Positions 1 through 64,000 of a DNA stretch of 64,000 bases are shown here, piece by piece. The stretch lies in NCBI GenBank assembly GCA_947475465.1, contig CANJLK010000004.1, positions 1-64,000 on the forward strand. The letters run 5' to 3'. Under the pieces are notes generated by a model. The model ran no database searches. It saw nothing but the letters and a program-made list of their open reading frames with translations, and was not told the origin of the DNA. Source of the DNA: Caulobacteraceae bacterium. GTDB taxonomy: Bacteria; Pseudomonadota; Alphaproteobacteria; Caulobacterales; Caulobacteraceae. The number at the start of each line of letters is the position of its first letter. Within the stretch, counting starts at the first letter, position 1. Both the position numbers and the translations under genes were made by a program.

Positions 1-1402
1 CGCCGTACTTGGCGTCGGGCACGCCCACCACCTGGGCCAGGTTGATGGCCGGATGGGTGGCCAGGTAGGATTCCACCTCCAGGGCCGAAACGTTCTCGCC
101 GCCGACCTTCAGCTGGTCCTTCAGGCGGCCATGGAAGTAGATCAGGCCGTCGTCGTCTATCGTCGCGGAGTCACCGGTCAGGAAGAAGCCATCCGGGGTG
201 AAGGCCTCCTTGGTGTGGACCGGATCGTTGAAGTAGCCGCTGAACAGGCCGACGCCATTCACCGCGAGCTCGCCCTTTTGATTGGCCGGCAGCACCGCGC
301 GAGTCTCAGGGTCGAGGATGCGGGCTTCCCAACCGTCAAGAGGCGGCCCGCAGGAGCTGAGCCGCTGCGCCTCAGAATTGGTGGGCAAGGTGTAGGCGAC
401 GGTGCCTGTGGTCTCGGTCATGCCGAACGCGCTGAGCAGGGGCACGGTGGGGAAGGCGTCCTGGATCTTGCGCTGCACATCCTTGGGCGCGACGTCGAAG
501 ACATAACGCAGCTTCGGCATCGGCGTGGTCTTGAACCGGGGATGCTCGGTGATCGCCAGGGTAATCGTCGGGAACAGCGGATAGAGGACCGTCGGCTCGA
601 CCTGCGCGATCTGATCGAAGGCGGCGTCCGGATCGAAGTGGGACAGGCCCACATAGAAGCCGCCCTGCCGGAAGATCATCATGATGAACAGCAGGCCGCC
701 GATGTGGAACATCGGCAGCGGGCACCACCAGACATCCGTTTCCGTGAGCGAAAACCGTTCGGCCACCGCCTTGGCGTTCATGAAGAAGGCGCGGTGAGAC
801 AGGATGCAGCCCTTGGGCTTGGCGGTCGTGCCCGAGGTGTACATCAGGAAGGCGGGGTCCTCCGGATCGACAGCGACGTCCACCGAGTCCGTCGCCTGCG
901 CCAGGCCGGCGAGCGGGACAAATCCCTTACCCTTGCCGTCGATGCTGACAATGCAGCGAAGGGCGGGCGCGGCGGGAAGCGACAGGGCCGTTGGGTCGGT
1001 AGCCCGCAGAAGACCCGGCAGGGTCTCGTCTAGTAGGGCAGAGTAGTCGACCACGCCCTCGATCCGCTCGCAGGTGAAGAGCGCCTTCATGCCGGAGTTT
1101 GAGATCAGGTGGCTCAACTCTGCCGACTTGAACCGCGTGTTCATCGGCACCACCGCCACGCCGATCATCGCCGCGCCGAGCATGATCTCGACAAGGGTGA
1201 CGCTGTTGGGCAGCAAAACCCCGATCACGTCGCCGCGTGTCAGCCCAAGCCCCAGCATCTGGCGGGCGCGGGTTTCCACCTGGACCACCAACTCGGCGTA
1301 GCTGCGCTGCTCATCATCGACCCGTATGGCAGGCGCATCGCCCCGCAACGCGGCGGACTGCTTGAGGATCTCAGCGAGAGGCAATGTGCGTGGCGATGGC
1401 AT
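1..1402 (-). CDS. Acyl-CoA synthetase (AMP-forming), 3' end cut by window edge
   Basis: ATP-dependent ligase expected to activate a carboxylic acid to its acyl-CoA through an acyl-adenylate. The visible 467 residues start at an ATG at 1402 preceded by GGGGAG. The adenylation P-loop YTSGTTAKPKG lies near 850-800, and the frame reaches the C-terminal motif VVGVPDAKYG at the window edge, so only about the last 50-60 residues should be missing. The start diverges from the PhyH-family gene across a 179-base spacer. It could supply the CoA esters used by the acyl-CoA dehydrogenases further on. Chain length and substrate cannot be told. The family is certain; membership of the fatty-acyl-CoA ligase group is likely. 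Confidence 0.93.
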   Translation of the reverse strand, partial: MPSPRTLPLAEILKQSAALRGDAPAIRVDDEQRSYAELVVQVETRARQMLGLGLTRGDVIGVLLPNSVTLVEIMLGAAMIGVAVVPMNTRFKSAELSHLISNSGMKALFTCERIEGVVDYSALLDETLPGLLRATDPTALSLPAAPALRCIVSIDGKGKGFVPLAGLAQATDSVDVAVDPEDPAFLMYTSGTTAKPKGCILSHRAFFMNAKAVAERFSLTETDVWWCPLPMFHIGGLLFIMMIFRQGGFYVGLSHFDPDAAFDQIAQVEPTVLYPLFPTITLAITEHPRFKTTPMPKLRYVFDVAPKDVQRKIQDAFPTVPLLSAFGMTETTGTVAYTLPTNSEAQRLSSCGPPLDGWEARILDPETRAVLPANQKGELAVNGVGLFSGYFNDPVHTKEAFTPDGFFLTGDSATIDDDGLIYFHGRLKDQLKVGGENVSALEVESYLATHPAINLAQVVGVPDAKYG

Positions 1403-1485
1403 GTTTCTCCCCTGACGCTGCCGCGCCCGGCCGACCCGCCCGCCGCTTAAAAACCGCGCGGAGCTTGTGGTTCAGCATTGCGCAC

Positions 1486-1550
1486 TTTTTTGAAAAAACG
1501 TACCAACCCTTCAAGCGCGGATAGCGCACAAGCATCGACGATGCAATCGC
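1486..1550 (+). promoter_or_regulatory. Duplicated promoter/leader element, copy A (upstream of PhyH gene)
   Basis: An AT-rich block followed by CGTACCAAC, AAGCGC, AGCGCACAAGCATC and then the perfect inverted repeat GCATCG-A-CGATGC (1532-1544). Over the 38 bases from 1499 it matches 31 of 38 positions of the block at 2568-2605 upstream of TBDR1, and it sits at nearly the same distance from the start codon (32 versus 36 bases). A shared operator or co-regulated promoter is inferred. Confidence 0.6.
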
Positions 1551-1581
1551 CGCTCGAGACCGGGCGACAAGGGAAGGCGCA

Positions 1582-2430
1582 ATGATGAGAATGACGCTTG
1601 ACGACGCCAAGGCTGAGCACAAGGCGATCCAGATCTCGATCGCCGAGGACGTCCGTCCGGTCACGGAGGCCGAACTCGAGTTCTACTACGGCAACGGCTG
1701 GGTGAAGATGGAGCGCCTGATCTCGCCACAGCTTGCGGCGCGGATGCTCGAGCTGGCCAAGGCCGAAATCCTCGACAAGGCGCCGGACGACGTCCGGTCG
1801 CACGATCGCGGCGTCTGGCACGACGTCTATCACCTGGGCCGCGACGACCACATCGAGCCGTTCTACAGCCTGGTCCGATCGCCCGTGATCGGCCGCAACG
1901 CCCAACTGTTCATGCGCCGCGACATCCCGGTCGGCATGCACAACGACATGCTGGCGGTGAAGATGCCCGGCGGCACGCCGACGGGCTGGCATCAGGACTT
2001 CCCGAACTTCCCGCTCGATCGCAACGGGCTCCTCACCTTCTGGATCGCCCTGGACGACCTGACCCCCGAGCAGGGGACCATGCATTTCCAGTCTGGCTCC
2101 CACAAGGAAGGGCCGCTGGGACGCCGCAATCTGGGCGCCGACGAGCGCGGCCTGCTCGACCACGTGCCCTATCTTGAAAAGCTCTACCCCCGCTCAGAGC
2201 CGATCAGCCTCAAGGCCGGCGACTGCACGGTGCACTCGTGCATGGTGGTGCACGGCGCGCCCGCCAATCTCACCGACCGGCCGCGCTGGTCGTACCTGCT
2301 GAGCTGCTATCCCGGCGACGCCTGCTGGACCGGTGCGCCGCACCACAACTTCAATGCCGATGCGGGCCTGACGCCTGGCCAGCCCGCGCTGTCGCCCAGG
2401 TTCCCGATCATCGCTCAACCGCGCGGCTGA
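1582..2430 (+). CDS. Phytanoyl-CoA dioxygenase (PhyH) family protein
   Basis: Probable Fe(II)/2-oxoglutarate-dependent oxygenase of 282 residues that would hydroxylate an acyl-CoA or other small molecule. The metal-binding HxD motif is H137-Q-D139 in GWHQDF. The distal His is H224 in VVHGAPAN, and R235 in RPRW is placed to bind 2-oxoglutarate, so the facial triad looks complete. The start ATG follows GGGAAGG. It is read with, but 227 bases before, TBDR1, and the two share a duplicated promoter element, which suggests joint control. Family members act on phytanoyl-CoA, ectoine, alkylsulfonates and many natural products, so the substrate is open. Confidence 0.88.
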   Translation: MMRMTLDDAKAEHKAIQISIAEDVRPVTEAELEFYYGNGWVKMERLISPQLAARMLELAKAEILDKAPDDVRSHDRGVWHDVYHLGRDDHIEPFYSLVRSPVIGRNAQLFMRRDIPVGMHNDMLAVKMPGGTPTGWHQDFPNFPLDRNGLLTFWIALDDLTPEQGTMHFQSGSHKEGPLGRRNLGADERGLLDHVPYLEKLYPRSEPISLKAGDCTVHSCMVVHGAPANLTDRPRWSYLLSCYPGDACWTGAPHHNFNADAGLTPGQPALSPRFPIIAQPRG

Positions 2431-2554
2431 TCCCCCCAAGCCCTTGCCAGGGCGCCCGGGCGGCTCGTCCAGGGCTGCTGGCCGTGACCGAAATGCCACG
2501 ACTGTTCCATTGGGCGGAACGCCTGGGGCGAATGTCGCGGGCGGGGGATTGAAT

Positions 2555-2622
2555 TATTTTGTAAAATCGTACCAACTTCTTAAGCGCCAACAGCGCACAA
2601 GCATCCAAGAAGATGCAACGCC
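2555..2622 (+). promoter_or_regulatory. Duplicated promoter/leader element, copy B (upstream of TBDR1)
   Basis: Second copy of the element at 1486-1550. It has an AT-rich start, CGTACCAAC, TTAAGCGC, AGCGCACAAGCATC and the inverted repeat GCATC (2601-2605) / GATGC (2612-2616). Its inverted-repeat spacer is three bases longer than in copy A. Similarity continues weakly toward the ribosome site. It is likely the promoter or operator region of the TBDR1 operon. Confidence 0.6.
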
Positions 2623-2657
2623 TCTCGATAGAGGGCGATACTGGGGAGGGACCTGAG

Positions 2658-5471
2658 ATGAGTGACCACTTCGCTCTGCGCCGTCTTGCGCGGCCCACGA
2701 CAACCTTTGGCGCCAAGCGCGCTTGGCTTTGCAGCGCCGGCGTCTTCGCCGCGGTGGGCATGGCCGCGGCGCTTGGCTTCGCTGCGCCGGCCAGCGCCGC
2801 CGAGGCCGCCGCGCCTGCCAAGGCGCCTGTCACCGACCTGGGCGACGTGGTCGTCACCGCCCGCCGGGTGGAAGAACGCATTCAGGACGTGCCCGTCACG
2901 GTGACCGCCCTCAGTCAGGCCAAGCTCGACGCCCTGGTGGTCAACAACATCGGCGACCTCGCCAAGCTCTCCCCCGGCCTGCAGGTCACGAGCTGTGTTT
3001 CCGGATCGTCCACGGGCGGCGCCTCCTGCTCGGTGAACATCCGCGGCTTCACCTCGAACCGGGGCTCGGCCTTCGGCACTATCGCCTTCTACTTCGCCGA
3101 CGCCGCCGACATGTTCCAGTCGGACTACGACCTGCAGTCGATCCAGGTCCTGAAGGGCCCGCAAGGCACCCTGTTCGGCGACACGGTGACGGGGGGCGCG
3201 CTGCTCTTCACGCCGAAGAAGCCGAGCGGCCTGAAGAACTCCGGCTTCATCACCGCCGAGGGTGGCAACCTCAACTATCACCAGCTGACCGCCGCCTACG
3301 AAAACACCTTCCTGGACGGCAAGGTGAACTTCCGCCTGTCGGGCCAATACCGCCGCCGCGCGGGCTACGGCACGGTGCACTATTCCTTCGGCGGCAGCGG
3401 AGAGGTGGCTGACGTCAACCAGCTCTACCTGCGCGGCTCCCTGGTCCTGAAGCCCATCGACCAGCTCGAAAACTACACGGTAGCGCTGTGGCAGCGGGAC
3501 AAGACCAACGGCGGCCTGCAACCGATCGCCTACTATGACGCGCGGTTCTTCTCCGCCGCGACCCGCAATCTTGTGCCGAGCGCCACGCCGGCGTCGGCAG
3601 CGCTCTATGAATATTTCACCGGACAGACCCCCCCTCCCGGCCTGACCTTCCCGCAGATCGCCGCGTCGGATTTCGCACGTCAGACGGCGGCGGGCCCGGA
3701 TGAGGTCTGGTCGAACCTGGACGCCCACTACAAGCAGATTTCGGTCGGTGTCGTGAACCAGACCAAGTGGACGTTCAACGACCACTGGTACATCCGCAAC
3801 ATCTACCAGCTGCGCTGGATCCCCGAGGTCATCGGCGGCAACCAGAACTACGACGGCTCCATGGCCGCGTTCCTCCAGAAGGCCGCGCCGCAGGTTCCCA
3901 CCGCCGGGGCCGCCGCCTTCGCCACCAACTTCGCCAAGGTGGACAATGGCTGGAACAATCGGCAGTGGACGGACGAAGTCCAGGTGGTCGGCGACATGTT
4001 CGACAACCGGCTTAAGCTGCAAGGCGGGTACTACCATCGCGAGGACCGGCCGGGCGACTACTACGGCGCCTTCCCGTACCGCTATCCATCCCCGGCAGTG
4101 AACCAAAACCTGGCCTTCCAGGCTATCGCGGCCTACCAAACGGCTGCCCAGTGCAGCACGGCGACATTCACCTCACCGGTACCCTGCTACAAGATCACGA
4201 CCTTCGAGCGACACTCAGACGCGTTCTATGGTCAGGCGACCTGGGCGGTGACCGACAAGTTGAACCTGACCGCTGGCGGGCGGCAATCCAAGATCAGCCC
4301 CGGGATCACCAAGACCGCCGAACTGCCCACCTACTTCAGCAACTACACCGCCAGCAATGGCGTGGTCGTGGCTGTGCCAGTGCCGGTGCCCTACAACACG
4401 CCGATCCCCGGCTCGCCGGTCACCCAGACCCAGCAACCCGGCTACAACTCGTTCACCTACTCGCTGACAGCGGACTACAAGGTCGACGACGACACTCTGG
4501 TCTATATTGCCCACCGCAAGGGCTTCAAGCCAGGCGGCACCAATCCGACCCTGCCGACCACCGACCCGCTGTTCGCGTTCGGCCCCGAGACCATCAAGGA
4601 CGTGGAAATCGGGGTGAAGCGCGACTGGGCGGTCGGTGGCTGGGCCGCACGCACCAACGTCAGCATCTACAAGAACTGGTACGACAACATCCAGACCGGC
4701 ACCCGCCAGGGCGGTACGGTGCTGGTGACCATCAACGGCGGTACGGCTGACTACAAGGGTGCGGAATTCGAAGGCTTCATCACCGACCCGAGCCGTGTGT
4801 TCACCCTCAACATGGCTGTCGGCTACCAAAACGACAAATACGAGACCTTCATCGAGCAGACGTCCTGCTCAGTGCAGTTCTATCGTCAAACACCTGGCGG
4901 CTCCTGTGACTCGACGCTGGTCGGCGGGCAGCCCCTGGTTCCGACCTCCACCCTCATCACCATCGACCACGCCCACGGCACCCTGACCGTCGCAGCGGTC
5001 GCGCCGAGCGCGGCCAACCCCGCCGGTCGAGCGGCGCAGACCTATTCCTTCGAGCCGGACAAGATCACCCCTCAGCTGACCTGGTCGCTACGCCCCGAGA
5101 TCCATCTCGAGCCGTTGCTGGGCGAGAACATCGTCATGGGGCTGAACATCTACCACAATTCCGGTATCGCCGGCGGGCAGGGCAACGGCGCCTCCATCAA
5201 CGCCGGCCTCGCGCCCTACAGCGTCACCGGGGTCTACGGGAACGTCAGTGTACTGACGGCCTACAGCCTGACGAAGTACACTCAGTACGACTTCAGCGCC
5301 GACTGGCACAACATCCACGGCTCGCCCCTGAGCGCGTATCTGCGGGTCACCAACCTGGCCAACAAGCGCTTCCGCTACGGTGATTTCACCACCTTTGGCA
5401 GCGGCGGCACCGCGGCGCCCAGTCCGAACGAGCCCCGGATGGCTCTGGTCGGCGTCAAGTACGACTTCTAG
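2658..5471 (+). CDS. TonB-dependent outer-membrane receptor, six-cysteine type (TBDR1)
   Basis: Outer-membrane active-transport receptor of 937 residues. I chose the ATG at 2658 because GGGGAGGG precedes it; an in-frame ATG at 2613 lies inside the leader element. A signal peptide covers about residues 20-48, ending ASA-AEA. A TonB-box-like DVVVTARR follows at about 63, then the plug (IRGF, VLKGPQGTLFGDTVTGG) and a 22-strand barrel ending in the aromatic signature KYDF. The plug carries C113 and C124 just before IRGF, and two more Cys pairs lie in barrel loops. It is very similar to TBDR4. First gene of an apparent operon with the CMD-like and SDR genes. Substrate unknown. Confidence 0.95.
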   Translation: MSDHFALRRLARPTTTFGAKRAWLCSAGVFAAVGMAAALGFAAPASAAEAAAPAKAPVTDLGDVVVTARRVEERIQDVPVTVTALSQAKLDALVVNNIGDLAKLSPGLQVTSCVSGSSTGGASCSVNIRGFTSNRGSAFGTIAFYFADAADMFQSDYDLQSIQVLKGPQGTLFGDTVTGGALLFTPKKPSGLKNSGFITAEGGNLNYHQLTAAYENTFLDGKVNFRLSGQYRRRAGYGTVHYSFGGSGEVADVNQLYLRGSLVLKPIDQLENYTVALWQRDKTNGGLQPIAYYDARFFSAATRNLVPSATPASAALYEYFTGQTPPPGLTFPQIAASDFARQTAAGPDEVWSNLDAHYKQISVGVVNQTKWTFNDHWYIRNIYQLRWIPEVIGGNQNYDGSMAAFLQKAAPQVPTAGAAAFATNFAKVDNGWNNRQWTDEVQVVGDMFDNRLKLQGGYYHREDRPGDYYGAFPYRYPSPAVNQNLAFQAIAAYQTAAQCSTATFTSPVPCYKITTFERHSDAFYGQATWAVTDKLNLTAGGRQSKISPGITKTAELPTYFSNYTASNGVVVAVPVPVPYNTPIPGSPVTQTQQPGYNSFTYSLTADYKVDDDTLVYIAHRKGFKPGGTNPTLPTTDPLFAFGPETIKDVEIGVKRDWAVGGWAARTNVSIYKNWYDNIQTGTRQGGTVLVTINGGTADYKGAEFEGFITDPSRVFTLNMAVGYQNDKYETFIEQTSCSVQFYRQTPGGSCDSTLVGGQPLVPTSTLITIDHAHGTLTVAAVAPSAANPAGRAAQTYSFEPDKITPQLTWSLRPEIHLEPLLGENIVMGLNIYHNSGIAGGQGNGASINAGLAPYSVTGVYGNVSVLTAYSLTKYTQYDFSADWHNIHGSPLSAYLRVTNLANKRFRYGDFTTFGSGGTAAPSPNEPRMALVGVKYDF

Positions 5472-5483
5472 CTCAAGTGAAGG

Positions 5484-5509
5484 CGCGCCGGAGCCCAGGC
5501 TCCGGCGCG
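5484..5509 (+). terminator. Strong GC hairpin after TBDR1
   Basis: Perfect inverted repeat CGCGCCGGAGCC / GGCTCCGGCGCG with a two-base spacer, 12 bases after the TBDR1 stop. No T-run follows and the next gene starts 47 bases on, so it may be an mRNA-stabilising or partial-termination hairpin rather than a full terminator. A related hairpin follows TBDR4 (52144-52171). Confidence 0.55.
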
Positions 5510-5556
5510 GACTTCTCCGGCGCCGGCCCTGCGCGCGGTGGCCAGGGAGACCCGCC

Positions 5557-6201
5557 ATGTCCTTTCCGCCCCGCCAGCCCGCCCGTTCGGAAATCGCGCC
5601 CGAGAACATCGAATTCTACAATTTCGTCATCGACCGGGCCCGCTACCACAGCAACATGCCCGAGCCTGAGAAAGAGGGCGGCTACTACGCCCACATGCTG
5701 CTGACGCCGGAGATCAGCGCCTCGCTCTGTCGCCAGGGCCAGTACTTCCGTGCGGTGGGCGACAGTCTCGGGAGCTTCTCCCACGCCGATCGGGAATTCG
5801 TCGATCAGATCCTGGGCAAGGACCTGAAGACCAACTGCGTCGCGCTGGGCCATATCAACGACGCCGTCTCCACGGGCGTGCGGATCGAAGCCATCGAAGC
5901 CATCCGCTTCGGCCGCGAAGACGAAGTGCTGAACGAAGATGAAAAGTTGCTCGCCAGCTTCATCCGCAAGGTCATGGCCGGCCAGATGGACCCCGCCACC
6001 TGGGCCCGGATGGAAGCCCGGATCGGCGAGCGCGGCGCCATGGAGTACGCCGCCTGGATTCTCTACCTGCACACGACGATCCGGGGAATCCAGCTGGTCC
6101 GGGCGGGTGAGGAGCCCTCCGACGATCAGGTCGACCAGCTGATCGCCGACATCAAGTCCGGCAAGCATGTGGTCGACGACTACCGCAAGCGGATTTCTTA
6201 G
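5557..6201 (+). CDS. Carboxymuconolactone decarboxylase/AhpD-like family protein
   Basis: 214-residue, mainly helical protein resembling the carboxymuconolactone decarboxylase (CMD) superfamily. The helical core around residues 85-120 reads LKTNCVALGHINDAVSTG, matching the CMD helix that normally carries a Cys and a His. Only one Cys is present, so it is not a peroxiredoxin-reductase-like AhpD with a CxxC centre. The ATG at 5557 follows GGGAGA; in-frame upstream starts lack a ribosome site. It lies between TBDR1 and an SDR on the same strand. Members without a defined pathway are common in such catabolic clusters. Reaction unknown. Confidence 0.7.
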   Translation: MSFPPRQPARSEIAPENIEFYNFVIDRARYHSNMPEPEKEGGYYAHMLLTPEISASLCRQGQYFRAVGDSLGSFSHADREFVDQILGKDLKTNCVALGHINDAVSTGVRIEAIEAIRFGREDEVLNEDEKLLASFIRKVMAGQMDPATWARMEARIGERGAMEYAAWILYLHTTIRGIQLVRAGEEPSDDQVDQLIADIKSGKHVVDDYRKRIS

Positions 6202-6248
6202 CGCGGGCCAGCGGCCCGCCCTACCCGCCCGCCAACGCAGGAGGAACC

Positions 6249-7040
6249 ATGCGCAGCGCGATCCGTGACGGCGCCTTGCGTGGCCGGGTCGCCCTGGTGA
6301 CCGGCGCCAGCAAGAACCTGGGCCGCGCGACCGCCCTCGCCCTGGCCCAGGCTGGGGCCGACGTCGCCGTGACCGCCCAGAGCTCCATCGAAGACATCGA
6401 GGAAACCGCCAGGCTGGTCCGCGACACGGGCCGCCATTCGGTCGCGTTGCTGGGCGATCTGGGCGATCCTAAGGACGTCGGCCAGTTGGTCGACAGGGCC
6501 GTTGCAGAACTGGGCGCCATCGACATTCTGGTGTCAAACGCCGCCCGCCGGCCGCGCAAGTTCTTCCTGGATCTCACCATCGAGGACTGGGACTCGATCA
6601 TGCGCAGCAACCTCTCAGCGTCGTTCTATGTCTCCCGTCTCCTGGTCGGTGGAATGCGCGACCGTGGCTTCGGGCGGATCATCCTGATCGGCGGCCCAGA
6701 CGGACAGCGGCCCGAACACTACAAAGGGGCGGCCACCCGCGCCCACTGCAACACCGCCAAGGCCGGACTTCTCGGCCTGATGAAGGCCATCGCCATGGAA
6801 TTCGGCGCCGACGGGATCACAGCCAACGTCGTCAGCCCCGGATTGATGAACACCGAGAGAGATCCGGTGAACTATCCCCACTGGCCTATGCCGCACGACG
6901 AACTGCGGCGCAGGCTGGCGATCCCGCGCCTGGGCGAAGCGAGCGAGGTGGCCGAAATGTGCGTCTTCCTGGCCAGTGACAGCGCGGCCTATGTGACGGG
7001 CCAGACCCTCAACGTCAGCGGCGGTTGGCTGACGCCATGA
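6249..7040 (+). CDS. SDR-fold protein lacking the catalytic Ser and Tyr
   Basis: 263-residue protein with a classical short-chain dehydrogenase Rossmann fold. It has the cofactor motif TGASKNLGRA near 18-27 and a SNAA version of the NNAG motif. At the active site the usual YxxxK reads C167-N-T-A-K171, so Tyr is Cys, and there is no Ser between residues 145 and 166 where the catalytic Ser should be. Lys171 remains. It may therefore be a non-oxidoreductase SDR or use another mechanism. The start has AGGAGGAACC upstream. It ends the TBDR1-CMD operon and converges with the SDR at 7064. Confidence 0.88.
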   Translation: MRSAIRDGALRGRVALVTGASKNLGRATALALAQAGADVAVTAQSSIEDIEETARLVRDTGRHSVALLGDLGDPKDVGQLVDRAVAELGAIDILVSNAARRPRKFFLDLTIEDWDSIMRSNLSASFYVSRLLVGGMRDRGFGRIILIGGPDGQRPEHYKGAATRAHCNTAKAGLLGLMKAIAMEFGADGITANVVSPGLMNTERDPVNYPHWPMPHDELRRRLAIPRLGEASEVAEMCVFLASDSAAYVTGQTLNVSGGWLTP

Positions 7041-7063
7041 TCGAACGCGCGCCTAGGCACGCT

Positions 7064-7885
7064 TCACGACTGCGCCTCCCTCAGGGCGGCGGCGCGGCGC
7101 GCGCGTTCCTCGGGACTGGCGGCCATGCCGGAGGCCGTCATCAGCTGGGTCTGCGCACCGCCGTCCACGGCCAGGTCGGCGCCGTTGATGAAGCGCGCCT
7201 CGGGGCTCACCAGGAAGGCGATGGCCGCCGCCTGATCCTCACCCACGGAGACGATGCCCAGCGGATTGTTGCCGCGGGTCAGCAACGCCGCCTCGGAGCC
7301 CGGCGGCAACTTGGACATGTTGGCCGTGGAGCCTGGCGAGATGCTGTTCGAGCGGATGCCGTACTTGCCCCAGTCGTTGGCCAACTGGCGGATCATCATC
7401 ATCAGCGCGGCCTTGCTTGGCGAATAGGCGCCCAGCGTCGGCGCGGGCTCGTGGGCGGCGATCGAGCAAACCGCCACGATGCAGCCCTTGGACTCCTTGA
7501 GCATCGGAAAGGCCGCCTTGGCGAGGAGCCAGGTGGCGCGGGTGTTCACGTTGAAGGTCCGGTCCCACTCTTCGACCGAATATTCGAGAAGGTCTTTGCG
7601 CGGCCAGATGCCGGCGATGCTGGCCAGGACGTCGAGGCCGCCGAACGCCTTTTCCGCGTGGGACACGACGGCCTCGCAGGCCGTGGGATCGGTCAGGTCA
7701 GCCGCATGGATCTCGGCCAGGCCGCCCAACGCGCGAACTTCGTCGGCGACCGTGTTCAGCGTACCCTCGGCCATATCGACCAGCAGCAGCCGGGCCTGGC
7801 CGCCGCGGCGGATCGCGTCGGTTGTCAAGGTCTTGGCGGTGGCGCGTCCGATGCCGCCGGCCGCGCCGGTCACAATAGCTCTCAT
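7064..7885 (-). CDS. Short-chain dehydrogenase/reductase (classical SDR)
   Basis: 273-residue NAD(P)-dependent oxidoreductase. The cofactor loop is TGAAGGIGRA near residues 6-15. The catalytic Ser and the YSPSK tetrad motif are present (CSIAAHEP...YSPSKAAL), so it should be an active alcohol dehydrogenase or ketoreductase. The ATG at 7885 follows GGGAGGGATGCGGC. It is transcribed alone, diverging over 110 bases from the flavoprotein gene at 7996 and converging with the SDR at 6249. The substrate is not deducible; a hydroxyl-to-keto step feeding the KstD-like enzyme next door would be plausible. Confidence 0.92.
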   Translation of the reverse strand: MRAIVTGAAGGIGRATAKTLTTDAIRRGGQARLLLVDMAEGTLNTVADEVRALGGLAEIHAADLTDPTACEAVVSHAEKAFGGLDVLASIAGIWPRKDLLEYSVEEWDRTFNVNTRATWLLAKAAFPMLKESKGCIVAVCSIAAHEPAPTLGAYSPSKAALMMMIRQLANDWGKYGIRSNSISPGSTANMSKLPPGSEAALLTRGNNPLGIVSVGEDQAAAIAFLVSPEARFINGADLAVDGGAQTQLMTASGMAASPEERARRAAALREAQS

Positions 7886-7995
7886 GCCGCATCCCTCCCG
7901 CCGCCCTGCTCACCGAGGGCTCCGCCGGGATTAACTACCCTGGGGCCACGGCTGCAAGTCCCTGCGCGAACCCTTGAGTCCAGATGGAGAAGGCC

Positions 7996-9693
7996 ATGAT
8001 CGAGCGTACGAGCAATGTCCCGACCGGGTGGGACGAAGAAGCCGACGTGGTGGTCTGCGGTTCGGGTGGCGCGGCGCTTTCATGTGCAGTCGTCTCGGCC
8101 ATCGAGGGCTGCTCAGTGACGGTTCTGGAAAAGGCGGATCTAGTCGGCGGCACAACAGCGGTGTCTGGGGGCGGTGTGTGGATCCCCAACAATCACTGCA
8201 TGCCCGCGGTCGGAACCAGCGACAGCCGCGAGGAGTCCATGGCCTATCTCCAGGCCCTTGTGGGCGACACCGGCGAGCAGGCGATGCTGGACGCCCTGGT
8301 CGACGAGGGTCCCAAGGCCGTGCGCTATCTGGAGGACAAGGGCGGCTTCTTCTGGCGCGCCTATCCAGCTGTTGGCGGGACCAGCGACTATCGGCCCTGG
8401 CTGCCCGGCGAAAAGCCCGGCTCGCGCAGCATGGACTGCGGCTGGTTCGAGCTTGAGAGCCTCGGCGTCTCGGTCAAGCAGCTGCGCAAACGCGGGACCT
8501 CAACCGCCGACAAATTCGACATGTACACCCAGCGCCGGCATGCGGCGGCCCCGGACGGGACGCACGACACCCACCTAGCGCCGGGGCAGTCCGACGCGGT
8601 CACCGGGACGGTGATCGGCGGCGCGGCCTTCGCTGGTCGGCTCTTCAAGGCGGCGCTCGACAACGGCGCCAAGGTTCATGTCTCCACCCCGGCCAAGGCG
8701 CTTGTGGTCGACGGCGGCCGGGTCATCGGCGTCGAGGCCGAGAAGGACGGCAAGCCCTATTTCGTGCGTGCGCGGCACGGCGTGTTCATGGGCACGGGCG
8801 GCTATTCACACAATCCCGAACTGCTGAAGGCCTGGATGCAGCGGCCGATCGAGTACACCTGCGAGGTCGAAACCTCGACCGGCGACGGCCACCTCATGGG
8901 CCTGGCGATCGGCGCCCAGATGGCTCACCTGGGCGACGCCTGGTTCATGCCGGCGATCCCGCCTGAGGACTGGTCCGTGTTCGGCCATAGCCGGGGCGAG
9001 CGCGCCCTGCCTCACACCCTGATCATCAACAGACGCGGCAAGCGTTTCGTCAACGAGCCACTCAACTACTACGATTTCGGCGACGCCTGGGGAACCAAGC
9101 AGGACGGGCCGCGCAACCTGCCGGCCTGGCTGATCTTCGACAGCCAGGCAGTGGCGAAGTACAGGACCTTCGACGGCTTCGCCAAGACCCGGCCCGGGAC
9201 CCGCGGCTTCGCCATGGCCGATTCCCCCGACGAACTGGCCTCCAAGCTGGGCATCGAGCCCGCCAGCAACCTGCGCGAGACCCTTGAGCGTTTCAGCGCC
9301 TACGCGGCCAAGGGGGAAGATCCGGATTTCGGCCGCGGCCAGAACCCCTGGGACATCCGATGGGGCGACCCGAACAACCAGCCGAACGCCTCGCTGGGCA
9401 CGGTGGAAAAGGGCCCGTTTTACGCCGTGGAGATGCGCCCGGGCGCGCTTGGCACCAAGGGCGGGCTGAAGATCAACGCCAGGGCTGAAGTGATTTCCGC
9501 CTTGAACGGCAAACCGATCCCCGGCCTCTACGCCGGCGGCAACTGCGCCTCCAGCCCGACGCCCGGCGCCTACGGGGGGCCCGGCGGCACCCTCGGCGCC
9601 TGCCTCACCTTCGGATATCTGGCCGGCCTGGAATTGGGCGCGGCGGCCAGGGCGGCCAAGACTGGCGCGTCGGCCCTGGCGCGGGCCAAGTAG
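7996..9693 (+). CDS. FAD-dependent oxidoreductase, 3-ketosteroid Delta1-dehydrogenase/fumarate-reductase flavoprotein type
   Basis: 565-residue flavoprotein of the FAD_binding_2 superfamily. It has an N-terminal GSGGAA dinucleotide motif (22-27), the GGTTAVSGGGVW segment near 51-62 and a C-terminal FAD-clamping region GLYAGGNCASSPTPGAYGGPGGTLGAC. This arrangement is typical of 3-ketosteroid-Delta1-dehydrogenases and related ene-dehydrogenases, which desaturate next to a ketone. The ATG at 7996 is preferred because GGAG lies at good spacing; an ATG 12 bases earlier has none. No CoA-ligase or SDR gene is co-transcribed, but SDRs flank it on both sides. Steroid specificity is a hypothesis only. 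Confidence 0.85.
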   Translation: MIERTSNVPTGWDEEADVVVCGSGGAALSCAVVSAIEGCSVTVLEKADLVGGTTAVSGGGVWIPNNHCMPAVGTSDSREESMAYLQALVGDTGEQAMLDALVDEGPKAVRYLEDKGGFFWRAYPAVGGTSDYRPWLPGEKPGSRSMDCGWFELESLGVSVKQLRKRGTSTADKFDMYTQRRHAAAPDGTHDTHLAPGQSDAVTGTVIGGAAFAGRLFKAALDNGAKVHVSTPAKALVVDGGRVIGVEAEKDGKPYFVRARHGVFMGTGGYSHNPELLKAWMQRPIEYTCEVETSTGDGHLMGLAIGAQMAHLGDAWFMPAIPPEDWSVFGHSRGERALPHTLIINRRGKRFVNEPLNYYDFGDAWGTKQDGPRNLPAWLIFDSQAVAKYRTFDGFAKTRPGTRGFAMADSPDELASKLGIEPASNLRETLERFSAYAAKGEDPDFGRGQNPWDIRWGDPNNQPNASLGTVEKGPFYAVEMRPGALGTKGGLKINARAEVISALNGKPIPGLYAGGNCASSPTPGAYGGPGGTLGACLTFGYLAGLELGAAARAAKTGASALARAK

Positions 9694-9696
9694 CGC

Positions 9697-10515
9697 TTAG
9701 GCCTTCGCCGACAGGGCGCGCGAGCCGTAATCCGCGCCGTTGCGGCGAACCAGCCCGCCCGCGGTGAACCCACCATCGACGGGCAGGACTGCGCCGTTGA
9801 TAAAGGAAGAGGCGTCTGACAGCAGGAACAGGCAGGCCCTCGCCTGATCGTCGGGAATCGATAGCCGCGCCATCGGCGTGCGGTCGATCATCACCTCCTC
9901 GACATGGTTGTCGGGCACACCGCCGCGCAGCAGGGGCGTATCCACCGGGCCAGGCGCGATGGCGTTGACGCGGACGCCGTGGCGGCCCCACTCGATGGCC
10001 AGCGTCTTGGTCACTCCGACGACGCCGTATTTGGTCGCGCTATAGGCCGCGCGCGCGGAATGGCCGCCAAACGCCAGCATTGAGGCCAGGGTGACGATGG
10101 CCCCGCGCTTGCGCTCGATCATCCGCCCGCCGACTGCCTGGCAGGAGAGGAAGGTCCCGGTGAGATTGACCGCCAGGACCTGGTTCCACAGGTCGACGGG
10201 AAAGGTTTCCGCCCGATCTGAGCGGGCTATGCCGGCCGCGGTGACAAGGCCATCGATCGGCCCGAGCCTGGCCTCGATCTCGGCGACCACCCGCCCGGTC
10301 GCGCCTACGTCCGTGACGTCCAGGGCGAAGGCCGCGGCCTGTGCGCCCTGGGTCCGCGCCTCGGTCGCCGCGACCTCCGCTCCACCGCCGTCGATATCGC
10401 AGAACGCCACCTTGGCGCCGCCGCGCGCCGCCATCAGCGCAGTGGCGCGGCCGATGCCGGAAGCCGCGCCGGTCACCACAATCACCCGACCGGCAAGCCC
10501 GAATGCTTCATCCAT
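9697..10515 (-). CDS. Short-chain dehydrogenase/reductase (classical SDR)
   Basis: 272-residue NAD(P)-dependent oxidoreductase. The cofactor loop TGAASGIGRA lies near 16-25. The catalytic Ser (LASMLAFGG) is 13 residues before the Tyr of YSATK, and a PGPVDTP substrate-loop segment follows. GGGAGGGG precedes the ATG at 10515. It is the last gene of a minus-strand run starting with the enoyl-CoA hydratase, 41 bases after the acyl-CoA dehydrogenase stop. It ends only 3 bases from the convergent flavoprotein stop. An hydroxyacyl or alicyclic alcohol oxidation within the same pathway is a reasonable inference. Confidence 0.92.
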   Translation of the reverse strand: MDEAFGLAGRVIVVTGAASGIGRATALMAARGGAKVAFCDIDGGGAEVAATEARTQGAQAAAFALDVTDVGATGRVVAEIEARLGPIDGLVTAAGIARSDRAETFPVDLWNQVLAVNLTGTFLSCQAVGGRMIERKRGAIVTLASMLAFGGHSARAAYSATKYGVVGVTKTLAIEWGRHGVRVNAIAPGPVDTPLLRGGVPDNHVEEVMIDRTPMARLSIPDDQARACLFLLSDASSFINGAVLPVDGGFTAGGLVRRNGADYGSRALSAKA

Positions 10516-10556
10516 GGCGACCCCTCCCGCCGTTCCGCGTTCCGGACGCGACTGCG

Positions 10557-11717
10557 TCAGCGCACGTAGCCGAGCTCCTTGAAGGTCTCCCGCGCGATCA
10601 GCACCTTCATGATCTCAGTGGTGCCGCCGCCGACCTCATGGTGCTTGGAGTTGCGGAACAGGCGCGCGACCCGGTTGGTCTCCAGCTGCCCGGCCCCGCC
10701 CCAGATCTGGGAAGCGTCGGAGGCGGCCTGCGAGACCATCTCCGAGGAATAGAGCTTCAGGATCGCCGCCTCGCGGGTCACCTTCTCGCCGCGGTCCACC
10801 GCCCGCAGCAGGCGGTAGAGCATGGTCCGCGACAGCTCGATGCCGACCGCCATCTTGGCGATCTTCTCCTGGATCAGCTGGAAATTTCGGATCGGCGATC
10901 CGAACACCTGACGCTCGTTGGCGTAGGCGGCGGCTTCGTCCAGACAGCCCTGAATGAGGCCCACGGTCGAGGCTCCGACCAGCACCCGTTCGGTATCGAG
11001 CGAGTCCACCAGATAGTGGAATCCGCGGCCCACCTCGCCCAGCACATTCCTCTGCGGCACGCGCACGTGATCGAGGAAGACGTCGCCGGTGGGCGAGGAG
11101 CGCATCCCCATCTTTTCGAAGGCGGGGCCGGTGGCGAAGCCCTCCATGCCGCGCTCGACGATGAACCAGGTGCCGCCGTCGATGCGGCTGGGCTCCTCGC
11201 TGGTCCTCGCGATGATCACGAGGAAGTCGCCCCAGGGCGCGTTGGTCACGTAGGTTTTGGCGCCGTTGAGAATCCAGTCGTCGCCATCGCGCCAGGCCTT
11301 GGTGGCGGGATTGAGCGCATTGGAACCGCCCGAAGGCTCGGTGATGCCCATGCCGCCAATGGTGTCGCCGGCCAGGGTCGAGCGAAGGTACTTCTCCTTC
11401 TGCTCCGTCGTGCCGTGGCGCGAGATGGCGCGCGCGAACAGCATGATGTCGGCGAAGAGAGTCAGGTCGAGGCCGCCATCGACACGGGCGGTCTCCTCGC
11501 TGACGATCGCCCGCATGGCCAGGCTACCGCCGCTGCCGCCGTATTCCTCTTCGAAACCCGCCCCCAGGAACCCCTGGTCGCCCAGCTTCTTGATCAGGGC
11601 GCGGGGCGGATAGCCGTCGGCCTCCATCTGCGGAACGAGTGGCTCGACCTCCTGCAGCATGAAGCGGCGGACGCTCTCCTGCAGCATGCGTTCGTCATCG
11701 GTCAGGAGATCCTGCAT
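10557..11717 (-). CDS. Acyl-CoA dehydrogenase
   Basis: 386-residue FAD enzyme that introduces an alpha,beta double bond into an acyl-CoA and passes electrons to ETF. Visible family segments are the FAD/substrate region GGMGITEPSGGSNALN, the domain boundary KTYVTNA, RQVFGSPIRNFQLIQ, QIWGGAGQLETNRVARLFRN and the C-terminal VGGGTTEIM. At the medium-chain catalytic position (EGT) it has GGT, so the base Glu must come from another helix, as in isovaleryl-CoA-type members. It starts 2 bases before the racemase-like stop, so the two are translationally close. It fits with the enoyl-CoA hydratase of the same operon. Confidence 0.93.
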   Translation of the reverse strand: MQDLLTDDERMLQESVRRFMLQEVEPLVPQMEADGYPPRALIKKLGDQGFLGAGFEEEYGGSGGSLAMRAIVSEETARVDGGLDLTLFADIMLFARAISRHGTTEQKEKYLRSTLAGDTIGGMGITEPSGGSNALNPATKAWRDGDDWILNGAKTYVTNAPWGDFLVIIARTSEEPSRIDGGTWFIVERGMEGFATGPAFEKMGMRSSPTGDVFLDHVRVPQRNVLGEVGRGFHYLVDSLDTERVLVGASTVGLIQGCLDEAAAYANERQVFGSPIRNFQLIQEKIAKMAVGIELSRTMLYRLLRAVDRGEKVTREAAILKLYSSEMVSQAASDASQIWGGAGQLETNRVARLFRNSKHHEVGGGTTEIMKVLIARETFKELGYVR

Positions 11718-11719
11718 CG

Positions 11720-12535
11720 CTACGCCCGCTCCGGCTTGGCCGGCGCCCAGGGCAGGCTGAACAGGCGCGCGATACGCCCGCGGTCATCGTCAGACACTCG
11801 CTCAAAGACTCCTGTCCGGCTGATCGGCGGCGCGCCCAGCGACTTCTGCAGGTCAGCGCGCAGCTCGGCCATCTTGAAGCCCACGGACATGGTGTCGAAG
11901 ATCGGCACGCCGACCTCGGGGACCTGCGAAAGGCCGGTGGCGGACGACATGACGCTCAAGCCGGCGCTGCCGATGACGATGGACTGGGCGCCCCGCTCGA
12001 CCAGCCGGCGCGCGGCGGCCAGGATCGAGTCCCGCACGGGCCCCATCTCCTCGAACCCCTTGGTGAAGGCGAGCGATGACGGGATGTCGATCTTCTCGAC
12101 TCCGGCCAGACGGCCCGAAAGGCCGCATGTGTCCACGGTGGCCTCGCAATATTCCACCCAGGACGGATCCTGGACCGTCACGATGCCGAGCTTGCGGCCG
12201 TATTGGGCGGCCAGATGGACCGCAGCCTCCATCGGGCCCACGATCGGGATGTCCACCAAGGTGCGGGCCTCGATCACGCCCGGGTCGCCGGAGCAGGCCA
12301 CCATGCAGGCGTCGATGCCCTCCTCGGCGGCCTCGACCATGCGGGCCACCACGTCGACCTTGTTGAGCAGAATCGGAAAGGGAAACACCGTGTCCGCCGC
12401 GCGACGCAGGTGGGCGACGTACTTGTGGACGATCTCGGTGTCCGGGCGCTTCACGCGGTTGAAGTTGGCGGTGATCAGCTCGGTGAACTTGCCCGAGAGG
12501 CTTTCGACATTCACGTGAACGACGCAGATCTTCAT
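11720..12535 (-). CDS. Asp/Glu/hydantoin racemase-family protein with one catalytic Cys
   Basis: 271-residue protein of the Asp/Glu racemase superfamily (racemases, maleate isomerases, arylmalonate decarboxylases). The N-terminal catalytic Cys is C81 in ACSGDPG. The second Cys, normally in a G-C-(A/T)-G motif, is Ser190 in IVIGSAGLS. A one-Cys active site is known from arylmalonate decarboxylase, which however keeps the C-terminal rather than the N-terminal Cys. Racemisation is thus not assured. The ATG at 12535 follows GGGGAG; a TTG at 12541 is less likely. It sits between enoyl-CoA hydratase and acyl-CoA dehydrogenase, hinting at decarboxylation or epimerisation of a CoA-pathway acid. Confidence 0.83.
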   Translation of the reverse strand: MKICVVHVNVESLSGKFTELITANFNRVKRPDTEIVHKYVAHLRRAADTVFPFPILLNKVDVVARMVEAAEEGIDACMVACSGDPGVIEARTLVDIPIVGPMEAAVHLAAQYGRKLGIVTVQDPSWVEYCEATVDTCGLSGRLAGVEKIDIPSSLAFTKGFEEMGPVRDSILAAARRLVERGAQSIVIGSAGLSVMSSATGLSQVPEVGVPIFDTMSVGFKMAELRADLQKSLGAPPISRTGVFERVSDDDRGRIARLFSLPWAPAKPERA

Positions 12536-12552
12536 CTTCAAACTCCCCGGGA

Positions 12553-13329
12553 TTATTCGCCGCTGAACTTCGCGGCGCGCTTTTGCAGGAACGCGGCGAC
12601 GCCTTCGCGCACGTCATTAGTGCCGAACAGCCGGGCCATCAGGCCGGCTTCAATGCGGAGCCCTTCGGCAAGGCCAAGCTCAAGGCCCAGATTGGCGGCC
12701 GTCTTGGCCGCGGCCACCGCCAGCGGGGCGTTGGCGGCGATGCGACGGGCCAAGGCCAGGGCATGCGAAAGTACATCGGCCGTTGGGACAACCTCATCCA
12801 CCAGCCCGATCCTGAGCGCCTCGGCCGCACTGATCCGGTCGCCGGTGAAAAGCAGACGCTTGGCCGTCCCGACCGGGACCAGTCTCGGAAGGTTCTGAGT
12901 GCCGCCCGCACCGGGAATGATGCCCAAGGTGACCTCCGGCAGGCCAAAGGTGGCGGCCTCCGCGGCGACCCGGATGTCGCAGGCCATCATCAGTTCGCAC
13001 CCGCCGCCCAAGGCCGCGCCGTTGACGGCGGCGATGACGGGACAGGTGAAGTTGGCGATTCCTTCCTGGACGATCTGGACGCGCCGTGCGTAGGGCTCAG
13101 CGGAAACCGCGTCGAGGCTCTGGAAGTGGCGGATATCGCCGCCGGCCATGAACACCTTGCCCGCCCCGGTCAGCACCACCGCGCGTACGGCCGGGGTCCT
13201 TCGGGCGATCGACATGAAGGCCTGCGCAAGGGCTTCCGCGACGTCGGGATGGAGTGCGTTGACGGGCGGATTGTCGATGGTGACGATGCAGACGTCGCCC
13301 TCGAATTCGGTGCGGACCAGATCTGCCAC
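12553..13329 (-). CDS. Enoyl-CoA hydratase/isomerase (crotonase family)
   Basis: 258-residue crotonase-fold enzyme expected to hydrate a 2-enoyl-CoA to a 3-hydroxyacyl-CoA. Both catalytic glutamates of the true hydratases are present: E112 in GGGCELMMACDI and E132 in FGLPEVTLGIIPGAGGTQ. The oxyanion-hole segments FMAGGDI and NGAALGGG are also intact. It is the first gene of a four-gene minus-strand operon (hydratase, racemase-like, acyl-CoA dehydrogenase, SDR). The promoter should lie in the 140 bases below the tandem-TetR gene, where an AT-rich GTACC element occurs. Acyl chain preference is unknown. Confidence 0.94.
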   Translation of the reverse strand: MADLVRTEFEGDVCIVTIDNPPVNALHPDVAEALAQAFMSIARRTPAVRAVVLTGAGKVFMAGGDIRHFQSLDAVSAEPYARRVQIVQEGIANFTCPVIAAVNGAALGGGCELMMACDIRVAAEAATFGLPEVTLGIIPGAGGTQNLPRLVPVGTAKRLLFTGDRISAAEALRIGLVDEVVPTADVLSHALALARRIAANAPLAVAAAKTAANLGLELGLAEGLRIEAGLMARLFGTNDVREGVAAFLQKRAAKFSGE

Positions 13330-13449
13330 GCTCTCCCCTTCTCGCCGGATTGTCCGACGAAGTCTCTTGCATGACCGGCCGTGCGCCAGCCCAGTCCCCA
13401 GGCCCAGTCTGCGACCTGCGGGTAGATCGCCCGGCCAAGGCCGTCAAGG

Positions 13450-13476
13450 AATTTAAAAATCTGTACCGTTTAAAGG
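13450..13476 (-). promoter_or_regulatory. AT-rich GTACC element, candidate operator
   Basis: TTTAAAAATCTGTACC (13453-13468) followed by GTTTAAAGGCG resembles the first half of the duplicated elements at 1491 and 2560 (AAAA-y-CGTACC-...-TTAAGCGC). It overlaps the stop codon of the tandem TetR gene and lies about 120 bases before the enoyl-CoA hydratase operon. It could be an operator for that operon. Only the AT-rich and GTACC portions match, so the assignment is weak. Confidence 0.3.
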
Positions 13477-14729
13477 CGACTGGCGTCGCCTGCGAAACCC
13501 TGCCGGAAAGCGCTGCGGGCGGCCCCGATATCCGGCGGCGAGCCCGTGGAGATGGTCCGCACCATCATGCCGACGTAGAGCGCCTGGACCCACATCGCGT
13601 CGCGACTCTGGGTCGCCGGATTGATGGCGCGCATCTGTCGGGTCCAGGCCGCCGAGCGCTCGAAGATAGCCTCGGAAACCTCCGATCGCAGGTCAGGCCG
13701 CCGCGCCGCCTCCAGCCAGATGGAGTAGATCGCCACGGGCGACAGGCTGAGGTCGGTGGCCTCGCGAACGAACAGGGCGGCGGTGCTGTCGGCCAGTTCG
13801 TCGATCGCGGACCGGGAGGCTGCGATCGCCGTGCGGATCTCCCGGTATTGTTCCTTTGAGCGCTGGAAAAGCTCGGCTTCGGCGGCGTTGAGAAGTTGGG
13901 TGATGGACCCGAAATGGTAGGCCGGCGCGGCGGTGGTCAGGCCGCTGGCCTCGGCGACCGCCTTGTAGGTGATGGCGCCGACGCCGCGGGCGATCAGCAG
14001 GCCGATGGCGGCGTCCAGAATCCGCTGGCGGGTGTCCTGGGCTTTGCGCCCCGGCCGGCTCGCCACCGCCGGCTTGGCCGGAAGGGCCGCGCGGGGGGCG
14101 GCCCAGGCTTCGGCTGGATTTCGCCCGTCCACAAAGACCGCCGCGACCTGTTCTGGCGTGAGCGCCAGGGGCCGGGTTATGAACAGCAGGCCGATCACCG
14201 TGTCGATGTAGACGGTGGCGAACCTTCGGCTGTCTTCGATCCCCATCGCGTCGGCCAGATCGCACCAGACCTGCGCCATGTCGTCGAACCATTCGCGCGC
14301 AAAGGCATGGCCCTCCGAACTGCGCGCGGCATCCAGGATTATCTCGGCCCAGGCAAGGCTCGTACGCTTGTGGCGGCCGGCGGCGTTGGTCACCTGCTTC
14401 GTGGCGAGCGCGGCCATGTCCGGCGCAACCTTGTCGCCAGCCCGGTGACGGGCGGCCGCGACGCGGAACGAGGTAACATAGCTGTCGAGCAGTTGGCTCG
14501 AGGCGTCGGCGACCATGTCGGCCTTGGTGGCGTAGTGATAGGTGGTCGCCGCCAGCGAGACCCCAGCGGCGGCGGCCACCAGCCGGTGCGTCAAACGGCC
14601 AAGTCCATGCTCGGCCACCACCGTGATGACGGCGTCCGCGATCCGCGCCTTCGTCCTCGCCGTACGCGCTGAAGATGCGCCGTCGATTTCGCGCAGCTGC
14701 GGAATGCCCGCCAATTGCATGTATTTCAC
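13470..14729 (-). CDS. Regulator with two fused TetR domains
   Basis: 419-residue protein with two complete TetR-type units in one chain. The first HTH is at about 27-73 (TKARIADAVITVVAEHGL ... GVSLAATTYHYATKADMV) and the second at about 233-281 (TRQRILDAAIGLLIARGV ... GLTTAAPAYHFGSITQLL). Each is followed by a helical ligand/dimer region, and an Ala/Pro-rich linker near 205-230 joins them. Normal TetR repressors are about 200 residues and act as homodimers, so this could be a single-chain pseudo-dimer. The start may be the GTG at 14729 or the ATG at 14720. It lies just upstream of the hydratase operon and divergent from an SDR operon, both likely targets. Confidence 0.9.
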   Translation of the reverse strand: MKYMQLAGIPQLREIDGASSARTARTKARIADAVITVVAEHGLGRLTHRLVAAAAGVSLAATTYHYATKADMVADASSQLLDSYVTSFRVAAARHRAGDKVAPDMAALATKQVTNAAGRHKRTSLAWAEIILDAARSSEGHAFAREWFDDMAQVWCDLADAMGIEDSRRFATVYIDTVIGLLFITRPLALTPEQVAAVFVDGRNPAEAWAAPRAALPAKPAVASRPGRKAQDTRQRILDAAIGLLIARGVGAITYKAVAEASGLTTAAPAYHFGSITQLLNAAEAELFQRSKEQYREIRTAIAASRSAIDELADSTAALFVREATDLSLSPVAIYSIWLEAARRPDLRSEVSEAIFERSAAWTRQMRAINPATQSRDAMWVQALYVGMMVRTISTGSPPDIGAARSAFRQGFAGDASRL

Positions 14730-14913
14730 GGTGATCTTTTGCGTCTCCAGCTAGACTCGCATAGCGCAATCCGAAGGTGGCGCAACTTGGAAGTGCTGGC
14801 GCGCGGGGCGGTCAACGGGTCCGGACCGTGGAATGCAGTGAGGCAAGCCGGCCTTGGCCCTCCAGCGGGCGGTGTCTATAGATCGGAGTAAGAAGCAAGA
14901 ACTGGGGTGGACT

Positions 14914-15651
14914 ATGGATGGCCGCAGCGTCGTCATCGGTGGGGCCGGCGGAATCGGCATGGCCACCTGCCGAGCCTTGGCCCAGGCCGGCCAGCAGGTG
15001 ATCCTCGCCGACTTCCATCCCGAGCGGACCGCGACCGCCGCCGCCCAGCTCCAGGCCGAGGGCCTCGATGTCGTGCCGGAAATCTGCGACGCCACCTCCG
15101 GCGATCAGATGGACGCCCTGCGCGACCGCATCGAGAGCCAGCATGGCCCGGTGGACGTGGTCGTCGCCCTGGCCGGGGTCGCGCGCAACGCCCTGCTGGT
15201 GAAGATCACGGACGAGGATTTCAACCTGACCCTGTCCACCCACCTGAACGGCACTTTGAACGCGCTTCGCACCTTTCTGCCGGGCATGCGCAAGCGCGGC
15301 TATGGCCGGGCGGTGACGATGAGCTCGATCGCCGCGCGGGGGTCCTTCGGCGGGGCCAGCTACTCGGCGGCGAAGGCGGCGATCGAGGGGCTGACGCGGA
15401 CTGCGGCCATCGAGATGGCGCCCAGCGGCGTCACCGTGAATTGCGTCGCGCCGGGTATTATCGGGACCGGCATCTTCCACACGACGCCCCAGGATTACCA
15501 GGACAAGTGCATCGCGTTGACGCCCATGCAACGCGTTGGGACGCCTGAGGAAGTCGCCGCCTGCATCCGCTTCCTCGCTTCGAGAGACGCCAGCTTTGTC
15601 ACAGGCCACACGTTCAAGGCCGACGGCGGACTGAGCATCGGCCCCATCTGA
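14914..15651 (+). CDS. Short-chain dehydrogenase/reductase (classical SDR)
   Basis: 245-residue NAD(P)-dependent oxidoreductase. The cofactor loop GGAGGIGMA lies very close to the N terminus. The catalytic Ser (MSSIAARG) is 13 residues before Tyr in YSAAKAAI. I use the ATG at 14914, which follows GGGGTGG; the frame is open upstream to 14854 but that would add 20 residues without homology to the fold. It opens a three-gene plus-strand run with DUF3237 and a second SDR, diverging from the tandem TetR gene over 184 bases. FabG-like length; substrate unknown. Confidence 0.92.
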   Translation: MDGRSVVIGGAGGIGMATCRALAQAGQQVILADFHPERTATAAAQLQAEGLDVVPEICDATSGDQMDALRDRIESQHGPVDVVVALAGVARNALLVKITDEDFNLTLSTHLNGTLNALRTFLPGMRKRGYGRAVTMSSIAARGSFGGASYSAAKAAIEGLTRTAAIEMAPSGVTVNCVAPGIIGTGIFHTTPQDYQDKCIALTPMQRVGTPEEVAACIRFLASRDASFVTGHTFKADGGLSIGPI

Positions 15652-15675
15652 ACCCCCTGACCCCGGTACGACGAG

Positions 15676-16131
15676 ATGACGCTTTCGCTAAAGCCCCTTT
15701 TCCAGCTCTCCATCGAGGCCGGCGCCTATCAGAAGGTCGGCAAGACCCATGCCGGGTACAAGATGACCGTGCCGATCATCGGCGGCGGCGTTTCCGGCGA
15801 CCGGATCAACGGCAAGACCCTGGAAGGCGGGTCCGACTGGATCCTGATCCGCCCCGACGCCGTCTGGGACCTCAACGTGCGGCTGGTGGTGAAGACAGAC
15901 GACGACTGCCTGATCGGCATGACCTATCGCGGTCTCTGCCACGGACCGGCCGATGTCATGGATCAGATCAACAGGGGCGCGCCTGTCGATCCGGCGCTCT
16001 ATTATTTCCGCACAGCGGTGTTCTTCGAGACGAGCGCCGAGAAGTACAGGTGGCTCAACGGCACGATCGCGGTGGGTTCCGGAACGGCGCGGCCGGGCGG
16101 ACCACTCTACGACGTGTTCGAAGTCCTTTAG
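15676..16131 (+). CDS. DUF3237 family protein
   Basis: 151-residue protein that matches the DUF3237 pattern as I know it: GSDWILIRPDAVWDLNVRLVVKTDD near 52-76, a YRG segment, then YYFRTAVFFETSAEKYRWLNGTIAVG in the C-terminal half. These proteins form a small beta-barrel-like fold and recur beside SDRs and aromatic or steroid catabolic genes, but have no settled biochemical role. No signal peptide or membrane segment is visible. It begins 24 bases after the SDR stop and is 40 bases before the next SDR, so all three are probably co-transcribed. A ligand-binding or isomerase-type helper function is only a guess. Confidence 0.85.
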   Translation: MTLSLKPLFQLSIEAGAYQKVGKTHAGYKMTVPIIGGGVSGDRINGKTLEGGSDWILIRPDAVWDLNVRLVVKTDDDCLIGMTYRGLCHGPADVMDQINRGAPVDPALYYFRTAVFFETSAEKYRWLNGTIAVGSGTARPGGPLYDVFEVL

Positions 16132-16171
16132 ATGCGACGGCCGTGACCGTCGGTGACCGGGAGACGACGGC

Positions 16172-16951
16172 TTGACCGATGACCTTTTCGACGTCGCCGG
16201 CAAGGTCGTGCTGGTCACCGGCGGCGCGGACGGAATGGGCCGCATGATCGCCGAGGGCTTCGTGCGCAGCGGGGCGCGGGTGTTCATCACCTCGCGGCGG
16301 ATGGACCGCTGCGTGGAAGCGGCTGCGGCGCTGCGCGCCTGGGGGTCCTGCGAGCCGGTTCAGAGCGATCTGTCCACGCCCGAGGGAGCTATGGCCCTGG
16401 CCTCTGAAATGCGCGCGCGGCTGGGCCGCCTGGACGTCCTCGTCAACAACGCCGGCAAGACCTGGGCTGCACCCCTTGAGGCGTTTCCCGATAGCGGCTG
16501 GAACGCCGTCATGGCCATCAACCTTCAGGCGCCTTTCGTCCTGGTTCGTGAACTCCTGCCGCTCCTGAAGGCGGGGGGGACAGCCGACGATCCGGCCCGC
16601 GTGATCAATATCGGGTCGGTTTCAGGAACCCGCGTCGAAGGGATCAACACCTATCCCTACACGGCCAGCAAGGCCGCGATCCTGCACCTGACCCGCCACC
16701 TGGCCGCCGATCTGGCTGAGGCCAACATCACAGTGAACGTCGTCGCCCCGGGCTATTTCCCGACCCGCATGACCGCCCATATCCGCAACGATCAGGAGGA
16801 AGCGCGGATTCTCAACGCGCGGATTCCCCTGCGCCGCCTGGGCAGGCCGGATGATATCGCCGGCGCCTGCCTGTTCCTCGCCTCCCGGGCGGCGTCCTAC
16901 ATCACGGGCGCGGAAATCCCGGTGGACGGCGGCCTGGCGCGCTGCACCTGA
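16172..16951 (+). CDS. Short-chain dehydrogenase/reductase with TTG start
   Basis: 259-residue NAD(P)-dependent oxidoreductase. It has TGGADGMGRM as the cofactor loop, the intact NNAG motif, and a catalytic region SVSGTRVEG...YTASKAAI with Ser and YxxxK. The start appears to be TTG at 16172 (L/M-T-D-D-L-F-D), preceded by GGGAGACG at correct spacing; no ATG nearby fits the fold's N terminus. Third gene of the SDR-DUF3237-SDR run. It converges on the hybrid kinase gene, whose stop lies 13 bases away. TTG may lower its expression relative to the first SDR. Confidence 0.9.
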   Translation: MTDDLFDVAGKVVLVTGGADGMGRMIAEGFVRSGARVFITSRRMDRCVEAAAALRAWGSCEPVQSDLSTPEGAMALASEMRARLGRLDVLVNNAGKTWAAPLEAFPDSGWNAVMAINLQAPFVLVRELLPLLKAGGTADDPARVINIGSVSGTRVEGINTYPYTASKAAILHLTRHLAADLAEANITVNVVAPGYFPTRMTAHIRNDQEEARILNARIPLRRLGRPDDIAGACLFLASRAASYITGAEIPVDGGLARCT

Positions 16952-16963
16952 GGCGGAGCGAGT

Positions 16964-18184
16964 TCAGGCGGCCGCTGTGTCCCGGGCCGGCTGCGCGGCT
17001 TCAAAACTCAGGGCGGCGTCGATGGCGTCATGCAAGGCGGCTGCCCCGATCGGCTTGGCGACGTGGCCGTCCACCCCCGCCGCCTGATAGTCGCTCACGC
17101 CCTCAGCCGTGACAGCGGAGATCAGCGCCAACATCGGCGTCCGCGACCAGCGGGCCACGCCTTCGGCGGCGCGGATCGCCTTGGCCACCGCCAGGCCGGC
17201 GACGGTCGGCGTCGTCACATCCAGCAGGATCAGGTCCCACGCTTCCTGGCGCCAGGCGGCGAGCGCTTCGTCCGCATCTTCGACGGTCACCGCTTCAAGC
17301 CCAAGGTCTGCCAGCAACGTGGTCAGGACCAGACGGCTGATGGCGTCGCCATCCGCCACAAGCACCCGAAGACCCGGCTCGAACGTCGGTTCGCGCGCTG
17401 AGAAGCTGGGCTGCGGAGCCGCCGCTTGCGGCTCGGACGTGCCCGCCTCGGCGACGCGCACCAGGGGCAGGATCGCCGTGAAGCGTGAGCCTTCGCCGGG
17501 GAGGCTCGTCGCCGTGAATGAGCCGCCGAGGCGCTCAACCGCTTCACGGCAGCGCATGAGGCCTCGCGGTCGGAGGCGTGCGCCTTCCGGCGGGCGCCGC
17601 GGCGCCAGCAGGCGCTGGAGTTGCGACCCGCCGATCCCAACGCCGGTGTCGGCGACACTCAGCTTCAACCTATCGTCACACCGCTCCGCGACGATCGACA
17701 CTCCACCCGCCGCCGTGAACCTGAGAGCGTTTGAAACGAGATTAAGCAGGATCTGGCGCACCAACAGCGCCTCGCCCCGATAGCGGCCCTGAGCGGACGG
17801 CGAGACGGCGAGCTCGAGACCGATCCCCCGGGCCTCGGCGTCGGCGATGAAGTCGTCCCGCACGGCGGCGACCAGGCCGTCGAGGTCGAAGGCCGAACCG
17901 CCGCGCGCCAGTTCACCCCCTTCGAGGCCATCGAGGGCCAGCATGGCATTGAGGATCGCCGCCAGGCCCTCGCCCGATCGCTCCGCGGTTTGCTCGCCCG
18001 TCACCGGTTGCGGGGCGGGCCCGGTCATCCCCTCGGTCCGGACCGCAGGCGCCATTGCCGGCGCTTCGTCTGGCTTGCCGCCATAGAGGTGGCCCATGGC
18101 GCGCGCCACCGCCCGCATGGGCGAAAAGCGGTTGCGCCGCGCCTCGGGCGCGGCCGGCTGGTGGTAGAATTCGTCCTTGGACAT
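16964..18184 (-). CDS. Hybrid kinase-like protein: HATPase plus receiver, no phospho-His
   Basis: About 406 residues. After a short Ala/Pro-rich N-terminal part, the segment EGLAAILNAMLALDGLEGGEL near 74-94 looks like only the second DHp helix; the first helix with the H-E-x-x-T/N motif is missing. The HATPase region keeps an N-box (NLVSNALRFT) and DTGVGIGG, but the usual GLGL lid reads RPRGLMRCREA. A C-terminal receiver domain (LRVLVADGDAIS ... LILLDVTTP ... VAKPIG) keeps its phospho-acceptor Asp and Lys. The ATG at 18184 follows GGGGAG; the ATG at 18211 has no ribosome site. It lies 98 bases below kdpE but may not belong to that operon. A phosphate sink or signalling adaptor is possible. 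Confidence 0.8.
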   Translation of the reverse strand: MSKDEFYHQPAAPEARRNRFSPMRAVARAMGHLYGGKPDEAPAMAPAVRTEGMTGPAPQPVTGEQTAERSGEGLAAILNAMLALDGLEGGELARGGSAFDLDGLVAAVRDDFIADAEARGIGLELAVSPSAQGRYRGEALLVRQILLNLVSNALRFTAAGGVSIVAERCDDRLKLSVADTGVGIGGSQLQRLLAPRRPPEGARLRPRGLMRCREAVERLGGSFTATSLPGEGSRFTAILPLVRVAEAGTSEPQAAAPQPSFSAREPTFEPGLRVLVADGDAISRLVLTTLLADLGLEAVTVEDADEALAAWRQEAWDLILLDVTTPTVAGLAVAKAIRAAEGVARWSRTPMLALISAVTAEGVSDYQAAGVDGHVAKPIGAAALHDAIDAALSFEAAQPARDTAAA

Positions 18185-18282
18185 CACGCGGAAACTCCCC
18201 GCGCCAACCATGACCGGGGTTCGCCAAGCTTGGGTTAACGGCGGTGACCTCCGGCCCCGAGGCGCGTTTGCCGGACGGCCCC

Positions 18283-18975
18283 TTACCGAGGTCGCCAGCG
18301 ATAGCCGACCCCGGGCTCGGTCAGGATCAACACCGGCGTGGAGGGATCCGGCTCGATCTTGTGGCGCAACTGGCCCACGAACACCCGCAGGTACTGCACG
18401 TCCTGCTCGTGGGCCTGGCCCCAGACGGCGGTGAGCAGTTGCCGGTGCGTGATCACCTTTCCGCCGCCTTCGACCAGTTGGGCCAGAAGATCGTATTCGC
18501 GCGGCGAGAGCCGGACCGGGACGTTCGCGCGGGTCACCAGGCGCCGGACCAGATCGATGGTAAGGTCGCCCTCCGACACCACGGCCGCGACCCCGGCCTC
18601 CTGCAGCTGCTGGCGCAGGGCCGCCCGGATGCGCGCCAGCAATTCGCCGACGCCGAACGGCTTGGCCACATAGTCATTGGCCCCCAGGTCGAGGGCGTCG
18701 ATCTTCTCGGTTTCGCGGTCGCGGGCCGACAGGATGATAATCGGACCTCGATAGAAGGCGCGCGCCTTCTCCAGCGCCTGCTTGCCGTCCATGTCGGGCA
18801 GGCCAAGGTCCAGCACCACCACGTCAGGCGGCTTGCGGGCGATCTCGCGCAGCCCCTCGGCGGCGGTGTCCGCGCGCGCCGGCTCGTAGCCTGCGGCCTC
18901 CAGGGCCGGGCTCAGAAATCGGTGAATCTGCGGCTCGTCGTCGATCACCAGTATGCGCGGCCGGTGCGCACTCAT
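18283..18975 (-). CDS. kdpE: KdpE, potassium-responsive response regulator
   Basis: 230-residue OmpR/PhoB-type regulator. The receiver domain has the acidic pair DDE near 11-13, the phospho-acceptor Asp in VVVLDLGLPDMDG and Lys in YVAKPFG. A winged-helix DNA-binding domain follows (LSPREYDLLAQLVEGGGKVITHRQLLTAVWG ... YLRVFVGQLRHKIEPDP), a layout and wording characteristic of KdpE. It overlaps the kdpD stop by four bases (ATGA), so the pair is translationally coupled. KdpE phosphorylated by KdpD would activate the kdp promoter under potassium limitation. Confidence 0.97.
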   Translation of the reverse strand: MSAHRPRILVIDDEPQIHRFLSPALEAAGYEPARADTAAEGLREIARKPPDVVVLDLGLPDMDGKQALEKARAFYRGPIIILSARDRETEKIDALDLGANDYVAKPFGVGELLARIRAALRQQLQEAGVAAVVSEGDLTIDLVRRLVTRANVPVRLSPREYDLLAQLVEGGGKVITHRQLLTAVWGQAHEQDVQYLRVFVGQLRHKIEPDPSTPVLILTEPGVGYRWRPR

Positions 18976-21641
18976 GGCCGGGCCTCCGTTGCAGCGGGCT
19001 CCTTGGGCAGGCTGATCAGGATGCGGGTCCCGCGGCCCTCGTGGATTGGGCTCGCCGCGGCGATCCGGCCGCCCATGGCCTCCACGAACCCCTTCGAAAT
19101 TGCGAGGCCCAGACCAGCTCCCTTTCCGCGGTCGCTGGCCTCCTCCATGCGCCGGAAGCGTTCGAAAACCCGCTCCAGCTCACTCGTCGGAATGCCGCGG
19201 CCCTCGTCTTCGATACTGATCACCACATTGCCCCGATCCTCATAGGCGGCGACCTCGATGGTGGTCTGGTCCGGACTATAGGCGATGGCGTTCTCAAGAA
19301 TATTGACCAGGGCCTGTTCCAGCAGGGAGCCATCGGCCATCACCATGGACAGCTGTTCTGGATAGTCCTGGGTCAGGTTGCGGCCCTCCAGCCTGCGGGT
19401 CACCCGATCGATGGCGTCCCGCAGGATGTCGCGGATATCCATCCATTCCCGCCGGGTGGTCAGGGCGCCGCCCTCGAGGCGGGTCATGTCGAGCAGATCA
19501 CCGACATAGCGGTTCAGACGCTCGGCTTCCTCGCGGATCGAAACCAGCAGGTCAGCCCGGACTCTTGCGGTGAGCGACTTGCCGAAGTCGATCAGAGTGG
19601 TGGCCGAGCCGAGGATCGCGGAGAGCGGCGTGCGTAGGTCATGGCTGATGGAATTGAACAGCGCCGAGCGCAGTCGGTCGGACCGGCGCAGCGCCTCCGC
19701 CCCGGCGGCCTCGGCGGCGAACTCGGCCCGCTCCAGCGCGACCGCGCCCTGGTCGAGAAGCGCGCTGACGAACCGCTCGCCGTCCTCGCTGGCGACGGCC
19801 TTGGGCTCCACGCCCACGACTCCGGCTCGCGATCGCACCCCCTGCAAGGGCCGGAAGGTCCAGTCGGCATTGGGCAGAGTTCCGGTTCCGGCGCCGGCCG
19901 CCTCGCCCTTCTCCCAGGCCCAGCGGGCAGCGGCCATGTCGGCGGCCGACAGCGCCTCAAGCGCGGGCGAGGCCGCCGCGATGACTATATCCTCGCCGCT
20001 GGGCGTCATCACCACAGCGCCGCTGCTGGTGGCGGCCGCCAGCTGCTCGGCCAGGGCCGTGGCCGCGTCCTCCGCCCGGGCCGCTGCGGAAAGCCGGCGC
20101 GTGGCGACCAGCACCGCGGCGATGCCCGACGCCCGCCGGGAGACCGCTCGCCCCTGGTCCCGCACCCGGCCGGTCAGCCAGCCGGTTGTCATGGCCACGG
20201 CGAAGAACACCGCGAAGGTGAAAACGTCCGCCGGATGACCGATGGCCAAGGTGAGGCGCGGCTCGAGGAAGAAGAAGTTGTAGACGAAGGCCGCGGTCGC
20301 CGCGGCAGACACCGCCGGCCCGAGGCCGAAGGCGAGACCGGAGACCAGCACGCTCAGCATGAACACCATGGCCAAGTTGGCGCTCTCAACGAAGCGGTCG
20401 GCGGCGTAGGCCAGACCACCGGCCACCGCCACGCTGAACAAGGCGCCCAAGTGGCCCATCCACCGCAAGGGCGGCGAGGTGCGCCGCGTCGGGGGTTGAT
20501 AGGGCGACTGCGCGGCGTCGGTGATGACGTGGAGCGCCGCGCCGCTCGACCCTTCCAGCAAGGCCGCGACCAGGCTGCGCCGAAACCAGGGACGGCGGCG
20601 GCTCTTGCCGACCACGATCTGAGTCAGGTTGTTACGGCGTGCATAGTCGAGCACCGACGCAACCAGGTCGTCGCCGGTCAGGGACACCGGCGAACCGCCC
20701 AGCTGCTCGGCGAGCTTCAGCGCTTCCCGCAGCTTCTGGGCGGACTCCGGCGATGGCGCAGCCACATTGGGCCGCTCGACGTGCGCCACGGTCCAGGGGG
20801 CGTCCATCATCATGTCCGAGAGGCGACGGCCGGCACGCACCAGCGACGCGGCCATGATGTCTGCCCCAACCAGGACAAGTATCCGCTCGCCCGCCGCCCA
20901 GGGGCCTTCAACCCCGGCCCGCTTCATGGCGTCGATCAACTGGTCGTCGACCGTCTGCGCCGCGCGGCGCAAGGCGAGTTCACGCAGGGCGGTGAGGTTC
21001 TCGGTCTTGAAGAATCGCTCCGCGGCGAAGCGGGCGGTCTCGCCCAGATAGACCTTGCCCTCGGCCATCCGCTCGCGCAGTTCGGCCGGGGTGATGTCGA
21101 TGAGCTCGATCTCGTCGGCGCGCGAGAGCGCGCTGTCCGGCACAGTTTCGCGCTGCCGAACGCCGGTGATCTTCCAGACCACGTCCAACAGGCTCTCGAG
21201 GTGCTGGACATTGAGGGTCGTCCAGACGTCCAGCCCGGCGGCCAGCAGTTCCTCGACGTCCTGCCAGCGCTTGGGGTGGCGCGATCCGGGCGCGTTGGAG
21301 TGGGCGTATTCATCGACCAGCAGCAGGCCCGGCTTGCGCGCCAGGGCCGCGTCGATATCGAACTCCAGCAGGGTCCGGTCGCGATAGGCGATCGGCCGCC
21401 GGGGCATGACCTCCAGCCCGCGCAGCAGGCTCTGGGTTTCCTTGCGTCCATGGGTTTCGACCACGCCCACCACGACGTCATCGCCGTCGGCCTTACGTCG
21501 GCGGGCGGCGCGCAGCATCTCGTAGGTCTTGCCGACTCCTGGCGACATACCCAGGAAGACCTTGAGCCGGCCCCGCCCCGGGCGGGCGGTCGCCGCCAGC
21601 AGGGCGTCTGGGTCAGGCCGGCGCGGCTCGTCCTTGGTCAT
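18972..21641 (-). CDS. kdpD: KdpD, potassium-sensing histidine kinase
   Basis: 889-residue sensor kinase with the full KdpD layout. The N-terminal KdpD domain has Walker A GMSPGVGKTYEML near 32-44, followed by a UspA-like domain (ILVLVGADIMAASLVRAGRRL), four transmembrane helices around 395-500, a GAF-like region, a HisKA domain (NSISHDLRTPLSAILGS) and a HATPase (NILENAIAYSPD, EDEGRGIPTSELERVF). It lies between kdpC and kdpE with four-base ATGA overlaps on both sides. It controls KdpE phosphorylation in response to potassium and envelope or ionic stress. All domains look intact. Confidence 0.97.
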   Translation of the reverse strand: MTKDEPRRPDPDALLAATARPGRGRLKVFLGMSPGVGKTYEMLRAARRRKADGDDVVVGVVETHGRKETQSLLRGLEVMPRRPIAYRDRTLLEFDIDAALARKPGLLLVDEYAHSNAPGSRHPKRWQDVEELLAAGLDVWTTLNVQHLESLLDVVWKITGVRQRETVPDSALSRADEIELIDITPAELRERMAEGKVYLGETARFAAERFFKTENLTALRELALRRAAQTVDDQLIDAMKRAGVEGPWAAGERILVLVGADIMAASLVRAGRRLSDMMMDAPWTVAHVERPNVAAPSPESAQKLREALKLAEQLGGSPVSLTGDDLVASVLDYARRNNLTQIVVGKSRRRPWFRRSLVAALLEGSSGAALHVITDAAQSPYQPPTRRTSPPLRWMGHLGALFSVAVAGGLAYAADRFVESANLAMVFMLSVLVSGLAFGLGPAVSAAATAAFVYNFFFLEPRLTLAIGHPADVFTFAVFFAVAMTTGWLTGRVRDQGRAVSRRASGIAAVLVATRRLSAAARAEDAATALAEQLAAATSSGAVVMTPSGEDIVIAAASPALEALSAADMAAARWAWEKGEAAGAGTGTLPNADWTFRPLQGVRSRAGVVGVEPKAVASEDGERFVSALLDQGAVALERAEFAAEAAGAEALRRSDRLRSALFNSISHDLRTPLSAILGSATTLIDFGKSLTARVRADLLVSIREEAERLNRYVGDLLDMTRLEGGALTTRREWMDIRDILRDAIDRVTRRLEGRNLTQDYPEQLSMVMADGSLLEQALVNILENAIAYSPDQTTIEVAAYEDRGNVVISIEDEGRGIPTSELERVFERFRRMEEASDRGKGAGLGLAISKGFVEAMGGRIAAASPIHEGRGTRILISLPKEPAATEARP

Positions 21642-22228
21642 CGGCTCTCAGGGTGCGCCCCCGCCGATGCGGCGTCGAGGGCGAGATTCGCCTTCAACAC
21701 ATTGAGCCGGGGCTGGCCGAACACGCCAAGCCCGGGTCCGGCGGTGTTGGCGACGATGACCCGTTCGACTGCGTCTACGGCAAGGCCGCGCGCCTGGGCC
21801 ACCCGGGCCGCCTGGCGGCGGGCGTTGGCGGGCGAGATATCCGGATCCAGGCCAGAACCGGACGTGGTCAGCGCGTCGGCCGGGATCGCGGCTCTGCCTT
21901 CGCGGGCCAGGCCGGCCGCATCCTTGGCGACCCGCGCGGTGAGGTCGGGATTGAGAGGGCCAAGGTTGGAGCCTGACGAGGCGGAGGCGTCGTAGCCGTC
22001 CGAACCCGCCGCCGAGGGTCTGGGATGGAAGTACTTCGCCTGGGCGAAATTCTGGCCCAGCAAGGCCGAGCCGATCACCTGGCCCTTGGCGTCGCGAATC
22101 AGGCTGCCGCCGGCCTGGACCGGGAAGGCCAGCCGGCCGATGCCGGTGACAACGAGCGGATAGCCGACGCCGAGCAGCAGGGTGAAAAACAGGGTGGCGA
22201 CGATCGCCGGACGGATCTGGGAAAGCAT
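21638..22228 (-). CDS. kdpC: KdpC, potassium-transporting ATPase subunit C
   Basis: About 196 residues with one N-terminal transmembrane helix (AIVATLFFTLLLGVGYPLVVTGI) and a periplasmic domain. It has the KdpC-typical segments GSALLGQNFAQAKYFHPRPSAAGSDGYD and TSGSGLDPDISPANARRQAARVAQARG. The ATG at 22228 follows GAGGA and is preferred; a GTG at 22240 overlapping the kdpB stop would add four residues. The stop overlaps the kdpD start. KdpC is required for assembly of the KdpFABC complex at the inner membrane. Confidence 0.97.
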   Translation of the reverse strand: MLSQIRPAIVATLFFTLLLGVGYPLVVTGIGRLAFPVQAGGSLIRDAKGQVIGSALLGQNFAQAKYFHPRPSAAGSDGYDASASSGSNLGPLNPDLTARVAKDAAGLAREGRAAIPADALTTSGSGLDPDISPANARRQAARVAQARGLAVDAVERVIVANTAGPGLGVFGQPRLNVLKANLALDAASAGAHPESR

Positions 22229-22236
22229 GACAGTCC

Positions 22237-24303
22237 TCACGCGAGGCCGAGGGCGGAGACGCCCAGGTCAATAAGCTTGATGCCGATGAACGGCGCGACG
22301 ATGCCGCCCAGGCCAAAGACCAGCAGGTTTCGCTGCAGCAGAGGTCCGGCCCCGATGGCCCGGTACTTCACGCCACGCAGCGCCAGCGGGATTAGAGCGA
22401 TGATAACCAGGGCGTTGAAGATCACCGCCGACAGGATCGCGCTTTCGGGACTGGCCAGTCCCATGACGTTAAGCGCGCCCAGCGCCGGCAGCGCGGTGAC
22501 GAACAGCGCCGGGATGATCGCGAAATACTTCGCCACATCGTTGGCGATGGAGAAGGTCGTCAGCGCGCCGCGGGTGATCAGCATCTGCTTGCCGACCTCG
22601 ACGATCTCGATGACCTTGGTCGGGTCGGAGTCCAGGTCGACCATGTTGCCGGCCTCGCGCGCCGCTTGGGCGCCAGTCTGCATGGCCACGCCGACATCCG
22701 ATTGGGCCAGCGCCGGCGCGTCGTTGGCGCCGTCGCCGCACATGGCCACAAGCCGGCCCTTGCCCTGCTCCTCGCGGATCAGCCTAAGCTTGTCCTCTGG
22801 CGTCGCCTCGGCCAGGAAGTCGTCGACCCCGGCCTCCGAGGCGATGGCCGCGGCTGTGACCGGATTGTCGCCGGTGATCATCACCGTGCGCAGGCCCATC
22901 CGGCGCAGATCGGCGAAGCGTTCCTTCACATTGGGCTTCACCACGTCTTTCAGGTGAATGACGCCAAACAGCACACCGTTTTCGGAGACCGCCAGCGGTG
23001 TGCCCCCGGAGCGCGCGATGCGATCCACCGCGGCGGTGAATTCAGCCGGAATCTGATGCGGCTGGAGGCCGGAATCCTTCAGCACCGCGTCGACGGCGCC
23101 TTTGCGCCAGACATCGCCGCCAGCCTCCAGGCCGGACTGGCGGGTCATGGCGCTGAACGGAATGACCACCGCCCCCTTTGGCGCCTCCAGCACCCGCCCC
23201 TGGTTGCGCGCCAGCTCGACGATCGAGCGGCCCTCGGGCGTCTCATCGCCCAGGGAGGCCAGCAGGGTCGCACGAAGGGCCATGTCCAGCCTGACGCCGG
23301 GGGCCGGGATCACCTCGGTCGCCATGCGGTTGCCGAAGGTGATGGTGCCGGTCTTGTCGAGCAACAGGGTGTCCACGTCGCCCGCCGCCTCCACCGCGCG
23401 CCCCGAGGTGGCGAGCACATTGACCTTCAGCAGGCGGTCCATGCCGGCGATGCCGACAGCGGACAAAAGGCCACCAATGGTCGTCGGGATCAGGCAGATG
23501 AACAGGGCGCCCAGGACCATGGGGTCCAGCTTGACGCCGGAATAGGCCCCCAGGCCCAGCAGGGTGACCACCGCGATCAGAAAGATCAGGGTGAGGCCCG
23601 CCAGCAGGACGGCGAGTGCGATCTCGTTCGGCGTCTTTCGGCGGTCGGCGCCCTCGACCATGGCGATCATCCGGTCGAGGAAGGTGGCGCCCGCCTCGGA
23701 GGTGATCCGAACCTTGATCCAGTCGGAGACTACGGTGGTGCCGCCGGTCACGGCGGACCGGTCGCCGCCGCTCTCACGGATCACCGGGGCGCTCTCGCCG
23801 GTGATGGCGGCCTCGTTGACCGAGGCGACGCCCTCGATGATCTCGCCGTCCGCGGGCACGATATCGCCAGCCTCGACCAGAACGATCTCGCCGACCCCCA
23901 GCTTGTGGGCGGGCGTCGGGATGATGGTCCCCCGCTCATCGATGATCAGCTTGGCCTTGGTGGTGACGCGCGTCGCGCGCAGGCTGTCGGCCGCAGCCTT
24001 TCCCCGGCCCTCGGCGACGCTTTCGGCGAAGTTGGCGAAGAGTACGGTCGCCCAAAGCCAAAGCGCGATCTGCAAGGCGAAACCCCAGGCGCCGTGGTCC
24101 CTGATCGCCAGCGCCGTCGAGACGCTGGCCAGGATGGCGACGATCTCGGTGGCGAAGATCACGGGATTGCCGGTCAGCTTTCGCGGGTCGAGCTTGACGA
24201 AGGCGTCCCGAACGGCGCGTCCGAGAATGGCGCCTGAGAAACTCTCGGCCAGCATTGAGGCCTTGCGGCGATGGTCGCCCATGGGGGCGGAAGCGAGGGT
24301 CAT
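22237..24303 (-). CDS. kdpB: KdpB, catalytic P-type ATPase subunit
   Basis: 688-residue P-type ATPase that powers potassium uptake by KdpA. The phosphorylated Asp is D316 in LLLDKTGT, and the actuator loop TGES lies at 168-171. Its Ser is the one known in E. coli KdpB to be phosphorylated for inhibition. The hinge motif MITGDNP, the [12 protein letters not shown] motif and the KdpB-specific intramembrane IPTTIGGLL are all present. The ATG follows GGGGAAA. It lies 21 bases after kdpA and just before kdpC in a compact operon. No unusual residue noticed. Confidence 0.98.
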
Positions 24304-24324
24304 TCTGGATTTCCCCAGGAGGGT

Positions 24325-26034
24325 TCAAAGCGCCGCGACCGCGTGGAGCACCTGGAAGTGCTCGACGATCGGGCCAAGGGCGAGGGCGGGGAAGAACTGC
24401 AAGCCGCCCATGATCAGGATCACGCCGATCAGCAGGCCTACGAACAGCGGACCGTCTGTCGGAAAGGTGCCGGTGGTCGCGCCGAGTTTCGGCTTGGCGG
24501 CCAGCGAGCCGGCGATGGCCAGGACCGGAACCGCATAGGCGAACCGGCCAAGCAGCATCGCGACGCCGAGGGTGGCGTTGTACCAGGGCGTATTGGCCGT
24601 CAGTCCGGCGAAGGCCGACCCGTTGTTCCCCGTCGCCGACGAGTAGGCGTAGAGAATCTCCGACAGGCCATGAGGCCCGTGGTTCAGCAGGCCGCCCAGC
24701 GCCACCGGCAGGACGAGGGCCGCGGCGGTGAAGCCCAGGATCGACAGCGGCAGGATCAGTACGGCCAGCATGGCGTATTTGATCTCGCGGGCCTCGACCT
24801 TCTTGCCGAGATATTCAGGCGTGCGCCCGACCATCAGTCCGGCCACGAAGACAGCGATCAGGGCCATCACCACCATGCCGTAGAGGCCTGAGCCGACCCC
24901 GCCCGGGATGATCTCGCCCAGCTGGATCAGGAACAGGGCCACCCCACCGCCCAGCGGCATGAAACTGTCGTGCATCCCGTTGACCCCGCCGTCCGAAGCG
25001 CCGGTGGTCGCCGCCGCCCAGATGGCGGTGGAGGGCGCGCCGAAGCGGACCTCCTTGCCCTCCATGTTGACGGACGCCTCCGCGTGCGCGGCGGCCAGGG
25101 CGGGCGCCGGCTGGGTCTCGGCCGCATAGATCGCGCTCGCGCCGCCAGCCAGGAGGATGGTCATCACGGCCACTAGGGCGCGGGCCTCCTTGCGCGCCAG
25201 CACCATGCGCCCGAAGGCCACGACGCAGCCGAAGGAGAGCGCATTCATCGAGACGATCTCGACCAGGTTGGTGATGGCGTTGGGATTCTCGAAGGGGTGC
25301 GCGGAGTTCGCGTTGAAGACGCCACCGCCGTTGGTGCCGAACTGCTTGATCGCCTCCTGACTGGCGGCGGGATAGAGGGCGATGATCTGTTTGCCGCCCT
25401 CGAGCGTGTGCGCCGTGACATTCGCCAGCAGGGACTGAGGTTCCCCGAGGCCCACATAGGCGACGGCAATGACCAGGGAGATCGGCAGCAGGACGTAGAG
25501 GCTGATCCGCGTGAGATCGACCCAGAAGTCGCCCAGGTTGTCGCTGCGGTTCGCGGCGAAGGCACGTCCAACGGCCGCGGCCAGGGCGATGCCGGCAGCC
25601 GCCGACAGGAAGTTGTGCGACGTCAGCCCCGCCATCTGGGAGAAGGTCGAGACGGTGGCCTCCGGCGCATAGGACTGCCAGTTGGTGTTGGAGACGAAGC
25701 TGATGGCGGTATTGAACGACAGGTCCGGCGAGAGGCCGGCAAAGCCCTGCGGATTGAGTGGCAGGAGGTTCTGGAACCGCAGGATCAGATAGAGAACCAC
25801 GAAGCTCGCGATCGAGAACGCCAGGAAGCTCATGGCGTAGGCGAACCAGCCCTGTCCCTTGTCGGGTTTCACGCCGCAGGCGGCGTAAACGAGGCGCTCG
25901 ACGGGCCTCAGCACAGGATCGAGCCAGGTTCCCTCCCCGGCCCAGACCCGGCCGAGATAGATGCCCAGCGGCCAGCCCAAGGCGAGCGTCAAGGCGATGG
26001 TCAGGGCGATTTCCGCCCAGCCCTGAGCGTTCAT
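24325..26034 (-). CDS. kdpA: KdpA, potassium channel-like subunit
   Basis: 569-residue polytopic inner-membrane protein with about ten helices, related to Trk/Ktr channels. Selectivity-filter-like Gly-rich segments are visible, for example [15 protein letters not shown] near 113-127, [20 protein letters not shown] near 232-250 and [15 protein letters not shown] near 466-480. The ATG overlaps the kdpF stop by ATGA. It forms KdpFABC with KdpB and KdpC and takes up K+ at low external concentration. Length is normal for the family. Confidence 0.98.
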
Positions 26035-26120
26035 CAGAACTTCTCCGGGCGCAGCAGGGCCACGATCATGTAACCGCCGATGACGAGCGCGCCAGCGCCC
26101 CAGACCAGGTTCGCCAGCAT
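26034..26120 (-). CDS. kdpF: KdpF, small membrane subunit
   Basis: A 28-residue single-helix peptide starting [13 protein letters not shown] and ending [12 protein letters not shown]. The ending is the recognised KdpF signature (Y-x-x-x-A-L-L-x-P-E-x-F). Its stop overlaps the kdpA ATG (ATGA), and its own ATG overlaps the stop of another small ORF upstream in the same manner. GAGG lies before its start. KdpF stabilises the KdpABC complex in the membrane. It is often missed by gene callers because of its size. Confidence 0.9.
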
Positions 26121-26203
26121 CAGATACGCCTCAGGGCGGTGGCGTAGCCGGCGAACAGCGCAAAGACGCCGATTCCGAGCGCCAGATAGAGCAGGTCAAG
26201 CAT
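26120..26203 (-). CDS. 27-residue membrane micro-ORF upstream of kdpF
   Basis: Begins [20 protein letters not shown] and ends with the basic tail TALRRI, giving one hydrophobic helix. It has a strong ribosome site (GGAGGATGGG before ATG) and its TGA overlaps the kdpF ATG, so its translation should be coupled to kdpF. It is probably the first translated gene of the kdp operon. It could be an extra KdpF-like subunit, or a leader peptide whose translation controls kdpFABC. I do not recognise a named family with certainty. Confidence 0.7.
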
Positions 26204-26319
26204 CCCATCCTCCGAGCGGCCCGCGCGTGACGCGGGAGCCGAGCGAAAGGGATCGCATCAAGGGCCATTAGGGTTCGAGACGGCCTTCAGGCCTCCCACA
26301 TAAGGGATTCGTAAAGGCG
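26204..26319 (-). promoter_or_regulatory. kdp operon upstream region
   Basis: Non-coding stretch between the TetR gene terminator and the first kdp ORF; by position it must hold the kdp promoter and the KdpE site. The part at 26300-26315 is the only AT-rich patch. I cannot assign -35/-10 boxes or a KdpE box with confidence. Confidence 0.45.
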
Positions 26320-26341
26320 GCCCGCCGCCCCCCGGGCGGGC
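26320..26341 (-). terminator. GC hairpin after TetR gene
   Basis: Inverted repeat GCCCGCC (26320-26326) / GGCGGGC (26335-26341), five bases after the TetR stop codon on the minus strand. It is followed within six bases by TTT. A plausible terminator insulating the kdp operon from read-through. Confidence 0.5.
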
Positions 26342-26345
26342 AGAC

Positions 26346-26969
26346 CTATGTGAGATCCATCGCCGCCAGGATGCCAACGCCCTGCGGCGTGGAGTGGCCG
26401 CGCAGGATGGTCTGCACCAGCTGGCCGGCGGCCTCCCTGGGCGGCGCGAGGCTCCACTGGTGGACAGAGCGCACCAGGATCAGGATGGCGCGGGACGCGA
26501 GTTCAGCGTCGAGCTCGGGGCGGATCACGCCCTCCGCCTGGCCCTGGGCGATCACCTCGGCGAACAGGTCGGGAAAGGTGCGGTTGCCGAACAGTTGCTT
26601 TCTCGCCGCGGGATCCAGCCGGCGGACCTCGTTGAGATAGACCGCCATCCGCGGCCCGTCCTCGGCGAAATCCTCCAGATGGCCCCGGACCATCGCCGCC
26701 AACCGCTCGATGGCGCCGCCGCCGTCCCGCGCCCACTGGCTGAACAGCATGAACTCCTTCAGATAGACCTCGCGCACGAGATGATCGCGGAGCGCCGCCT
26801 TGGTCTGAATATAGTTGAAAAGGCTGCCTTTCTTGATCCCGACTCGATCGGCGATCTCCTGCAGGCTGGCCGCGTCGTAGCTCTTTTCACTGAAGACCTC
26901 GGCGGCCACATCGAGCACTTGCTGCCAGCGCTCGGCCCTGGGTTTCCGAAAGGTGGTCGGGTGCTGCAT
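26346..26969 (-). CDS. TetR/AcrR-family transcriptional regulator
   Basis: 207-residue one-domain TetR repressor. The N-terminal HTH spans about 14-62 (RWQQVLDVAAEVFSEKSYDAASLQEIADRVGIKKGSLFNYIQTKAALRDHL), followed by a helical ligand-binding domain. The ATG at 26969 opens the gene. About 110 bases upstream lies TTCCGATATCAGAA, a palindromic operator candidate that recurs upstream of TBDR4. The repressor could act on itself and on that distant receptor gene. Its neighbours are the kdp operon downstream and the VOC gene upstream, on the same strand. Ligand unknown, perhaps a CoA ester. Confidence 0.93.
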   Translation of the reverse strand: MQHPTTFRKPRAERWQQVLDVAAEVFSEKSYDAASLQEIADRVGIKKGSLFNYIQTKAALRDHLVREVYLKEFMLFSQWARDGGGAIERLAAMVRGHLEDFAEDGPRMAVYLNEVRRLDPAARKQLFGNRTFPDLFAEVIAQGQAEGVIRPELDAELASRAILILVRSVHQWSLAPPREAAGQLVQTILRGHSTPQGVGILAAMDLT

Positions 26970-27077
26970 TCAGTTCAAAACCTAAAGTCCATCGTCCCTG
27001 CGCCGGCCGCGCCGAAGGCGCGAGCGCAGGCGCCGACCACATCCCGGTAACCGGATATTCCATTTCCCGGCTGGCGC

Positions 27078-27093
27078 ATTCCGATATCAGAAC
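27078..27093. promoter_or_regulatory. Palindromic operator candidate upstream of TetR gene
   Basis: ATTCCGATATCAGAAC is an imperfect palindrome around GATATC. Its core TTCCGATATCAGAA differs in one base from the perfect palindrome at 55008-55021 before TBDR4. It sits about 110 bases from the TetR start in a 226-base gene-free spacer. A TetR-type autoregulatory site is inferred. Confidence 0.45.
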
Positions 27094-27195
27094 GCCCGGG
27101 CAATGGGTTGTCCATCCCGCAAATTACGCCGCAAGCACGGTGCGATGGGCCGGCCCCCGCGCCAAGCGTCACGGCCACGATGTGGAATATTCCCG

Positions 27196-27672
27196 TCAGT
27201 CGTCCTCGGGCCGTTCATGGCTGGCCTTGCGCACGATATTGACCAGCTCGATCCGCGCGCCCGTGGCGGGACCGCAGTGGTAGCAATAATTGGTCCCCTT
27301 GCCGAAGGGTTCCGGATCGAAGTCGATCGGAAGTCCGTTGGCGGCCAGGTGCGCGCGGTCCTTGAGGACGTCTTCCGAGTAATAGCCGATGTGGTCGATG
27401 CGGGGACCGTTGCTGACATCCCAGGGTCCGCCGTTGGTGGTTCCCTCGATCAGCTCGATGAAGGGCGGGCCCTCTATCGAATAGACCACCTTGATGGTCC
27501 ACTCGGGATAGACGCTGATGCTGGGCTTGCGCCACCGAACCCCAAGCGCGCCGGAGAGTTCGGCCATCGCTGCCTCAATGTCCTCGACGACGATTCCCAC
27601 ATGGAAGAACGGCATCGCCGCCACGCCTGTGCCGACCTTGGCCAGGCTGGTGACCGTCTTCGCCTCGAGCAT
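27196..27672 (-). CDS. VOC (glyoxalase/dioxygenase) superfamily protein
   Basis: 158-residue vicinal-oxygen-chelate protein with two beta-alpha-beta modules. The four usual metal ligand positions appear filled: His in FFHVGIVV, Glu in FIELIEG, His in DHIGYYS and Glu in RIELVNIV. It could be an epimerase (methylmalonyl-CoA-type), lyase or dioxygenase. The ATG at 27672 follows GGGGAGAACATTC and is preferred to the in-frame upstream start at 27720. A perfect 10-base palindrome GGAATATTCC follows the stop. It stands alone between the TetR and SDR genes on the same strand; substrate unknown. Confidence 0.85.
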   Translation of the reverse strand: MLEAKTVTSLAKVGTGVAAMPFFHVGIVVEDIEAAMAELSGALGVRWRKPSISVYPEWTIKVVYSIEGPPFIELIEGTTNGGPWDVSNGPRIDHIGYYSEDVLKDRAHLAANGLPIDFDPEPFGKGTNYCYHCGPATGARIELVNIVRKASHERPEDD

Positions 27673-27860
27673 GAATGTTCTCCCCAGTGTGACGCTATCT
27701 GCGCGATCAGACACCAGCAAAGCAATTCGTCAGCCCATCAGGGCGCGCGCGCCGGGCAATTGCGCCAGCGCCAGGAAGGCGTCGAAAAGGCCCGAGAGGC
27801 GAGCCTCGTCCAAGGCGTCGTCGGCGCCTTGCGCATGTGATGTGCACCTTATTGCGCGTT

Positions 27861-28643
27861 CTAGCGGACCATGGTCGAGCCGCCGGTGACCGCGATCAGC
27901 TGGCCGGTGATGAAGCGCGAACCCTCGCCGGCCAGAAAGACCATCACGGGCGCCATGTCGCGGTCGGCGTCGCCCAGGGTCCCGCCGAGCGGATAGCGTT
28001 TCTTGCCGCCCTCGATGTAGGCCGCGCGCGCTTCCGGGGTCATCTCCGCCAGGCGCTCCTTGAACATCGGGCTCATAATCGAGGGGACCACCGAGTTGCA
28101 GGTGATCCAGTAGGGTGCCCATTCGTGGGCGATAGTCCGCGTCCAGGACATCACCGCGCCCTTCGACGCCGAATAGTGGCCGCCGCCGACATAGGCGTTC
28201 AACCCCGCGCCAGATCCGAAATTGATGATCCGGCCACCGCCCTCGCCATTGCCCTTCATGGCCCGGAAGGCGGCCTGGTTCGTCAGGAGCGTGCCGGTCA
28301 CATTGACGTCGAATACCCGGTTCCATTCCGCCACCGTGATCTCGTCGGCCGCGGTCCGCCCCAGGACGCCGGCCGGATTGGCCAGGACGTCCAGGCCGCC
28401 CATCCAGGCCGTGGCCTGGGCGAAGGCGTCGTTGACCTCGCCCTCCGAAGAGACGTCGCAGTGGTAGTAGGCCGTCGAGCCCGGGCCGGCCGCCGCCGCG
28501 GCCTTGGCGACCGCTTGGCCGGCCGCATCGTTGATGTCGAGCACGGCGACCTTCGCACCCTCCCGGACATAGGCCCGCACGGTCGCCAGACCGATGCCAC
28601 TGGCCCCGCCGGTGACGATGATCCTGCGGCCCTTGAGCTGCAT
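27861..28643 (-). CDS. Short-chain dehydrogenase/reductase (classical SDR)
   Basis: 260-residue NAD(P)-dependent oxidoreductase. The cofactor loop TGGASGIGLA lies near 12-21, followed by DIND, which favours NAD. The NNAG motif is NPAG. The catalytic Ser in FGSGAGLNAY is 13 residues before Tyr of YSASKGAV. The ATG at 28643 follows GGGAGAATAGGC; the frame is open much further upstream but that part overlaps the MBL gene. It starts 2 bases after the MBL protein's stop, so they form a tight operon and probably act on the same substrate chain. Confidence 0.92.
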   Translation of the reverse strand: MQLKGRRIIVTGGASGIGLATVRAYVREGAKVAVLDINDAAGQAVAKAAAAAGPGSTAYYHCDVSSEGEVNDAFAQATAWMGGLDVLANPAGVLGRTAADEITVAEWNRVFDVNVTGTLLTNQAAFRAMKGNGEGGGRIINFGSGAGLNAYVGGGHYSASKGAVMSWTRTIAHEWAPYWITCNSVVPSIMSPMFKERLAEMTPEARAAYIEGGKKRYPLGGTLGDADRDMAPVMVFLAGEGSRFITGQLIAVTGGSTMVR

Positions 28644-28645
28644 GC

Positions 28646-29947
28646 CTATTCTCCCGTGGCGTCCAGGCGCGCGAGGACGCTCTCGAGATAGGTGATCTCG
28701 TCGTAGTTTCGGCCTTCGCTGGCGTCGATCAGGTGGACGATGGCCGCGCGCTTGACGGCGAGCGCCCGGGCGTGGTCCGGATCGCCCTCCAGGATGATAT
28801 CCACCAGGTGCAGGGCCTCCACCGGCTTGCCGTCGTCCATGTAGCGCCAGGCCCGCTCGGCCAGCTTGTCGCCGCCCGCCAGGTCGAAGATGTCCTTCCA
28901 CACCGAGCGCGGCGGCTGAGCGTAGAGTTCAGTCGGGCTCTCGAAGCGGAACCAGCCCGTATATTCCTCCCAGACCGAGCGGACGACCCAGCGGGTCGGG
29001 CAGCGCCCGTCCGCCAGGGTGAGGCTGGCGGGCAGCTCGATCTCACCCATAAGCTGGTGCAGCGACTTGCCGTCATTCATGCCCTGGACCGTGGCGTCGT
29101 GGACGTAGAGCACGGCGTCGCGGATCTTCTCGTAGTCCTTGCGAATCTGCGCTTCGCCGTGGATCGGATCGTCGTGGCCGGTGACCAGCAGGCGGGGTTT
29201 CAGAGCCAGCATGCGGTTGACGTCGAGCACCCACAGGCGGGTGCTGCGGATACGGTCGCCGCGGATCGTCGTGAAGTTCGGCATGGCCCCGTAGAGCGCG
29301 CCGGCATGGTTGCCGGTGAACAGGATGGCTTCCTCGGGCATCCATACGAAGACCGAGTCCGGCGTCTCACCGCCGGGCGCCGACAGGATCTCGAACCGCC
29401 TGCCGCCAAGCGTGAAGGCGTGGCCGTCCTCAACCTGGGTCGTGATGTGAGCGCTGGGCATCGCGTCCGCCCCCGGCATCCGCGCCGAGGCGCCCTGCCG
29501 GCGCCAGGCCGTCGTGTTGGCGCGCCGGGGCTTGAAGAAGTCGGAGAGGCGCTGACGGTCGAGCACGCCCTCATGGAAGTAGGTGTGCGCCAGCGTCTCC
29601 ACGCCGCTATCGTCATAGATTTCCCAGCCGGAATAGTGGTCGGCGTGGCTCTGGGTATAGATGATCTTCTTCACCCGAAGTGGCCGGCCCAGCAGCTGTT
29701 CGAACCGCTCCCGATGGCGCACGGCCTGGGAGGACTGGCCGGTGTTGATCAGGACATCGCCGTCCGGCGTGGTCACCAGGTAGCGGTTGGAATTGGCCGA
29801 GGACATGTAGACGCCCTCGGCGATCTCGACCGCCGGATCCTCGGGCGCCCATCGCACCGCCACATGGAACCGGTGATCCTGGCTTGAGTATTTCGGCTGT
29901 GTAACGGCACCTGCCGAGGGGGCTGCATCGTCGGTTGCCTTACCCAT
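28646..29947 (-). CDS. Alkylsulfatase-like metallo-beta-lactamase-fold hydrolase
   Basis: 433-residue soluble MBL-fold protein with an alkylsulfatase-type dimerisation region at the C terminus (TELYAQPPRSVWKDIFDLAGGDKLAERAWRYMDDGKPVEALHLVDIIL). The metal motif HxHxDH reads Q99-S-H101-A-D103-H104, so the first His is Gln. Other ligand regions (GNHAGALYGAMPNF, VTGHDDPIHG) resemble the SDS-hydrolase relatives. No Sec signal peptide is visible, unlike the secreted alkylsulfatase SdsA1. It may hydrolyse a sulfate ester, lactone or thioester. It leads an operon with an SDR, and a perfect 18-base palindrome sits 32 bases upstream of its ATG. Confidence 0.85.
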   Translation of the reverse strand: MGKATDDAAPSAGAVTQPKYSSQDHRFHVAVRWAPEDPAVEIAEGVYMSSANSNRYLVTTPDGDVLINTGQSSQAVRHRERFEQLLGRPLRVKKIIYTQSHADHYSGWEIYDDSGVETLAHTYFHEGVLDRQRLSDFFKPRRANTTAWRRQGASARMPGADAMPSAHITTQVEDGHAFTLGGRRFEILSAPGGETPDSVFVWMPEEAILFTGNHAGALYGAMPNFTTIRGDRIRSTRLWVLDVNRMLALKPRLLVTGHDDPIHGEAQIRKDYEKIRDAVLYVHDATVQGMNDGKSLHQLMGEIELPASLTLADGRCPTRWVVRSVWEEYTGWFRFESPTELYAQPPRSVWKDIFDLAGGDKLAERAWRYMDDGKPVEALHLVDIILEGDPDHARALAVKRAAIVHLIDASEGRNYDEITYLESVLARLDATGE

Positions 29948-29978
29948 GTTCTATCGCCCCGTGTCATTGCGTCAGCCT

Positions 29979-29996
29979 TGTCCGAATATTCGGACA
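29979..29996. promoter_or_regulatory. Perfect 18-base palindrome, operator candidate
   Basis: TGTCCGAATATTCGGACA is a perfect inverted repeat without spacer, 32 bases upstream of the MBL-hydrolase start and in a short gene-free spacer. Length, symmetry and position fit a TetR-family operator overlapping the promoter of the MBL-SDR operon. The cognate regulator is not evident. Confidence 0.65.
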
Positions 29997-30139
29997 GCGC
30001 CACGATGTGATCTATTATTGAAACATGTCGCCATGACTTCGGGTCGTCAATGGAAACGCGCCCACAGACCTATGTACCGGGCTGGACTTCAACATTGAAG
30101 GCGAATCAACGCCGACTCCTGGGAAAATCTCTTGCTTCG

Positions 30140-31303
30140 CTAATCCGAGGTCGCAGACCCTGAAACTTCTCGGCGCAGCGCCTCGGCATGCTCGCCGAGG
30201 GTCGGAGCGACGTAGAGCGGGGGACGCTGGCCGTCGATCCGCAGGGGCGGGGCGAGGACACGGAAACGCTCGCGCGTCGGATGGTCGAGTTCCGCGATCA
30301 TCCCGGCTTCGGCGACGAAGGGATTGTCGAGCGCCTCGCCGATGCCATAGACGGGCGCAGCCGGCACCTCCGCGCCCAGTTTCTCGACCCACACGGCGGA
30401 GGAGTGGGTGATGAAATGCGCGTCCAGCGCGATGGTCAGGGCGTCGCGGTTGTCGAGTCGCTGGGCCGGCGTATTGAAACGCTGATCGTCCGCGAGGTCG
30501 GGTCGCTCGAGGGTGACGCAAAGCCGGCGCCAGAAATGGTCGGCCATGCAAGCGACATAGATCCAGCCGTCGGCCGTTCGGAAAGTCTGGCACGGCGTGT
30601 TGGCCGGATGGGCCGAGCGCGGCAGCTGGCCGGTGAGGATGCCCTCGTTCAGGTACCAGGCGCCCTGATAGGTCAGGTTGTGCAACGCCGTGTCGAAGAG
30701 GGCAGCGTCGACATCGCAGCCGGTTCCGGAGCGCTGGGCCCCATGCAGGGCGCTGGTCAGCCCAAAGGCCAGCAGCGCGCCGGTCATGTTGTCGATCATC
30801 GAGACGCCAACACGGGCCGGCGGCGTCCCGGGCTCGCCGGTCATCGACATCAGCCCCGCCTCGGCCTGCATCAGGAAGTCGAAGCCCGGCCGGTCCCGAC
30901 GGCTGTTCTCCCGCCCATAGGCGGAGATGTGACCGCAGACGATGGCCGGGTTCAGGTGCTTCAGGGATTTGTAGTCCAGGCCCAGTTCGGCCGCGACGCT
31001 GCCCCGCAGGTTGTTGACGACCACATGGGCGGTCTCCACCAAGCCATGGAAGACCGCCCGGTCCTCCGGCGCCTTCATGTCGAGGACGATGCTCTTCTTG
31101 GACAGGTTGTAGGCCTGGAAATAGAGGCTGTTGCCCCCGTCCAGGGTCTCCGGCGCCCCGGTGCCGCGCCCGGCCTCGCCTCCCGGCGGCTCGACCCGGA
31201 TCACCTCCGCGCCCATGGTCGCCAGGAGCAGGGTGGCGTAGGGCGCGGCCCCGAAATGTTCGAAGCTGATGACCCTAAGGCCGGCGAGCGGAAGCTGCGA
31301 CAC
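30140..31303 (-). CDS. CaiB/BaiF-type CoA transferase (class III)
   Basis: 387-residue class III CoA transferase that moves CoA between carboxylic acids. The N terminus GLRVISFEHFGAAPYATLLLATMGAEVIRVEPPGG is typical, and the catalytic Asp of the family is likely that in VGVSMIDNMTG. The start is GTG at 31303, with GAGGG overlapping the end of the acyl-CoA dehydrogenase gene; 13 bases separate the two. It probably activates an acid without ATP, in contrast to the ligase at the left edge. Donor and acceptor are unknown; relatives use carnitine, bile acids, formate or succinate. Confidence 0.93.
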   Translation of the reverse strand: MSQLPLAGLRVISFEHFGAAPYATLLLATMGAEVIRVEPPGGEAGRGTGAPETLDGGNSLYFQAYNLSKKSIVLDMKAPEDRAVFHGLVETAHVVVNNLRGSVAAELGLDYKSLKHLNPAIVCGHISAYGRENSRRDRPGFDFLMQAEAGLMSMTGEPGTPPARVGVSMIDNMTGALLAFGLTSALHGAQRSGTGCDVDAALFDTALHNLTYQGAWYLNEGILTGQLPRSAHPANTPCQTFRTADGWIYVACMADHFWRRLCVTLERPDLADDQRFNTPAQRLDNRDALTIALDAHFITHSSAVWVEKLGAEVPAAPVYGIGEALDNPFVAEAGMIAELDHPTRERFRVLAPPLRIDGQRPPLYVAPTLGEHAEALRREVSGSATSD

Positions 31304-31316
31304 CTGGCGTGATCCC

Positions 31317-32480
31317 TCAGAAGCTCTTGGGCATATCGAGCACGTGGGTGGCCACGTGGCTCAGGATCAGGTTCGTGGAGATCGGGGCCACCTGGTAGAG
31401 CCGGGTCTCGCGGAACTTGCGCTCGATGTCGTACTCCTCGGCGAAACCGAAACCGCCGTGCGTCTGCACGCACATGTCGGCTGCGAACCACGAGGCCTCC
31501 GAGGCCACCATCTTGGCCATGTTGGCCTCGGTGCCGCAGGGCCGGCCGGCTTCGAACAGGGTCGCGGCCTGGTCGACCATGAGGGCGGCGGCGGTCATCT
31601 GGACGTAGGCCCGGGCGATGGGGAACTGGACGCCCTGGTTTTGGCCGATCGGCCGGCCGAACACCTGGCGGTCCCTGGCGTAGGCGCTGGCCCGGTCGAT
31701 GAAGAACTTCGCATCGCCCACGCACTCCGAGGCGATCAGGATCCGCTCGGCGTTCATGCCCGACAGGATGTAGCGGAAGCCCTTGCCCTCCTCGCCCACC
31801 AGGTTCTCCGCCGGCACCCGCAGGTCCTCGAAGAACAGCTCCGTGGTGGCGTGGTTGAGCATGGTCCGCACCGGCCGGATGGTCAGGCCATTACCCACCG
31901 CCTCGCGCATGTCGACCAGCAGCACGCTCATCCCGTCCGAGGGCTTGGTCGCCTGGTCGCGCGGCGTGGTGCGGCAGAGCAGGACCATCAGGTCGGAGTG
32001 TTCCGCCCGGCTGATCCACAGCTTCTGGCCTGAGACCACATAGTGGTCGCCGTCGCGGCGGGCGAAGGTGGTGATCCGCGTCGTGTCGGTGCCGGCGCCG
32101 GGCTCGGTGACGCCGAAGGCCTGCAGCCGTAGTTCGCCCGAGGCGATCTTTGGCAGGTAACGTTCCTTCTGCTCAGGGCTGCCATGCGCCAGGACCGTGC
32201 CCATGGTGTACATCTGGGCGTGGCAGGCGCCGCCGTTGCAGCCCGACCGGTGGATTTCCTCGAGCACCGCCGCCCCGGCCCGCAGGCCCAGGCCCGACCC
32301 TCCGAATTCCTCCGGGATCAGGACCGAGAGGAACCCGCCCTCGGTGAGCGCCTGGACGAATTCCGCCGGATAGGCCCGGTCCCGATCCTTGGCCTGCCAG
32401 TAGGCGCCCGGGAAGCGCGCGCACAGCCGGCGCACGGCTTCGCGGATTTCAGGAAAGGTCTCGGCCACGGCCTCAGTCAT
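31317..32480 (-). CDS. Acyl-CoA dehydrogenase (APISTNLIL-type C terminus)
   Basis: 387-residue FAD acyl-CoA dehydrogenase. Core segments are AFGVTEPGAGTDTTRITTFARRDGDHY, QKLWISRAEHSD, RQVFGRPIGQNQGVQFPIA and QTHGGFGFAEEYDIERKFRETRLYQVAPISTN. The usual EGTSEI stretch after the FAD-binding helix is replaced by VAPISTN, so the catalytic base must come from elsewhere. It starts at ATG 32480 after GGGAGCG and is followed by the CoA transferase. The promoter is shared with the divergent SDR-thiolase-AtuA operon in a 117-base spacer. Likely carries out alpha,beta-desaturation of the CoA ester made by the transferase. Confidence 0.93.
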   Translation of the reverse strand: MTEAVAETFPEIREAVRRLCARFPGAYWQAKDRDRAYPAEFVQALTEGGFLSVLIPEEFGGSGLGLRAGAAVLEEIHRSGCNGGACHAQMYTMGTVLAHGSPEQKERYLPKIASGELRLQAFGVTEPGAGTDTTRITTFARRDGDHYVVSGQKLWISRAEHSDLMVLLCRTTPRDQATKPSDGMSVLLVDMREAVGNGLTIRPVRTMLNHATTELFFEDLRVPAENLVGEEGKGFRYILSGMNAERILIASECVGDAKFFIDRASAYARDRQVFGRPIGQNQGVQFPIARAYVQMTAAALMVDQAATLFEAGRPCGTEANMAKMVASEASWFAADMCVQTHGGFGFAEEYDIERKFRETRLYQVAPISTNLILSHVATHVLDMPKSF

Positions 32481-32597
32481 CGTTCACGCTCCCATGGCGG
32501 TGGCTCTAGACCGCCCCGCCCGCACAGTCCAAAAGCCTTTTCAGCCCGGGCATGACGGACGCCACCGTCGGCATCGGGCGCCAGGAGGGAGAAACAT

Positions 32598-33515
32598 ATG
32601 GGCGTGCTGGACGGCAAGGTGGTGCTGGTCACCGGCGGCGGAAACGGCATCGGGCGCGAGTGCGCCCTGCTGGCCGGTCGGGAAGGTGGGCGGGTGCTGG
32701 TCAATGACCTGGGCGCCGGGGTCACCGGCAAGGACGAAGGCTCCGCCGGCCCGGCCGAGACGGTGGCGGCGGAAATCCGCGCCGCGGGCGGCGAGGCGAT
32801 CTCCAACTCCGACAGCGTCGCCAGCTATGAGGCCGTCCAGGGCATGGTCGCCCAGGCCATCGCTGCCTTCGGCCGCATCGACGCTGTGATCAACCCGGCC
32901 GGCATCCTGCGCGACGGCATGTTCCACAAAATGTCCGAGGCCGATTGGGACGCGGTGATCGCCGTGCACCTGCGCGGGGCCTTCAATGTCAGCCGAGCCA
33001 CCGTCGAGCATTTCCGAAACCAGGGCAGCGGATCGCTGGTCCACTTCACCTCCACCTCGGGCCTGATCGGAAACATCGGCCAGGCCAACTACGCCGCCGC
33101 CAAACTGGGGGTCGTGGGCCTGTCCCACATCGTGGCCATGGAAGGCGCCTCCAAGGGTGTGCGCTCCAACGTCATCGCGCCCTTCGCCTGGACCCGGATG
33201 ATCGCCACCATTCCGATTACCGACGAGGCCTCGGCCCAGCGGGTCGAGCGGATGCGGACCGGCATGCGGGCCGACCAGGTGGCGCAGCTTGCGGTGGCGC
33301 TGGCGGCGGACGGCGCTTCTGACGTCACGGGCCAGATCTTCGCGGTGCGCGGCAATGAGGTGGTGCTGTTCAGCCAGCCCCGGCCCGTGGCCTCGATGTC
33401 GCGCGGCGACGGCTGGTCGCCGGCCACCCTGCTTTCCGACGCCCTGCCCGCCCTCAAGGCGAAATTCACGGACCTGGGCGCCTCGGCGTCGGTCTTCCCC
33501 TACGATCCGATCTGA
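32598..33515 (+). CDS. SDR-family 3-hydroxyacyl-CoA dehydrogenase-like protein
   Basis: 305-residue SDR resembling the dehydrogenase part of peroxisomal multifunctional enzyme type 2 (17-beta-HSD4). It has TGGGNGIGRECA, the characteristic long insert NDLGAGVTGKDEGSAGPAE, NPAGILRDGMFHKMSEADWD, and Ser plus Tyr in TSTSGLIGNIGQANYAAAKLG. It would oxidise a 3-hydroxyacyl-CoA to the 3-keto form. Strong GGAGGGAGA precedes the ATG. Its C-terminal extension after residue 245 lacks a hydratase domain. The thiolase starts 14 bases later, as expected for the next beta-oxidation step. Confidence 0.92.
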   Translation: MGVLDGKVVLVTGGGNGIGRECALLAGREGGRVLVNDLGAGVTGKDEGSAGPAETVAAEIRAAGGEAISNSDSVASYEAVQGMVAQAIAAFGRIDAVINPAGILRDGMFHKMSEADWDAVIAVHLRGAFNVSRATVEHFRNQGSGSLVHFTSTSGLIGNIGQANYAAAKLGVVGLSHIVAMEGASKGVRSNVIAPFAWTRMIATIPITDEASAQRVERMRTGMRADQVAQLAVALAADGASDVTGQIFAVRGNEVVLFSQPRPVASMSRGDGWSPATLLSDALPALKAKFTDLGASASVFPYDPI

Positions 33516-33528
33516 AGGACCAAGACCC

Positions 33529-34725
33529 ATGCGTCGCGCCGCCATCGTAAGCCCCATCAGGACCGCCGTCGGCAAGTTCCAGGGCGCGCTGTCCAGCGTC
33601 CAGGCCGGAGATCTGGCCGCGGTCGTGCTCAGGGCACTGATCGAACGTACGAAGCTTGACCCTGCCCGCGTGGACGAGGTGATCTTCGCCCAGGGCTATC
33701 CCAACGGCGAGGCGCCATGCATCGCGCGCTGGTCGCTGCTGGCCGCTGACTTCCCGATCGAGGTGCCGGGCTACAGCCTGGACCGCCGCTGCGGCAGCGG
33801 ACTGCAGGCCATCGTGGATGCGGCGATGCAGATCCAGACCGGCATGGCCGACGTGGTGATCGCCGGCGGCGTCGAAAGCATGTCCAACGTCGAATACTAT
33901 TCCACCGACATGCGGGCCGGCGCCCGGGCCGGCAGCGTTGTCATGCACGACCGGCTGGCGCGCGGGCGGGTGATGAGCCAGCCAGTCAGCCGCTTCGGCG
34001 TGATCAGCGGCATGATCGAAACCGCCGACAACCTGGCCCGGGAATACAACATCACCCGCGAGCAGAGCGACGAGTACGCCGTGATGAGCCAGCACCGGGC
34101 GGCCAAGGCCTGGGCCGAAGGCAAGTTCGCCGATGAGCTTGTCCCCGTCTCCGTGCCCCAGAAGCGCGGGGATCCGGTGATCTTCGACCGCGACGAAGGC
34201 GTGCGCGGCGACGCGACCGTCGAGAGTCTGGGCAAGCTGCGCCCCCTGGAGAAGGACGGCGTCGTCACCGCCGGCAACGCCAGCCAGCAGAACGATGCGG
34301 CGGCGGCCTGCCTTGTCGTCGCCGAGGACAAGCTGGCGGAACTGGGCCTGGAGCCCATGGGCTGGTACGTCGGCGCCGCGGCGGCCGGCTGCCATCCGGC
34401 CACCATGGGCATCGGCCCGGTGCCCGCCGTGGCGCGCCTCTTCGAACGCACCGGCCTGGGCTGGGACGATATCGACCTGGTGGAGTTGAACGAGGCCTTC
34501 GCACCCCAGGTCCTGGCGGTGCTCAAGGGCTGGGGCTGGGACGAGCGCGACCGGCTCAACGTCAACGGCTCGGGCATCTCCCTGGGCCACCCGATCGGCG
34601 CCACCGGCGGCCGAATCCTGGCCAACCTGCTGCGCGAACTGCATCGTCGCGGCGGACGCTACGGCCTGGAGACCATGTGCATCGGCGGCGGTCAGGGCAT
34701 GGCCGCGATCTTCGAGCGCGTTTAG
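33529..34725 (+). CDS. Acetyl-CoA acyltransferase (thiolase)
   Basis: 398-residue degradative thiolase. The nucleophilic Cys is C88 in DRRCGSGLQAI, with GNASQQNDAAAA, the His motif NVNGSGISLGHPIGATGGR and the acid/base Cys in CIGGGQGMA. It should cleave a 3-ketoacyl-CoA to acetyl-CoA (or propionyl-CoA for methyl-branched chains) and a shortened acyl-CoA. I start at ATG 33529; the open frame extends 80 codons further upstream but overlaps the SDR gene. AtuA begins 12 bases after its stop. Confidence 0.95.
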   Translation: MRRAAIVSPIRTAVGKFQGALSSVQAGDLAAVVLRALIERTKLDPARVDEVIFAQGYPNGEAPCIARWSLLAADFPIEVPGYSLDRRCGSGLQAIVDAAMQIQTGMADVVIAGGVESMSNVEYYSTDMRAGARAGSVVMHDRLARGRVMSQPVSRFGVISGMIETADNLAREYNITREQSDEYAVMSQHRAAKAWAEGKFADELVPVSVPQKRGDPVIFDRDEGVRGDATVESLGKLRPLEKDGVVTAGNASQQNDAAAACLVVAEDKLAELGLEPMGWYVGAAAAGCHPATMGIGPVPAVARLFERTGLGWDDIDLVELNEAFAPQVLAVLKGWGWDERDRLNVNGSGISLGHPIGATGGRILANLLRELHRRGGRYGLETMCIGGGQGMAAIFERV

Positions 34726-34736
34726 GAGCGACCGCC

Positions 34737-36536
34737 ATGGGCAAGATCGTCCGCGTCGGCGGGGCCGGCGGTTTCCTGGGCGACAGTCAGATCGCCGCGC
34801 CGCAACTGCTGGCCGGCGGCGGCCTCGACTACATGGTGCTCGACTACCTGGCCGAGGTGACCATGTCGCTGCTGGCCCGATCGCAGGCCAAGTATCCCGA
34901 GCGCGGCTATGCGCGGGATTTCACGGACTGGGTCTGGAAGGACAACATGCGGGCCCTCAAGGCCGGCGGTGTCAAGCTGGTCACCAACGCGGGCGGCCTC
35001 AACCCGGCCGCCTGCCGGGCGCGGATGGAGGAACTGGCCGCGGAAGCAGGGCTCAGCTTCCGGATCGCGATCGTCGATGGCGACGACCTGCGCCCGCGCG
35101 CCGCCGAGTTCGCCCAGACCCACGGCATGTTCGACGGCGAAGCCGCGCCGCCCGCCGCGCAGACGCTGAGCGCCAACGCCTATTTCGGCGCCCAGCCGAT
35201 CGCCGAGGCCCTGGCGGCCGGCGCCGAGGTGGTGATCACCGGCCGGGTCGTGGATTCCGCCCTGGTGCTCGGACCGCTGGTCCATGAATTCGGCTGGGCC
35301 TGGGACGATTACGACCGTCTGTCGGCGGGGTCCCTGTGCGGCCACGTCCTGGAGTGCGGCGCCCAGGCCACCGGCGGCCTGTTCACCGATTGGGAGGCGG
35401 TCCCGGACTGGGCCCATATCGGCTACCCGATCGCCGAGTGCGCCGCCGACGGCAGCTTCGTGGTCACCAAGGCCCCCGGGACCGGCGGCCTCTGCAGCCC
35501 CGCCACGGTGGCCGAACAGATTCTCTACGAGGTCGGCGATCCCCAGAGCTATGCCCTGCCCGACGTTACCTGCGACTTCAGCGATGTGCGGGTGGAAGCG
35601 GTCGGCGAACACCGCGTCAAGGTGACCGGAGCCCGCGGCCGGGCGCCCTCCGGCGCCTACAAGGTCTGCCTGACCTTCCAGGATGGCTGGCGTATCCTGG
35701 CCTTCATGCCGATCCTCGGCCGCGACGCCGTGCGCAAGGCCGAGCGGCAGGCCGCCGCTGTGATCGAACGCGTCGAGGAACTGCTGCGGGCGCGCAATCT
35801 GGGACCCTTCCGGGCGACCCGTGTGGAGCCTCTTGGCGGCGAGACCACCTACGGCGCCCAGGCCAGGACGCGCGACACCCGCGAAGTCGTCTGTAAGATC
35901 GGCGTCGAGCACCAGGACCGCGCCGCGCTGGACGTCTTCATGCGCGAGATCGAGTCCCCCAGCACCTCCATGTCGGTGGGCACCGCCGGCTGGTTCGGCA
36001 GCCGGCCGTCCGCCGCGCCGGTGGTGCGGATCTTCTCGTTCCTGATCGACCGCCTGTCTGTTCCGGCTCGGGTGGATTTGGGCGACCGTAGTTGGTCACC
36101 GCAGCCGCCGGCTGTCGCTCCGGAACCGACGCCGGCTCCGGTCCCGGCCGGCCCGATTCCGGCGTCCGCGGACGATGCGATCCCCACACCGCTGTTCTCT
36201 CTGGCCTGGGCGCGGTCCGGAGATAAGGGCGACGCCTTCAACATCGGCGTCATCGCGCGGCGGCCAGAATTTCTGCCCTACATCCGCGCGGCGCTGACCG
36301 AGGAGGCCGTCATGGCCTTCTTCGCCCACGAGTTCGAGGGCGCCGCGGCGCCAAGAATCCGCCGCTACGAAGTCCCTGGCCTCAACGCCTTGAACTTCCA
36401 CCTGCTGCATGCGTTGGGCGGCGGCCAGATGGCGACCCTGCGTCTCGACGCCCTGGCCAAGGGCAAGGCCCAGCAGCTGCTCGACATGGACATTCCCACG
36501 CCGGCCTCGCTGCTGGCCGCATTCAGCGCGCCTTAG
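34737..36536 (+). CDS. AtuA-family protein (DUF1446 plus ferredoxin-fold C-terminal domain)
   Basis: 599-residue protein with an N-terminal AtuA domain (GGAGGFLGDSQIAAPQLL ... DYLAEVTMSLLARSQAKYP ... GGVKLVTNAGGLNP ... GRVVDSALVLGPLVHEFGWAWDDYD). A Pro/Ala linker near 460-480 leads to the AtuA-like C-terminal domain (LAWARSGDKGDAFNIGVIARRPEFLP). AtuA is essential for acyclic terpene (citronellol/geraniol) use in Pseudomonas, but its chemistry is not settled. GGAG overlapping the thiolase stop precedes the ATG. The stop overlaps the convergent cupin stop by four bases. It points toward a branched or isoprenoid acyl-CoA substrate. Confidence 0.92.
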   Translation: MGKIVRVGGAGGFLGDSQIAAPQLLAGGGLDYMVLDYLAEVTMSLLARSQAKYPERGYARDFTDWVWKDNMRALKAGGVKLVTNAGGLNPAACRARMEELAAEAGLSFRIAIVDGDDLRPRAAEFAQTHGMFDGEAAPPAAQTLSANAYFGAQPIAEALAAGAEVVITGRVVDSALVLGPLVHEFGWAWDDYDRLSAGSLCGHVLECGAQATGGLFTDWEAVPDWAHIGYPIAECAADGSFVVTKAPGTGGLCSPATVAEQILYEVGDPQSYALPDVTCDFSDVRVEAVGEHRVKVTGARGRAPSGAYKVCLTFQDGWRILAFMPILGRDAVRKAERQAAAVIERVEELLRARNLGPFRATRVEPLGGETTYGAQARTRDTREVVCKIGVEHQDRAALDVFMREIESPSTSMSVGTAGWFGSRPSAAPVVRIFSFLIDRLSVPARVDLGDRSWSPQPPAVAPEPTPAPVPAGPIPASADDAIPTPLFSLAWARSGDKGDAFNIGVIARRPEFLPYIRAALTEEAVMAFFAHEFEGAAAPRIRRYEVPGLNALNFHLLHALGGGQMATLRLDALAKGKAQQLLDMDIPTPASLLAAFSAP

Positions 36537-37000
36537 CGCCCGTGGATAATGCTGTCTGAGGTGACGGTCGCAGTCGCCAGGTCCTCCGCGGACCACTCCG
36601 CCGCCTGGATCGTGTAGAGGACCAAGGCCGTCTCGTCCGTCGCGCGCCAAGTGTGAACTGTGCCGGGAAGCACCGCCACATCGCCCTTGCGCAGGGTCAC
36701 CTGGCCCTCCTCCAGGCCCATGATCACCGAGCCCTCCAGCACCACGTCGACGTCCACGCTGATCGTTCGGTGCGGGTCGGTGTACATGCCCGGCCGCCAG
36801 GGAAAAATCGTCGTGCGGTAGGTTCCCGGCGGCGTGTGCGACACCAGCAGCTTCGCATCGGTCTTGCACTTGACCAGGTCCGGCAGCGCCTTCGTCGAGG
36901 CGAATGGAACGACCGGCGGGTTGGCGGGATCGAGTTCCCGCGTCTCGACGATGCGCGAGCGGCCATCGGGGCCGTTGCCTGTGATGTAGAGCGTGGGCAC
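36533..37000 (-). CDS. Cupin-domain protein
   Basis: 155-residue single-domain cupin. Motif 1 is around HRTISVDVDVVLEGSVIMGLEEG and motif 2 around GDVAVLPGTVHTWRATDE, where a His for metal binding is visible. Motif 1 has one His and no clear HxH, so the metal site may be incomplete. It is the last gene of the molybdenum-hydroxylase operon, 47 bases after the large subunit, and converges with atuA with overlapping stop codons. Small cupins in such operons may be isomerases, dioxygenases or binding proteins; function unknown. Confidence 0.88.
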   Translation of the reverse strand: MPTLYITGNGPDGRSRIVETRELDPANPPVVPFASTKALPDLVKCKTDAKLLVSHTPPGTYRTTIFPWRPGMYTDPHRTISVDVDVVLEGSVIMGLEEGQVTLRKGDVAVLPGTVHTWRATDETALVLYTIQAAEWSAEDLATATVTSDSIIHGR

Positions 37001-37047
37001 GGTGTGGTTCTCCCTGGGGACAGGGCGGCTCTGCGGCCGCCTCGCAG

Positions 37048-39378
37048 CTAACCGGCGTGGGCCGGCGTTCTGCCTTCGAGCAGCTTCAACAGATAGTCGG
37101 GTGAGAGCGGGATCTGGGTAAGCTCCACGCCGAACGGGGCGAGCGCGTCGGCGATGGCGTTGACCAGGGTCGGCGGCCCGATGATGGCGCCGCCCTCGCC
37201 CACGCCCTTGAAGCCGCCCTCGTTCTTGGCCGGGGTCTCGAGGTGATCGTACTCGATCAGGGGCACGTCATGGATGGTGGGCGTGAGATAGTCCTTGAAG
37301 GTGGCCGCCCGGGGATTGCCCAGATCGTCATAGGCCATGTCCTCCATCAGCACCTCGCCGATGCCCTGGACGACGCCGCCCGCGATCTGACCCTCGACGA
37401 CCGAGGGATTGATGATTGCGCCGCAGTCTTCGACGGCCACCCAGCGTAGGATTTTCACCAGCCCGGTCTCGACATCGACCTCCACGGTGCAGGCGTGCGA
37501 GGCGTTGGAGAAGATGATCGGCGTGTCCGGCCGGTAGCGGGCCTGGCTTTCCAGGCCGAGTTCCAGCCCAGGCGGCATCCGCGATGGCGTCAGGTAGGCG
37601 ATCTGGGCGATCTGCTTGACGGTCTGAAACACCTCCGGCTCGCCGCGCACCGAGATCTTGCCGTCGGCCACCTCGAGGAACTCCGGCTGCGAGTTCATGA
37701 CGTGGGCCGCCACCAGCTTCAGCTTCTCCAACAGCTTCTGGCAGGCCAGGCGCGCCGAGCCGCCGCCCAGCACCGCCTGGCGGCTGCCGCCGGCGCCCGC
37801 GCCAAAACCACCGCGGCTGGAGTCACCTTCCACCACCGACACATCCGCAAAGGGCACGCCCAGGCTGTCGGCGATCACCTGGGCCATGGTGGTCTCGGTG
37901 CCATGTCCCTGGGAGTGGGTGCTCATCATGGCGATCACCTTGCCGGTCGGCTCGATCCGGACGTAGGCGGTTTCGCTGGAGAGCACGCCTGCGGTGGCCA
38001 TGGTGGTGGGCTCCACATAGACCGCCATCCCCAAGCCGATGTAGCGGCCCTTTTTGCGCGCCTCGGCCTGTTCCTCGCGGAAGGCCGCCACGTCGATCTT
38101 CTTGAGCGCCAGCGCCAGGGTCTCGCGCGGCGTAACGTGATCGAGCACCGGCCCGGTGCACATCCTGTAGGGCTGGTCCTCGCGCGTGATGAGGTTCCGG
38201 GCGCGAATCTCCTCCGGTGCGATGCCGATCTGGCGGGCGGCGACATCGAGCAGGGTCTCGCGGGCCAGGGATTCCATCGCCCAGGGCCCGCGGTACGCCG
38301 CCAGGCCCGTGGTGTTGCTGTACCAGACCTCGGATTTGAAGCCGTTCCGCGCCACCCGATAGGGGCCCGGGAAAAGCGTCGTGACCAGGGCGTTGGCGTG
38401 GATGCCGGCCGGATAGGCCCCGACGTTGCTGTGCAGTTCGATATGGCCGCCCAGGATGCGGGCGTCGGCGTCGAAGGCCATCTTGAAATGGGCTTCCTGC
38501 TCGCGGCCGGTATAGGCGCAGGTGAGGCTTTCCAGCCGGTCCTCGGCCCACTTCACCGGCCGGCGCAGCATCAGCGAGGCCGCGATCACTGAAAGCTCCT
38601 CCCGGCCTGGCGAAATCTTCTGGCCGAAGGCGCCGCCGACGTCCTTGGCGATGGCCCGCACATTGGCGTTGGGCAGGTTGAAGGCCTCGGAGATGAACCG
38701 CGCCATCTGCTGAGGGCTTTGGCACGAGACATAGACCGTCAGCTCTCCCGCCCCGGTCGGCACGGAGGCGACGGCGCGGCCCTCCATGGGCGCGTGGGTC
38801 AGCCGCCGATGGTTGATGGTGTGGCTGACCACATGGGCGGCCTTGGCGAACAGGGCGTCGAGTTCGGGATCGTCGTCCGCGCTTCTGGCGCCGACGCCCA
38901 GGTTGTTGTCGAGTTCGCGGTGCGCCGGGGCGCCGACCCTGGCCTGGGCGATCGTGACGACCGCGTCCTCGCTCTCGTAATCCACCAGCACCGCATTGGC
39001 CGCGTCCTCGGCCAGGTAGCGATTGTCCGCGACCACAATGGCGACGGGATCGCCGACGAAGCGGACATCGTCGATCGCTAGCAGGCCCATCCTGGGCTGG
39101 TTCACGCCCTGGCCGCCAGCGGCGGCGACCACCGCGTTCAGGGGCTCGAAATCCGCCACCGTGTAGATCGCGTGCACACCGGGCATCTGGCGGGCGGCGG
39201 CGGCGTCCACCCTAACGATGCGACCCTTGGCGATTGGGCTGCGGACAAAGCAGGCCTCCAGGGCGCCGGCGATCGGCACGTCGTCGGTGAAGGCGCCGTG
39301 ACCGGTCAGAAGGCGGCGGTCCTCCTTGCGGGGGATGCGTTGGCCGACAAAGCGCGTCGCGTTGGGAACGTCGTTCAT
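37048..39378 (-). CDS. Molybdopterin large subunit, xanthine oxidase/CoxL family hydroxylase
   Basis: 776-residue catalytic subunit of a Mo-cofactor hydroxylase. The N-terminal a/b hammerhead reads RFVGQRIPRKEDRRLLTGHGAFTDDV, and Moco-binding segments QSPQQMARFISEAFNLPNANVRAIAKDVGGAFGQK and GAGGSRQAV are visible. Near the C terminus is the family's catalytic Glu in GVGEGGAIIGPPT. The CO dehydrogenase loop AYRCSFR is absent; the equivalent region reads AYRGPWAMES, so carbon-monoxide oxidation is unlikely. I start at ATG 39378, overlapping the 2Fe-2S stop (ATGA). It would hydroxylate a heterocycle, aldehyde or activated carbon with water as oxygen source. Confidence 0.94.
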   Translation of the reverse strand: MNDVPNATRFVGQRIPRKEDRRLLTGHGAFTDDVPIAGALEACFVRSPIAKGRIVRVDAAAARQMPGVHAIYTVADFEPLNAVVAAAGGQGVNQPRMGLLAIDDVRFVGDPVAIVVADNRYLAEDAANAVLVDYESEDAVVTIAQARVGAPAHRELDNNLGVGARSADDDPELDALFAKAAHVVSHTINHRRLTHAPMEGRAVASVPTGAGELTVYVSCQSPQQMARFISEAFNLPNANVRAIAKDVGGAFGQKISPGREELSVIAASLMLRRPVKWAEDRLESLTCAYTGREQEAHFKMAFDADARILGGHIELHSNVGAYPAGIHANALVTTLFPGPYRVARNGFKSEVWYSNTTGLAAYRGPWAMESLARETLLDVAARQIGIAPEEIRARNLITREDQPYRMCTGPVLDHVTPRETLALALKKIDVAAFREEQAEARKKGRYIGLGMAVYVEPTTMATAGVLSSETAYVRIEPTGKVIAMMSTHSQGHGTETTMAQVIADSLGVPFADVSVVEGDSSRGGFGAGAGGSRQAVLGGGSARLACQKLLEKLKLVAAHVMNSQPEFLEVADGKISVRGEPEVFQTVKQIAQIAYLTPSRMPPGLELGLESQARYRPDTPIIFSNASHACTVEVDVETGLVKILRWVAVEDCGAIINPSVVEGQIAGGVVQGIGEVLMEDMAYDDLGNPRAATFKDYLTPTIHDVPLIEYDHLETPAKNEGGFKGVGEGGAIIGPPTLVNAIADALAPFGVELTQIPLSPDYLLKLLEGRTPAHAG

Positions 39379-39848
39379 TCGCCGCCTCCCGCCAGCCGCT
39401 TGGCCACCTTCATCATCCCCTGGTAGCCGGTGCAGCGGCAAAGGTGCCCGGAGAGGGCCTCCATCAGATCCGGCTCGGTCGGTTTCGGGTTCGCCTCCAG
39501 GGCCGCGGCCAGCGTCATGACAACGCCTGGCGTGCAGTAGCCGCACTGTAGGGCGTAAGCATCCTGCATCGCCTGCTGCACGCGGTGCAAACTGCCGTCG
39601 GAGGCCTCGAGGCCCTCCACCGTCGTCACCTTGCGTCCATCCGCCTGCACAGCCAGCATCAGGCACGAACGCACCGCCTCGCCGTCGACGATCACAGTGC
39701 AGGCGCCGCACACGCCGTGCTCGCAGGCAAGGTGGGTCCCGGTCTGGCCGGCGTCGCGGCGCAGGAAATCGCCCAGGGTGCGCCGGCTCTCGACCCTCGC
39801 GCGCACCGGCCGGCCATTGAGGATCACCTCGATCGCGTGCTCGCTCAT
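39375..39848 (-). CDS. 2Fe-2S small subunit of Mo-hydroxylase
   Basis: 157-residue electron-transfer subunit with two [2Fe-2S] clusters. The plant-ferredoxin-type cluster uses C42, C47, C50 and C62 (CEHGVCGACTVIVDG ... SC), and the helical-domain cluster uses C102, C105, C137 and C139 (QCGYC ... CRCTGYQ). The ATG at 39848 overlaps the FAD subunit stop and the stop overlaps the large subunit start, so all three subunits are translationally coupled. It passes electrons from the Mo centre to the FAD subunit in the cytoplasm. All eight ligands are present. Confidence 0.96.
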   Translation of the reverse strand: MSEHAIEVILNGRPVRARVESRRTLGDFLRRDAGQTGTHLACEHGVCGACTVIVDGEAVRSCLMLAVQADGRKVTTVEGLEASDGSLHRVQQAMQDAYALQCGYCTPGVVMTLAAALEANPKPTEPDLMEALSGHLCRCTGYQGMMKVAKRLAGGGE

Positions 39849-40708
39849 CCCACGGCCTCCAGGGTTTGGCGCGCGAGGCGCGGGAAGATCCGCCGGGCCA
39901 CGGTGCGGCGGTAGTGGGCGCTGGCCTGGATATCGTCCGGCGGGTCGGTGTCGGCGACGGCCAATTCGGCCAGCGCCGCGAAATCCAGGTCGGAGACGGC
40001 CTGCCCGGTCATGGCCTGTTCGGCCTGCAGGCTGCGCAGCGGCGTTGGGCCCATGCCGAACCACGAGATCGCGGTGCGGACGACCTTGCCAGCCTCGACC
40101 CGACTCGCCATCACCAAACCTACGAGGGCGAAGTCCCCGCTGCGCCGCGCCACCTCGTGGACCACGACACGCGCGTCGGGGCCCCAGTCGGGAAATGTGA
40201 CGCTGGTCATGATCTCATCGGGCGCCATCGCTGTCGTGTAGGGTCCCAGGAAGAACTCGTCGGCTTCAAGGGTCCGCGCGCCGTCGCGGGAACGCACCTC
40301 CATCCGCGCGCCCAGGGCCAGTGCGGTGGCGGGAAACTCGGCGGCCGGCTCGGCGAAGGAGAGCGACCCGCCGAGGGTGCCGCGCGCACGGGTCTGTGTG
40401 TGGCCGACGAAGCGCGCGGCCATGGCCAGGCCAGGCGTCTGGGCGGCGATGATCGGGTCGCGCAGGATCGTCGCCTGGCGGGTCATGGCGCCGATGCGGA
40501 CCCCGTCCCCTACTCGGGAAATTCCCTGCAGCGCCGCGACGCCATTGATGTCGACCAGCAGCGTGGGCGCGGCGAGGCGATAAGCGAGGAGCGGCAGCAA
40601 GGTCTGTCCGCCGGCCAGGACCAGTGCGTCGCCGCCGCCCTCGGCCAACGGTTCCAGCGCCTCTTCAAGATCGTGCGCGGCGAAATAGTCGAAGGGCGGC
40701 GGCTTCAT
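39845..40708 (-). CDS. FAD-binding middle subunit of Mo-hydroxylase
   Basis: 287-residue CoxM/CutM-type flavoprotein. FAD-binding segments are VLAGGQTLLPLLAYRLAAPTLLVDI near 32-56 (the usual A-G-G-x-S/T pattern) and TRARGTLGGSLSFAEPAAEFP near 107-127. The C-terminal CO-dehydrogenase flavoprotein domain reads VGLVMASRVEAGKVVRTAISWFGMG. It accepts electrons from the iron-sulfur subunit and delivers them to an unknown acceptor. Its ATG overlaps the CoxG-like stop and its stop overlaps the 2Fe-2S start. Confidence 0.95.
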   Translation of the reverse strand: MKPPPFDYFAAHDLEEALEPLAEGGGDALVLAGGQTLLPLLAYRLAAPTLLVDINGVAALQGISRVGDGVRIGAMTRQATILRDPIIAAQTPGLAMAARFVGHTQTRARGTLGGSLSFAEPAAEFPATALALGARMEVRSRDGARTLEADEFFLGPYTTAMAPDEIMTSVTFPDWGPDARVVVHEVARRSGDFALVGLVMASRVEAGKVVRTAISWFGMGPTPLRSLQAEQAMTGQAVSDLDFAALAELAVADTDPPDDIQASAHYRRTVARRIFPRLARQTLEAVG

Positions 40709-41496
40709 GGCGCGCCACCGCGGTCCGTCCGGCCGGCCGCCGCCAGCAGCCGCTGCAGCATCTCGGCATCAAGAACGACGAGGGGCGCCGCAGGCGTCGC
40801 GCTGCGCCGGCCAAAGCCAAAGGCGGCCCCGGCGGTCAGCACCACCAGCAGCCCCACGGCCAGACCGGCGCCGGCGCCCTGCCCATCCCAGCCTGTCGCC
40901 GCGCGCCCGGCAAGATATCCGGCCGCCGCGCCAGCGGCGAGGGCCGCCAGTCCGAACCAAATGCCGCCGGCGACAGCGGGCCGGGCGACGAGCGCTGGGG
41001 GCGCAGCCCTGACCGGCGCGATCTCGGTCGCCTCGGGCGCGGAGGCCTGGACAGGTGGCGCTTCGACCGCCTGGGCGAACTTCTTGAAGAACAGGTCGGC
41101 CATCTGCTTGGCGGTCGCATCGATCAGGCCGCCGCCCAATTGCGAGAGCCGGCCGCCGACCTGGGCGTCGACCTCATAGGCCAGCAGGGTCCCGTCGCCT
41201 TCGGACGACAGGCGCACGCGCGCGCCGCCCTTGGCGAAGCCGGCTGCGCCGCCCTGCCCTTCTCCCGTGATCCGATAGCCGTTGGGCGGGTCGAGGTCGC
41301 TCAGGGTGACGTCGCCAGTAAACCGCGCCGAAATCGGCCCCACCCGGATCGTGGCGATCGCCGACATGTGGGTCTCGTCCGTCTTCTCCAGCGACTGACA
41401 GCCGGGAATGCAGGCCTTCAGCACCTGCGGATCGTTCAGCGCGGCCCAGACCGCCTCACGCCGCGCCGCGATCCGGCGCTCGCCCGTCATCTGCAT
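40705..41496 (-). CDS. CoxG-like SRPBCC protein with C-terminal membrane segments
   Basis: 263-residue protein. Residues 1-150 are the CoxG/SRPBCC domain (AVWAALNDPQVLKACIPGCQSLEK ... RFTGDVTLSDLDPPNGYRITGEGQGGAAGFAKGGARVRL ... VGGRLSQLGGGLIDATAKQMADLFFKKF). A Pro/Ala linker and two hydrophobic helices follow (about 178-198 and 210-228). In CO dehydrogenase systems CoxG recruits the enzyme to the membrane for quinone reduction; the same anchoring role is likely here. Its stop overlaps the FAD subunit start. A dedicated CoxD/E/F set is not present in the window, which again argues against a CO-specific enzyme. Confidence 0.9.
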   Translation of the reverse strand: MQMTGERRIAARREAVWAALNDPQVLKACIPGCQSLEKTDETHMSAIATIRVGPISARFTGDVTLSDLDPPNGYRITGEGQGGAAGFAKGGARVRLSSEGDGTLLAYEVDAQVGGRLSQLGGGLIDATAKQMADLFFKKFAQAVEAPPVQASAPEATEIAPVRAAPPALVARPAVAGGIWFGLAALAAGAAAGYLAGRAATGWDGQGAGAGLAVGLLVVLTAGAAFGFGRRSATPAAPLVVLDAEMLQRLLAAAGRTDRGGAP

Positions 41497-41523
41497 GGGT
41501 TCGACTCCCTCACGCCCGGTCTG

Positions 41524-42291
41524 TCATAGGCGGAAGATCGCGCCCCCGTCGACGTTCAGGCACTGGCCCGTCATGTATTTCCCGGCCGGCGAAACAAGGT
41601 AGAGCAGCGCGCCACAAAGGTCGTCCGGCGTCCCCAGGGGATTCATGGCGGTCGTGGCCTCGCGGCTGGCCATGAACGGCGAGCCCGGGGGCACAAGGCT
41701 GAGGCCGGCGGCCGAGCTGATCACCCCGGGCGCGATGGCGTTGACGTTGATGTTCTGCTTGCCCAGCTCCTTGGCCAGGCCATAGGTCAGTCCGACCAGC
41801 GCCAGCTTGCTGATCCCGTAGAGGCCCCAGTTGTAGAAGGCGCCCATCGAGACCTGGTTGACGATCTTGCCGCCGCCGCGCGCCACCATCGAGGGTACGC
41901 AGGCCTGGGCGCAGACCAGGGCGCCGCGGACATTGACCCGCATGACCCGGTCCCACCATTCCAGGTCGAACTCCACCAATGGCGTTCTGGGTATGCCCGC
42001 CATGATCGCGGCGTTGTTGACCAGGATATCGATCCCGCCGAATTCTTTTTCCACCGCAGCCGCCATCGCCTTTACCGAGTCAGGGCTGGCGATGTCGGTC
42101 TCGACCGTCAGCACCTTCAGGCCGAGCGCCGAGAGCCTGCGGCCCGTCTCCGCCACGGCCTCGCCGTTTATGTCGGCGATCGCGACGCTGGCGCCGGCCT
42201 GGCCAAGGGCCCGCGCATAGGCCTCGCCGATGCCGCCGGCTCCCGCGCCGGTGACCACCGCGACCTTGCCGTTCAGGCTGAAGTCCACCAT
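41524..42291 (-). CDS. Short-chain dehydrogenase/reductase
   Basis: 255-residue SDR with TGAGAGGIGEA as the cofactor loop, NNAA as the NNAG variant, and an active-site stretch QVSMGAFYNWGLYGISKLAL. Here YGISK supplies Tyr and Lys, and the nearest Ser is ten rather than thirteen residues before Tyr, so this loop is short. GGAGATTCGG precedes the ATG. It is the second gene of the molybdenum-hydroxylase operon, 10 bases after the MBL stop and 28 before the CoxG-like gene. It probably oxidises the alcohol that its operon partners generate or consume. Confidence 0.91.
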   Translation of the reverse strand: MVDFSLNGKVAVVTGAGAGGIGEAYARALGQAGASVAIADINGEAVAETGRRLSALGLKVLTVETDIASPDSVKAMAAAVEKEFGGIDILVNNAAIMAGIPRTPLVEFDLEWWDRVMRVNVRGALVCAQACVPSMVARGGGKIVNQVSMGAFYNWGLYGISKLALVGLTYGLAKELGKQNINVNAIAPGVISSAAGLSLVPPGSPFMASREATTAMNPLGTPDDLCGALLYLVSPAGKYMTGQCLNVDGGAIFRL

Positions 42292-42300
42292 CCGAATCTC

Positions 42301-43059
42301 CTAGAGAACGCGCGCCGGGCCCTGCGGGACATCGCCCCAGGTCTCCGGGCAGTGACCGAAGAACAGCCGCGCACCGCCGGCGCGGAAATCCGCGAAAGTC
42401 TGCAGGCTGGCGCGGAAGGCCGCCTCGTCGAACACGTGCGCGGGAAGCCGCATCTCGTCCAAGGTGCGGCGGAAGTAGCAGGCGTCGCCACAGAGAATCC
42501 CCTCCCCGCGGTCGGTCCTTAAGCGCAGGGACTGGTGGCCCGGCGTGTGCCCGGTGCTGGGGAAACAGACGACCGAGCCGTCCCCGAAGACGTCGTACTC
42601 GCCGGTGACCTTGCGGATGGTCTGGCCGGTCTCCCAGTCCTCGGCCTTGTAGGTCGTCCCGCCCTGACCGCTCTCGGCGTAGTCGAACTCGGCCTGTTGC
42701 ACGAGGACGTCGGCGTTGCAGCAGGCGCAGTTGCCGCCGGTATGGTCGAAGTGCATGTGGCTGTTGATGACGAGGTCGACCTTGTCGATATCGAACCCGG
42801 CGGCGGCCATCCGCGCCTGGATCGTCGAGGCGGCCGTCATCTCGATCTTCAACCGGGCGGCCGAGGCCGATCCCAAATAGCCCTCCACATCGTCGATCAG
42901 GGTGGCCGAGAGGCCCGTGTCGAACATCGCCAGGCCCTTGGGATGGCGGATCAGATAGGCCGGGATCGGGATACGCATCTCGCCGGTGGCGCCGGACAGC
43001 ACGCCCGCGGCCGGGGCCGTGATCCATCCGCATTCGAAGGCATAGAGCTCCGCGGTCAT
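42301..43059 (-). CDS. N-acyl-homoserine-lactonase-like MBL-fold hydrolase
   Basis: 252-residue cytosolic MBL-fold enzyme. It carries the complete HMHFDH motif (residues 101-106), preceded by VDLVINS and followed by TGGN, plus GHTPGHQSL and GDACYF, matching the AiiA/AttM dinuclear-zinc lactonases. As first gene of the Mo-hydroxylase operon it may open a lactone formed in the pathway; quorum quenching is the other possibility. GGGGAGGAACA precedes the ATG. It diverges from TBDR2 across 224 bases that contain a G/C-rich hairpin. Confidence 0.9.
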   Translation of the reverse strand: MTAELYAFECGWITAPAAGVLSGATGEMRIPIPAYLIRHPKGLAMFDTGLSATLIDDVEGYLGSASAARLKIEMTAASTIQARMAAAGFDIDKVDLVINSHMHFDHTGGNCACCNADVLVQQAEFDYAESGQGGTTYKAEDWETGQTIRKVTGEYDVFGDGSVVCFPSTGHTPGHQSLRLRTDRGEGILCGDACYFRRTLDEMRLPAHVFDEAAFRASLQTFADFRAGGARLFFGHCPETWGDVPQGPARVL

Positions 43060-43149
43060 TGTTCCTCCCCTGGCCGGCTATGGCCGGTCCTTGGTCTTCG
43101 ATTGCGCGGCAAGCCTAGGTTCAACCTTGATCTCCGTCCGGGGCCTCGG

Positions 43150-43178
43150 AGAGGGGGTTGCGGGGGGGCGCCCCCTCT
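43150..43178 (+). promoter_or_regulatory. G-rich/C-rich hairpin upstream of TBDR2
   Basis: Perfect repeat AGAGGGGG (43150-43157) / CCCCCTCT (43171-43178) around a loop with a seven-G run, then TTTACCCCCCC and TTTTT. It lies in the divergent spacer of the lactonase operon and TBDR2, about 105 bases before the receptor start. It may be an attenuator in the TBDR2 leader or mark a G-quadruplex-prone strand. No known riboswitch is recognised. Confidence 0.4.
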
Positions 43179-43243
43179 TTACCCCCCCTTTTTGCCACTT
43201 GGCCCTGGTATACCCGCCCGCTAAGTGCGCAGGCGTCCAGTCA

Positions 43244-43283
43244 CCCGCCGCCAGAGCGGGATTATCCCAGGGGGAAACATCGA
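43244..43283 (+). promoter_or_regulatory. Conserved 5' leader of TBDR2
   Basis: Hairpin CCCGC (43244-43248) / GCGGG (43256-43260), followed by a GGGGGAAACATCGA ribosome-site segment right before the ATG. The same block, almost base for base, precedes TBDR3 (46195-46234). It fixes the start of both genes and could be a shared translational control element. Confidence 0.55.
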
Positions 43284-46061
43284 ATGACCAATCGCACGCC
43301 TTTGCAGACCCGTGTCGCGCGCGTCAGCAAATCGGCCTGGCTCTGTGGCGTTTCGTTTGTGGCGGCCACGGGCATGAGCGCCATGAGCGCCGGACCGGCC
43401 TTCGCGGCCGACGCCGCCCCCGCGCCCAAGGCTGCGGAGTCCACCACGCTTGGCGACGTCATCGTCACCGCCCGCCGCATCGAAGAACGCCTGCAGGATG
43501 TTCCGATCGCGGTCTCCGCCGTGGGTCAGCAGAAGATCGACGACCTGGTGATCAAGACCCAGGCCGACCTGGTCAAGCTCGCCCCCGGCGTGCAGCTCGG
43601 GTCCTGCAACAGCGGCGGCCCCCCCGGCGCGGCCTATTGCCCGCTCAGCATCCGCGGCTTCTCGGCCCAGCTCGGCGCCGGCGGCGGCGCGGTCGTCACC
43701 TATTTCGCCGACGCGGCCAACTTCCCCTCCAGCACCTATGACCTGCAAAACATCCAGGTCCTGAAGGGCCCGCAAGGCACCCTGTTCGGCGACACGACCA
43801 CCGGCGGCGCGGTCCTCTACGTGCCGAAGAAGCCCAACGGTTCGAAGGGCGGCTTCATCGAGGCGGAGATCGGCAACTACAACGAACGCCGCATCACCGC
43901 GGCCTACGAAAACAGCTTCGCCGACGACCGGGTCATGTTCCGCCTTGCCGGCGAGTACCGGGTGCGCCAGGGCGTGACCACCGGCCACTTCACCTGGAAG
44001 GCAGGCACGGAAAAGCTCGACGACGTCAACTCGCTGCAGCTGCGCGCGTCCCTGGTCCTGAAGCCCTTTGAAAATCTCGAGAACTACACGGTCGCGGCCT
44101 TCCAACGGTCCGAGACACATGGCGGCGGACTTTTCACCTGGTACACCGATCCCCGGTTCGTGCCGGCGGCCCGCGTCAACCAGGTCCCCAGCGCCGATCC
44201 GATCCTCGCGGCGCAATATGAGTTCTACAGCGGCAGCGCCCCGCCGGCCGGCCTGAGCTGGTCGCAGATCATGCTGTCGGAAATCGCCCGCCAGGCGGCC
44301 GCCGGCAATCGCGACGCCTATGTCGGCCTCTACACGGCGAACACCACCCAGACCCACGGGATCGTCAACCAGACGAAGTGGACGATCAGTCCGCACCTCT
44401 TCGTGCGCAACATCATCGCCGTGCAGTGGCCGCTGGAGAACGACCTCAACTATCCGCAGGAATACAAGGGCACCGGCAACAATTTCGATGGCAGCGACGC
44501 GCCGATCCTGGACCGCAGCGGCCAGCGCACGGCCGCGGCCCGTAACGCCTATGACGGCAACTACTACACACTGCACAATCCGTGGCGGTACCGTCAGTAC
44601 ACCGAAGAACTTCAGGCCGTCGGCGACCTGTTTGACAATCGCCTGAAGTGGCAGGCGGGCTTCTTCTACAAGCCCCAACTGCACGGCCCCTTCCTAAATC
44701 CGCAGTCGACCGAACTGATCAGCTACGCGAACCCCTCGGCGGCCCTGTCGCTGCCGGCGGCCACCTGCGTCAGCCTGGGCGGTCCAAACCAACCTTGCTA
44801 CCGCCAGACCCGTCAGTCGAACAAGACGACCGCCGAATACGCCCAGGGCACCTTCGCGATCACCGACCGGCTGAACTTCACGGCTGGCGTGCGGCGCACC
44901 AAGGTCACCGACCTGCGGACCGAGTCGGCGATCGCGCCCACCCAGTTCGTCGACTTCACCGCAAGCAACGGCGTGACCATCCACATGCCGCTGATGGTTG
45001 GCGGGATCGCGCCTTATCCGAACGCGCCGGTGGTCAGCAGCTATACGCCCGGCTCGAAGTCGACGACCTATTCGCTCACGGCGGACTGGAAGCCGACCGA
45101 CGACATCATGCTCTACATCGCCCATCGCAAGGGGTTCAAACCGGGCGGCCTGAACAACTCCGCCCCGGCCGACAGCCCGTTCCGGGTCTTCGGGCCTGAG
45201 TCTCTCAAGGACGTCGAACTCGGGGCGAAGGCCAGCTGGAGCCTTGGCGGCATCCAGGGCCGGTCGAGCTTCGCAGCCTATCGCGACTGGTACACCGGCA
45301 TCCAGATCAACCTGCTGGCGCCGGGCCTGCCCTCGCTCGTCACCGTCAACGGCGGCCAGGCCAACTTCCACGGCGCCGAATTCGACACCACCATCCAGCC
45401 CGCACCCTGGTTCGAGATCACCGCCCAGGCCAGTTGGACCTCGGCGCGCTACACCGAGTACAAGGAGACCAGCGCCTGCACCAACCAGAGCTGGCGTCTT
45501 GGCATTGTCGGCCAGTGCGCCGACCTCGATCCGGTGACCGGCAAGATCGTGGCCCTCCCGGGCAACACGCCGATCCTGATCGACCACGCCAAGGGCCTTG
45601 TGGAAATCCAGCCCGTGGGCAAGCCGGTGCGGGACTTCTCCTATCGCCCCGACCGCTTCCCGCTGTCGCCCTACACCTGGTCGCTACAGCCGACGATCCT
45701 GCTCAACCCCGTCATCGGGCATGACATCCGGATCTCGGCCAATATCTACCACCGCAGCGGTGAGACGGGCATCGGGGCCGTCGCGCCCAACCTGGCCGGC
45801 GTGCCGACCTTTACGGTTCAGACCTTCCTGGGTCCGACGAGCGGGATCGATACGTCAAGCATCCCGAAATACACCCTCGTGGATCTGAGCGCGGATTGGC
45901 GGGCGGTTATGGGCTCGCGGGTCAACCTCTGGGCCCGGATCACCAACCTTACCGACAAGCGCTACCGCTACAGCGCCGCCAACTTCACGGCGACCAACGT
46001 CAACGGCGTGACGCTCAGCGAACCGCGGATCTACACGGTCGGCCTGCGTTACAACTTCTAG
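43284..46061 (+). CDS. TonB-dependent outer-membrane receptor, six-cysteine type (TBDR2)
   Basis: 925-residue outer-membrane receptor. ATG 43284 is chosen because of the conserved GGGGGAAACATCGA leader and because a signal peptide (WLCGVSFVAATGMSAMSAGPAFA) then falls at about 19-41. The upstream in-frame start at 43158 lies in the G-rich hairpin region. A TonB-box-like DVIVTARR is at about 58-65, then the plug with C108/C119 before IRGF, VLKGPQGTLFGDTTTGGAVLY and a barrel ending GLRYNF. Two further Cys pairs occur in the barrel. It is a close paralogue of TBDR3 directly downstream. Divergent from the Mo-hydroxylase operon, whose substrate it may import. Confidence 0.95.
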   Translation: MTNRTPLQTRVARVSKSAWLCGVSFVAATGMSAMSAGPAFAADAAPAPKAAESTTLGDVIVTARRIEERLQDVPIAVSAVGQQKIDDLVIKTQADLVKLAPGVQLGSCNSGGPPGAAYCPLSIRGFSAQLGAGGGAVVTYFADAANFPSSTYDLQNIQVLKGPQGTLFGDTTTGGAVLYVPKKPNGSKGGFIEAEIGNYNERRITAAYENSFADDRVMFRLAGEYRVRQGVTTGHFTWKAGTEKLDDVNSLQLRASLVLKPFENLENYTVAAFQRSETHGGGLFTWYTDPRFVPAARVNQVPSADPILAAQYEFYSGSAPPAGLSWSQIMLSEIARQAAAGNRDAYVGLYTANTTQTHGIVNQTKWTISPHLFVRNIIAVQWPLENDLNYPQEYKGTGNNFDGSDAPILDRSGQRTAAARNAYDGNYYTLHNPWRYRQYTEELQAVGDLFDNRLKWQAGFFYKPQLHGPFLNPQSTELISYANPSAALSLPAATCVSLGGPNQPCYRQTRQSNKTTAEYAQGTFAITDRLNFTAGVRRTKVTDLRTESAIAPTQFVDFTASNGVTIHMPLMVGGIAPYPNAPVVSSYTPGSKSTTYSLTADWKPTDDIMLYIAHRKGFKPGGLNNSAPADSPFRVFGPESLKDVELGAKASWSLGGIQGRSSFAAYRDWYTGIQINLLAPGLPSLVTVNGGQANFHGAEFDTTIQPAPWFEITAQASWTSARYTEYKETSACTNQSWRLGIVGQCADLDPVTGKIVALPGNTPILIDHAKGLVEIQPVGKPVRDFSYRPDRFPLSPYTWSLQPTILLNPVIGHDIRISANIYHRSGETGIGAVAPNLAGVPTFTVQTFLGPTSGIDTSSIPKYTLVDLSADWRAVMGSRVNLWARITNLTDKRYRYSAANFTATNVNGVTLSEPRIYTVGLRYNF

Positions 46062-46078
46062 GCAGGCGTTCCTGGATC

Positions 46079-46102
46079 GGGCCGGCCACGATGGGCCGGC
46101 CC
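46079..46102 (+). terminator. Terminator-like hairpin after TBDR2
   Basis: GGGCCGGCC (46079-46087) and GGCCGGCCC (46094-46102) form a perfect 9-base stem with a six-base loop 17 bases after the stop, followed by CTTT. A likely terminator, implying that TBDR3 has its own promoter. Confidence 0.7.
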
Positions 46103-46194
46103 CTTTCCACTATTCTGCCCCCTCCTCGTCCCCCCCGTCGAACCGGTTGTCGCCCGCCGCCGCGCGGCCGCAACTTGCATCCGAGTCCGAGTTG

Positions 46195-46234
46195 CCCGCC
46201 GCCAGAGCGGGATGATCTCAGGGGGAAACATCGA
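46195..46234 (+). promoter_or_regulatory. Conserved 5' leader of TBDR3
   Basis: Second copy of the leader at 43244: hairpin CCCGC / GCGGG (46195-46211), then CAGGGGGAAACATCGA and ATG at 46235. Conservation over about 40 bases upstream of both receptor starts suggests duplication together with the gene and possibly shared regulation. Confidence 0.55.
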
Positions 46235-48982
46235 ATGACAGTCTACATGTCTTCGCAGGCTCATGCCGCCGGGGCCCAGCGCATGGGCAAGGCGACCTGG
46301 CTCTGCGGCGTTTCGGTCCTCGCCGCCGCCGGCTTAATCGCCCTGAGCGCGACCCCAGCCGCGGCCGCCGACGCAGCACCCGCCAAGGCCAACGACGCCA
46401 CCACGGTCGGCGACGTCATTGTCACAGCGCGGCGGGTCGAGGAGCGGCTGCAGGACGTGCCTGTGGCCGTCACGGCGCTCGGACAGTCCAAGATCGACGA
46501 TCTGGTCGTCCATACCCAGGCCGACCTTGTGAAGATGGCGCCGGGCCTGCAGATCACCGGCTGTAACAGCGGCGCGCCTCCGGGCGCTTCTTCCTGCCCG
46601 CTGACGATCCGCGGCTTCTCGCAGATCCTCGGAGCCAGCTCCTCGGCGGTCATCACCTATTTCGACGACGCGCCGAACTTTCCTGCCGCGACCTTCGACC
46701 TGCAGAACATCCAGGTCCTCAAGGGCCCCCAAGGCACGCTGTTCGGCGACACCACCACGGGCGGCGCGGTGCTCTATGTGCCCAAGAAGCCGAACGGTTC
46801 GACGGGCGGCTTCATCGAGGCCGAATATGGCAACTACAACGACCAGCGCCTGACCGGCGCCTACGAGAATTCCCTAGCCGACGACCGGATCATGTTCCGT
46901 TTCGCCGGCGAATTCCGCCACCGCGACGGCCTGACGACCGCTAAGTTCACCTGGCGGGGGGACAAGAAGGTCGACGACGTCAACAATCTGCAACTCCGCG
47001 CTTCGCTGGTGCTCAAGCCGATCGAAAGCGTTGAGAACTACAGTGTTTTCGTCTTCAATCAGTCGCGGCAGACAGGATCTGCGCAGTATCCCTGGTTCAC
47101 GGATCCAAGATATTTCAGCGTCGCGCGGGTGAACGAAGTTCCCAGCGCCAACCCGACCCTGGCCGCGCAATACGAATTCTACACCGGCGCGCCACCGCCC
47201 GCCGGCCTGACCTGGTCGCAGATCGCGCTGGCCGCCGTGGCCCGCCAGGCGGCCGCCGGTTTCGGGACGGTCTACCAGAGCCTGGACCAGGGCTTGAAGT
47301 CGCGGAACTGGGGGCTCGTCAACCAGACCAAGTGGGAGATCACCCCCCACGTCCAGATCCGCAACATCTTCGCCATGCAGTGGCCAGTCCTCAACGATAT
47401 CAACTATCCCAATGCTGCACGGGGATCGGGCGCCAATTTCGACGGCACGGACGCGCCGTTGCTCGATCGGATCGGCGAGCGCAACGCGAGTGCGCGCAAC
47501 GCCTACGACGATAACTACTACTCGCCGCGTGATCCCTGGCGCTTCAGGCAATACACTGACGAGGTCCAGGCGGTCGGCGACCTGTTCGACAATCGCATCA
47601 AGTGGCAGGCCGGCTTCTACTACCGGCGTCAGCGTCCGACCGAGTTCGTCAACCAGCAGCAAACGCAGCTGATCAGCTTTGCGGGGCCGTCTGTCGCCCC
47701 GACAACCGCCGCGGCCTGCGCGGCCCTCGGCGCGCCGGCCCAGCCCTGCTACCGGATGATCCGCCAGTCGTCACAGACCCACGCCTTCTATACCCAGGAA
47801 GTTTTCAAGCTCACCGACACGATCAACTTCACGGCCGGCGTGCGGCGCACCTACCTCAGCCAGCTGAAGACTGAGAACGCGCTGGCGCCCTACCAATTCG
47901 TGGACTTCACGGCCAGCAACGGCGTGACCATCCACCAGCCGATCGTCATCGGCGGAATCAAGCCCTACGCCGGCGTGCCGATCATCACCAGCTACTCCCC
48001 CGGCGCCAAGTCGACGACCTATTCGCTGACCCTGGACTGGAAGCCCTGGGACAACACCCTGCTCTACATCGCCCACCGCAAGGGCTTCAAGGCCGGCGGC
48101 CTCAACAGCACCGCCCCGGTGGGAAGTCCCTTCGCGCTCTACAGCCCTGAAACCGTCAAGGACGTGGAAATCGGCGTGAAGGGCAACTGGAACGTGGGCG
48201 GCATGGGCGTCGCCACCAGCGTCTCGATCTATCGCGATTGGTATTCCGACATTCAGACCCAGTCCGCGGTGCCGGGCGTCGCGGTACTCCTGACGGTCAA
48301 CGGCGGTCAGGCGGACTTCCACGGCGTCGAATTCGACACCACCTTCAAGCCGGCCTCATGGTTCGAACTGACGGTCCAAGGCGCATATGCCTATGCCCGC
48401 TTCACGCAGAACATCGAGAACACGACCTGTGCGACGCAGTTCTATCGCCAAAGCGTCCCCGGGCAGTGTCAAGGCATCCCGACCAGCACCCCGATCGTGA
48501 TCGATCACGCCGCGGGCACCGTCTCGATCCAGCCCGTGGGCCTCCCAGCCCGCAACTTCAACTACCGGCCCGACCGCTTCGGCATCTCGCCGATCACCTG
48601 GGCGATCCAGCCGAAATTCCTGCTGGAGCCGCTCACCGGCAAGAACATCACGCTGGGCGCAAACATCTATCACCGCGATCCTGAGAGCGGCATCGGCAAC
48701 ATCGCCTCTCAGACGGCCGGCATCCCGGGCCTCCTGCTCAACACCGTCTATGGGCCGACGGACGACCTCGGCACCGCCAGCATCGCGCGGTACACCCTGG
48801 TCGACCTGAGCGCGGACTGGCGCCACGTCAACGACATGCCGATCAGCCTGTGGGCCCGGGTCACCAATCTGACGGACAAGCGCTACCGCTACAGCGCCCA
48901 GAACTTCCAGTCCACGGGGCTCGCCGGACCGACCGTCTCTGAGCCGCGAATGATCACCGTCGGCGTACGATACGACTTCTAG
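46235..48982 (+). CDS. TonB-dependent outer-membrane receptor, six-cysteine type (TBDR3)
   Basis: 915-residue receptor, close paralogue of TBDR2. The ATG at 46235 follows GGGGGAAACATCGA; the much longer open frame back to 45896 overlaps TBDR2 and is not coding. A signal peptide spans about 22-45 (WLCGVSVLAAAGLIALSATPAAA), then DVIVTARR, a plug with C110/C121 before IRGF, VLKGPQGTLFGDTTTGG and a barrel ending VRYDF. Extra Cys pairs lie in AACAALGAPAQPCYR and in CATQFYRQSVPGQC. The tandem arrangement and shared leader indicate recent duplication and divergence toward different ligands. Confidence 0.95.
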   Translation: MTVYMSSQAHAAGAQRMGKATWLCGVSVLAAAGLIALSATPAAAADAAPAKANDATTVGDVIVTARRVEERLQDVPVAVTALGQSKIDDLVVHTQADLVKMAPGLQITGCNSGAPPGASSCPLTIRGFSQILGASSSAVITYFDDAPNFPAATFDLQNIQVLKGPQGTLFGDTTTGGAVLYVPKKPNGSTGGFIEAEYGNYNDQRLTGAYENSLADDRIMFRFAGEFRHRDGLTTAKFTWRGDKKVDDVNNLQLRASLVLKPIESVENYSVFVFNQSRQTGSAQYPWFTDPRYFSVARVNEVPSANPTLAAQYEFYTGAPPPAGLTWSQIALAAVARQAAAGFGTVYQSLDQGLKSRNWGLVNQTKWEITPHVQIRNIFAMQWPVLNDINYPNAARGSGANFDGTDAPLLDRIGERNASARNAYDDNYYSPRDPWRFRQYTDEVQAVGDLFDNRIKWQAGFYYRRQRPTEFVNQQQTQLISFAGPSVAPTTAAACAALGAPAQPCYRMIRQSSQTHAFYTQEVFKLTDTINFTAGVRRTYLSQLKTENALAPYQFVDFTASNGVTIHQPIVIGGIKPYAGVPIITSYSPGAKSTTYSLTLDWKPWDNTLLYIAHRKGFKAGGLNSTAPVGSPFALYSPETVKDVEIGVKGNWNVGGMGVATSVSIYRDWYSDIQTQSAVPGVAVLLTVNGGQADFHGVEFDTTFKPASWFELTVQGAYAYARFTQNIENTTCATQFYRQSVPGQCQGIPTSTPIVIDHAAGTVSIQPVGLPARNFNYRPDRFGISPITWAIQPKFLLEPLTGKNITLGANIYHRDPESGIGNIASQTAGIPGLLLNTVYGPTDDLGTASIARYTLVDLSADWRHVNDMPISLWARVTNLTDKRYRYSAQNFQSTGLAGPTVSEPRMITVGVRYDF

Positions 48983-49010
48983 CGGTCCGATCGAGGATCG
49001 CGCCGGACCG
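48983..49010 (+). terminator. Hairpin after TBDR3
   Basis: CGGTCCG (48983-48989) / CGGACCG (49004-49010), a perfect 7-base stem with 14-base loop directly at the TBDR3 stop. No T-run follows. A possible terminator; a second short perfect hairpin GGGTCGG/CCGACCC follows at 49078-49094. Confidence 0.4.
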
Positions 49011-49145
49011 ATCGCCGGCGTGCGAAAGCGCGTCCGCCGACATGGTCCGGCCCGATCTCCCTTGATGCCCGGATTTTGGGTCGGTTCCCGACCCGGATTG
49101 GAGTCGACCCTAAGACACGACCGGACCTAAGCGGTGGCCTGCTGT

Positions 49146-49209
49146 CCTGGTCGCCCTGCGCACCCTGGCGCGGGATTTCAGCGCGGTCTGAACCGACAGG
49201 GCGACCGGG
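49146..49209. terminator. Long inverted repeat between TBDR3 and the LuxR gene
   Basis: GGTCGCCCTG (49149-49158) and CAGGGCGACC (49197-49206) match perfectly and extend by three pairs including one G-T, around a 38-base loop. It lies 9 bases past the LuxR stop between convergent genes, so it may act as a bidirectional transcription stop. Confidence 0.45.
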
Positions 49210-49217
49210 GGCGCACC

Positions 49218-52004
49218 TTATGAGGCCAGGCTCAGGCCCATGGCCAGGGCCTTGCGGACCGCATGGCGCCGCGTCTCGGTGTCCAGCTTGCGAAGCACGT
49301 TTCGGACATGCCACTTCACCGTACCGGGCATCATGTTCACGCGCCTGGCGATCTCCTTGTTGGACAGGCCAGCCGCCAGTTGCCTGAGCACATCGATTTC
49401 GCGTTGGGTCATCAGATCGGTCAGTTGCGTGCGATTGGAATTGGCGGGCATTGCGCCGCCGGCGTCCTGCGCCCGAGCCGCCGCCACGGCTCGGAAATGG
49501 GCACGCTCCGTGTCTGACAGGGCGGCGTAACTGGCGGTGTGCTCAAAGCCGTCCAGAACGCCGATCGAGGTCGAATCCAGGATGCAGCGCAGGGCTTGGC
49601 GCGGCGCGGAACTCCAGATCAGGTCGGCGATGACCGCCTCCGCCGCCTGCGGCCTTTCCATCCTCTGCAGGAGATCGGCCTTCAGCATCTTGATCTTCAC
49701 CCCCTCAAGGATCGAGCGACGGGTGAGCACCAGGCTTCGCTCCACGACCTTGCCGGCGCCCCCCAGATCGCCCTGCCGGAGCTTTTCGATGATCAGGGCT
49801 TCGGCCACCGTCTGGGCCATGCGCGCCGGGCGCGACAGCGGATGGGCGTCCAGCGCCGCTGACCAGTCGATATCCCGCTCCAGGGCGTCGAGATCCACCA
49901 TCTGGGGAAGGCGCAGGCGGGCCCTCAGCGCCGCGCACGCCGCGCCCAGTCGGGCCCAGTGGCGGGCTTCGGCGACCCCTTCGGCGCGCTCGACCAGCCT
50001 GGCCGCGGCGCCATGGTCTCGCCGGGCCAGGCGCACGCCAACCAAGGTGCGGTAAGCGGAGATCATCGCGTCGGGGAAGCAGACCTCATCTATCGCTGAA
50101 AGCCGCTCGTGAAGAACCTCGTCCGCCTGGTCCAGTTCGTTGCGTTCATAGAGATATCGCGCCGCCAGCACGCTGGCCACGGCGGCGGAGCCCGAATTGG
50201 CGCCGCCCGCGGCCTCGAGGCGCGCCAGACTCTCGCGCGCGATGCGTTCGCCCTCCGCGTGGCGGCCCTGCTGAGAGGAGCCCATGGAAAGCACATATTG
50301 CGCGTAGGCCATGGTCAGCGGCTGTTCGGGCTCGTCGCTCACCAGATGTGCGGGCGCCATCAGTTCCCGGGCGCGTGCGAAATCGCCGGACAGGGTGCAA
50401 CAGAGGGCGGCGGTGTTGCGCACGGCGCGGGCGGCGAAGCTGCTCTGTTCGTTCCGGCGCCGCAGGAAGGTCATGGCCAGGTCGCGCGCCGCCTCGGAGT
50501 CGTCCTCGACGATGACCGCCGCCAGCGACCGGATACCCGCAAGATCGGCCCGCAGGGCCTCGGTGTCGGCGTCGGGATGACGGGCGACAAACCGTTCGAC
50601 GTCGGCGATGACCTCCACCACGTCGCGGCGGCCCGTCAGGGCCAGCGCCCAGGCCCGGGCCACGCTCAGGGGCAGTCGCCGGGCCACCGATGCGGGCGGA
50701 AGCCGTGCGATCCAATCCAGCAGAGTGGACAGGTTGGCCCGTTCGACCATGCCCATGGCGGCCCGCTCGACGCCCTCCAGCGCCAGGCCGGCGTTACCGG
50801 ATTCGATCGCATGGCGGGCCGCGTCCAGCGGTTGCTCCGCCGCCAAGAAGAAGCGCGCCGCAGCCTCATGCGCCTCGGGAACCCCGCCCCTGGCCCTCAG
50901 GCGAAGCAGCAGGAATTCCCGGAATACCGGATGCAGCCGATACCAGCCATCCTGGCCCTCCTCGCGCTGGAGGAAGGTATTCTGCTCCCACAGCCAGGCG
51001 AGCATGTCGGCGGCCCGTGGGAGCCCGCTCAGCGCTGCGGCCAGGGCGCCGTTCACCCGGTCAGGGACCGCGCAACTGGCCAGCAGGGCGCACATTTCGG
51101 GAGGCAGGCGGCTGAAGACACTTTCCGTGAGGTAGGCGTCCAGCCACTGGGCCTCATGGATCGCCGCGCCCACGTCGTCTGTGGCCGACCCAGACTTGAG
51201 AAGAGCGATCGCCCCGAGCTTGATCCCCGTCACCCAGCCTTGCGTCGCCTGATGCAGGCCCGCGATCTGGTCCCTGCTCAGAGCGCCCCTCGCCGACACC
51301 AGCTTTCGCGCCTCGCTCAGGTCCAGGCTCAGGGCGTCGACCGACTTCACCAGCAAAGCGCGCCGGCGGCGCAGATCGTCGAGCGGCAGGCGAGGCCATC
51401 CACGGCAAGTCACGACAAGGTGGAAATTGGCCGGCGCGTTGGCCAGGAGCACCGCCATGAACCGGGCGCTGGCGTCCCCGCCTAGGTGATCGAAATCGTC
51501 GAGGAAGAGGAAGTAGTGACCGGCCTGACCCTGGAGCGCCGATATCGCGGCTTGCGCCGTTGATACCGCGTCTTCCGCCCGGGCCCGGTCGCTCGCCGGC
51601 TCAAGGACGCGGCTAGGCAGGTCGAGGCCCATCTTCCTCAGCGCGTCGGCCACGTAGATGGGTCCGAGGTCGGGATCGCGATCGCCGGGATCGAAGCTGA
51701 CCCACGCGGTCGGGTTGGAAAGAGACAGCTGCTCGGCCAGCATCGCGGCCGCTGTGGTCTTGCCATACCCAGCGGGGGCCCTGATGACGGTCAGCAGGTG
51801 CTGTGCCATCTCGTCGGCCCAACCCAGGATACGGCCGGCGCCGACCCTGCCGTGCGGCGCGGGCGGCGGGCTGAGCTTGGTGGTGACCAGTGCTGGCGCG
51901 GCAGGCTCCGCGGCAGGGCCTCGGTCTGGCGCTCGCGGAGAAGCCCAGCGCGTGAATCCGGTCGATTGGGCCTCGGGCTTGGGCGCCGATGCCGGATCGT
52001 CCAT
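49218..52004 (-). CDS. MalT/LAL-type LuxR transcriptional regulator (first copy)
   Basis: 928-residue ATP-dependent regulator. The N-terminal STAND-type NTPase has Walker A APAGYGKTT (76-84) and Walker B FLFLDDFDHLGG. A long helical-repeat sensor region follows, then a C-terminal LuxR HTH (LTDLMTQREIDVLRQLAAGLSNKEIARRVNMMPGTVKWHVRNVLRKL). The ATG at 52004 has GGGGAGG six bases upstream; the GTG at 52019 is part of that site. It lies downstream of TBDR4 on the same strand and convergent with TBDR3. MalT-like proteins bind an inducer and ATP, then oligomerise to activate transcription. The nearby receptor genes are likely targets. Confidence 0.93.
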   Translation of the reverse strand: MDDPASAPKPEAQSTGFTRWASPRAPDRGPAAEPAAPALVTTKLSPPPAPHGRVGAGRILGWADEMAQHLLTVIRAPAGYGKTTAAAMLAEQLSLSNPTAWVSFDPGDRDPDLGPIYVADALRKMGLDLPSRVLEPASDRARAEDAVSTAQAAISALQGQAGHYFLFLDDFDHLGGDASARFMAVLLANAPANFHLVVTCRGWPRLPLDDLRRRRALLVKSVDALSLDLSEARKLVSARGALSRDQIAGLHQATQGWVTGIKLGAIALLKSGSATDDVGAAIHEAQWLDAYLTESVFSRLPPEMCALLASCAVPDRVNGALAAALSGLPRAADMLAWLWEQNTFLQREEGQDGWYRLHPVFREFLLLRLRARGGVPEAHEAAARFFLAAEQPLDAARHAIESGNAGLALEGVERAAMGMVERANLSTLLDWIARLPPASVARRLPLSVARAWALALTGRRDVVEVIADVERFVARHPDADTEALRADLAGIRSLAAVIVEDDSEAARDLAMTFLRRRNEQSSFAARAVRNTAALCCTLSGDFARARELMAPAHLVSDEPEQPLTMAYAQYVLSMGSSQQGRHAEGERIARESLARLEAAGGANSGSAAVASVLAARYLYERNELDQADEVLHERLSAIDEVCFPDAMISAYRTLVGVRLARRDHGAAARLVERAEGVAEARHWARLGAACAALRARLRLPQMVDLDALERDIDWSAALDAHPLSRPARMAQTVAEALIIEKLRQGDLGGAGKVVERSLVLTRRSILEGVKIKMLKADLLQRMERPQAAEAVIADLIWSSAPRQALRCILDSTSIGVLDGFEHTASYAALSDTERAHFRAVAAARAQDAGGAMPANSNRTQLTDLMTQREIDVLRQLAAGLSNKEIARRVNMMPGTVKWHVRNVLRKLDTETRRHAVRKALAMGLSLAS

Positions 52005-52143
52005 CTGAACCCTCCCCACCCGTGCATCGTCCGGCGCGCCAGGGGGCGGCCGGCCTCCCGATCACGTCCGGCGCCAGAACCGGAGCGACGGCATTCTTCT
52101 TGCCGCAAGCTTGCCGAGGCCGAGGCTTGCACGTCAAGAGCGA

Positions 52144-52171
52144 CGCGCCGGAGGGGGGAGCCTCCGGCGCG
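52144..52171 (-). terminator. Strong GC hairpin after TBDR4
   Basis: CGCGCCGGAGG (52144-52154) / CCTCCGGCGCG (52161-52171), a perfect 11-base stem with a six-base loop 13 bases past the TBDR4 stop. The stem matches the hairpin after TBDR1 (5484-5509), showing that the 3' flank was duplicated with the gene or is under constraint. Confidence 0.6.
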
Positions 52172-52184
52172 CGCATCTCAAGAC

Positions 52185-54944
52185 CTAGAAGTCGTACTTC
52201 ACCCCGACCAGCGCCATGCGCGGCTCGTTCGGGCTAGGGGCCGCCGTGCCACCGCTGACGTAGGTCGCGAAGTCACCCAGGCGGAAGCGCTTGTTTGCCA
52301 GGTTGGTCACCCGGACGTACGCGCTCAACGAAGAGCCGTGGATGCTGTGCCAGTCGGCGCTGAAGTCATAGAGCGTGTACTTGGGGAAGCTGTAGGCGGT
52401 GAGGTTGCTCACCGGCCCGAACACGCTGTTGACCGTGATCAGCGGCACGCCTGCAAGGTTCGACGCGCCCTGGCCGGTGCCGCCGCCCGTGCCCGAGCTG
52501 TGGTAAATGTTCATCCCCAGAACAACGTTCTCGCCCAGCACTTGGTCGAGGTGGACTTCCGGCCGCAGGGACCAGGTGATCGACGGGTTAAACTTGTCGG
52601 GCTTGAAGGTGTAGCTCTTCGCCGGGCCGACCGCGGGCGCGATCGTCAAGGTGCCCGCCGCGTGATCGATCAGGATCGGCGTGGTCGCGGGCAGGCCGTC
52701 GCAAGAACCGCCCGGAACCTGACGCCAGAACTGCACGCTGCAGAAGGTCTGTTCCTGGAACTGGGTGTACTTGTTGCTCTGCCAGTCGAACTGGGCGTTG
52801 AGGGTGAACCAGCTGTTGGGGCTGATGAACCCTTCGAATTCGGCGCCGTGGAAATCCGCGGTGCCGGCGTTGGCGATGACCGTGATCGACGGCGGCTGAC
52901 GGGTCGTCAGCTGGATGTTGTCGTACCAGTCGCGATAGACCGAGACGTTCGTCCGCGCGCGCCACCCCCCGAAGGTCCAGTCGCGCTTCAGGCCGACTTC
53001 CACATCCTTCAGGCTTTCCGGACCGAAGGCGAACTTGGGATCGGTGGTCGGCACGTTGAAGTTCGAGCCGCCCGGCTTGAAGCCCTTGCGGGTGGTGACA
53101 TAGACCAGCGTGTCTTCATCGAACTTGTAGTCGGCGGTCGCCGAATAGGTGAACGAGTGATAGCCCGGCTGGGCGCTGTCCGGCGTGCCGATCGTGGTGG
53201 CGAGCTGGGTCGGATTGAAAACCGGAACCGTCTCCACAACCGTCGTGCCGTTGCTGGCCGTATAGTTGACGATGGGCTGCGCGAAGTAGCCGCTCTTGGT
53301 GACCGCCGGGCCGATGATCGATTCACGGCCGCCCAGGGTGACGTTGAGCTTGTCGGTCACCTTGAAGGTGCCCTGGATGTAGAAGGCGTCTGCCTTGCGC
53401 TGGTAGGTGGTCAGCTTGAAGCAGGGGGTGCCGGCCGGCTGGACGCCAACGGCGGCGCAGGCGGCGGCCGAAAGCTGGCCTTGCGGCAGGCCTTCCGTTG
53501 CGACCTGCTGGTTCACCAGCGGGCTGGGGTAGCGGTAGGGGAACAGGCCGCCGAAGTCGCCCGGACGGTCGGTGCGGTGGTAGTAGCCGCCCTGCAGCTG
53601 GAGCCGGCCGTCGAACAGGTCGCCGACCGCCTGGATCTCATCCGTCCACTGGCGGTTGTTCCAGCCGTTGTCGATGTTGGCCCAGTTGTTCCGCCAGATC
53701 GGCGTGTTCTGGACCACGGTCTTGAAGCCCTGGTTCTCGAGGAAGGGGCCCACAGAGCCGTCATAGTTCTGGCTGCCGCCGACGCCCTTCGGGATCCAGC
53801 GCAGCTGGTAGATGTTGCGGATGTAGAAGTGCTCGTTGAACGTCCACTTCGTCTGGTTGACGATGCCGGCGTACACACGCAGCGAGTGGGCGTCGATGTT
53901 CGAATAGACGTCGTCGGGGCCGGCCGCCGTCTGGCGCGCCAGGTCGGCCTGGGCGATCTGCGAATAGCTGAGTCCGGCGGGCGGCAGCGAGCCCGTGAAG
54001 TATTCGTAGTTGGCCGTGGCCGACGGGCTGGCGCTCGGGATCACGTTGCGGGTGGCCGCCGAGAAGAACCGCGGATCGGTGAACGAGATCGGCTGCAGGC
54101 CGCCGTTGGTCTTGTCCTTCTGCCAGATCACGACCGTGTAGTTTTCCAGCTTGTCGATCGGCTTAACCACGAGGGACCCGCGCAGATAGAGCTGGTTGAC
54201 GTCGCCGACCTTGTCGGTGCCGCCGAAGGAATAGTGGACGGTGCCGTAGCCGGCGCGGCGCCGGTACTGGCCCGAAAGCCGGAAATTGATCTTGCCGTCG
54301 GCCAGTGTGTTTTCGTAGGCGGCAGTGATCTGGTGATAGTTGAAGTTGCCGCCTTCAACGCTGACGAAGCCAGCGTTCTGCAGCCCGCTCGGCTTCTTGG
54401 GCGTCGACAACACGGCGCCGCCCGTCGTGGTGTCGCCGAACAGGGTGCCCTGTGGGCCCTTCAGGACCTGGATGCTCTGCAGGTCGTAGTCCGAGGTCCA
54501 CATGTCCGCCGCGTCGGCGAAATAGATGGCGATCGATCCGGACTGGTTGCCGCGGTTGGCGGTGAAGCCGCGAATGTTCACCTGGCAGGCCGCCCCGCCG
54601 GTGGCCGAGCCGCTGGTGCAGCTGGTGATCTGCAGGCCGGGCGCCAGCTTGGCGAGGTCTGCCTGGTTGTTGACGACGAGGGTGTCGAGCTTGGCCTGGC
54701 TGAGCGCGGTCACTGCGACCGGCACGTCCTGAATGCGCTCTTCGACGCGCCGGGCAGTGACGACAACGTCGCCAAGATCGGTAACCGATCCGGCCTTTGC
54801 AGGCGCCTCGGCGGCCGAGGCCGGCGCAGAGACGACGATGGCGGCCAGGCCGCTGGCGACCACCAGGGCGACGCTGTTCATCCAGCGGCGGCGACCCGCG
54901 ACGGAGACGATATCAAGCGCCGCGGCGCGGTGAAGATGATGCAT
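52185..54944 (-). CDS. TonB-dependent outer-membrane receptor, six-cysteine type (TBDR4)
   Basis: 919-residue receptor and close paralogue of TBDR1 (shared long segments such as SDYDLQSIQVLKGPQGTLFGD and RLSGQYRRRAGYGTVHYSF). The ATG at 54944 follows GGGGAGCAAGCCT. A signal peptide covers about 21-45 (WMNSVALVVASGLAAIVVSAPASA), then DVVVTARR at about 59, a plug with C109/C120, and a barrel ending GVKYDF. Upstream is a perfect 18-base palindrome overlapping the likely promoter, so it is probably repressed by a TetR-type protein. Downstream is a MalT-type regulator. Ligand unknown. Confidence 0.95.
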   Translation of the reverse strand: MHHLHRAAALDIVSVAGRRRWMNSVALVVASGLAAIVVSAPASAAEAPAKAGSVTDLGDVVVTARRVEERIQDVPVAVTALSQAKLDTLVVNNQADLAKLAPGLQITSCTSGSATGGAACQVNIRGFTANRGNQSGSIAIYFADAADMWTSDYDLQSIQVLKGPQGTLFGDTTTGGAVLSTPKKPSGLQNAGFVSVEGGNFNYHQITAAYENTLADGKINFRLSGQYRRRAGYGTVHYSFGGTDKVGDVNQLYLRGSLVVKPIDKLENYTVVIWQKDKTNGGLQPISFTDPRFFSAATRNVIPSASPSATANYEYFTGSLPPAGLSYSQIAQADLARQTAAGPDDVYSNIDAHSLRVYAGIVNQTKWTFNEHFYIRNIYQLRWIPKGVGGSQNYDGSVGPFLENQGFKTVVQNTPIWRNNWANIDNGWNNRQWTDEIQAVGDLFDGRLQLQGGYYHRTDRPGDFGGLFPYRYPSPLVNQQVATEGLPQGQLSAAACAAVGVQPAGTPCFKLTTYQRKADAFYIQGTFKVTDKLNVTLGGRESIIGPAVTKSGYFAQPIVNYTASNGTTVVETVPVFNPTQLATTIGTPDSAQPGYHSFTYSATADYKFDEDTLVYVTTRKGFKPGGSNFNVPTTDPKFAFGPESLKDVEVGLKRDWTFGGWRARTNVSVYRDWYDNIQLTTRQPPSITVIANAGTADFHGAEFEGFISPNSWFTLNAQFDWQSNKYTQFQEQTFCSVQFWRQVPGGSCDGLPATTPILIDHAAGTLTIAPAVGPAKSYTFKPDKFNPSITWSLRPEVHLDQVLGENVVLGMNIYHSSGTGGGTGQGASNLAGVPLITVNSVFGPVSNLTAYSFPKYTLYDFSADWHSIHGSSLSAYVRVTNLANKRFRLGDFATYVSGGTAAPSPNEPRMALVGVKYDF

Positions 54945-55005
54945 AGGCTTGCTCCCCAAAAGCTCGGCCAGAAGTCCGCCGTGTCGCGAGTTCGACCGAC
55001 GAAAC

Positions 55006-55023
55006 TATTCTGATATCAGAATA
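55006..55023. promoter_or_regulatory. Perfect palindrome, operator candidate for TBDR4
   Basis: TATTCTGATATCAGAATA is a perfect 18-base inverted repeat about 60 bases upstream of the TBDR4 start. A consensus -35 hexamer TTGACA (minus strand, 55065-55070) lies about 40 bases further up; I see no good -10. The core TTCTGATATCAGAA differs by one base from the site at 27079-27092 before the TetR gene. Confidence 0.65.
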
Positions 55024-55218
55024 AGTTGTTCCGATTTTGGGGATGTGTGTGAGATTAGCGAATCTGTCAACCGATTGATAGGTAGTCTCGCAGGACCACG
55101 CAATCTGTGTGGCAAGACGACCACATCCGGCCCCTTCGATATGGCCTCTGATCGGCTGAAGAATCTTGGAATTCCAGATACGGCCGGCGAACTGGGACGG
55201 GGCCTTCGCGGCCGACCT

Positions 55219-56043
55219 TCAGCGCGCGTGAAAGGTCGGGTTTGCCGCCACCTCGGCGACCTGGGCGGCGATGAAAGCCTCGCGGTCGCGGACCTGCTCG
55301 CGCAGGATCTCGTGAATCTGCGGATCGGTCGGCAGGAAGAAGATGTCTCGAATGATCGCTTCAGCGACCATCTCCCCAACCTCCTCGGGCTGTTTGCGTT
55401 CGAACCGCGCCGGGAGGCCTCGCAGCGGAATCGGCGGGTCGCCCCACTGCTTGAGGGTTCGGCGGATCTGGGTCTGCACCGGCCCTGGGCAAAGCACGGT
55501 GACACCCACGCCCTGGGGCTTGAGATAGAGCGCCATCCCCTCAGAGATCGAGACCACCGCCGCCTTGCTCGTCGCATAGGGCAACCGGTCATAGGCATAG
55601 GGGTAGAGCGCGGCGAATGAGGCCGTATTGACCACGTGGCCGGATCCTTGCGCGATAAGGTCGGGCAGGAAGACCTGGTTCGACCGGACAATCGACATGA
55701 AATTGATGTCGAAGACCCGACGCCATTCCTCCACCGGAATCTCGGTCGGCACGCCGTTTGAGATGACACCGGCGTTGTTCATGACGATGTCGACGCGCCC
55801 ATAAGCTTGGAGCGTGCGCGTCCGAAGCGCCGGAAACGTGGCGTCGTCACTGACATCGCCCCGGAAGCCGATGACGTCGCCGCCCTGCGCCGCCACCGCC
55901 GCCACGGCCTTGTCGAGGTCAGGGGGGCTGATATCGACGAGCACCAGCTTTGCTCCGCGCCGGGCCAGGGCCAGGGCGGTTCCCAGCCCGATGCCGTTGG
56001 CGCCGCCGGTGATGACCGCCACCCGTCCCGTCAGATCGTCCAT
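55219..56043 (-). CDS. Short-chain dehydrogenase/reductase (classical SDR)
   Basis: 274-residue NAD(P)-dependent oxidoreductase. It has TGGANGIGLG as the cofactor loop, DIS after beta-2 suggesting NAD, intact NNAG, and NTASFAALYPYAYDRLPYATSKAAV with Ser and YxxxK. It is the third gene of the epimerase-P450-SDR run, 24 bases after the P450 stop. An extended C-terminal part after residue 200 (RRTLKQWGDPPIPLRGLPARFERKQPEEV) may shape a larger substrate pocket. A role in oxidising the P450 product is a natural inference. Confidence 0.92.
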   Translation of the reverse strand: MDDLTGRVAVITGGANGIGLGTALALARRGAKLVLVDISPPDLDKAVAAVAAQGGDVIGFRGDVSDDATFPALRTRTLQAYGRVDIVMNNAGVISNGVPTEIPVEEWRRVFDINFMSIVRSNQVFLPDLIAQGSGHVVNTASFAALYPYAYDRLPYATSKAAVVSISEGMALYLKPQGVGVTVLCPGPVQTQIRRTLKQWGDPPIPLRGLPARFERKQPEEVGEMVAEAIIRDIFFLPTDPQIHEILREQVRDREAFIAAQVAEVAANPTFHAR

Positions 56044-56067
56044 GTCAGGCGCCCCTTCCGGCCGCGG

Positions 56068-57312
56068 CTATTTCGGATCGAACTCGATCTGCAGATCCGC
56101 CAGATCGCGGTGCGCCGAGGACCCCGTGGCGCGCACCTCCTGCCAGCCCGGGGCCAGACGGAAGTTGGTCAACCGCCTGAACATCTCCTCAAAACAGATG
56201 CGGTTCTCCTGGCGGGCCAGGGGCGCGCCCAGGCAGCGGTGCATCCCGTAGCCCCAGGCCATGTGGCTGTTGATCCGCGGCCGGTCGATGTCGAAGACCT
56301 CCGCGTTCTCGAACTTGCTCTCGTCGCGGTTGGCCGCGCCATACATGACCAGGCAGAACGACTCCTTGGGAATCTTCACGCCGGCGATCTCGGTATCCGC
56401 CAGCACCCGCCGCCCGACCCACTGGACCGGAGTTTCGACCCGCATCGACTCCTCGATAGCCTTGGGGATCAGTGTGGGGTCGGCCTGCACCCGGGCCATG
56501 GTCTGCGGGTGGGTGATCAGGTGGTAGAGGGTCTGGGCCATGGCATCGACGGTGTTCCCGAAGGAGGCCCCGTAGAGCAGGATCACCTCGGTGATCATGA
56601 TCTCCAGGTCCAGCTTGCCGTCGCGGGCCATCTTGTCCTGCAGAAGGGTGCTGATGAAATCGCCTTGCGGTTTGGCGAAGCGGTCCTGCATCAGCTTGCG
56701 GAAGTATGACCGCACGTTCTCGACGCGCTCGTCGTTGACCTTGCGCTCCTCGGCCGATGCGTGGCGGATGCCCTGGCCGCCGGCGCTTCCGCCCGACAGG
56801 CTGATGGCCAGTTCATCGGCGTCCTCGGGCGGCACGCCAATCACCTCAAGCATCACCTTGGCCGGAATCCGGCGGGCGAACTGCTGCTTGAATTCGCAGC
56901 GCCCCACCTTGATCACGTCGTCGATGATCTCGTTGACCACCCGGCGGATCATGGGCTCGTACTCGACGATCTTCTCGTTACGCACGCACGACTGGAGAAG
57001 CGAGCGTTTGAGGTCATGGTCCTCGCCGTCGCTGAACGGCGTCGGCCACGGGGTCGGAATGGCCGGATCGTTGATCTTGTCCGGCGGCACGCGAAACCGC
57101 TCCGCCATCCCCGGCGTCACCGGGCCCAGCAAGTTGGAGAAGATCTCCGGGTGCATGGCGACGAAGGTGACGTCTTCCGGCCGCGTGATCAGGAACTCGC
57201 CCTTGTCGGACACGTGCACGTAGGGCGCCGTGGTCTGCAGATCTTTGTAGAGAGGATAGGGGTTCTCGATGATTTGCTTGGTCGGGTAGACGAGATCTTC
57301 GATGAGCGACAT
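56068..57312 (-). CDS. Cytochrome P450 with unusual I-helix
   Basis: 414-residue soluble bacterial P450. The heme-ligand loop is WGYGMHRCLG with C360, the ExxR motif is E288-S-M-R291, and the HxPxxW-like regions lie in between. The I-helix, where the oxygen-activating acid-Thr pair normally lies (AGxET/DT), reads YGASFGNTVD (247-256); acid and first Thr appear replaced by Gly252 and Asn253. No ferredoxin or ferredoxin-reductase gene lies nearby. It is the second gene of an operon with an epimerase and an SDR. A hydroxylase of a hydrophobic substrate would be usual, but the I-helix leaves room for other chemistry. Confidence 0.93.
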   Translation of the reverse strand: MSLIEDLVYPTKQIIENPYPLYKDLQTTAPYVHVSDKGEFLITRPEDVTFVAMHPEIFSNLLGPVTPGMAERFRVPPDKINDPAIPTPWPTPFSDGEDHDLKRSLLQSCVRNEKIVEYEPMIRRVVNEIIDDVIKVGRCEFKQQFARRIPAKVMLEVIGVPPEDADELAISLSGGSAGGQGIRHASAEERKVNDERVENVRSYFRKLMQDRFAKPQGDFISTLLQDKMARDGKLDLEIMITEVILLYGASFGNTVDAMAQTLYHLITHPQTMARVQADPTLIPKAIEESMRVETPVQWVGRRVLADTEIAGVKIPKESFCLVMYGAANRDESKFENAEVFDIDRPRINSHMAWGYGMHRCLGAPLARQENRICFEEMFRRLTNFRLAPGWQEVRATGSSAHRDLADLQIEFDPK

Positions 57313-57347
57313 GGCGTTTCTTCCTTCGGCTCTGCGGCTTCGCGGGT

Positions 57348-58304
57348 CTAGGCGGGCGTCTGGGCGCGCAGATCGCGCGTCATCTGGATGTACTCGGCGA
57401 TCGCGGCGTCGAGCGTGTACTGCGGCTTGAACCCCAGGTCCGCCCTGACCCGCTCGTTGGACATGCTGGGCCCTATGCGCGACGTGGCCGCCTCGTGGGT
57501 GATCTCGGCGTCCGGAAGCGCCCGTCTCAGGGCGTCGCCGAACTCGCCAGCCGTGATGTGCTCACCCGTCAGGTTGTAGATGCGGTGCCCCAGCTTCGGC
57601 GCGTAGGCGGCGGCATAGAAGGCTGCGGCCGTGTCCACCGCGTAGATGACATCGACGATCTGGTCGCGGGGCGGCAGGGTGACGGGCTTGCCGTCCGCCG
57701 CCCATTCCGGCGAGGCCATCCAGTTCAATCGTTCGCTGGTCAGGCCGGCGTTCAAGGACGCGCGGCCAAGACGGCCGGACCCCAGCGAGGCGCTGATCCG
57801 CAGATGGGCGATCTCCATGCCGTGCATGTCGACATAGAGATTGGCGATGTTCTCCATCCAGGCCTTGGTGGCGCCATAGGCGTCGCGCGGGGTGACCGGA
57901 TCGTCCTCGTCCAAGGGCGTGGCGCTGGCGCGGCCACCGTAAACCGCGACCGAACTGGCCGCGATCACCCGCTTCACCCCCGCGATCCGGGCGGCTTCGA
58001 AAACGCCGACACTGCCGATGGCCTGGGTCTGCACATATTGCAGGATGCGCTCAGGCTTCACGCCGCCGATCGCGAAGGCCATATGGATGACCCGGTCCAC
58101 GCCGTTCTTCTGCATGACGTCGATCATCTCGGGGACCTGACCGATGTCGGTATCGAGGATTTTGACGTTCGCCAGGCCAGCCACCCGCTCAGCCACGGGA
58201 TAGCGGTCGACGACGATGATCTGCTCATCGGGCCGCATCTTGGCCGCGTAGTGGGTGATGTAGGATCCGATGAATCCGGTGCCGCCGGTAACCAGCAATG
58301 CCAT
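57348..58304 (-). CDS. NAD-dependent epimerase/dehydratase (extended SDR)
   Basis: 318-residue extended SDR. The NAD motif GGTGFIG lies near 7-13, the catalytic triad Ser/Thr is in AASSVAVYGG, and Tyr-Lys lie in YGATK. It resembles UDP-sugar epimerases but also 3-beta-hydroxysteroid- and cinnamyl-type dehydrogenases. I choose ATG 58304, giving the fold's proper N terminus MALLVTGGTGF with GGAGG upstream; the frame is open 26 codons earlier without support. First gene of the epimerase-P450-SDR operon. Repeats at 58450-58483 upstream may bind the IclR regulator encoded behind it. Confidence 0.9.
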   Translation of the reverse strand: MALLVTGGTGFIGSYITHYAAKMRPDEQIIVVDRYPVAERVAGLANVKILDTDIGQVPEMIDVMQKNGVDRVIHMAFAIGGVKPERILQYVQTQAIGSVGVFEAARIAGVKRVIAASSVAVYGGRASATPLDEDDPVTPRDAYGATKAWMENIANLYVDMHGMEIAHLRISASLGSGRLGRASLNAGLTSERLNWMASPEWAADGKPVTLPPRDQIVDVIYAVDTAAAFYAAAYAPKLGHRIYNLTGEHITAGEFGDALRRALPDAEITHEAATSRIGPSMSNERVRADLGFKPQYTLDAAIAEYIQMTRDLRAQTPA

Positions 58305-58449
58305 GGCGTCGCTATCCTCCCAGATGTGCGGCGGGATTGAACGCACCCTTCCCCATGAGCAGGTCGAGGCGCGCGCGTTCACATCCCAGCACCGGCGGCG
58401 GCGCTGACGCGTGATGCGCCCGTGCGGCCAAGCCCTGCCTTCGCCATCC

Positions 58450-58483
58450 GTTCTTATATTCGAACTAATTGTTCTTATTTCGG
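58450..58483 (-). promoter_or_regulatory. Repeated GTTCTTAT elements, IclR-site candidate
   Basis: GTTCTTATATTCG (58450-58462) and GTTCTTATTTCGG (58471-58483) are imperfect direct repeats, one start every 21 bases. GAAC between them also forms inverted repeats with both GTTC units. The block lies in the spacer between the IclR gene's stop and the epimerase operon. Two phased half-sites fit a dimeric regulator. Confidence 0.5.
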
Positions 58484-58556
58484 TTGGTAGCCGTCTTCCG
58501 GGGCCTTGTCAAAATGCATCCATCACAACCATGCGATGGCGCGGTCGCTGTTGCGG

Positions 58557-59354
58557 CTAGGCGCGCAGCCAGTCCCGGACGGTCTTCTCGATACAATCCA
58601 GAAGCGTCGGCAGGACCTTTCCGCCATCGGCGCCCATCCGCTGCACCGGGCCCACGACGCTGATCGCGGCGAGCGGCCAACCTGCCTTGTCCAGCACGGG
58701 GGCAGCCGCCGTCACGATCCCTGACTCGGCGTCCAGCCGCAGGGCGTAGCCGCGGTCTCGCACTTGCTGAAGCTCTGCCTCGATGGCGGCGAAATCGACG
58801 ATCAGAGGCGTCGAACGGCCGGGATCGGTGATGGGGCGGACCGACCGCTTGGAAAACGCCAGGAGCACGCGCCCCGCCGTACTGGTGTAGATCGGCAAGG
58901 GCTGGCCGGTTTGGGGGACGTAGCGAAGCGGGTGTGTGCTCTCGATGCAGTCCACCGCCAGCACAAGCCCAGGCTGCTCGCGCGAACCGCCGATCTCGAC
59001 CGCCAGGATCACCGTCTCGCCGGTCTGGCGGCCGATCGCCTCGATTGTGGAGCGCAGGGCGCTGCGAAGCGGCACATCGCCGACGGCCTTGGTCGCCACG
59101 CGGTAACTCAGGGCCAGGAGGCGCGGGCCCAGCACATACCGCCGCCCGATCGCCTCGATGTAGCCGGTCTTGAGCAGCATCTGCAGGAGCGTCGAGAGCG
59201 TGCTCTTGGCGATGCCGAGGGCGACGGCGATCTCGGTATGGGTCGGTGGGTTCTGGGCAAGTGCGACATGCTCAATGACCAGCACGACCCGCTCAAGCCC
59301 GGTGACCCCCTCGATCTCAGGCACCGCCGCGGCGATCTGCTCAACCTCGGACAC
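58557..59354 (-). CDS. IclR-family transcriptional regulator
   Basis: About 266 residues. The N-terminal winged HTH is near 15-75 (GLERVVLVIEHVALAQNPPTHTEIAVALGIAKSTLSTLLQMLLKTGYIEAIGRRYVLGPRL). The C-terminal IclR effector domain includes IYTSTAGRVLLAFSKR and a C-terminal GIVTAAAPVLDKAGWPLAAISVVGP. The start is uncertain: GTG 59354 after GGGGTGG, or GTG 59372. It sits directly upstream of the epimerase-P450-SDR operon on the same strand, separated by a 250-base spacer with repeats, and is the best candidate to control it. Effector probably a pathway acid. Confidence 0.9.
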   Translation of the reverse strand: MSEVEQIAAAVPEIEGVTGLERVVLVIEHVALAQNPPTHTEIAVALGIAKSTLSTLLQMLLKTGYIEAIGRRYVLGPRLLALSYRVATKAVGDVPLRSALRSTIEAIGRQTGETVILAVEIGGSREQPGLVLAVDCIESTHPLRYVPQTGQPLPIYTSTAGRVLLAFSKRSVRPITDPGRSTPLIVDFAAIEAELQQVRDRGYALRLDAESGIVTAAAPVLDKAGWPLAAISVVGPVQRMGADGGKVLPTLLDCIEKTVRDWLRA

Positions 59355-59507
59355 GGGGATCAGCCACCCCACGGCGACAAGGCCGGCGCCTTGGCGGATT
59401 GATGGGCGGATGGGGCGGCTGGAATTGTCATGCGCCTCGAATAGCCGAGATCGCGCCCAAGCCCAGGAGATTCCTGGCCGCGCCGCCCAGGCGCATTCAG
59501 GCTGGCC

Positions 59508-62243
59508 TCAGGAGGCAACGCTGAGGCCCAGAGCAATGGCCGTCCGGACCGCCTCGCCCCTGGATTCGGCTCCGAGCTTGCGCAGGATATTGCGCACATG
59601 CCACTTCACCGTTTCGGGCGTCATGGCGATCCGCCGGGCGATTTCCTTGTTGGACAGTTCGCGGGTGAGTTCCCGCAGAATGTCGAGCTCGCGCTTGGTC
59701 ATCAGGTCGAACAGATTGATCGCCTCCGGTGCGCTGTCGCCGACGCCCTGGCGGCTTGCCGAGCGGCCGGCCACGAGCATCTGGAAATAGGCCTTTTCCG
59801 ACGCCCCCAACGCTTCGAAGCGCGGGCTGGATGCGAAGCTCAGCAGGACATCCACAGCCGTCGAATCGAGGATGGTCCGCACGATGCCCAGGCGGGTCGA
59901 CAGCCGGATGATCTCGAGCAGCATCTCATCGGCCTCCGCCTGGCAGCCACGCCGCACGAGCAGGTCCGCCCGAAGCAATTGGAACCTGGCGGTCATTACC
60001 GAGGACAGGGTGGATGCGCTAAAGGCGCCGTTGAGGATACGCTCGACACCATCCAGATCCCCGCGCTCGAACTTCTGGATGATCAGAGCTTCCGCGAGGG
60101 TCTGAATCATCCGCGCGGCCGGCGACAGATGCTTGATCCCGCCGGCCTCGCTCCAGTCCACGGAGGCTTCGAAGGCATCGAGATCAATGATCTGCGGTAG
60201 GTTGGCCCTGGCTCGGAGCACCGCGCAGCTGGTGGTCAGGCGCTCCCAGCCCTGCTCCCGCGCCAGGGCTTCAGCCCGCTCGATGAGCTCCGCCGCGCCA
60301 CGGGTGTCCCGATCGATCAGGCGAAGGCCGACTTCGGTCCGGTAGGCCATCATGATCGCGTCGGGGAAGCAGACCTCGTCGATCACCGTAAGCCGGTTCC
60401 TCAGCATGACCGCCGCGTCGCGCAACGAGTTACGCTCGTAGGCGCACTTCGCCGCCAGGCAGGCGATAACAGCGGCCGAAGCCGATTGGCGGCCCCCGGA
60501 CGCCTCACAGCGCTCCAGCGCCTCGCGGGATACCCGCTCGGCCTCGGCGCAGAACCCCTCCTGGAAATAGCCCAGCGCCAGGACAAAATAGCGATACGCC
60601 AGGGTGAAGCCCTTGTCGGCCCCGCTCTCGCCGGCGCCGCCCGAGCGCAGAATCTCGCGGGCCTGCACATGTTCTCCCGCCATGGCGCTGCAATGTGCGG
60701 CGATGTTGCGGACGGACCGCGCGGCGAACCCTGAGCCTGCCGGCCACTGGCGAAGGTAGTTGAGGGCAAGGTCCCGCGCTGCGGCCGGAGAGTCCTCATG
60801 GATCGCGGCGTGGAGCGAGCGAATCCCGTCAAGTTCCGCCCTCAGGCCGACGGGGTCTTCCGCGAACCGCGCGCGGTGCGAGATCGCTTCGATGACCTCG
60901 ACCGCTTCACGCCGGCCGGTGAGGGCCAGAGCCCAGGCGCGCGCCGCCATCAGACGCGTGCGGCCCGCCACCGCGTCTTGCGGCAGCCGCGCGATCAACT
61001 GGAGGAGCAAGGTGACCTCGGCGCGTTCGATCATGGCCATGGCCGCGCCCTCCAGGCAGTCGAGCGCCAGCGCGATGTCCTTGGCCTCGATGGCGTAACG
61101 GATGGCGTCCACCGGCTGGTCGTGCTCGGCGAAATACTGCGCGGCCAGGCGGTTGAGATCTGGCTCCAGCCCGCGTCCGGCCTGCCGAAGCCGGTCGACA
61201 AGGAACTCCCGGAAGGCTGGGTGGAGGCGATACCCCCGCGCCGAGGCGTTGGGGGTTTCGAGGAACACCCCTTGGTCCGACATCTGCTCAAGCATGGCCG
61301 GCGCGTTCGCCGCGCCGCTCAGCCTGACAGCCAGGGCCGGAGAGAACCGCTCGGCCACGGAGCAGCGCAGCAGCAGGTCCTGGTGGGCGGCGGGAAGGTG
61401 GTTGAAGATGTTGTCTTCGATATATTCGCTGAACCAGTGGGCGCCCTGGACCACAGCGCCGATGTCGTCGATCGCGCCGCCATTGTTGGCCAAGGCCAGG
61501 GCCCCCAGCTTGATCCCCGTGACCCAACCCTCCATCGCCTCGTGGAGTCCGGTGACCTTTGCCCTTGTCAGCCCGCTGTGCCCGGCCAAGAGCCGCTGGG
61601 TTTCCGTGACCTCAAGACGCAGGGCCTCGGCCGATTTCTCCAGCAGGGCGTCGCGCACCAGCAGGTAGGGCAGCGGCAGCTTCGGCCGGGCCTGGCAAGT
61701 GACGATTACGTGCAGATTGGGCGGCGCGTTGACCAAGAGATAGTTGATGAAATTGGCGCAGTCCTCGCCTTGCACGACGTCGAGGTCGTCAAGCACCAGG
61801 AAGCATTCGTCTCCTAGGTTCGCCAGGGCGTTGATCGCCACCCTGGCCAGGGTGATCGCGGCGCCCGCCGCGGATTGGCTGACCCAGGCGTCGCGGCTGT
61901 CCAAGCCCTCCAGGCCCATGTTTCGCAGGGCCGCGACGATGTAGCTAAGACCAAGATCGGGGTCGTTGTCGCCGCGGTCGAAGCAGACCCAGGCCGTGCG
62001 GTGGCTTCGTGCGAAGCCCCGGGCCAGGAGCGCCGCAGCCGTCGTCTTGCCGAAACCACAGGGCGCACGGATCAGTGTCAGCAGGTGGTCGGCCACCGCC
62101 GGCGCCCAGCCGGCGATCCGTTCCGTCCCGACCAGGGGTTCCGTGAGGGCCGGCGGCGTCAGGCGGGCAAGAATCCGCGCGTCATCTACCTGGCCCTCGC
62201 CGGGCTCGCCGAGCGGACGACTTTTCGGCTGCAGCCCTTCCAT
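59508..62243 (-). CDS. MalT/LAL-type LuxR transcriptional regulator (second copy)
   Basis: 911-residue paralogue of the regulator at 49218. Walker A is APCGFGKTT (about 60-68) and Walker B FLVLDDLDVVQG. The middle is helical repeats, and the C-terminal LuxR HTH reads FDLMTKRELDILRELTRELSNKEIARRIAMTPETVKWHVRNILRKL. Both copies share the AWV-FD-GD-DPDLG motif after Walker A and end GLS(V/L)AS. The ATG at 62243 is preceded by GGAGCG at short distance. It lies between the IclR gene and TBDR5 on the same strand, so each MalT-like gene follows a receptor gene. ATP-dependent, ligand-induced activation is expected. Confidence 0.92.
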   Translation of the reverse strand: MEGLQPKSRPLGEPGEGQVDDARILARLTPPALTEPLVGTERIAGWAPAVADHLLTLIRAPCGFGKTTAAALLARGFARSHRTAWVCFDRGDNDPDLGLSYIVAALRNMGLEGLDSRDAWVSQSAAGAAITLARVAINALANLGDECFLVLDDLDVVQGEDCANFINYLLVNAPPNLHVIVTCQARPKLPLPYLLVRDALLEKSAEALRLEVTETQRLLAGHSGLTRAKVTGLHEAMEGWVTGIKLGALALANNGGAIDDIGAVVQGAHWFSEYIEDNIFNHLPAAHQDLLLRCSVAERFSPALAVRLSGAANAPAMLEQMSDQGVFLETPNASARGYRLHPAFREFLVDRLRQAGRGLEPDLNRLAAQYFAEHDQPVDAIRYAIEAKDIALALDCLEGAAMAMIERAEVTLLLQLIARLPQDAVAGRTRLMAARAWALALTGRREAVEVIEAISHRARFAEDPVGLRAELDGIRSLHAAIHEDSPAAARDLALNYLRQWPAGSGFAARSVRNIAAHCSAMAGEHVQAREILRSGGAGESGADKGFTLAYRYFVLALGYFQEGFCAEAERVSREALERCEASGGRQSASAAVIACLAAKCAYERNSLRDAAVMLRNRLTVIDEVCFPDAIMMAYRTEVGLRLIDRDTRGAAELIERAEALAREQGWERLTTSCAVLRARANLPQIIDLDAFEASVDWSEAGGIKHLSPAARMIQTLAEALIIQKFERGDLDGVERILNGAFSASTLSSVMTARFQLLRADLLVRRGCQAEADEMLLEIIRLSTRLGIVRTILDSTAVDVLLSFASSPRFEALGASEKAYFQMLVAGRSASRQGVGDSAPEAINLFDLMTKRELDILRELTRELSNKEIARRIAMTPETVKWHVRNILRKLGAESRGEAVRTAIALGLSVAS

Positions 62244-62578
62244 CGCTCCAATCTCGCCCGCGACCCGCGGCCCACCCGCCGAAGTCCCGTTTGTTTCATC
62301 CCGCGCCAGGGCTGGCCCCCGGTCGTCATTGTGGCGTCATGATCCGTGAAGCGGACGTTGTGAGCAAGTGGCAGCTCACGGAGACGCGGCCCTGGACGCT
62401 CTCCTCGCCAGGGCCGCGCTCAACAGAGCGCGGCGCAACCCCTGGGGAGGACGAGGCGCAGCGCTCGATATCCGCGCCGGGAAAGGTGCGCGGAGAGGGT
62501 CTGCCACCCCAGATGGCGCCCAGAACCGTCCGAAGGGCGTCACGGCGCAGCTTGCTCCTTAGGTCCCGGTTGCGGCGT
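62244..62578. other. 335-base gene-free spacer
   Basis: Between the TBDR5 stop and the second MalT-like start. It must hold the promoter of the regulator and any TBDR5 terminator. I see the strong hairpin at 62385-62418 but no convincing promoter or small ORF. Confidence 0.5.
62385..62418. terminator. Strong GC hairpin in the spacer below TBDR5
   Basis: CGCGGCCCTGG (62385-62395) / CCAGGGCCGCG (62408-62418), a perfect 11-base stem with a 12-base loop. A second small repeat, GCGCT / AGCGC, directly follows. It lies 160 bases past the TBDR5 stop and could end its transcript or lie in the regulator leader. Confidence 0.5.
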
Positions 62579-64000
62579 TCAGCGGGCGGCGAACAGGGTG
62601 ACCCCGACGGTCACCGGCCGTTGCGGGGTGATCTGGCGGGTCTGGGCCGGGTTGAACGGGTTTCCGAAGGCGAAGGTGTCGCTGTAGGCGTTGAGCGGAT
62701 TGCTCACATAGACCTGAAGTCCCATGGCCCTTCGGCTGACTTCGGCGGAGAGCTTGGCGCGGGTATAGCCGCCCATCTCCGGCAGGGCCGGATCGAAGCT
62801 GACCCGCGAACGGCCCACATAGGTGGCCTGCCCCACCAGCCGCAGGTTCCAGCTTCCGAAGACCTCACGGTCATAGCTCACCAGGGCCCCGCCCGAGAAG
62901 GCAGGCGCGCCGGGCAGGCCGTCGGCCAGCTGGGTGGCGAAATCCGGGTTGGCGTGCAGGGTCCGAGTCTGGGTGAAGCGCGCGTTGAGCTGCGCCGTCA
63001 GTCCGTTGGTGGTGCGATAGGCCAGTTCGCTCTCCAGGCCGGAGATCCGCGCATCGCCCGCGTTGGTGGTGTAGGGAATCCCCGACGGCCTGAACTGGTC
63101 GGTCTGGATGTCGTCCCACAGGTCATAGAAGACCGTGTTGTTGAGGGACAGCCGCCGCCCCATCGCCTCGAGCTTCAGCCCCACTTCGTAGTTGATGAGG
63201 CGGTCGGGCGCGAACGTCTCGCGCTGCGCCGACAGGGGGACCGCGCCCCCTGAGTTGACGCCCCCCGCGCGGTAACCCTGGGACATCACGGCGTAGATCA
63301 GGTCCCCGGCGCCGAAGGCGTGCTGCAGCGAGATCTTCGGCGACACACCGGTGAAATTGGCGCTGCGGTCGATGTCGCGCGGCGCGAATCGCTCCGACTG
63401 CACGAACGACCGGGTCCGCGACCCGATGCTGAAGGCGCGGCCGCCCACGGCCAGACTCCAGGTCGGAAGGATTTCGTAGGTGGCCTCGCCATAGACGGCC
63501 AGCTCACGGATGTGGTCGCGGCGGTCGTCAGAATAGACGGGGACGTTTGGCGCGCGGGGCACCTGGGCCAGGAACTCAGTGGGCGAATGGACCGAGGTAT
63601 AGGCTCCGTAGAGCCCTGCCAGCCACTCCAGGCGCCCGGCGCCGCGCGAGGTGAGCACGAGGTCCTGTACGAACATGCTCGTCCGGTTGCGCTCTGAATA
63701 GGCCGAGGTGCGGGCGAACGAGGTGTAGAGCTGCTGGGTGGCCGTGGCGTCGTAGAGACTGCCGTAGGCGTGGCGGACATAGCCGCTGGAAGAGGTCAGC
63801 AGAGCCCAGCCCCAGTCGTGCTTGACCGTGGCGGCGACCGACCCGATGTCGTTGACATGCGGCTCCGGAATCCGCACCGCCCGGGTGAGGCCCAGCCCCG
63901 GGGCCGTGTAGTGGGTATCGCTGGAATAGAGGTGCTGGGCAGTCACGCTGAGGTCCACGGACCAGGCGTCGCTGGGCTGCCAGAGGACAGCCAGCCGTCC
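62579..64000 (-). CDS. TonB-dependent receptor barrel, cysteine-free type (TBDR5), 5' end outside window
   Basis: The frame stays open to the window edge; about 473 residues of the C-terminal barrel are visible. Barrel features are the alternating strands, LAVYGEATYEILPTWSLAVGGRAF, PKISLQHAFGAGDLIYAVMSQGYRAGGVN, NYEVGLKLE and a terminal VTVGVTLFAAR. It lacks a C-terminal aromatic residue and has no cysteine in the visible part, unlike TBDR1-4, so it belongs to another subfamily. The ATG-like Met at 63958 is internal because sequence GRLAVLWQPSDAWSV continues upstream. The MalT-like regulator gene lies downstream. Ligand unknown. Confidence 0.9.
   Translation of the reverse strand, partial: GRLAVLWQPSDAWSVDLSVTAQHLYSSDTHYTAPGLGLTRAVRIPEPHVNDIGSVAATVKHDWGWALLTSSSGYVRHAYGSLYDATATQQLYTSFARTSAYSERNRTSMFVQDLVLTSRGAGRLEWLAGLYGAYTSVHSPTEFLAQVPRAPNVPVYSDDRRDHIRELAVYGEATYEILPTWSLAVGGRAFSIGSRTRSFVQSERFAPRDIDRSANFTGVSPKISLQHAFGAGDLIYAVMSQGYRAGGVNSGGAVPLSAQRETFAPDRLINYEVGLKLEAMGRRLSLNNTVFYDLWDDIQTDQFRPSGIPYTTNAGDARISGLESELAYRTTNGLTAQLNARFTQTRTLHANPDFATQLADGLPGAPAFSGGALVSYDREVFGSWNLRLVGQATYVGRSRVSFDPALPEMGGYTRAKLSAEVSRRAMGLQVYVSNPLNAYSDTFAFGNPFNPAQTRQITPQRPVTVGVTLFAAR

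Follow-up and report, generated by a model that had tools for sequence, protein, structure and literature searches.

The extent of plug unfolding during import by a TonB-dependent receptor is a question still under study, for which engineered disulfides have served as probes. In BtuB, residues 23-73 are described as the mechanically weak half of the plug, and TonB pulls this weak part out of the receptor; for FhuA, the same report gives 20-83 as the part pulled out (PMC5413942). A BtuB variant with an engineered closed loop of 15 residues in the weak half showed an extension 6 nm shorter and gave full growth on vitamin B12, and a plug-barrel cross-link in BtuB lowered growth on this vitamin (PMC5413942). 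In FepA, engineered intraplug disulfides are reported to have blocked transport (PMC11658791, citing Majumdar 2020), so that a native bond within the plug needs a reason. Searching the open-access literature, including passages of PMC6694100, PMC6699858, PMC11658791 and PMC10994204, we found no natural plug disulfide, which does not prove that there is none. Among receptors linked to catabolism, EdcT takes up estrogens in Novosphingobium tardaugens, where its deletion slowed growth on estradiol according to PMC7793797.

Here we describe four receptors (TBDR1-4) encoded in a stretch of 64,000 nucleotides from a Caulobacteraceae genome (hereafter, the window). Their mature parts carry three pairs of cysteines, one of them in the plug. 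The two barrel pairs are of an ordinary kind. What is unusual is the plug pair, which makes these receptors a natural test of plug mechanics.

Four receptor genes and their neighbours

TBDR1 (937 aa) is encoded at 2658..5471, TBDR2 (925 aa) at 43284..46061 and TBDR3 (915 aa), a tandem copy of TBDR2, at 46235..48982, all on the forward strand; TBDR4 (919 aa) is encoded on the reverse strand at 52185..54944. All four match the Pfam Plug domain (PF07715) followed by the barrel domain (PF00593), both above cut-off (43.3 and 81.1 bits in TBDR1), and their fold is that of the solved receptors of the TonB-dependent receptor superfamily. A putative TonB box, DVVVTA or DVIVTA at residues 63 or 58, aligns with the box region of the E. 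coli receptors. The NCBIfam families for named receptor types (siderophore, haem, B12 and others) all scored below cut-off, both in TBDR1 (7 families) and in TBDR2 (17 families). Pairwise identity is 66% for TBDR1/4, 62% for TBDR2/3 and 44-46% across the two pairs. Judged by sequence, the four are paralogues of moderate divergence, and to say that TBDR1/4 and TBDR2/3 differ widely outside the cysteines, as a preliminary description of the window did, is too strong for identities of 44-66%. The sequence immediately 5' of the start codons is also alike in TBDR2 and TBDR3.

We scanned 40 of the 46 ORFs called in the window with Pfam. The matches include a PhyH dioxygenase, many short-chain dehydrogenases (SDRs), acyl-CoA dehydrogenases, an enoyl-CoA hydratase, a CoA transferase, AtuA, a P450, a thiolase (above cut-off) and a molybdenum enzyme of the CO-dehydrogenase type. 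The ORF at 7984-9693 encodes an FAD-dependent dehydrogenase (FAD_binding_2) that is nearest to the 3-ketosteroid-1-dehydrogenase models, at 400 bits and below their cut-off of 789. Around the other members of the subfamily described below, 30 ORFs yielded S15-type hydrolases, MFS carriers, an FAA hydrolase, tannase, amidase and cupins. The cargo of these receptors is probably organic nutrients processed by the surrounding catabolic genes, as their neighbours indicate, and since the catabolic neighbours differ between members, nutrients of differing kinds are suggested.

The ORF directly behind TBDR1 (5380-6201) had no Pfam or NCBIfam match. We considered a small cupin gene shared behind each receptor and rejected it, as the window sequence at 5470-6201 is unlike the cupin found behind the receptor of locus L118. 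MalT-type LuxR regulators of 933 aa (49218-52019) and 911 aa (59508-62243) adjoin TBDR4 and a fifth receptor, TBDR5. A 419-aa ORF at 13470-14729, in which TetR N-terminal and TetR_C_31 stretches each occur twice, is apparently a fused double repressor. KdpA, also encoded in the window, shares 83% identity with a plasmid protein from Phenylobacterium, with the next match at about 63-66%, which suggests a host within the Caulobacteraceae.

A small receptor subfamily

A profile built from TBDR1-4 identified nine strong members in the genome that contains the window (E <= 3.3e-191), namely TBDR1-4 and L005-L009, with the next match at 4.8e-60; a PF00593 search of this genome gave 34 receptor matches. 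The gap in E-value bears out the earlier proposal of a distinct receptor subfamily. Elsewhere in the family, we found members in four of 389 genomes (G011, G401, G402 with two members, and G248), and in the samples of the order (249 genomes), class (385) and phylum (398) only in the genome of the window; as two to three candidates were scored per genome in these searches, some members may have been missed. A further search of 60 genomes gave two with members, the genome of the window included, and plasmid records returned 13 weak matches, none covering 80% of the query. In a homologue scan, none of the best 80 of 467 relatives belonged to the subfamily; with identities of about 25-30%, they were used as outgroup only. 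Within the genomes searched, the plug pair is lineage-restricted.

For the comparison of cysteines we assembled 14 full-length members, nine of them from one genome, so that the rows are related. Duplicate or partial frames were left out (the second frames of L001 and L002, the frames of L109 and three fragments of L108). At L123 (G011:C1:2917000-2936500) at least two subfamily receptors follow each other with interrupted reading frames: one match has an internal TGA, and one frame of 1191 aa runs into the next receptor. A further receptor piece in the L107 frame of G011, outside the set of 14, has a plug with Cys-x10-Cys.

Three pairs of cysteines

Mature TBDR1-4 have no cysteine outside three pairs, all of which are present in all four receptors; TBDR1-3 only have an extra one in the signal peptide (C25, C21 and C24, respectively). 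The plug pair keeps 10 residues between its cysteines throughout: C113-x10-C124 in TBDR1 (2994..3029, forward strand, as for all pairs of TBDR1-3), C108-x10-C119 in TBDR2 (43605..43640), C110-x10-C121 in TBDR3 (46562..46597) and C109-x10-C120 in TBDR4 (54585..54620, reverse strand, as for its other pairs). The motif IRGF begins four residues past the second cysteine. Barrel pair 1 varies in spacing and ends in PCYK, PCYR, PCYR and PCFK in TBDR1 to TBDR4: C499-x10-C510 in TBDR1 (4152..4187), C495-x9-C505 in both TBDR2 (44766..44798) and TBDR3 (47717..47749), and C496-x11-C508 in TBDR4 (53421..53459). Barrel pair 2 again has a constant spacing, with C737-x12-C750 in TBDR1 (4866..4907), C732-x12-C745 in TBDR2 (45477..45518) and TBDR3 (48428..48469), and C735-x12-C748 in TBDR4 (52701..52742). 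The six positions and their spacings had been given correctly to the residue in the preliminary description, as had the lack of cysteine in the visible part of TBDR5, which extends over 473 residues. The plug of TBDR5 (L025), which lies beyond the window, has no cysteine in the hairpin loop, and its whole stop-to-stop frame has four.

The outgroup comprised 112 frames, from the best 80 of 467 relatives, mostly sphingomonads, and the other receptors of the same genome; some genes are held twice, where two loci cover one gene (e.g., L011/L021 and L013/L017). The two plug columns were filled in 106 and 100 of these frames, none with a cysteine within four columns of either, and by a second criterion cysteine was found in 0 of 108 outgroup plug loops. 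Plug cysteines were likewise absent from the four E. coli receptors BtuB, FhuA, FepA and CirA, and hairpin-loop cysteines from the five PDB sequences compared, of 27 matched. On these counts the plug pair is as unusual as had been supposed. The barrel tells a different story. At barrel pair 1, a cysteine occupies the first column in 41 of the 92 filled outgroup rows, and each of the 15 rows listed of those 41 has a second one 7-14 residues downstream; the loop of barrel pair 2 is mostly unaligned in the outgroup, with 19 and 15 rows filled. By alignment, FhuA has two loop pairs (C318/C329 and C692/C698) and FepA and CirA one each. As far as these alignments indicate, a cysteine pair like barrel pair 1 is widespread in receptor loops, and the putative bonds of the two barrel pairs are probably ordinary loop disulfides of the FhuA, FepA and CirA kind. 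We accordingly no longer regard the three pairs as novel throughout: three extracytoplasmic disulfides are not unusual as such, two of them being of the common extracellular-loop kind.

Across the 14 members each barrel pair was always present (14/14), with spacings of 8-11 for pair 1 and of 12 or 8 for pair 2. The plug pair was found with both cysteines in 11 members and with neither in three (L008, L009 and L112), never with a single one. Its spacing is 10 residues in eight of the 11 rows and 6 in the other three (L110, L111 and L113). The expectation that all six cysteines are conserved across homologues holds fully for the barrel pairs and in part for the plug pair, whose absence from 3 of 14 could not have been foreseen from the window alone. 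Since the plug pair is missing from these members, it is not required for the fold or for general transport. L008, L009 and L112 each carry exactly two further cysteines, closely spaced elsewhere in the barrel (CxC, Cx3C and Cx12C). Were the rows independent, a both-or-neither pattern would arise by coincidence in 1 of 364 cases, a figure that is not a real probability for related rows. When presence or absence of the plug pair is mapped onto a tree that includes six outgroup receptors, three changes of state are required, and well-supported branches force two or more of these. Because partners are kept and lost together, and because indels alter the spacing while both cysteines stay, the pattern looks like that of bonded pairs, as first proposed. 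With 14/14 for each barrel pair, 11 both and 3 neither for the plug pair and 0/108 in the outgroup, the six-cysteine pattern appears, at the level of sequence, to be more than chance.

Placement in structural models

The model of TBDR1 (pLDDT 84.8, pTM 0.87) puts the plug pair at the exact base of the first apical plug hairpin: in model numbering the cysteines are residue 66, the last of strand 61-66, and residue 77, the first of strand 77-81. In the model of TBDR2 the pair flanks the same hairpin (loop 69-77), with the cysteines 2-3 residues outside the strands. Confidence in the plug loop is pLDDT ~70 for TBDR1 and below 50 for TBDR2. The barrel pairs lie in long loops in both models, in TBDR1 before strand 463-483 (pair 1) and after strand 685-689 (pair 2). 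The corresponding plug loop touches or faces the ligand in BtuB and FhuA. C113 of TBDR1 aligns with N57 of BtuB, whereas C124 is opposite a gap that immediately precedes I66; the BtuB counterpart of the hairpin is thus 57-65, within the weak part of the BtuB plug, and the loop also contains residue 83 of FhuA, the last of its pulled-out part.

Discussion

We read TBDR1-4, with a probability of roughly 0.6, as organic-nutrient receptors of a small, lineage-restricted subfamily with three disulfides, two in barrel loops and one that staples the plug. That the three pairs are disulfide bridges is probable. The six mature cysteines would form three short-range bonds in the periplasm, made by the Dsb system before the barrel assembles; DsbB was found in the genome. 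Two of the bonds would stiffen extracellular loops of the barrel, an ordinary device of the superfamily, and the third would close the plug's first apical hairpin at its base, between the strand that follows the PG motif and the strand that starts the IRG motif. Such a bond would be a local staple holding the hairpin in shape for contact with the ligand, and our data suggest, as the preferred reading, that the plug pair shapes this ligand-facing hairpin. The staple may also shorten the unravelling of the plug: since it would lie in the plug part that TonB pulls out of BtuB, it would limit how far the hairpin can unravel. It could not tie the plug to the barrel, because both of its cysteines, with 10 (or 6) residues between them, belong to a single hairpin. 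That the bond is an outright mechanical stop, at which TonB-driven unravelling ends so that the channel has a fixed width tuned to the cargo, we regard as unlikely; were it so, members with 10 residues, with 6 residues and with no bond would be three natural gate settings, some of them in one cell.

Other explanations can be weighed against this one. The disulfides could be purely structural, an aid to folding or to resistance against proteolysis that influences neither the choice of ligand nor the motion of the plug. Such loop disulfides are common, as FhuA, FepA, CirA and the 15 listed outgroup receptors illustrate, and three of the 14 members manage without the plug pair; a purely structural role would leave unexplained why outgroup plug loops have no cysteine at all while the subfamily has undergone several gains and losses, and we hold it as a possible but less than probable account. 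The plug cysteines might instead form no bond and provide a site for a metal or a haem-type ligand, in the manner of Cys143 and Met147 of the copper importer OprC, in which a cargo-binding plug cysteine is known as part of a CxxxM-HxM site (PMC8610252). OprC chains (6fom and 6z8s) were indeed among the structural matches. Against this, none of the 11 members with the pair has a Met or His between the two cysteines, and TBDR1-4 have no Met between or three past them; judged on this plug CxxxM, they lack the plug CxxxM and barrel HxM combination of OprC-type importers. The Pfam matches of the 40 scanned window ORFs include no copper-handling genes, and the modelled placement at the hairpin base would fit a disulfide, all of which makes a metal site highly improbable.

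Least credible to us is a redox-gated receptor, whose plug would stay locked in the barrel as long as the plug disulfide is not reduced. The preliminary description had raised a locked plug, and two observations speak for a redox gate: the bond would lie within the plug part that TonB unfolds in BtuB (PMC5413942), and FepA was blocked by engineered intraplug bonds (PMC11658791). The bond would join residues of one hairpin, however, and not plug and barrel, BtuB still gave full growth on B12 when a 15-residue loop within its plug was closed, as reported in PMC5413942, and no reductase gene is prominent among the 40 scanned window ORFs. The idea of a locked plug is thus not supported.

Evolution has seemingly placed, kept, resized and removed a plug bond in these receptors, and a single genome contains paralogues with and without it. 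This provides a ready comparison between TBDR1-4 and L005-L007, which have the pair, and L008 and L009, which do not. Even if the pair does nothing beyond shaping the hairpin, a catabolic receptor subfamily can be recognised by it.

Among known systems, EdcT resembles these receptors in gene context, its gene being placed within a steroid-type catabolic cluster in PMC7793797. ZnuD has a Cys pair in loop L3, whose disulfide was proposed to shape the ligand site (PMC2895646); unlike the plug pair described here, that bond belongs to a loop of the barrel, and His and Asp residues make up the zinc site described there. OprC shares with TBDR1-4 a plug cysteine facing outside, and differs in that a single Cys with Met partners binds copper (PMC8610252), a motif that TBDR1-4 lack. 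FhuA, FepA and CirA, at about 16-18% identity over the structural alignment, have no plug cysteine and carry siderophores, whereas TBDR1-4 have a plug pair and catabolic genes as neighbours. BtuB shares the plug topology, and its weak plug part covers the position of the hairpin; its disulfides, however, were engineered into a receptor whose wild type has no cysteine in the mature protein, while TBDR1-4 have a putative native bond at the hairpin base.
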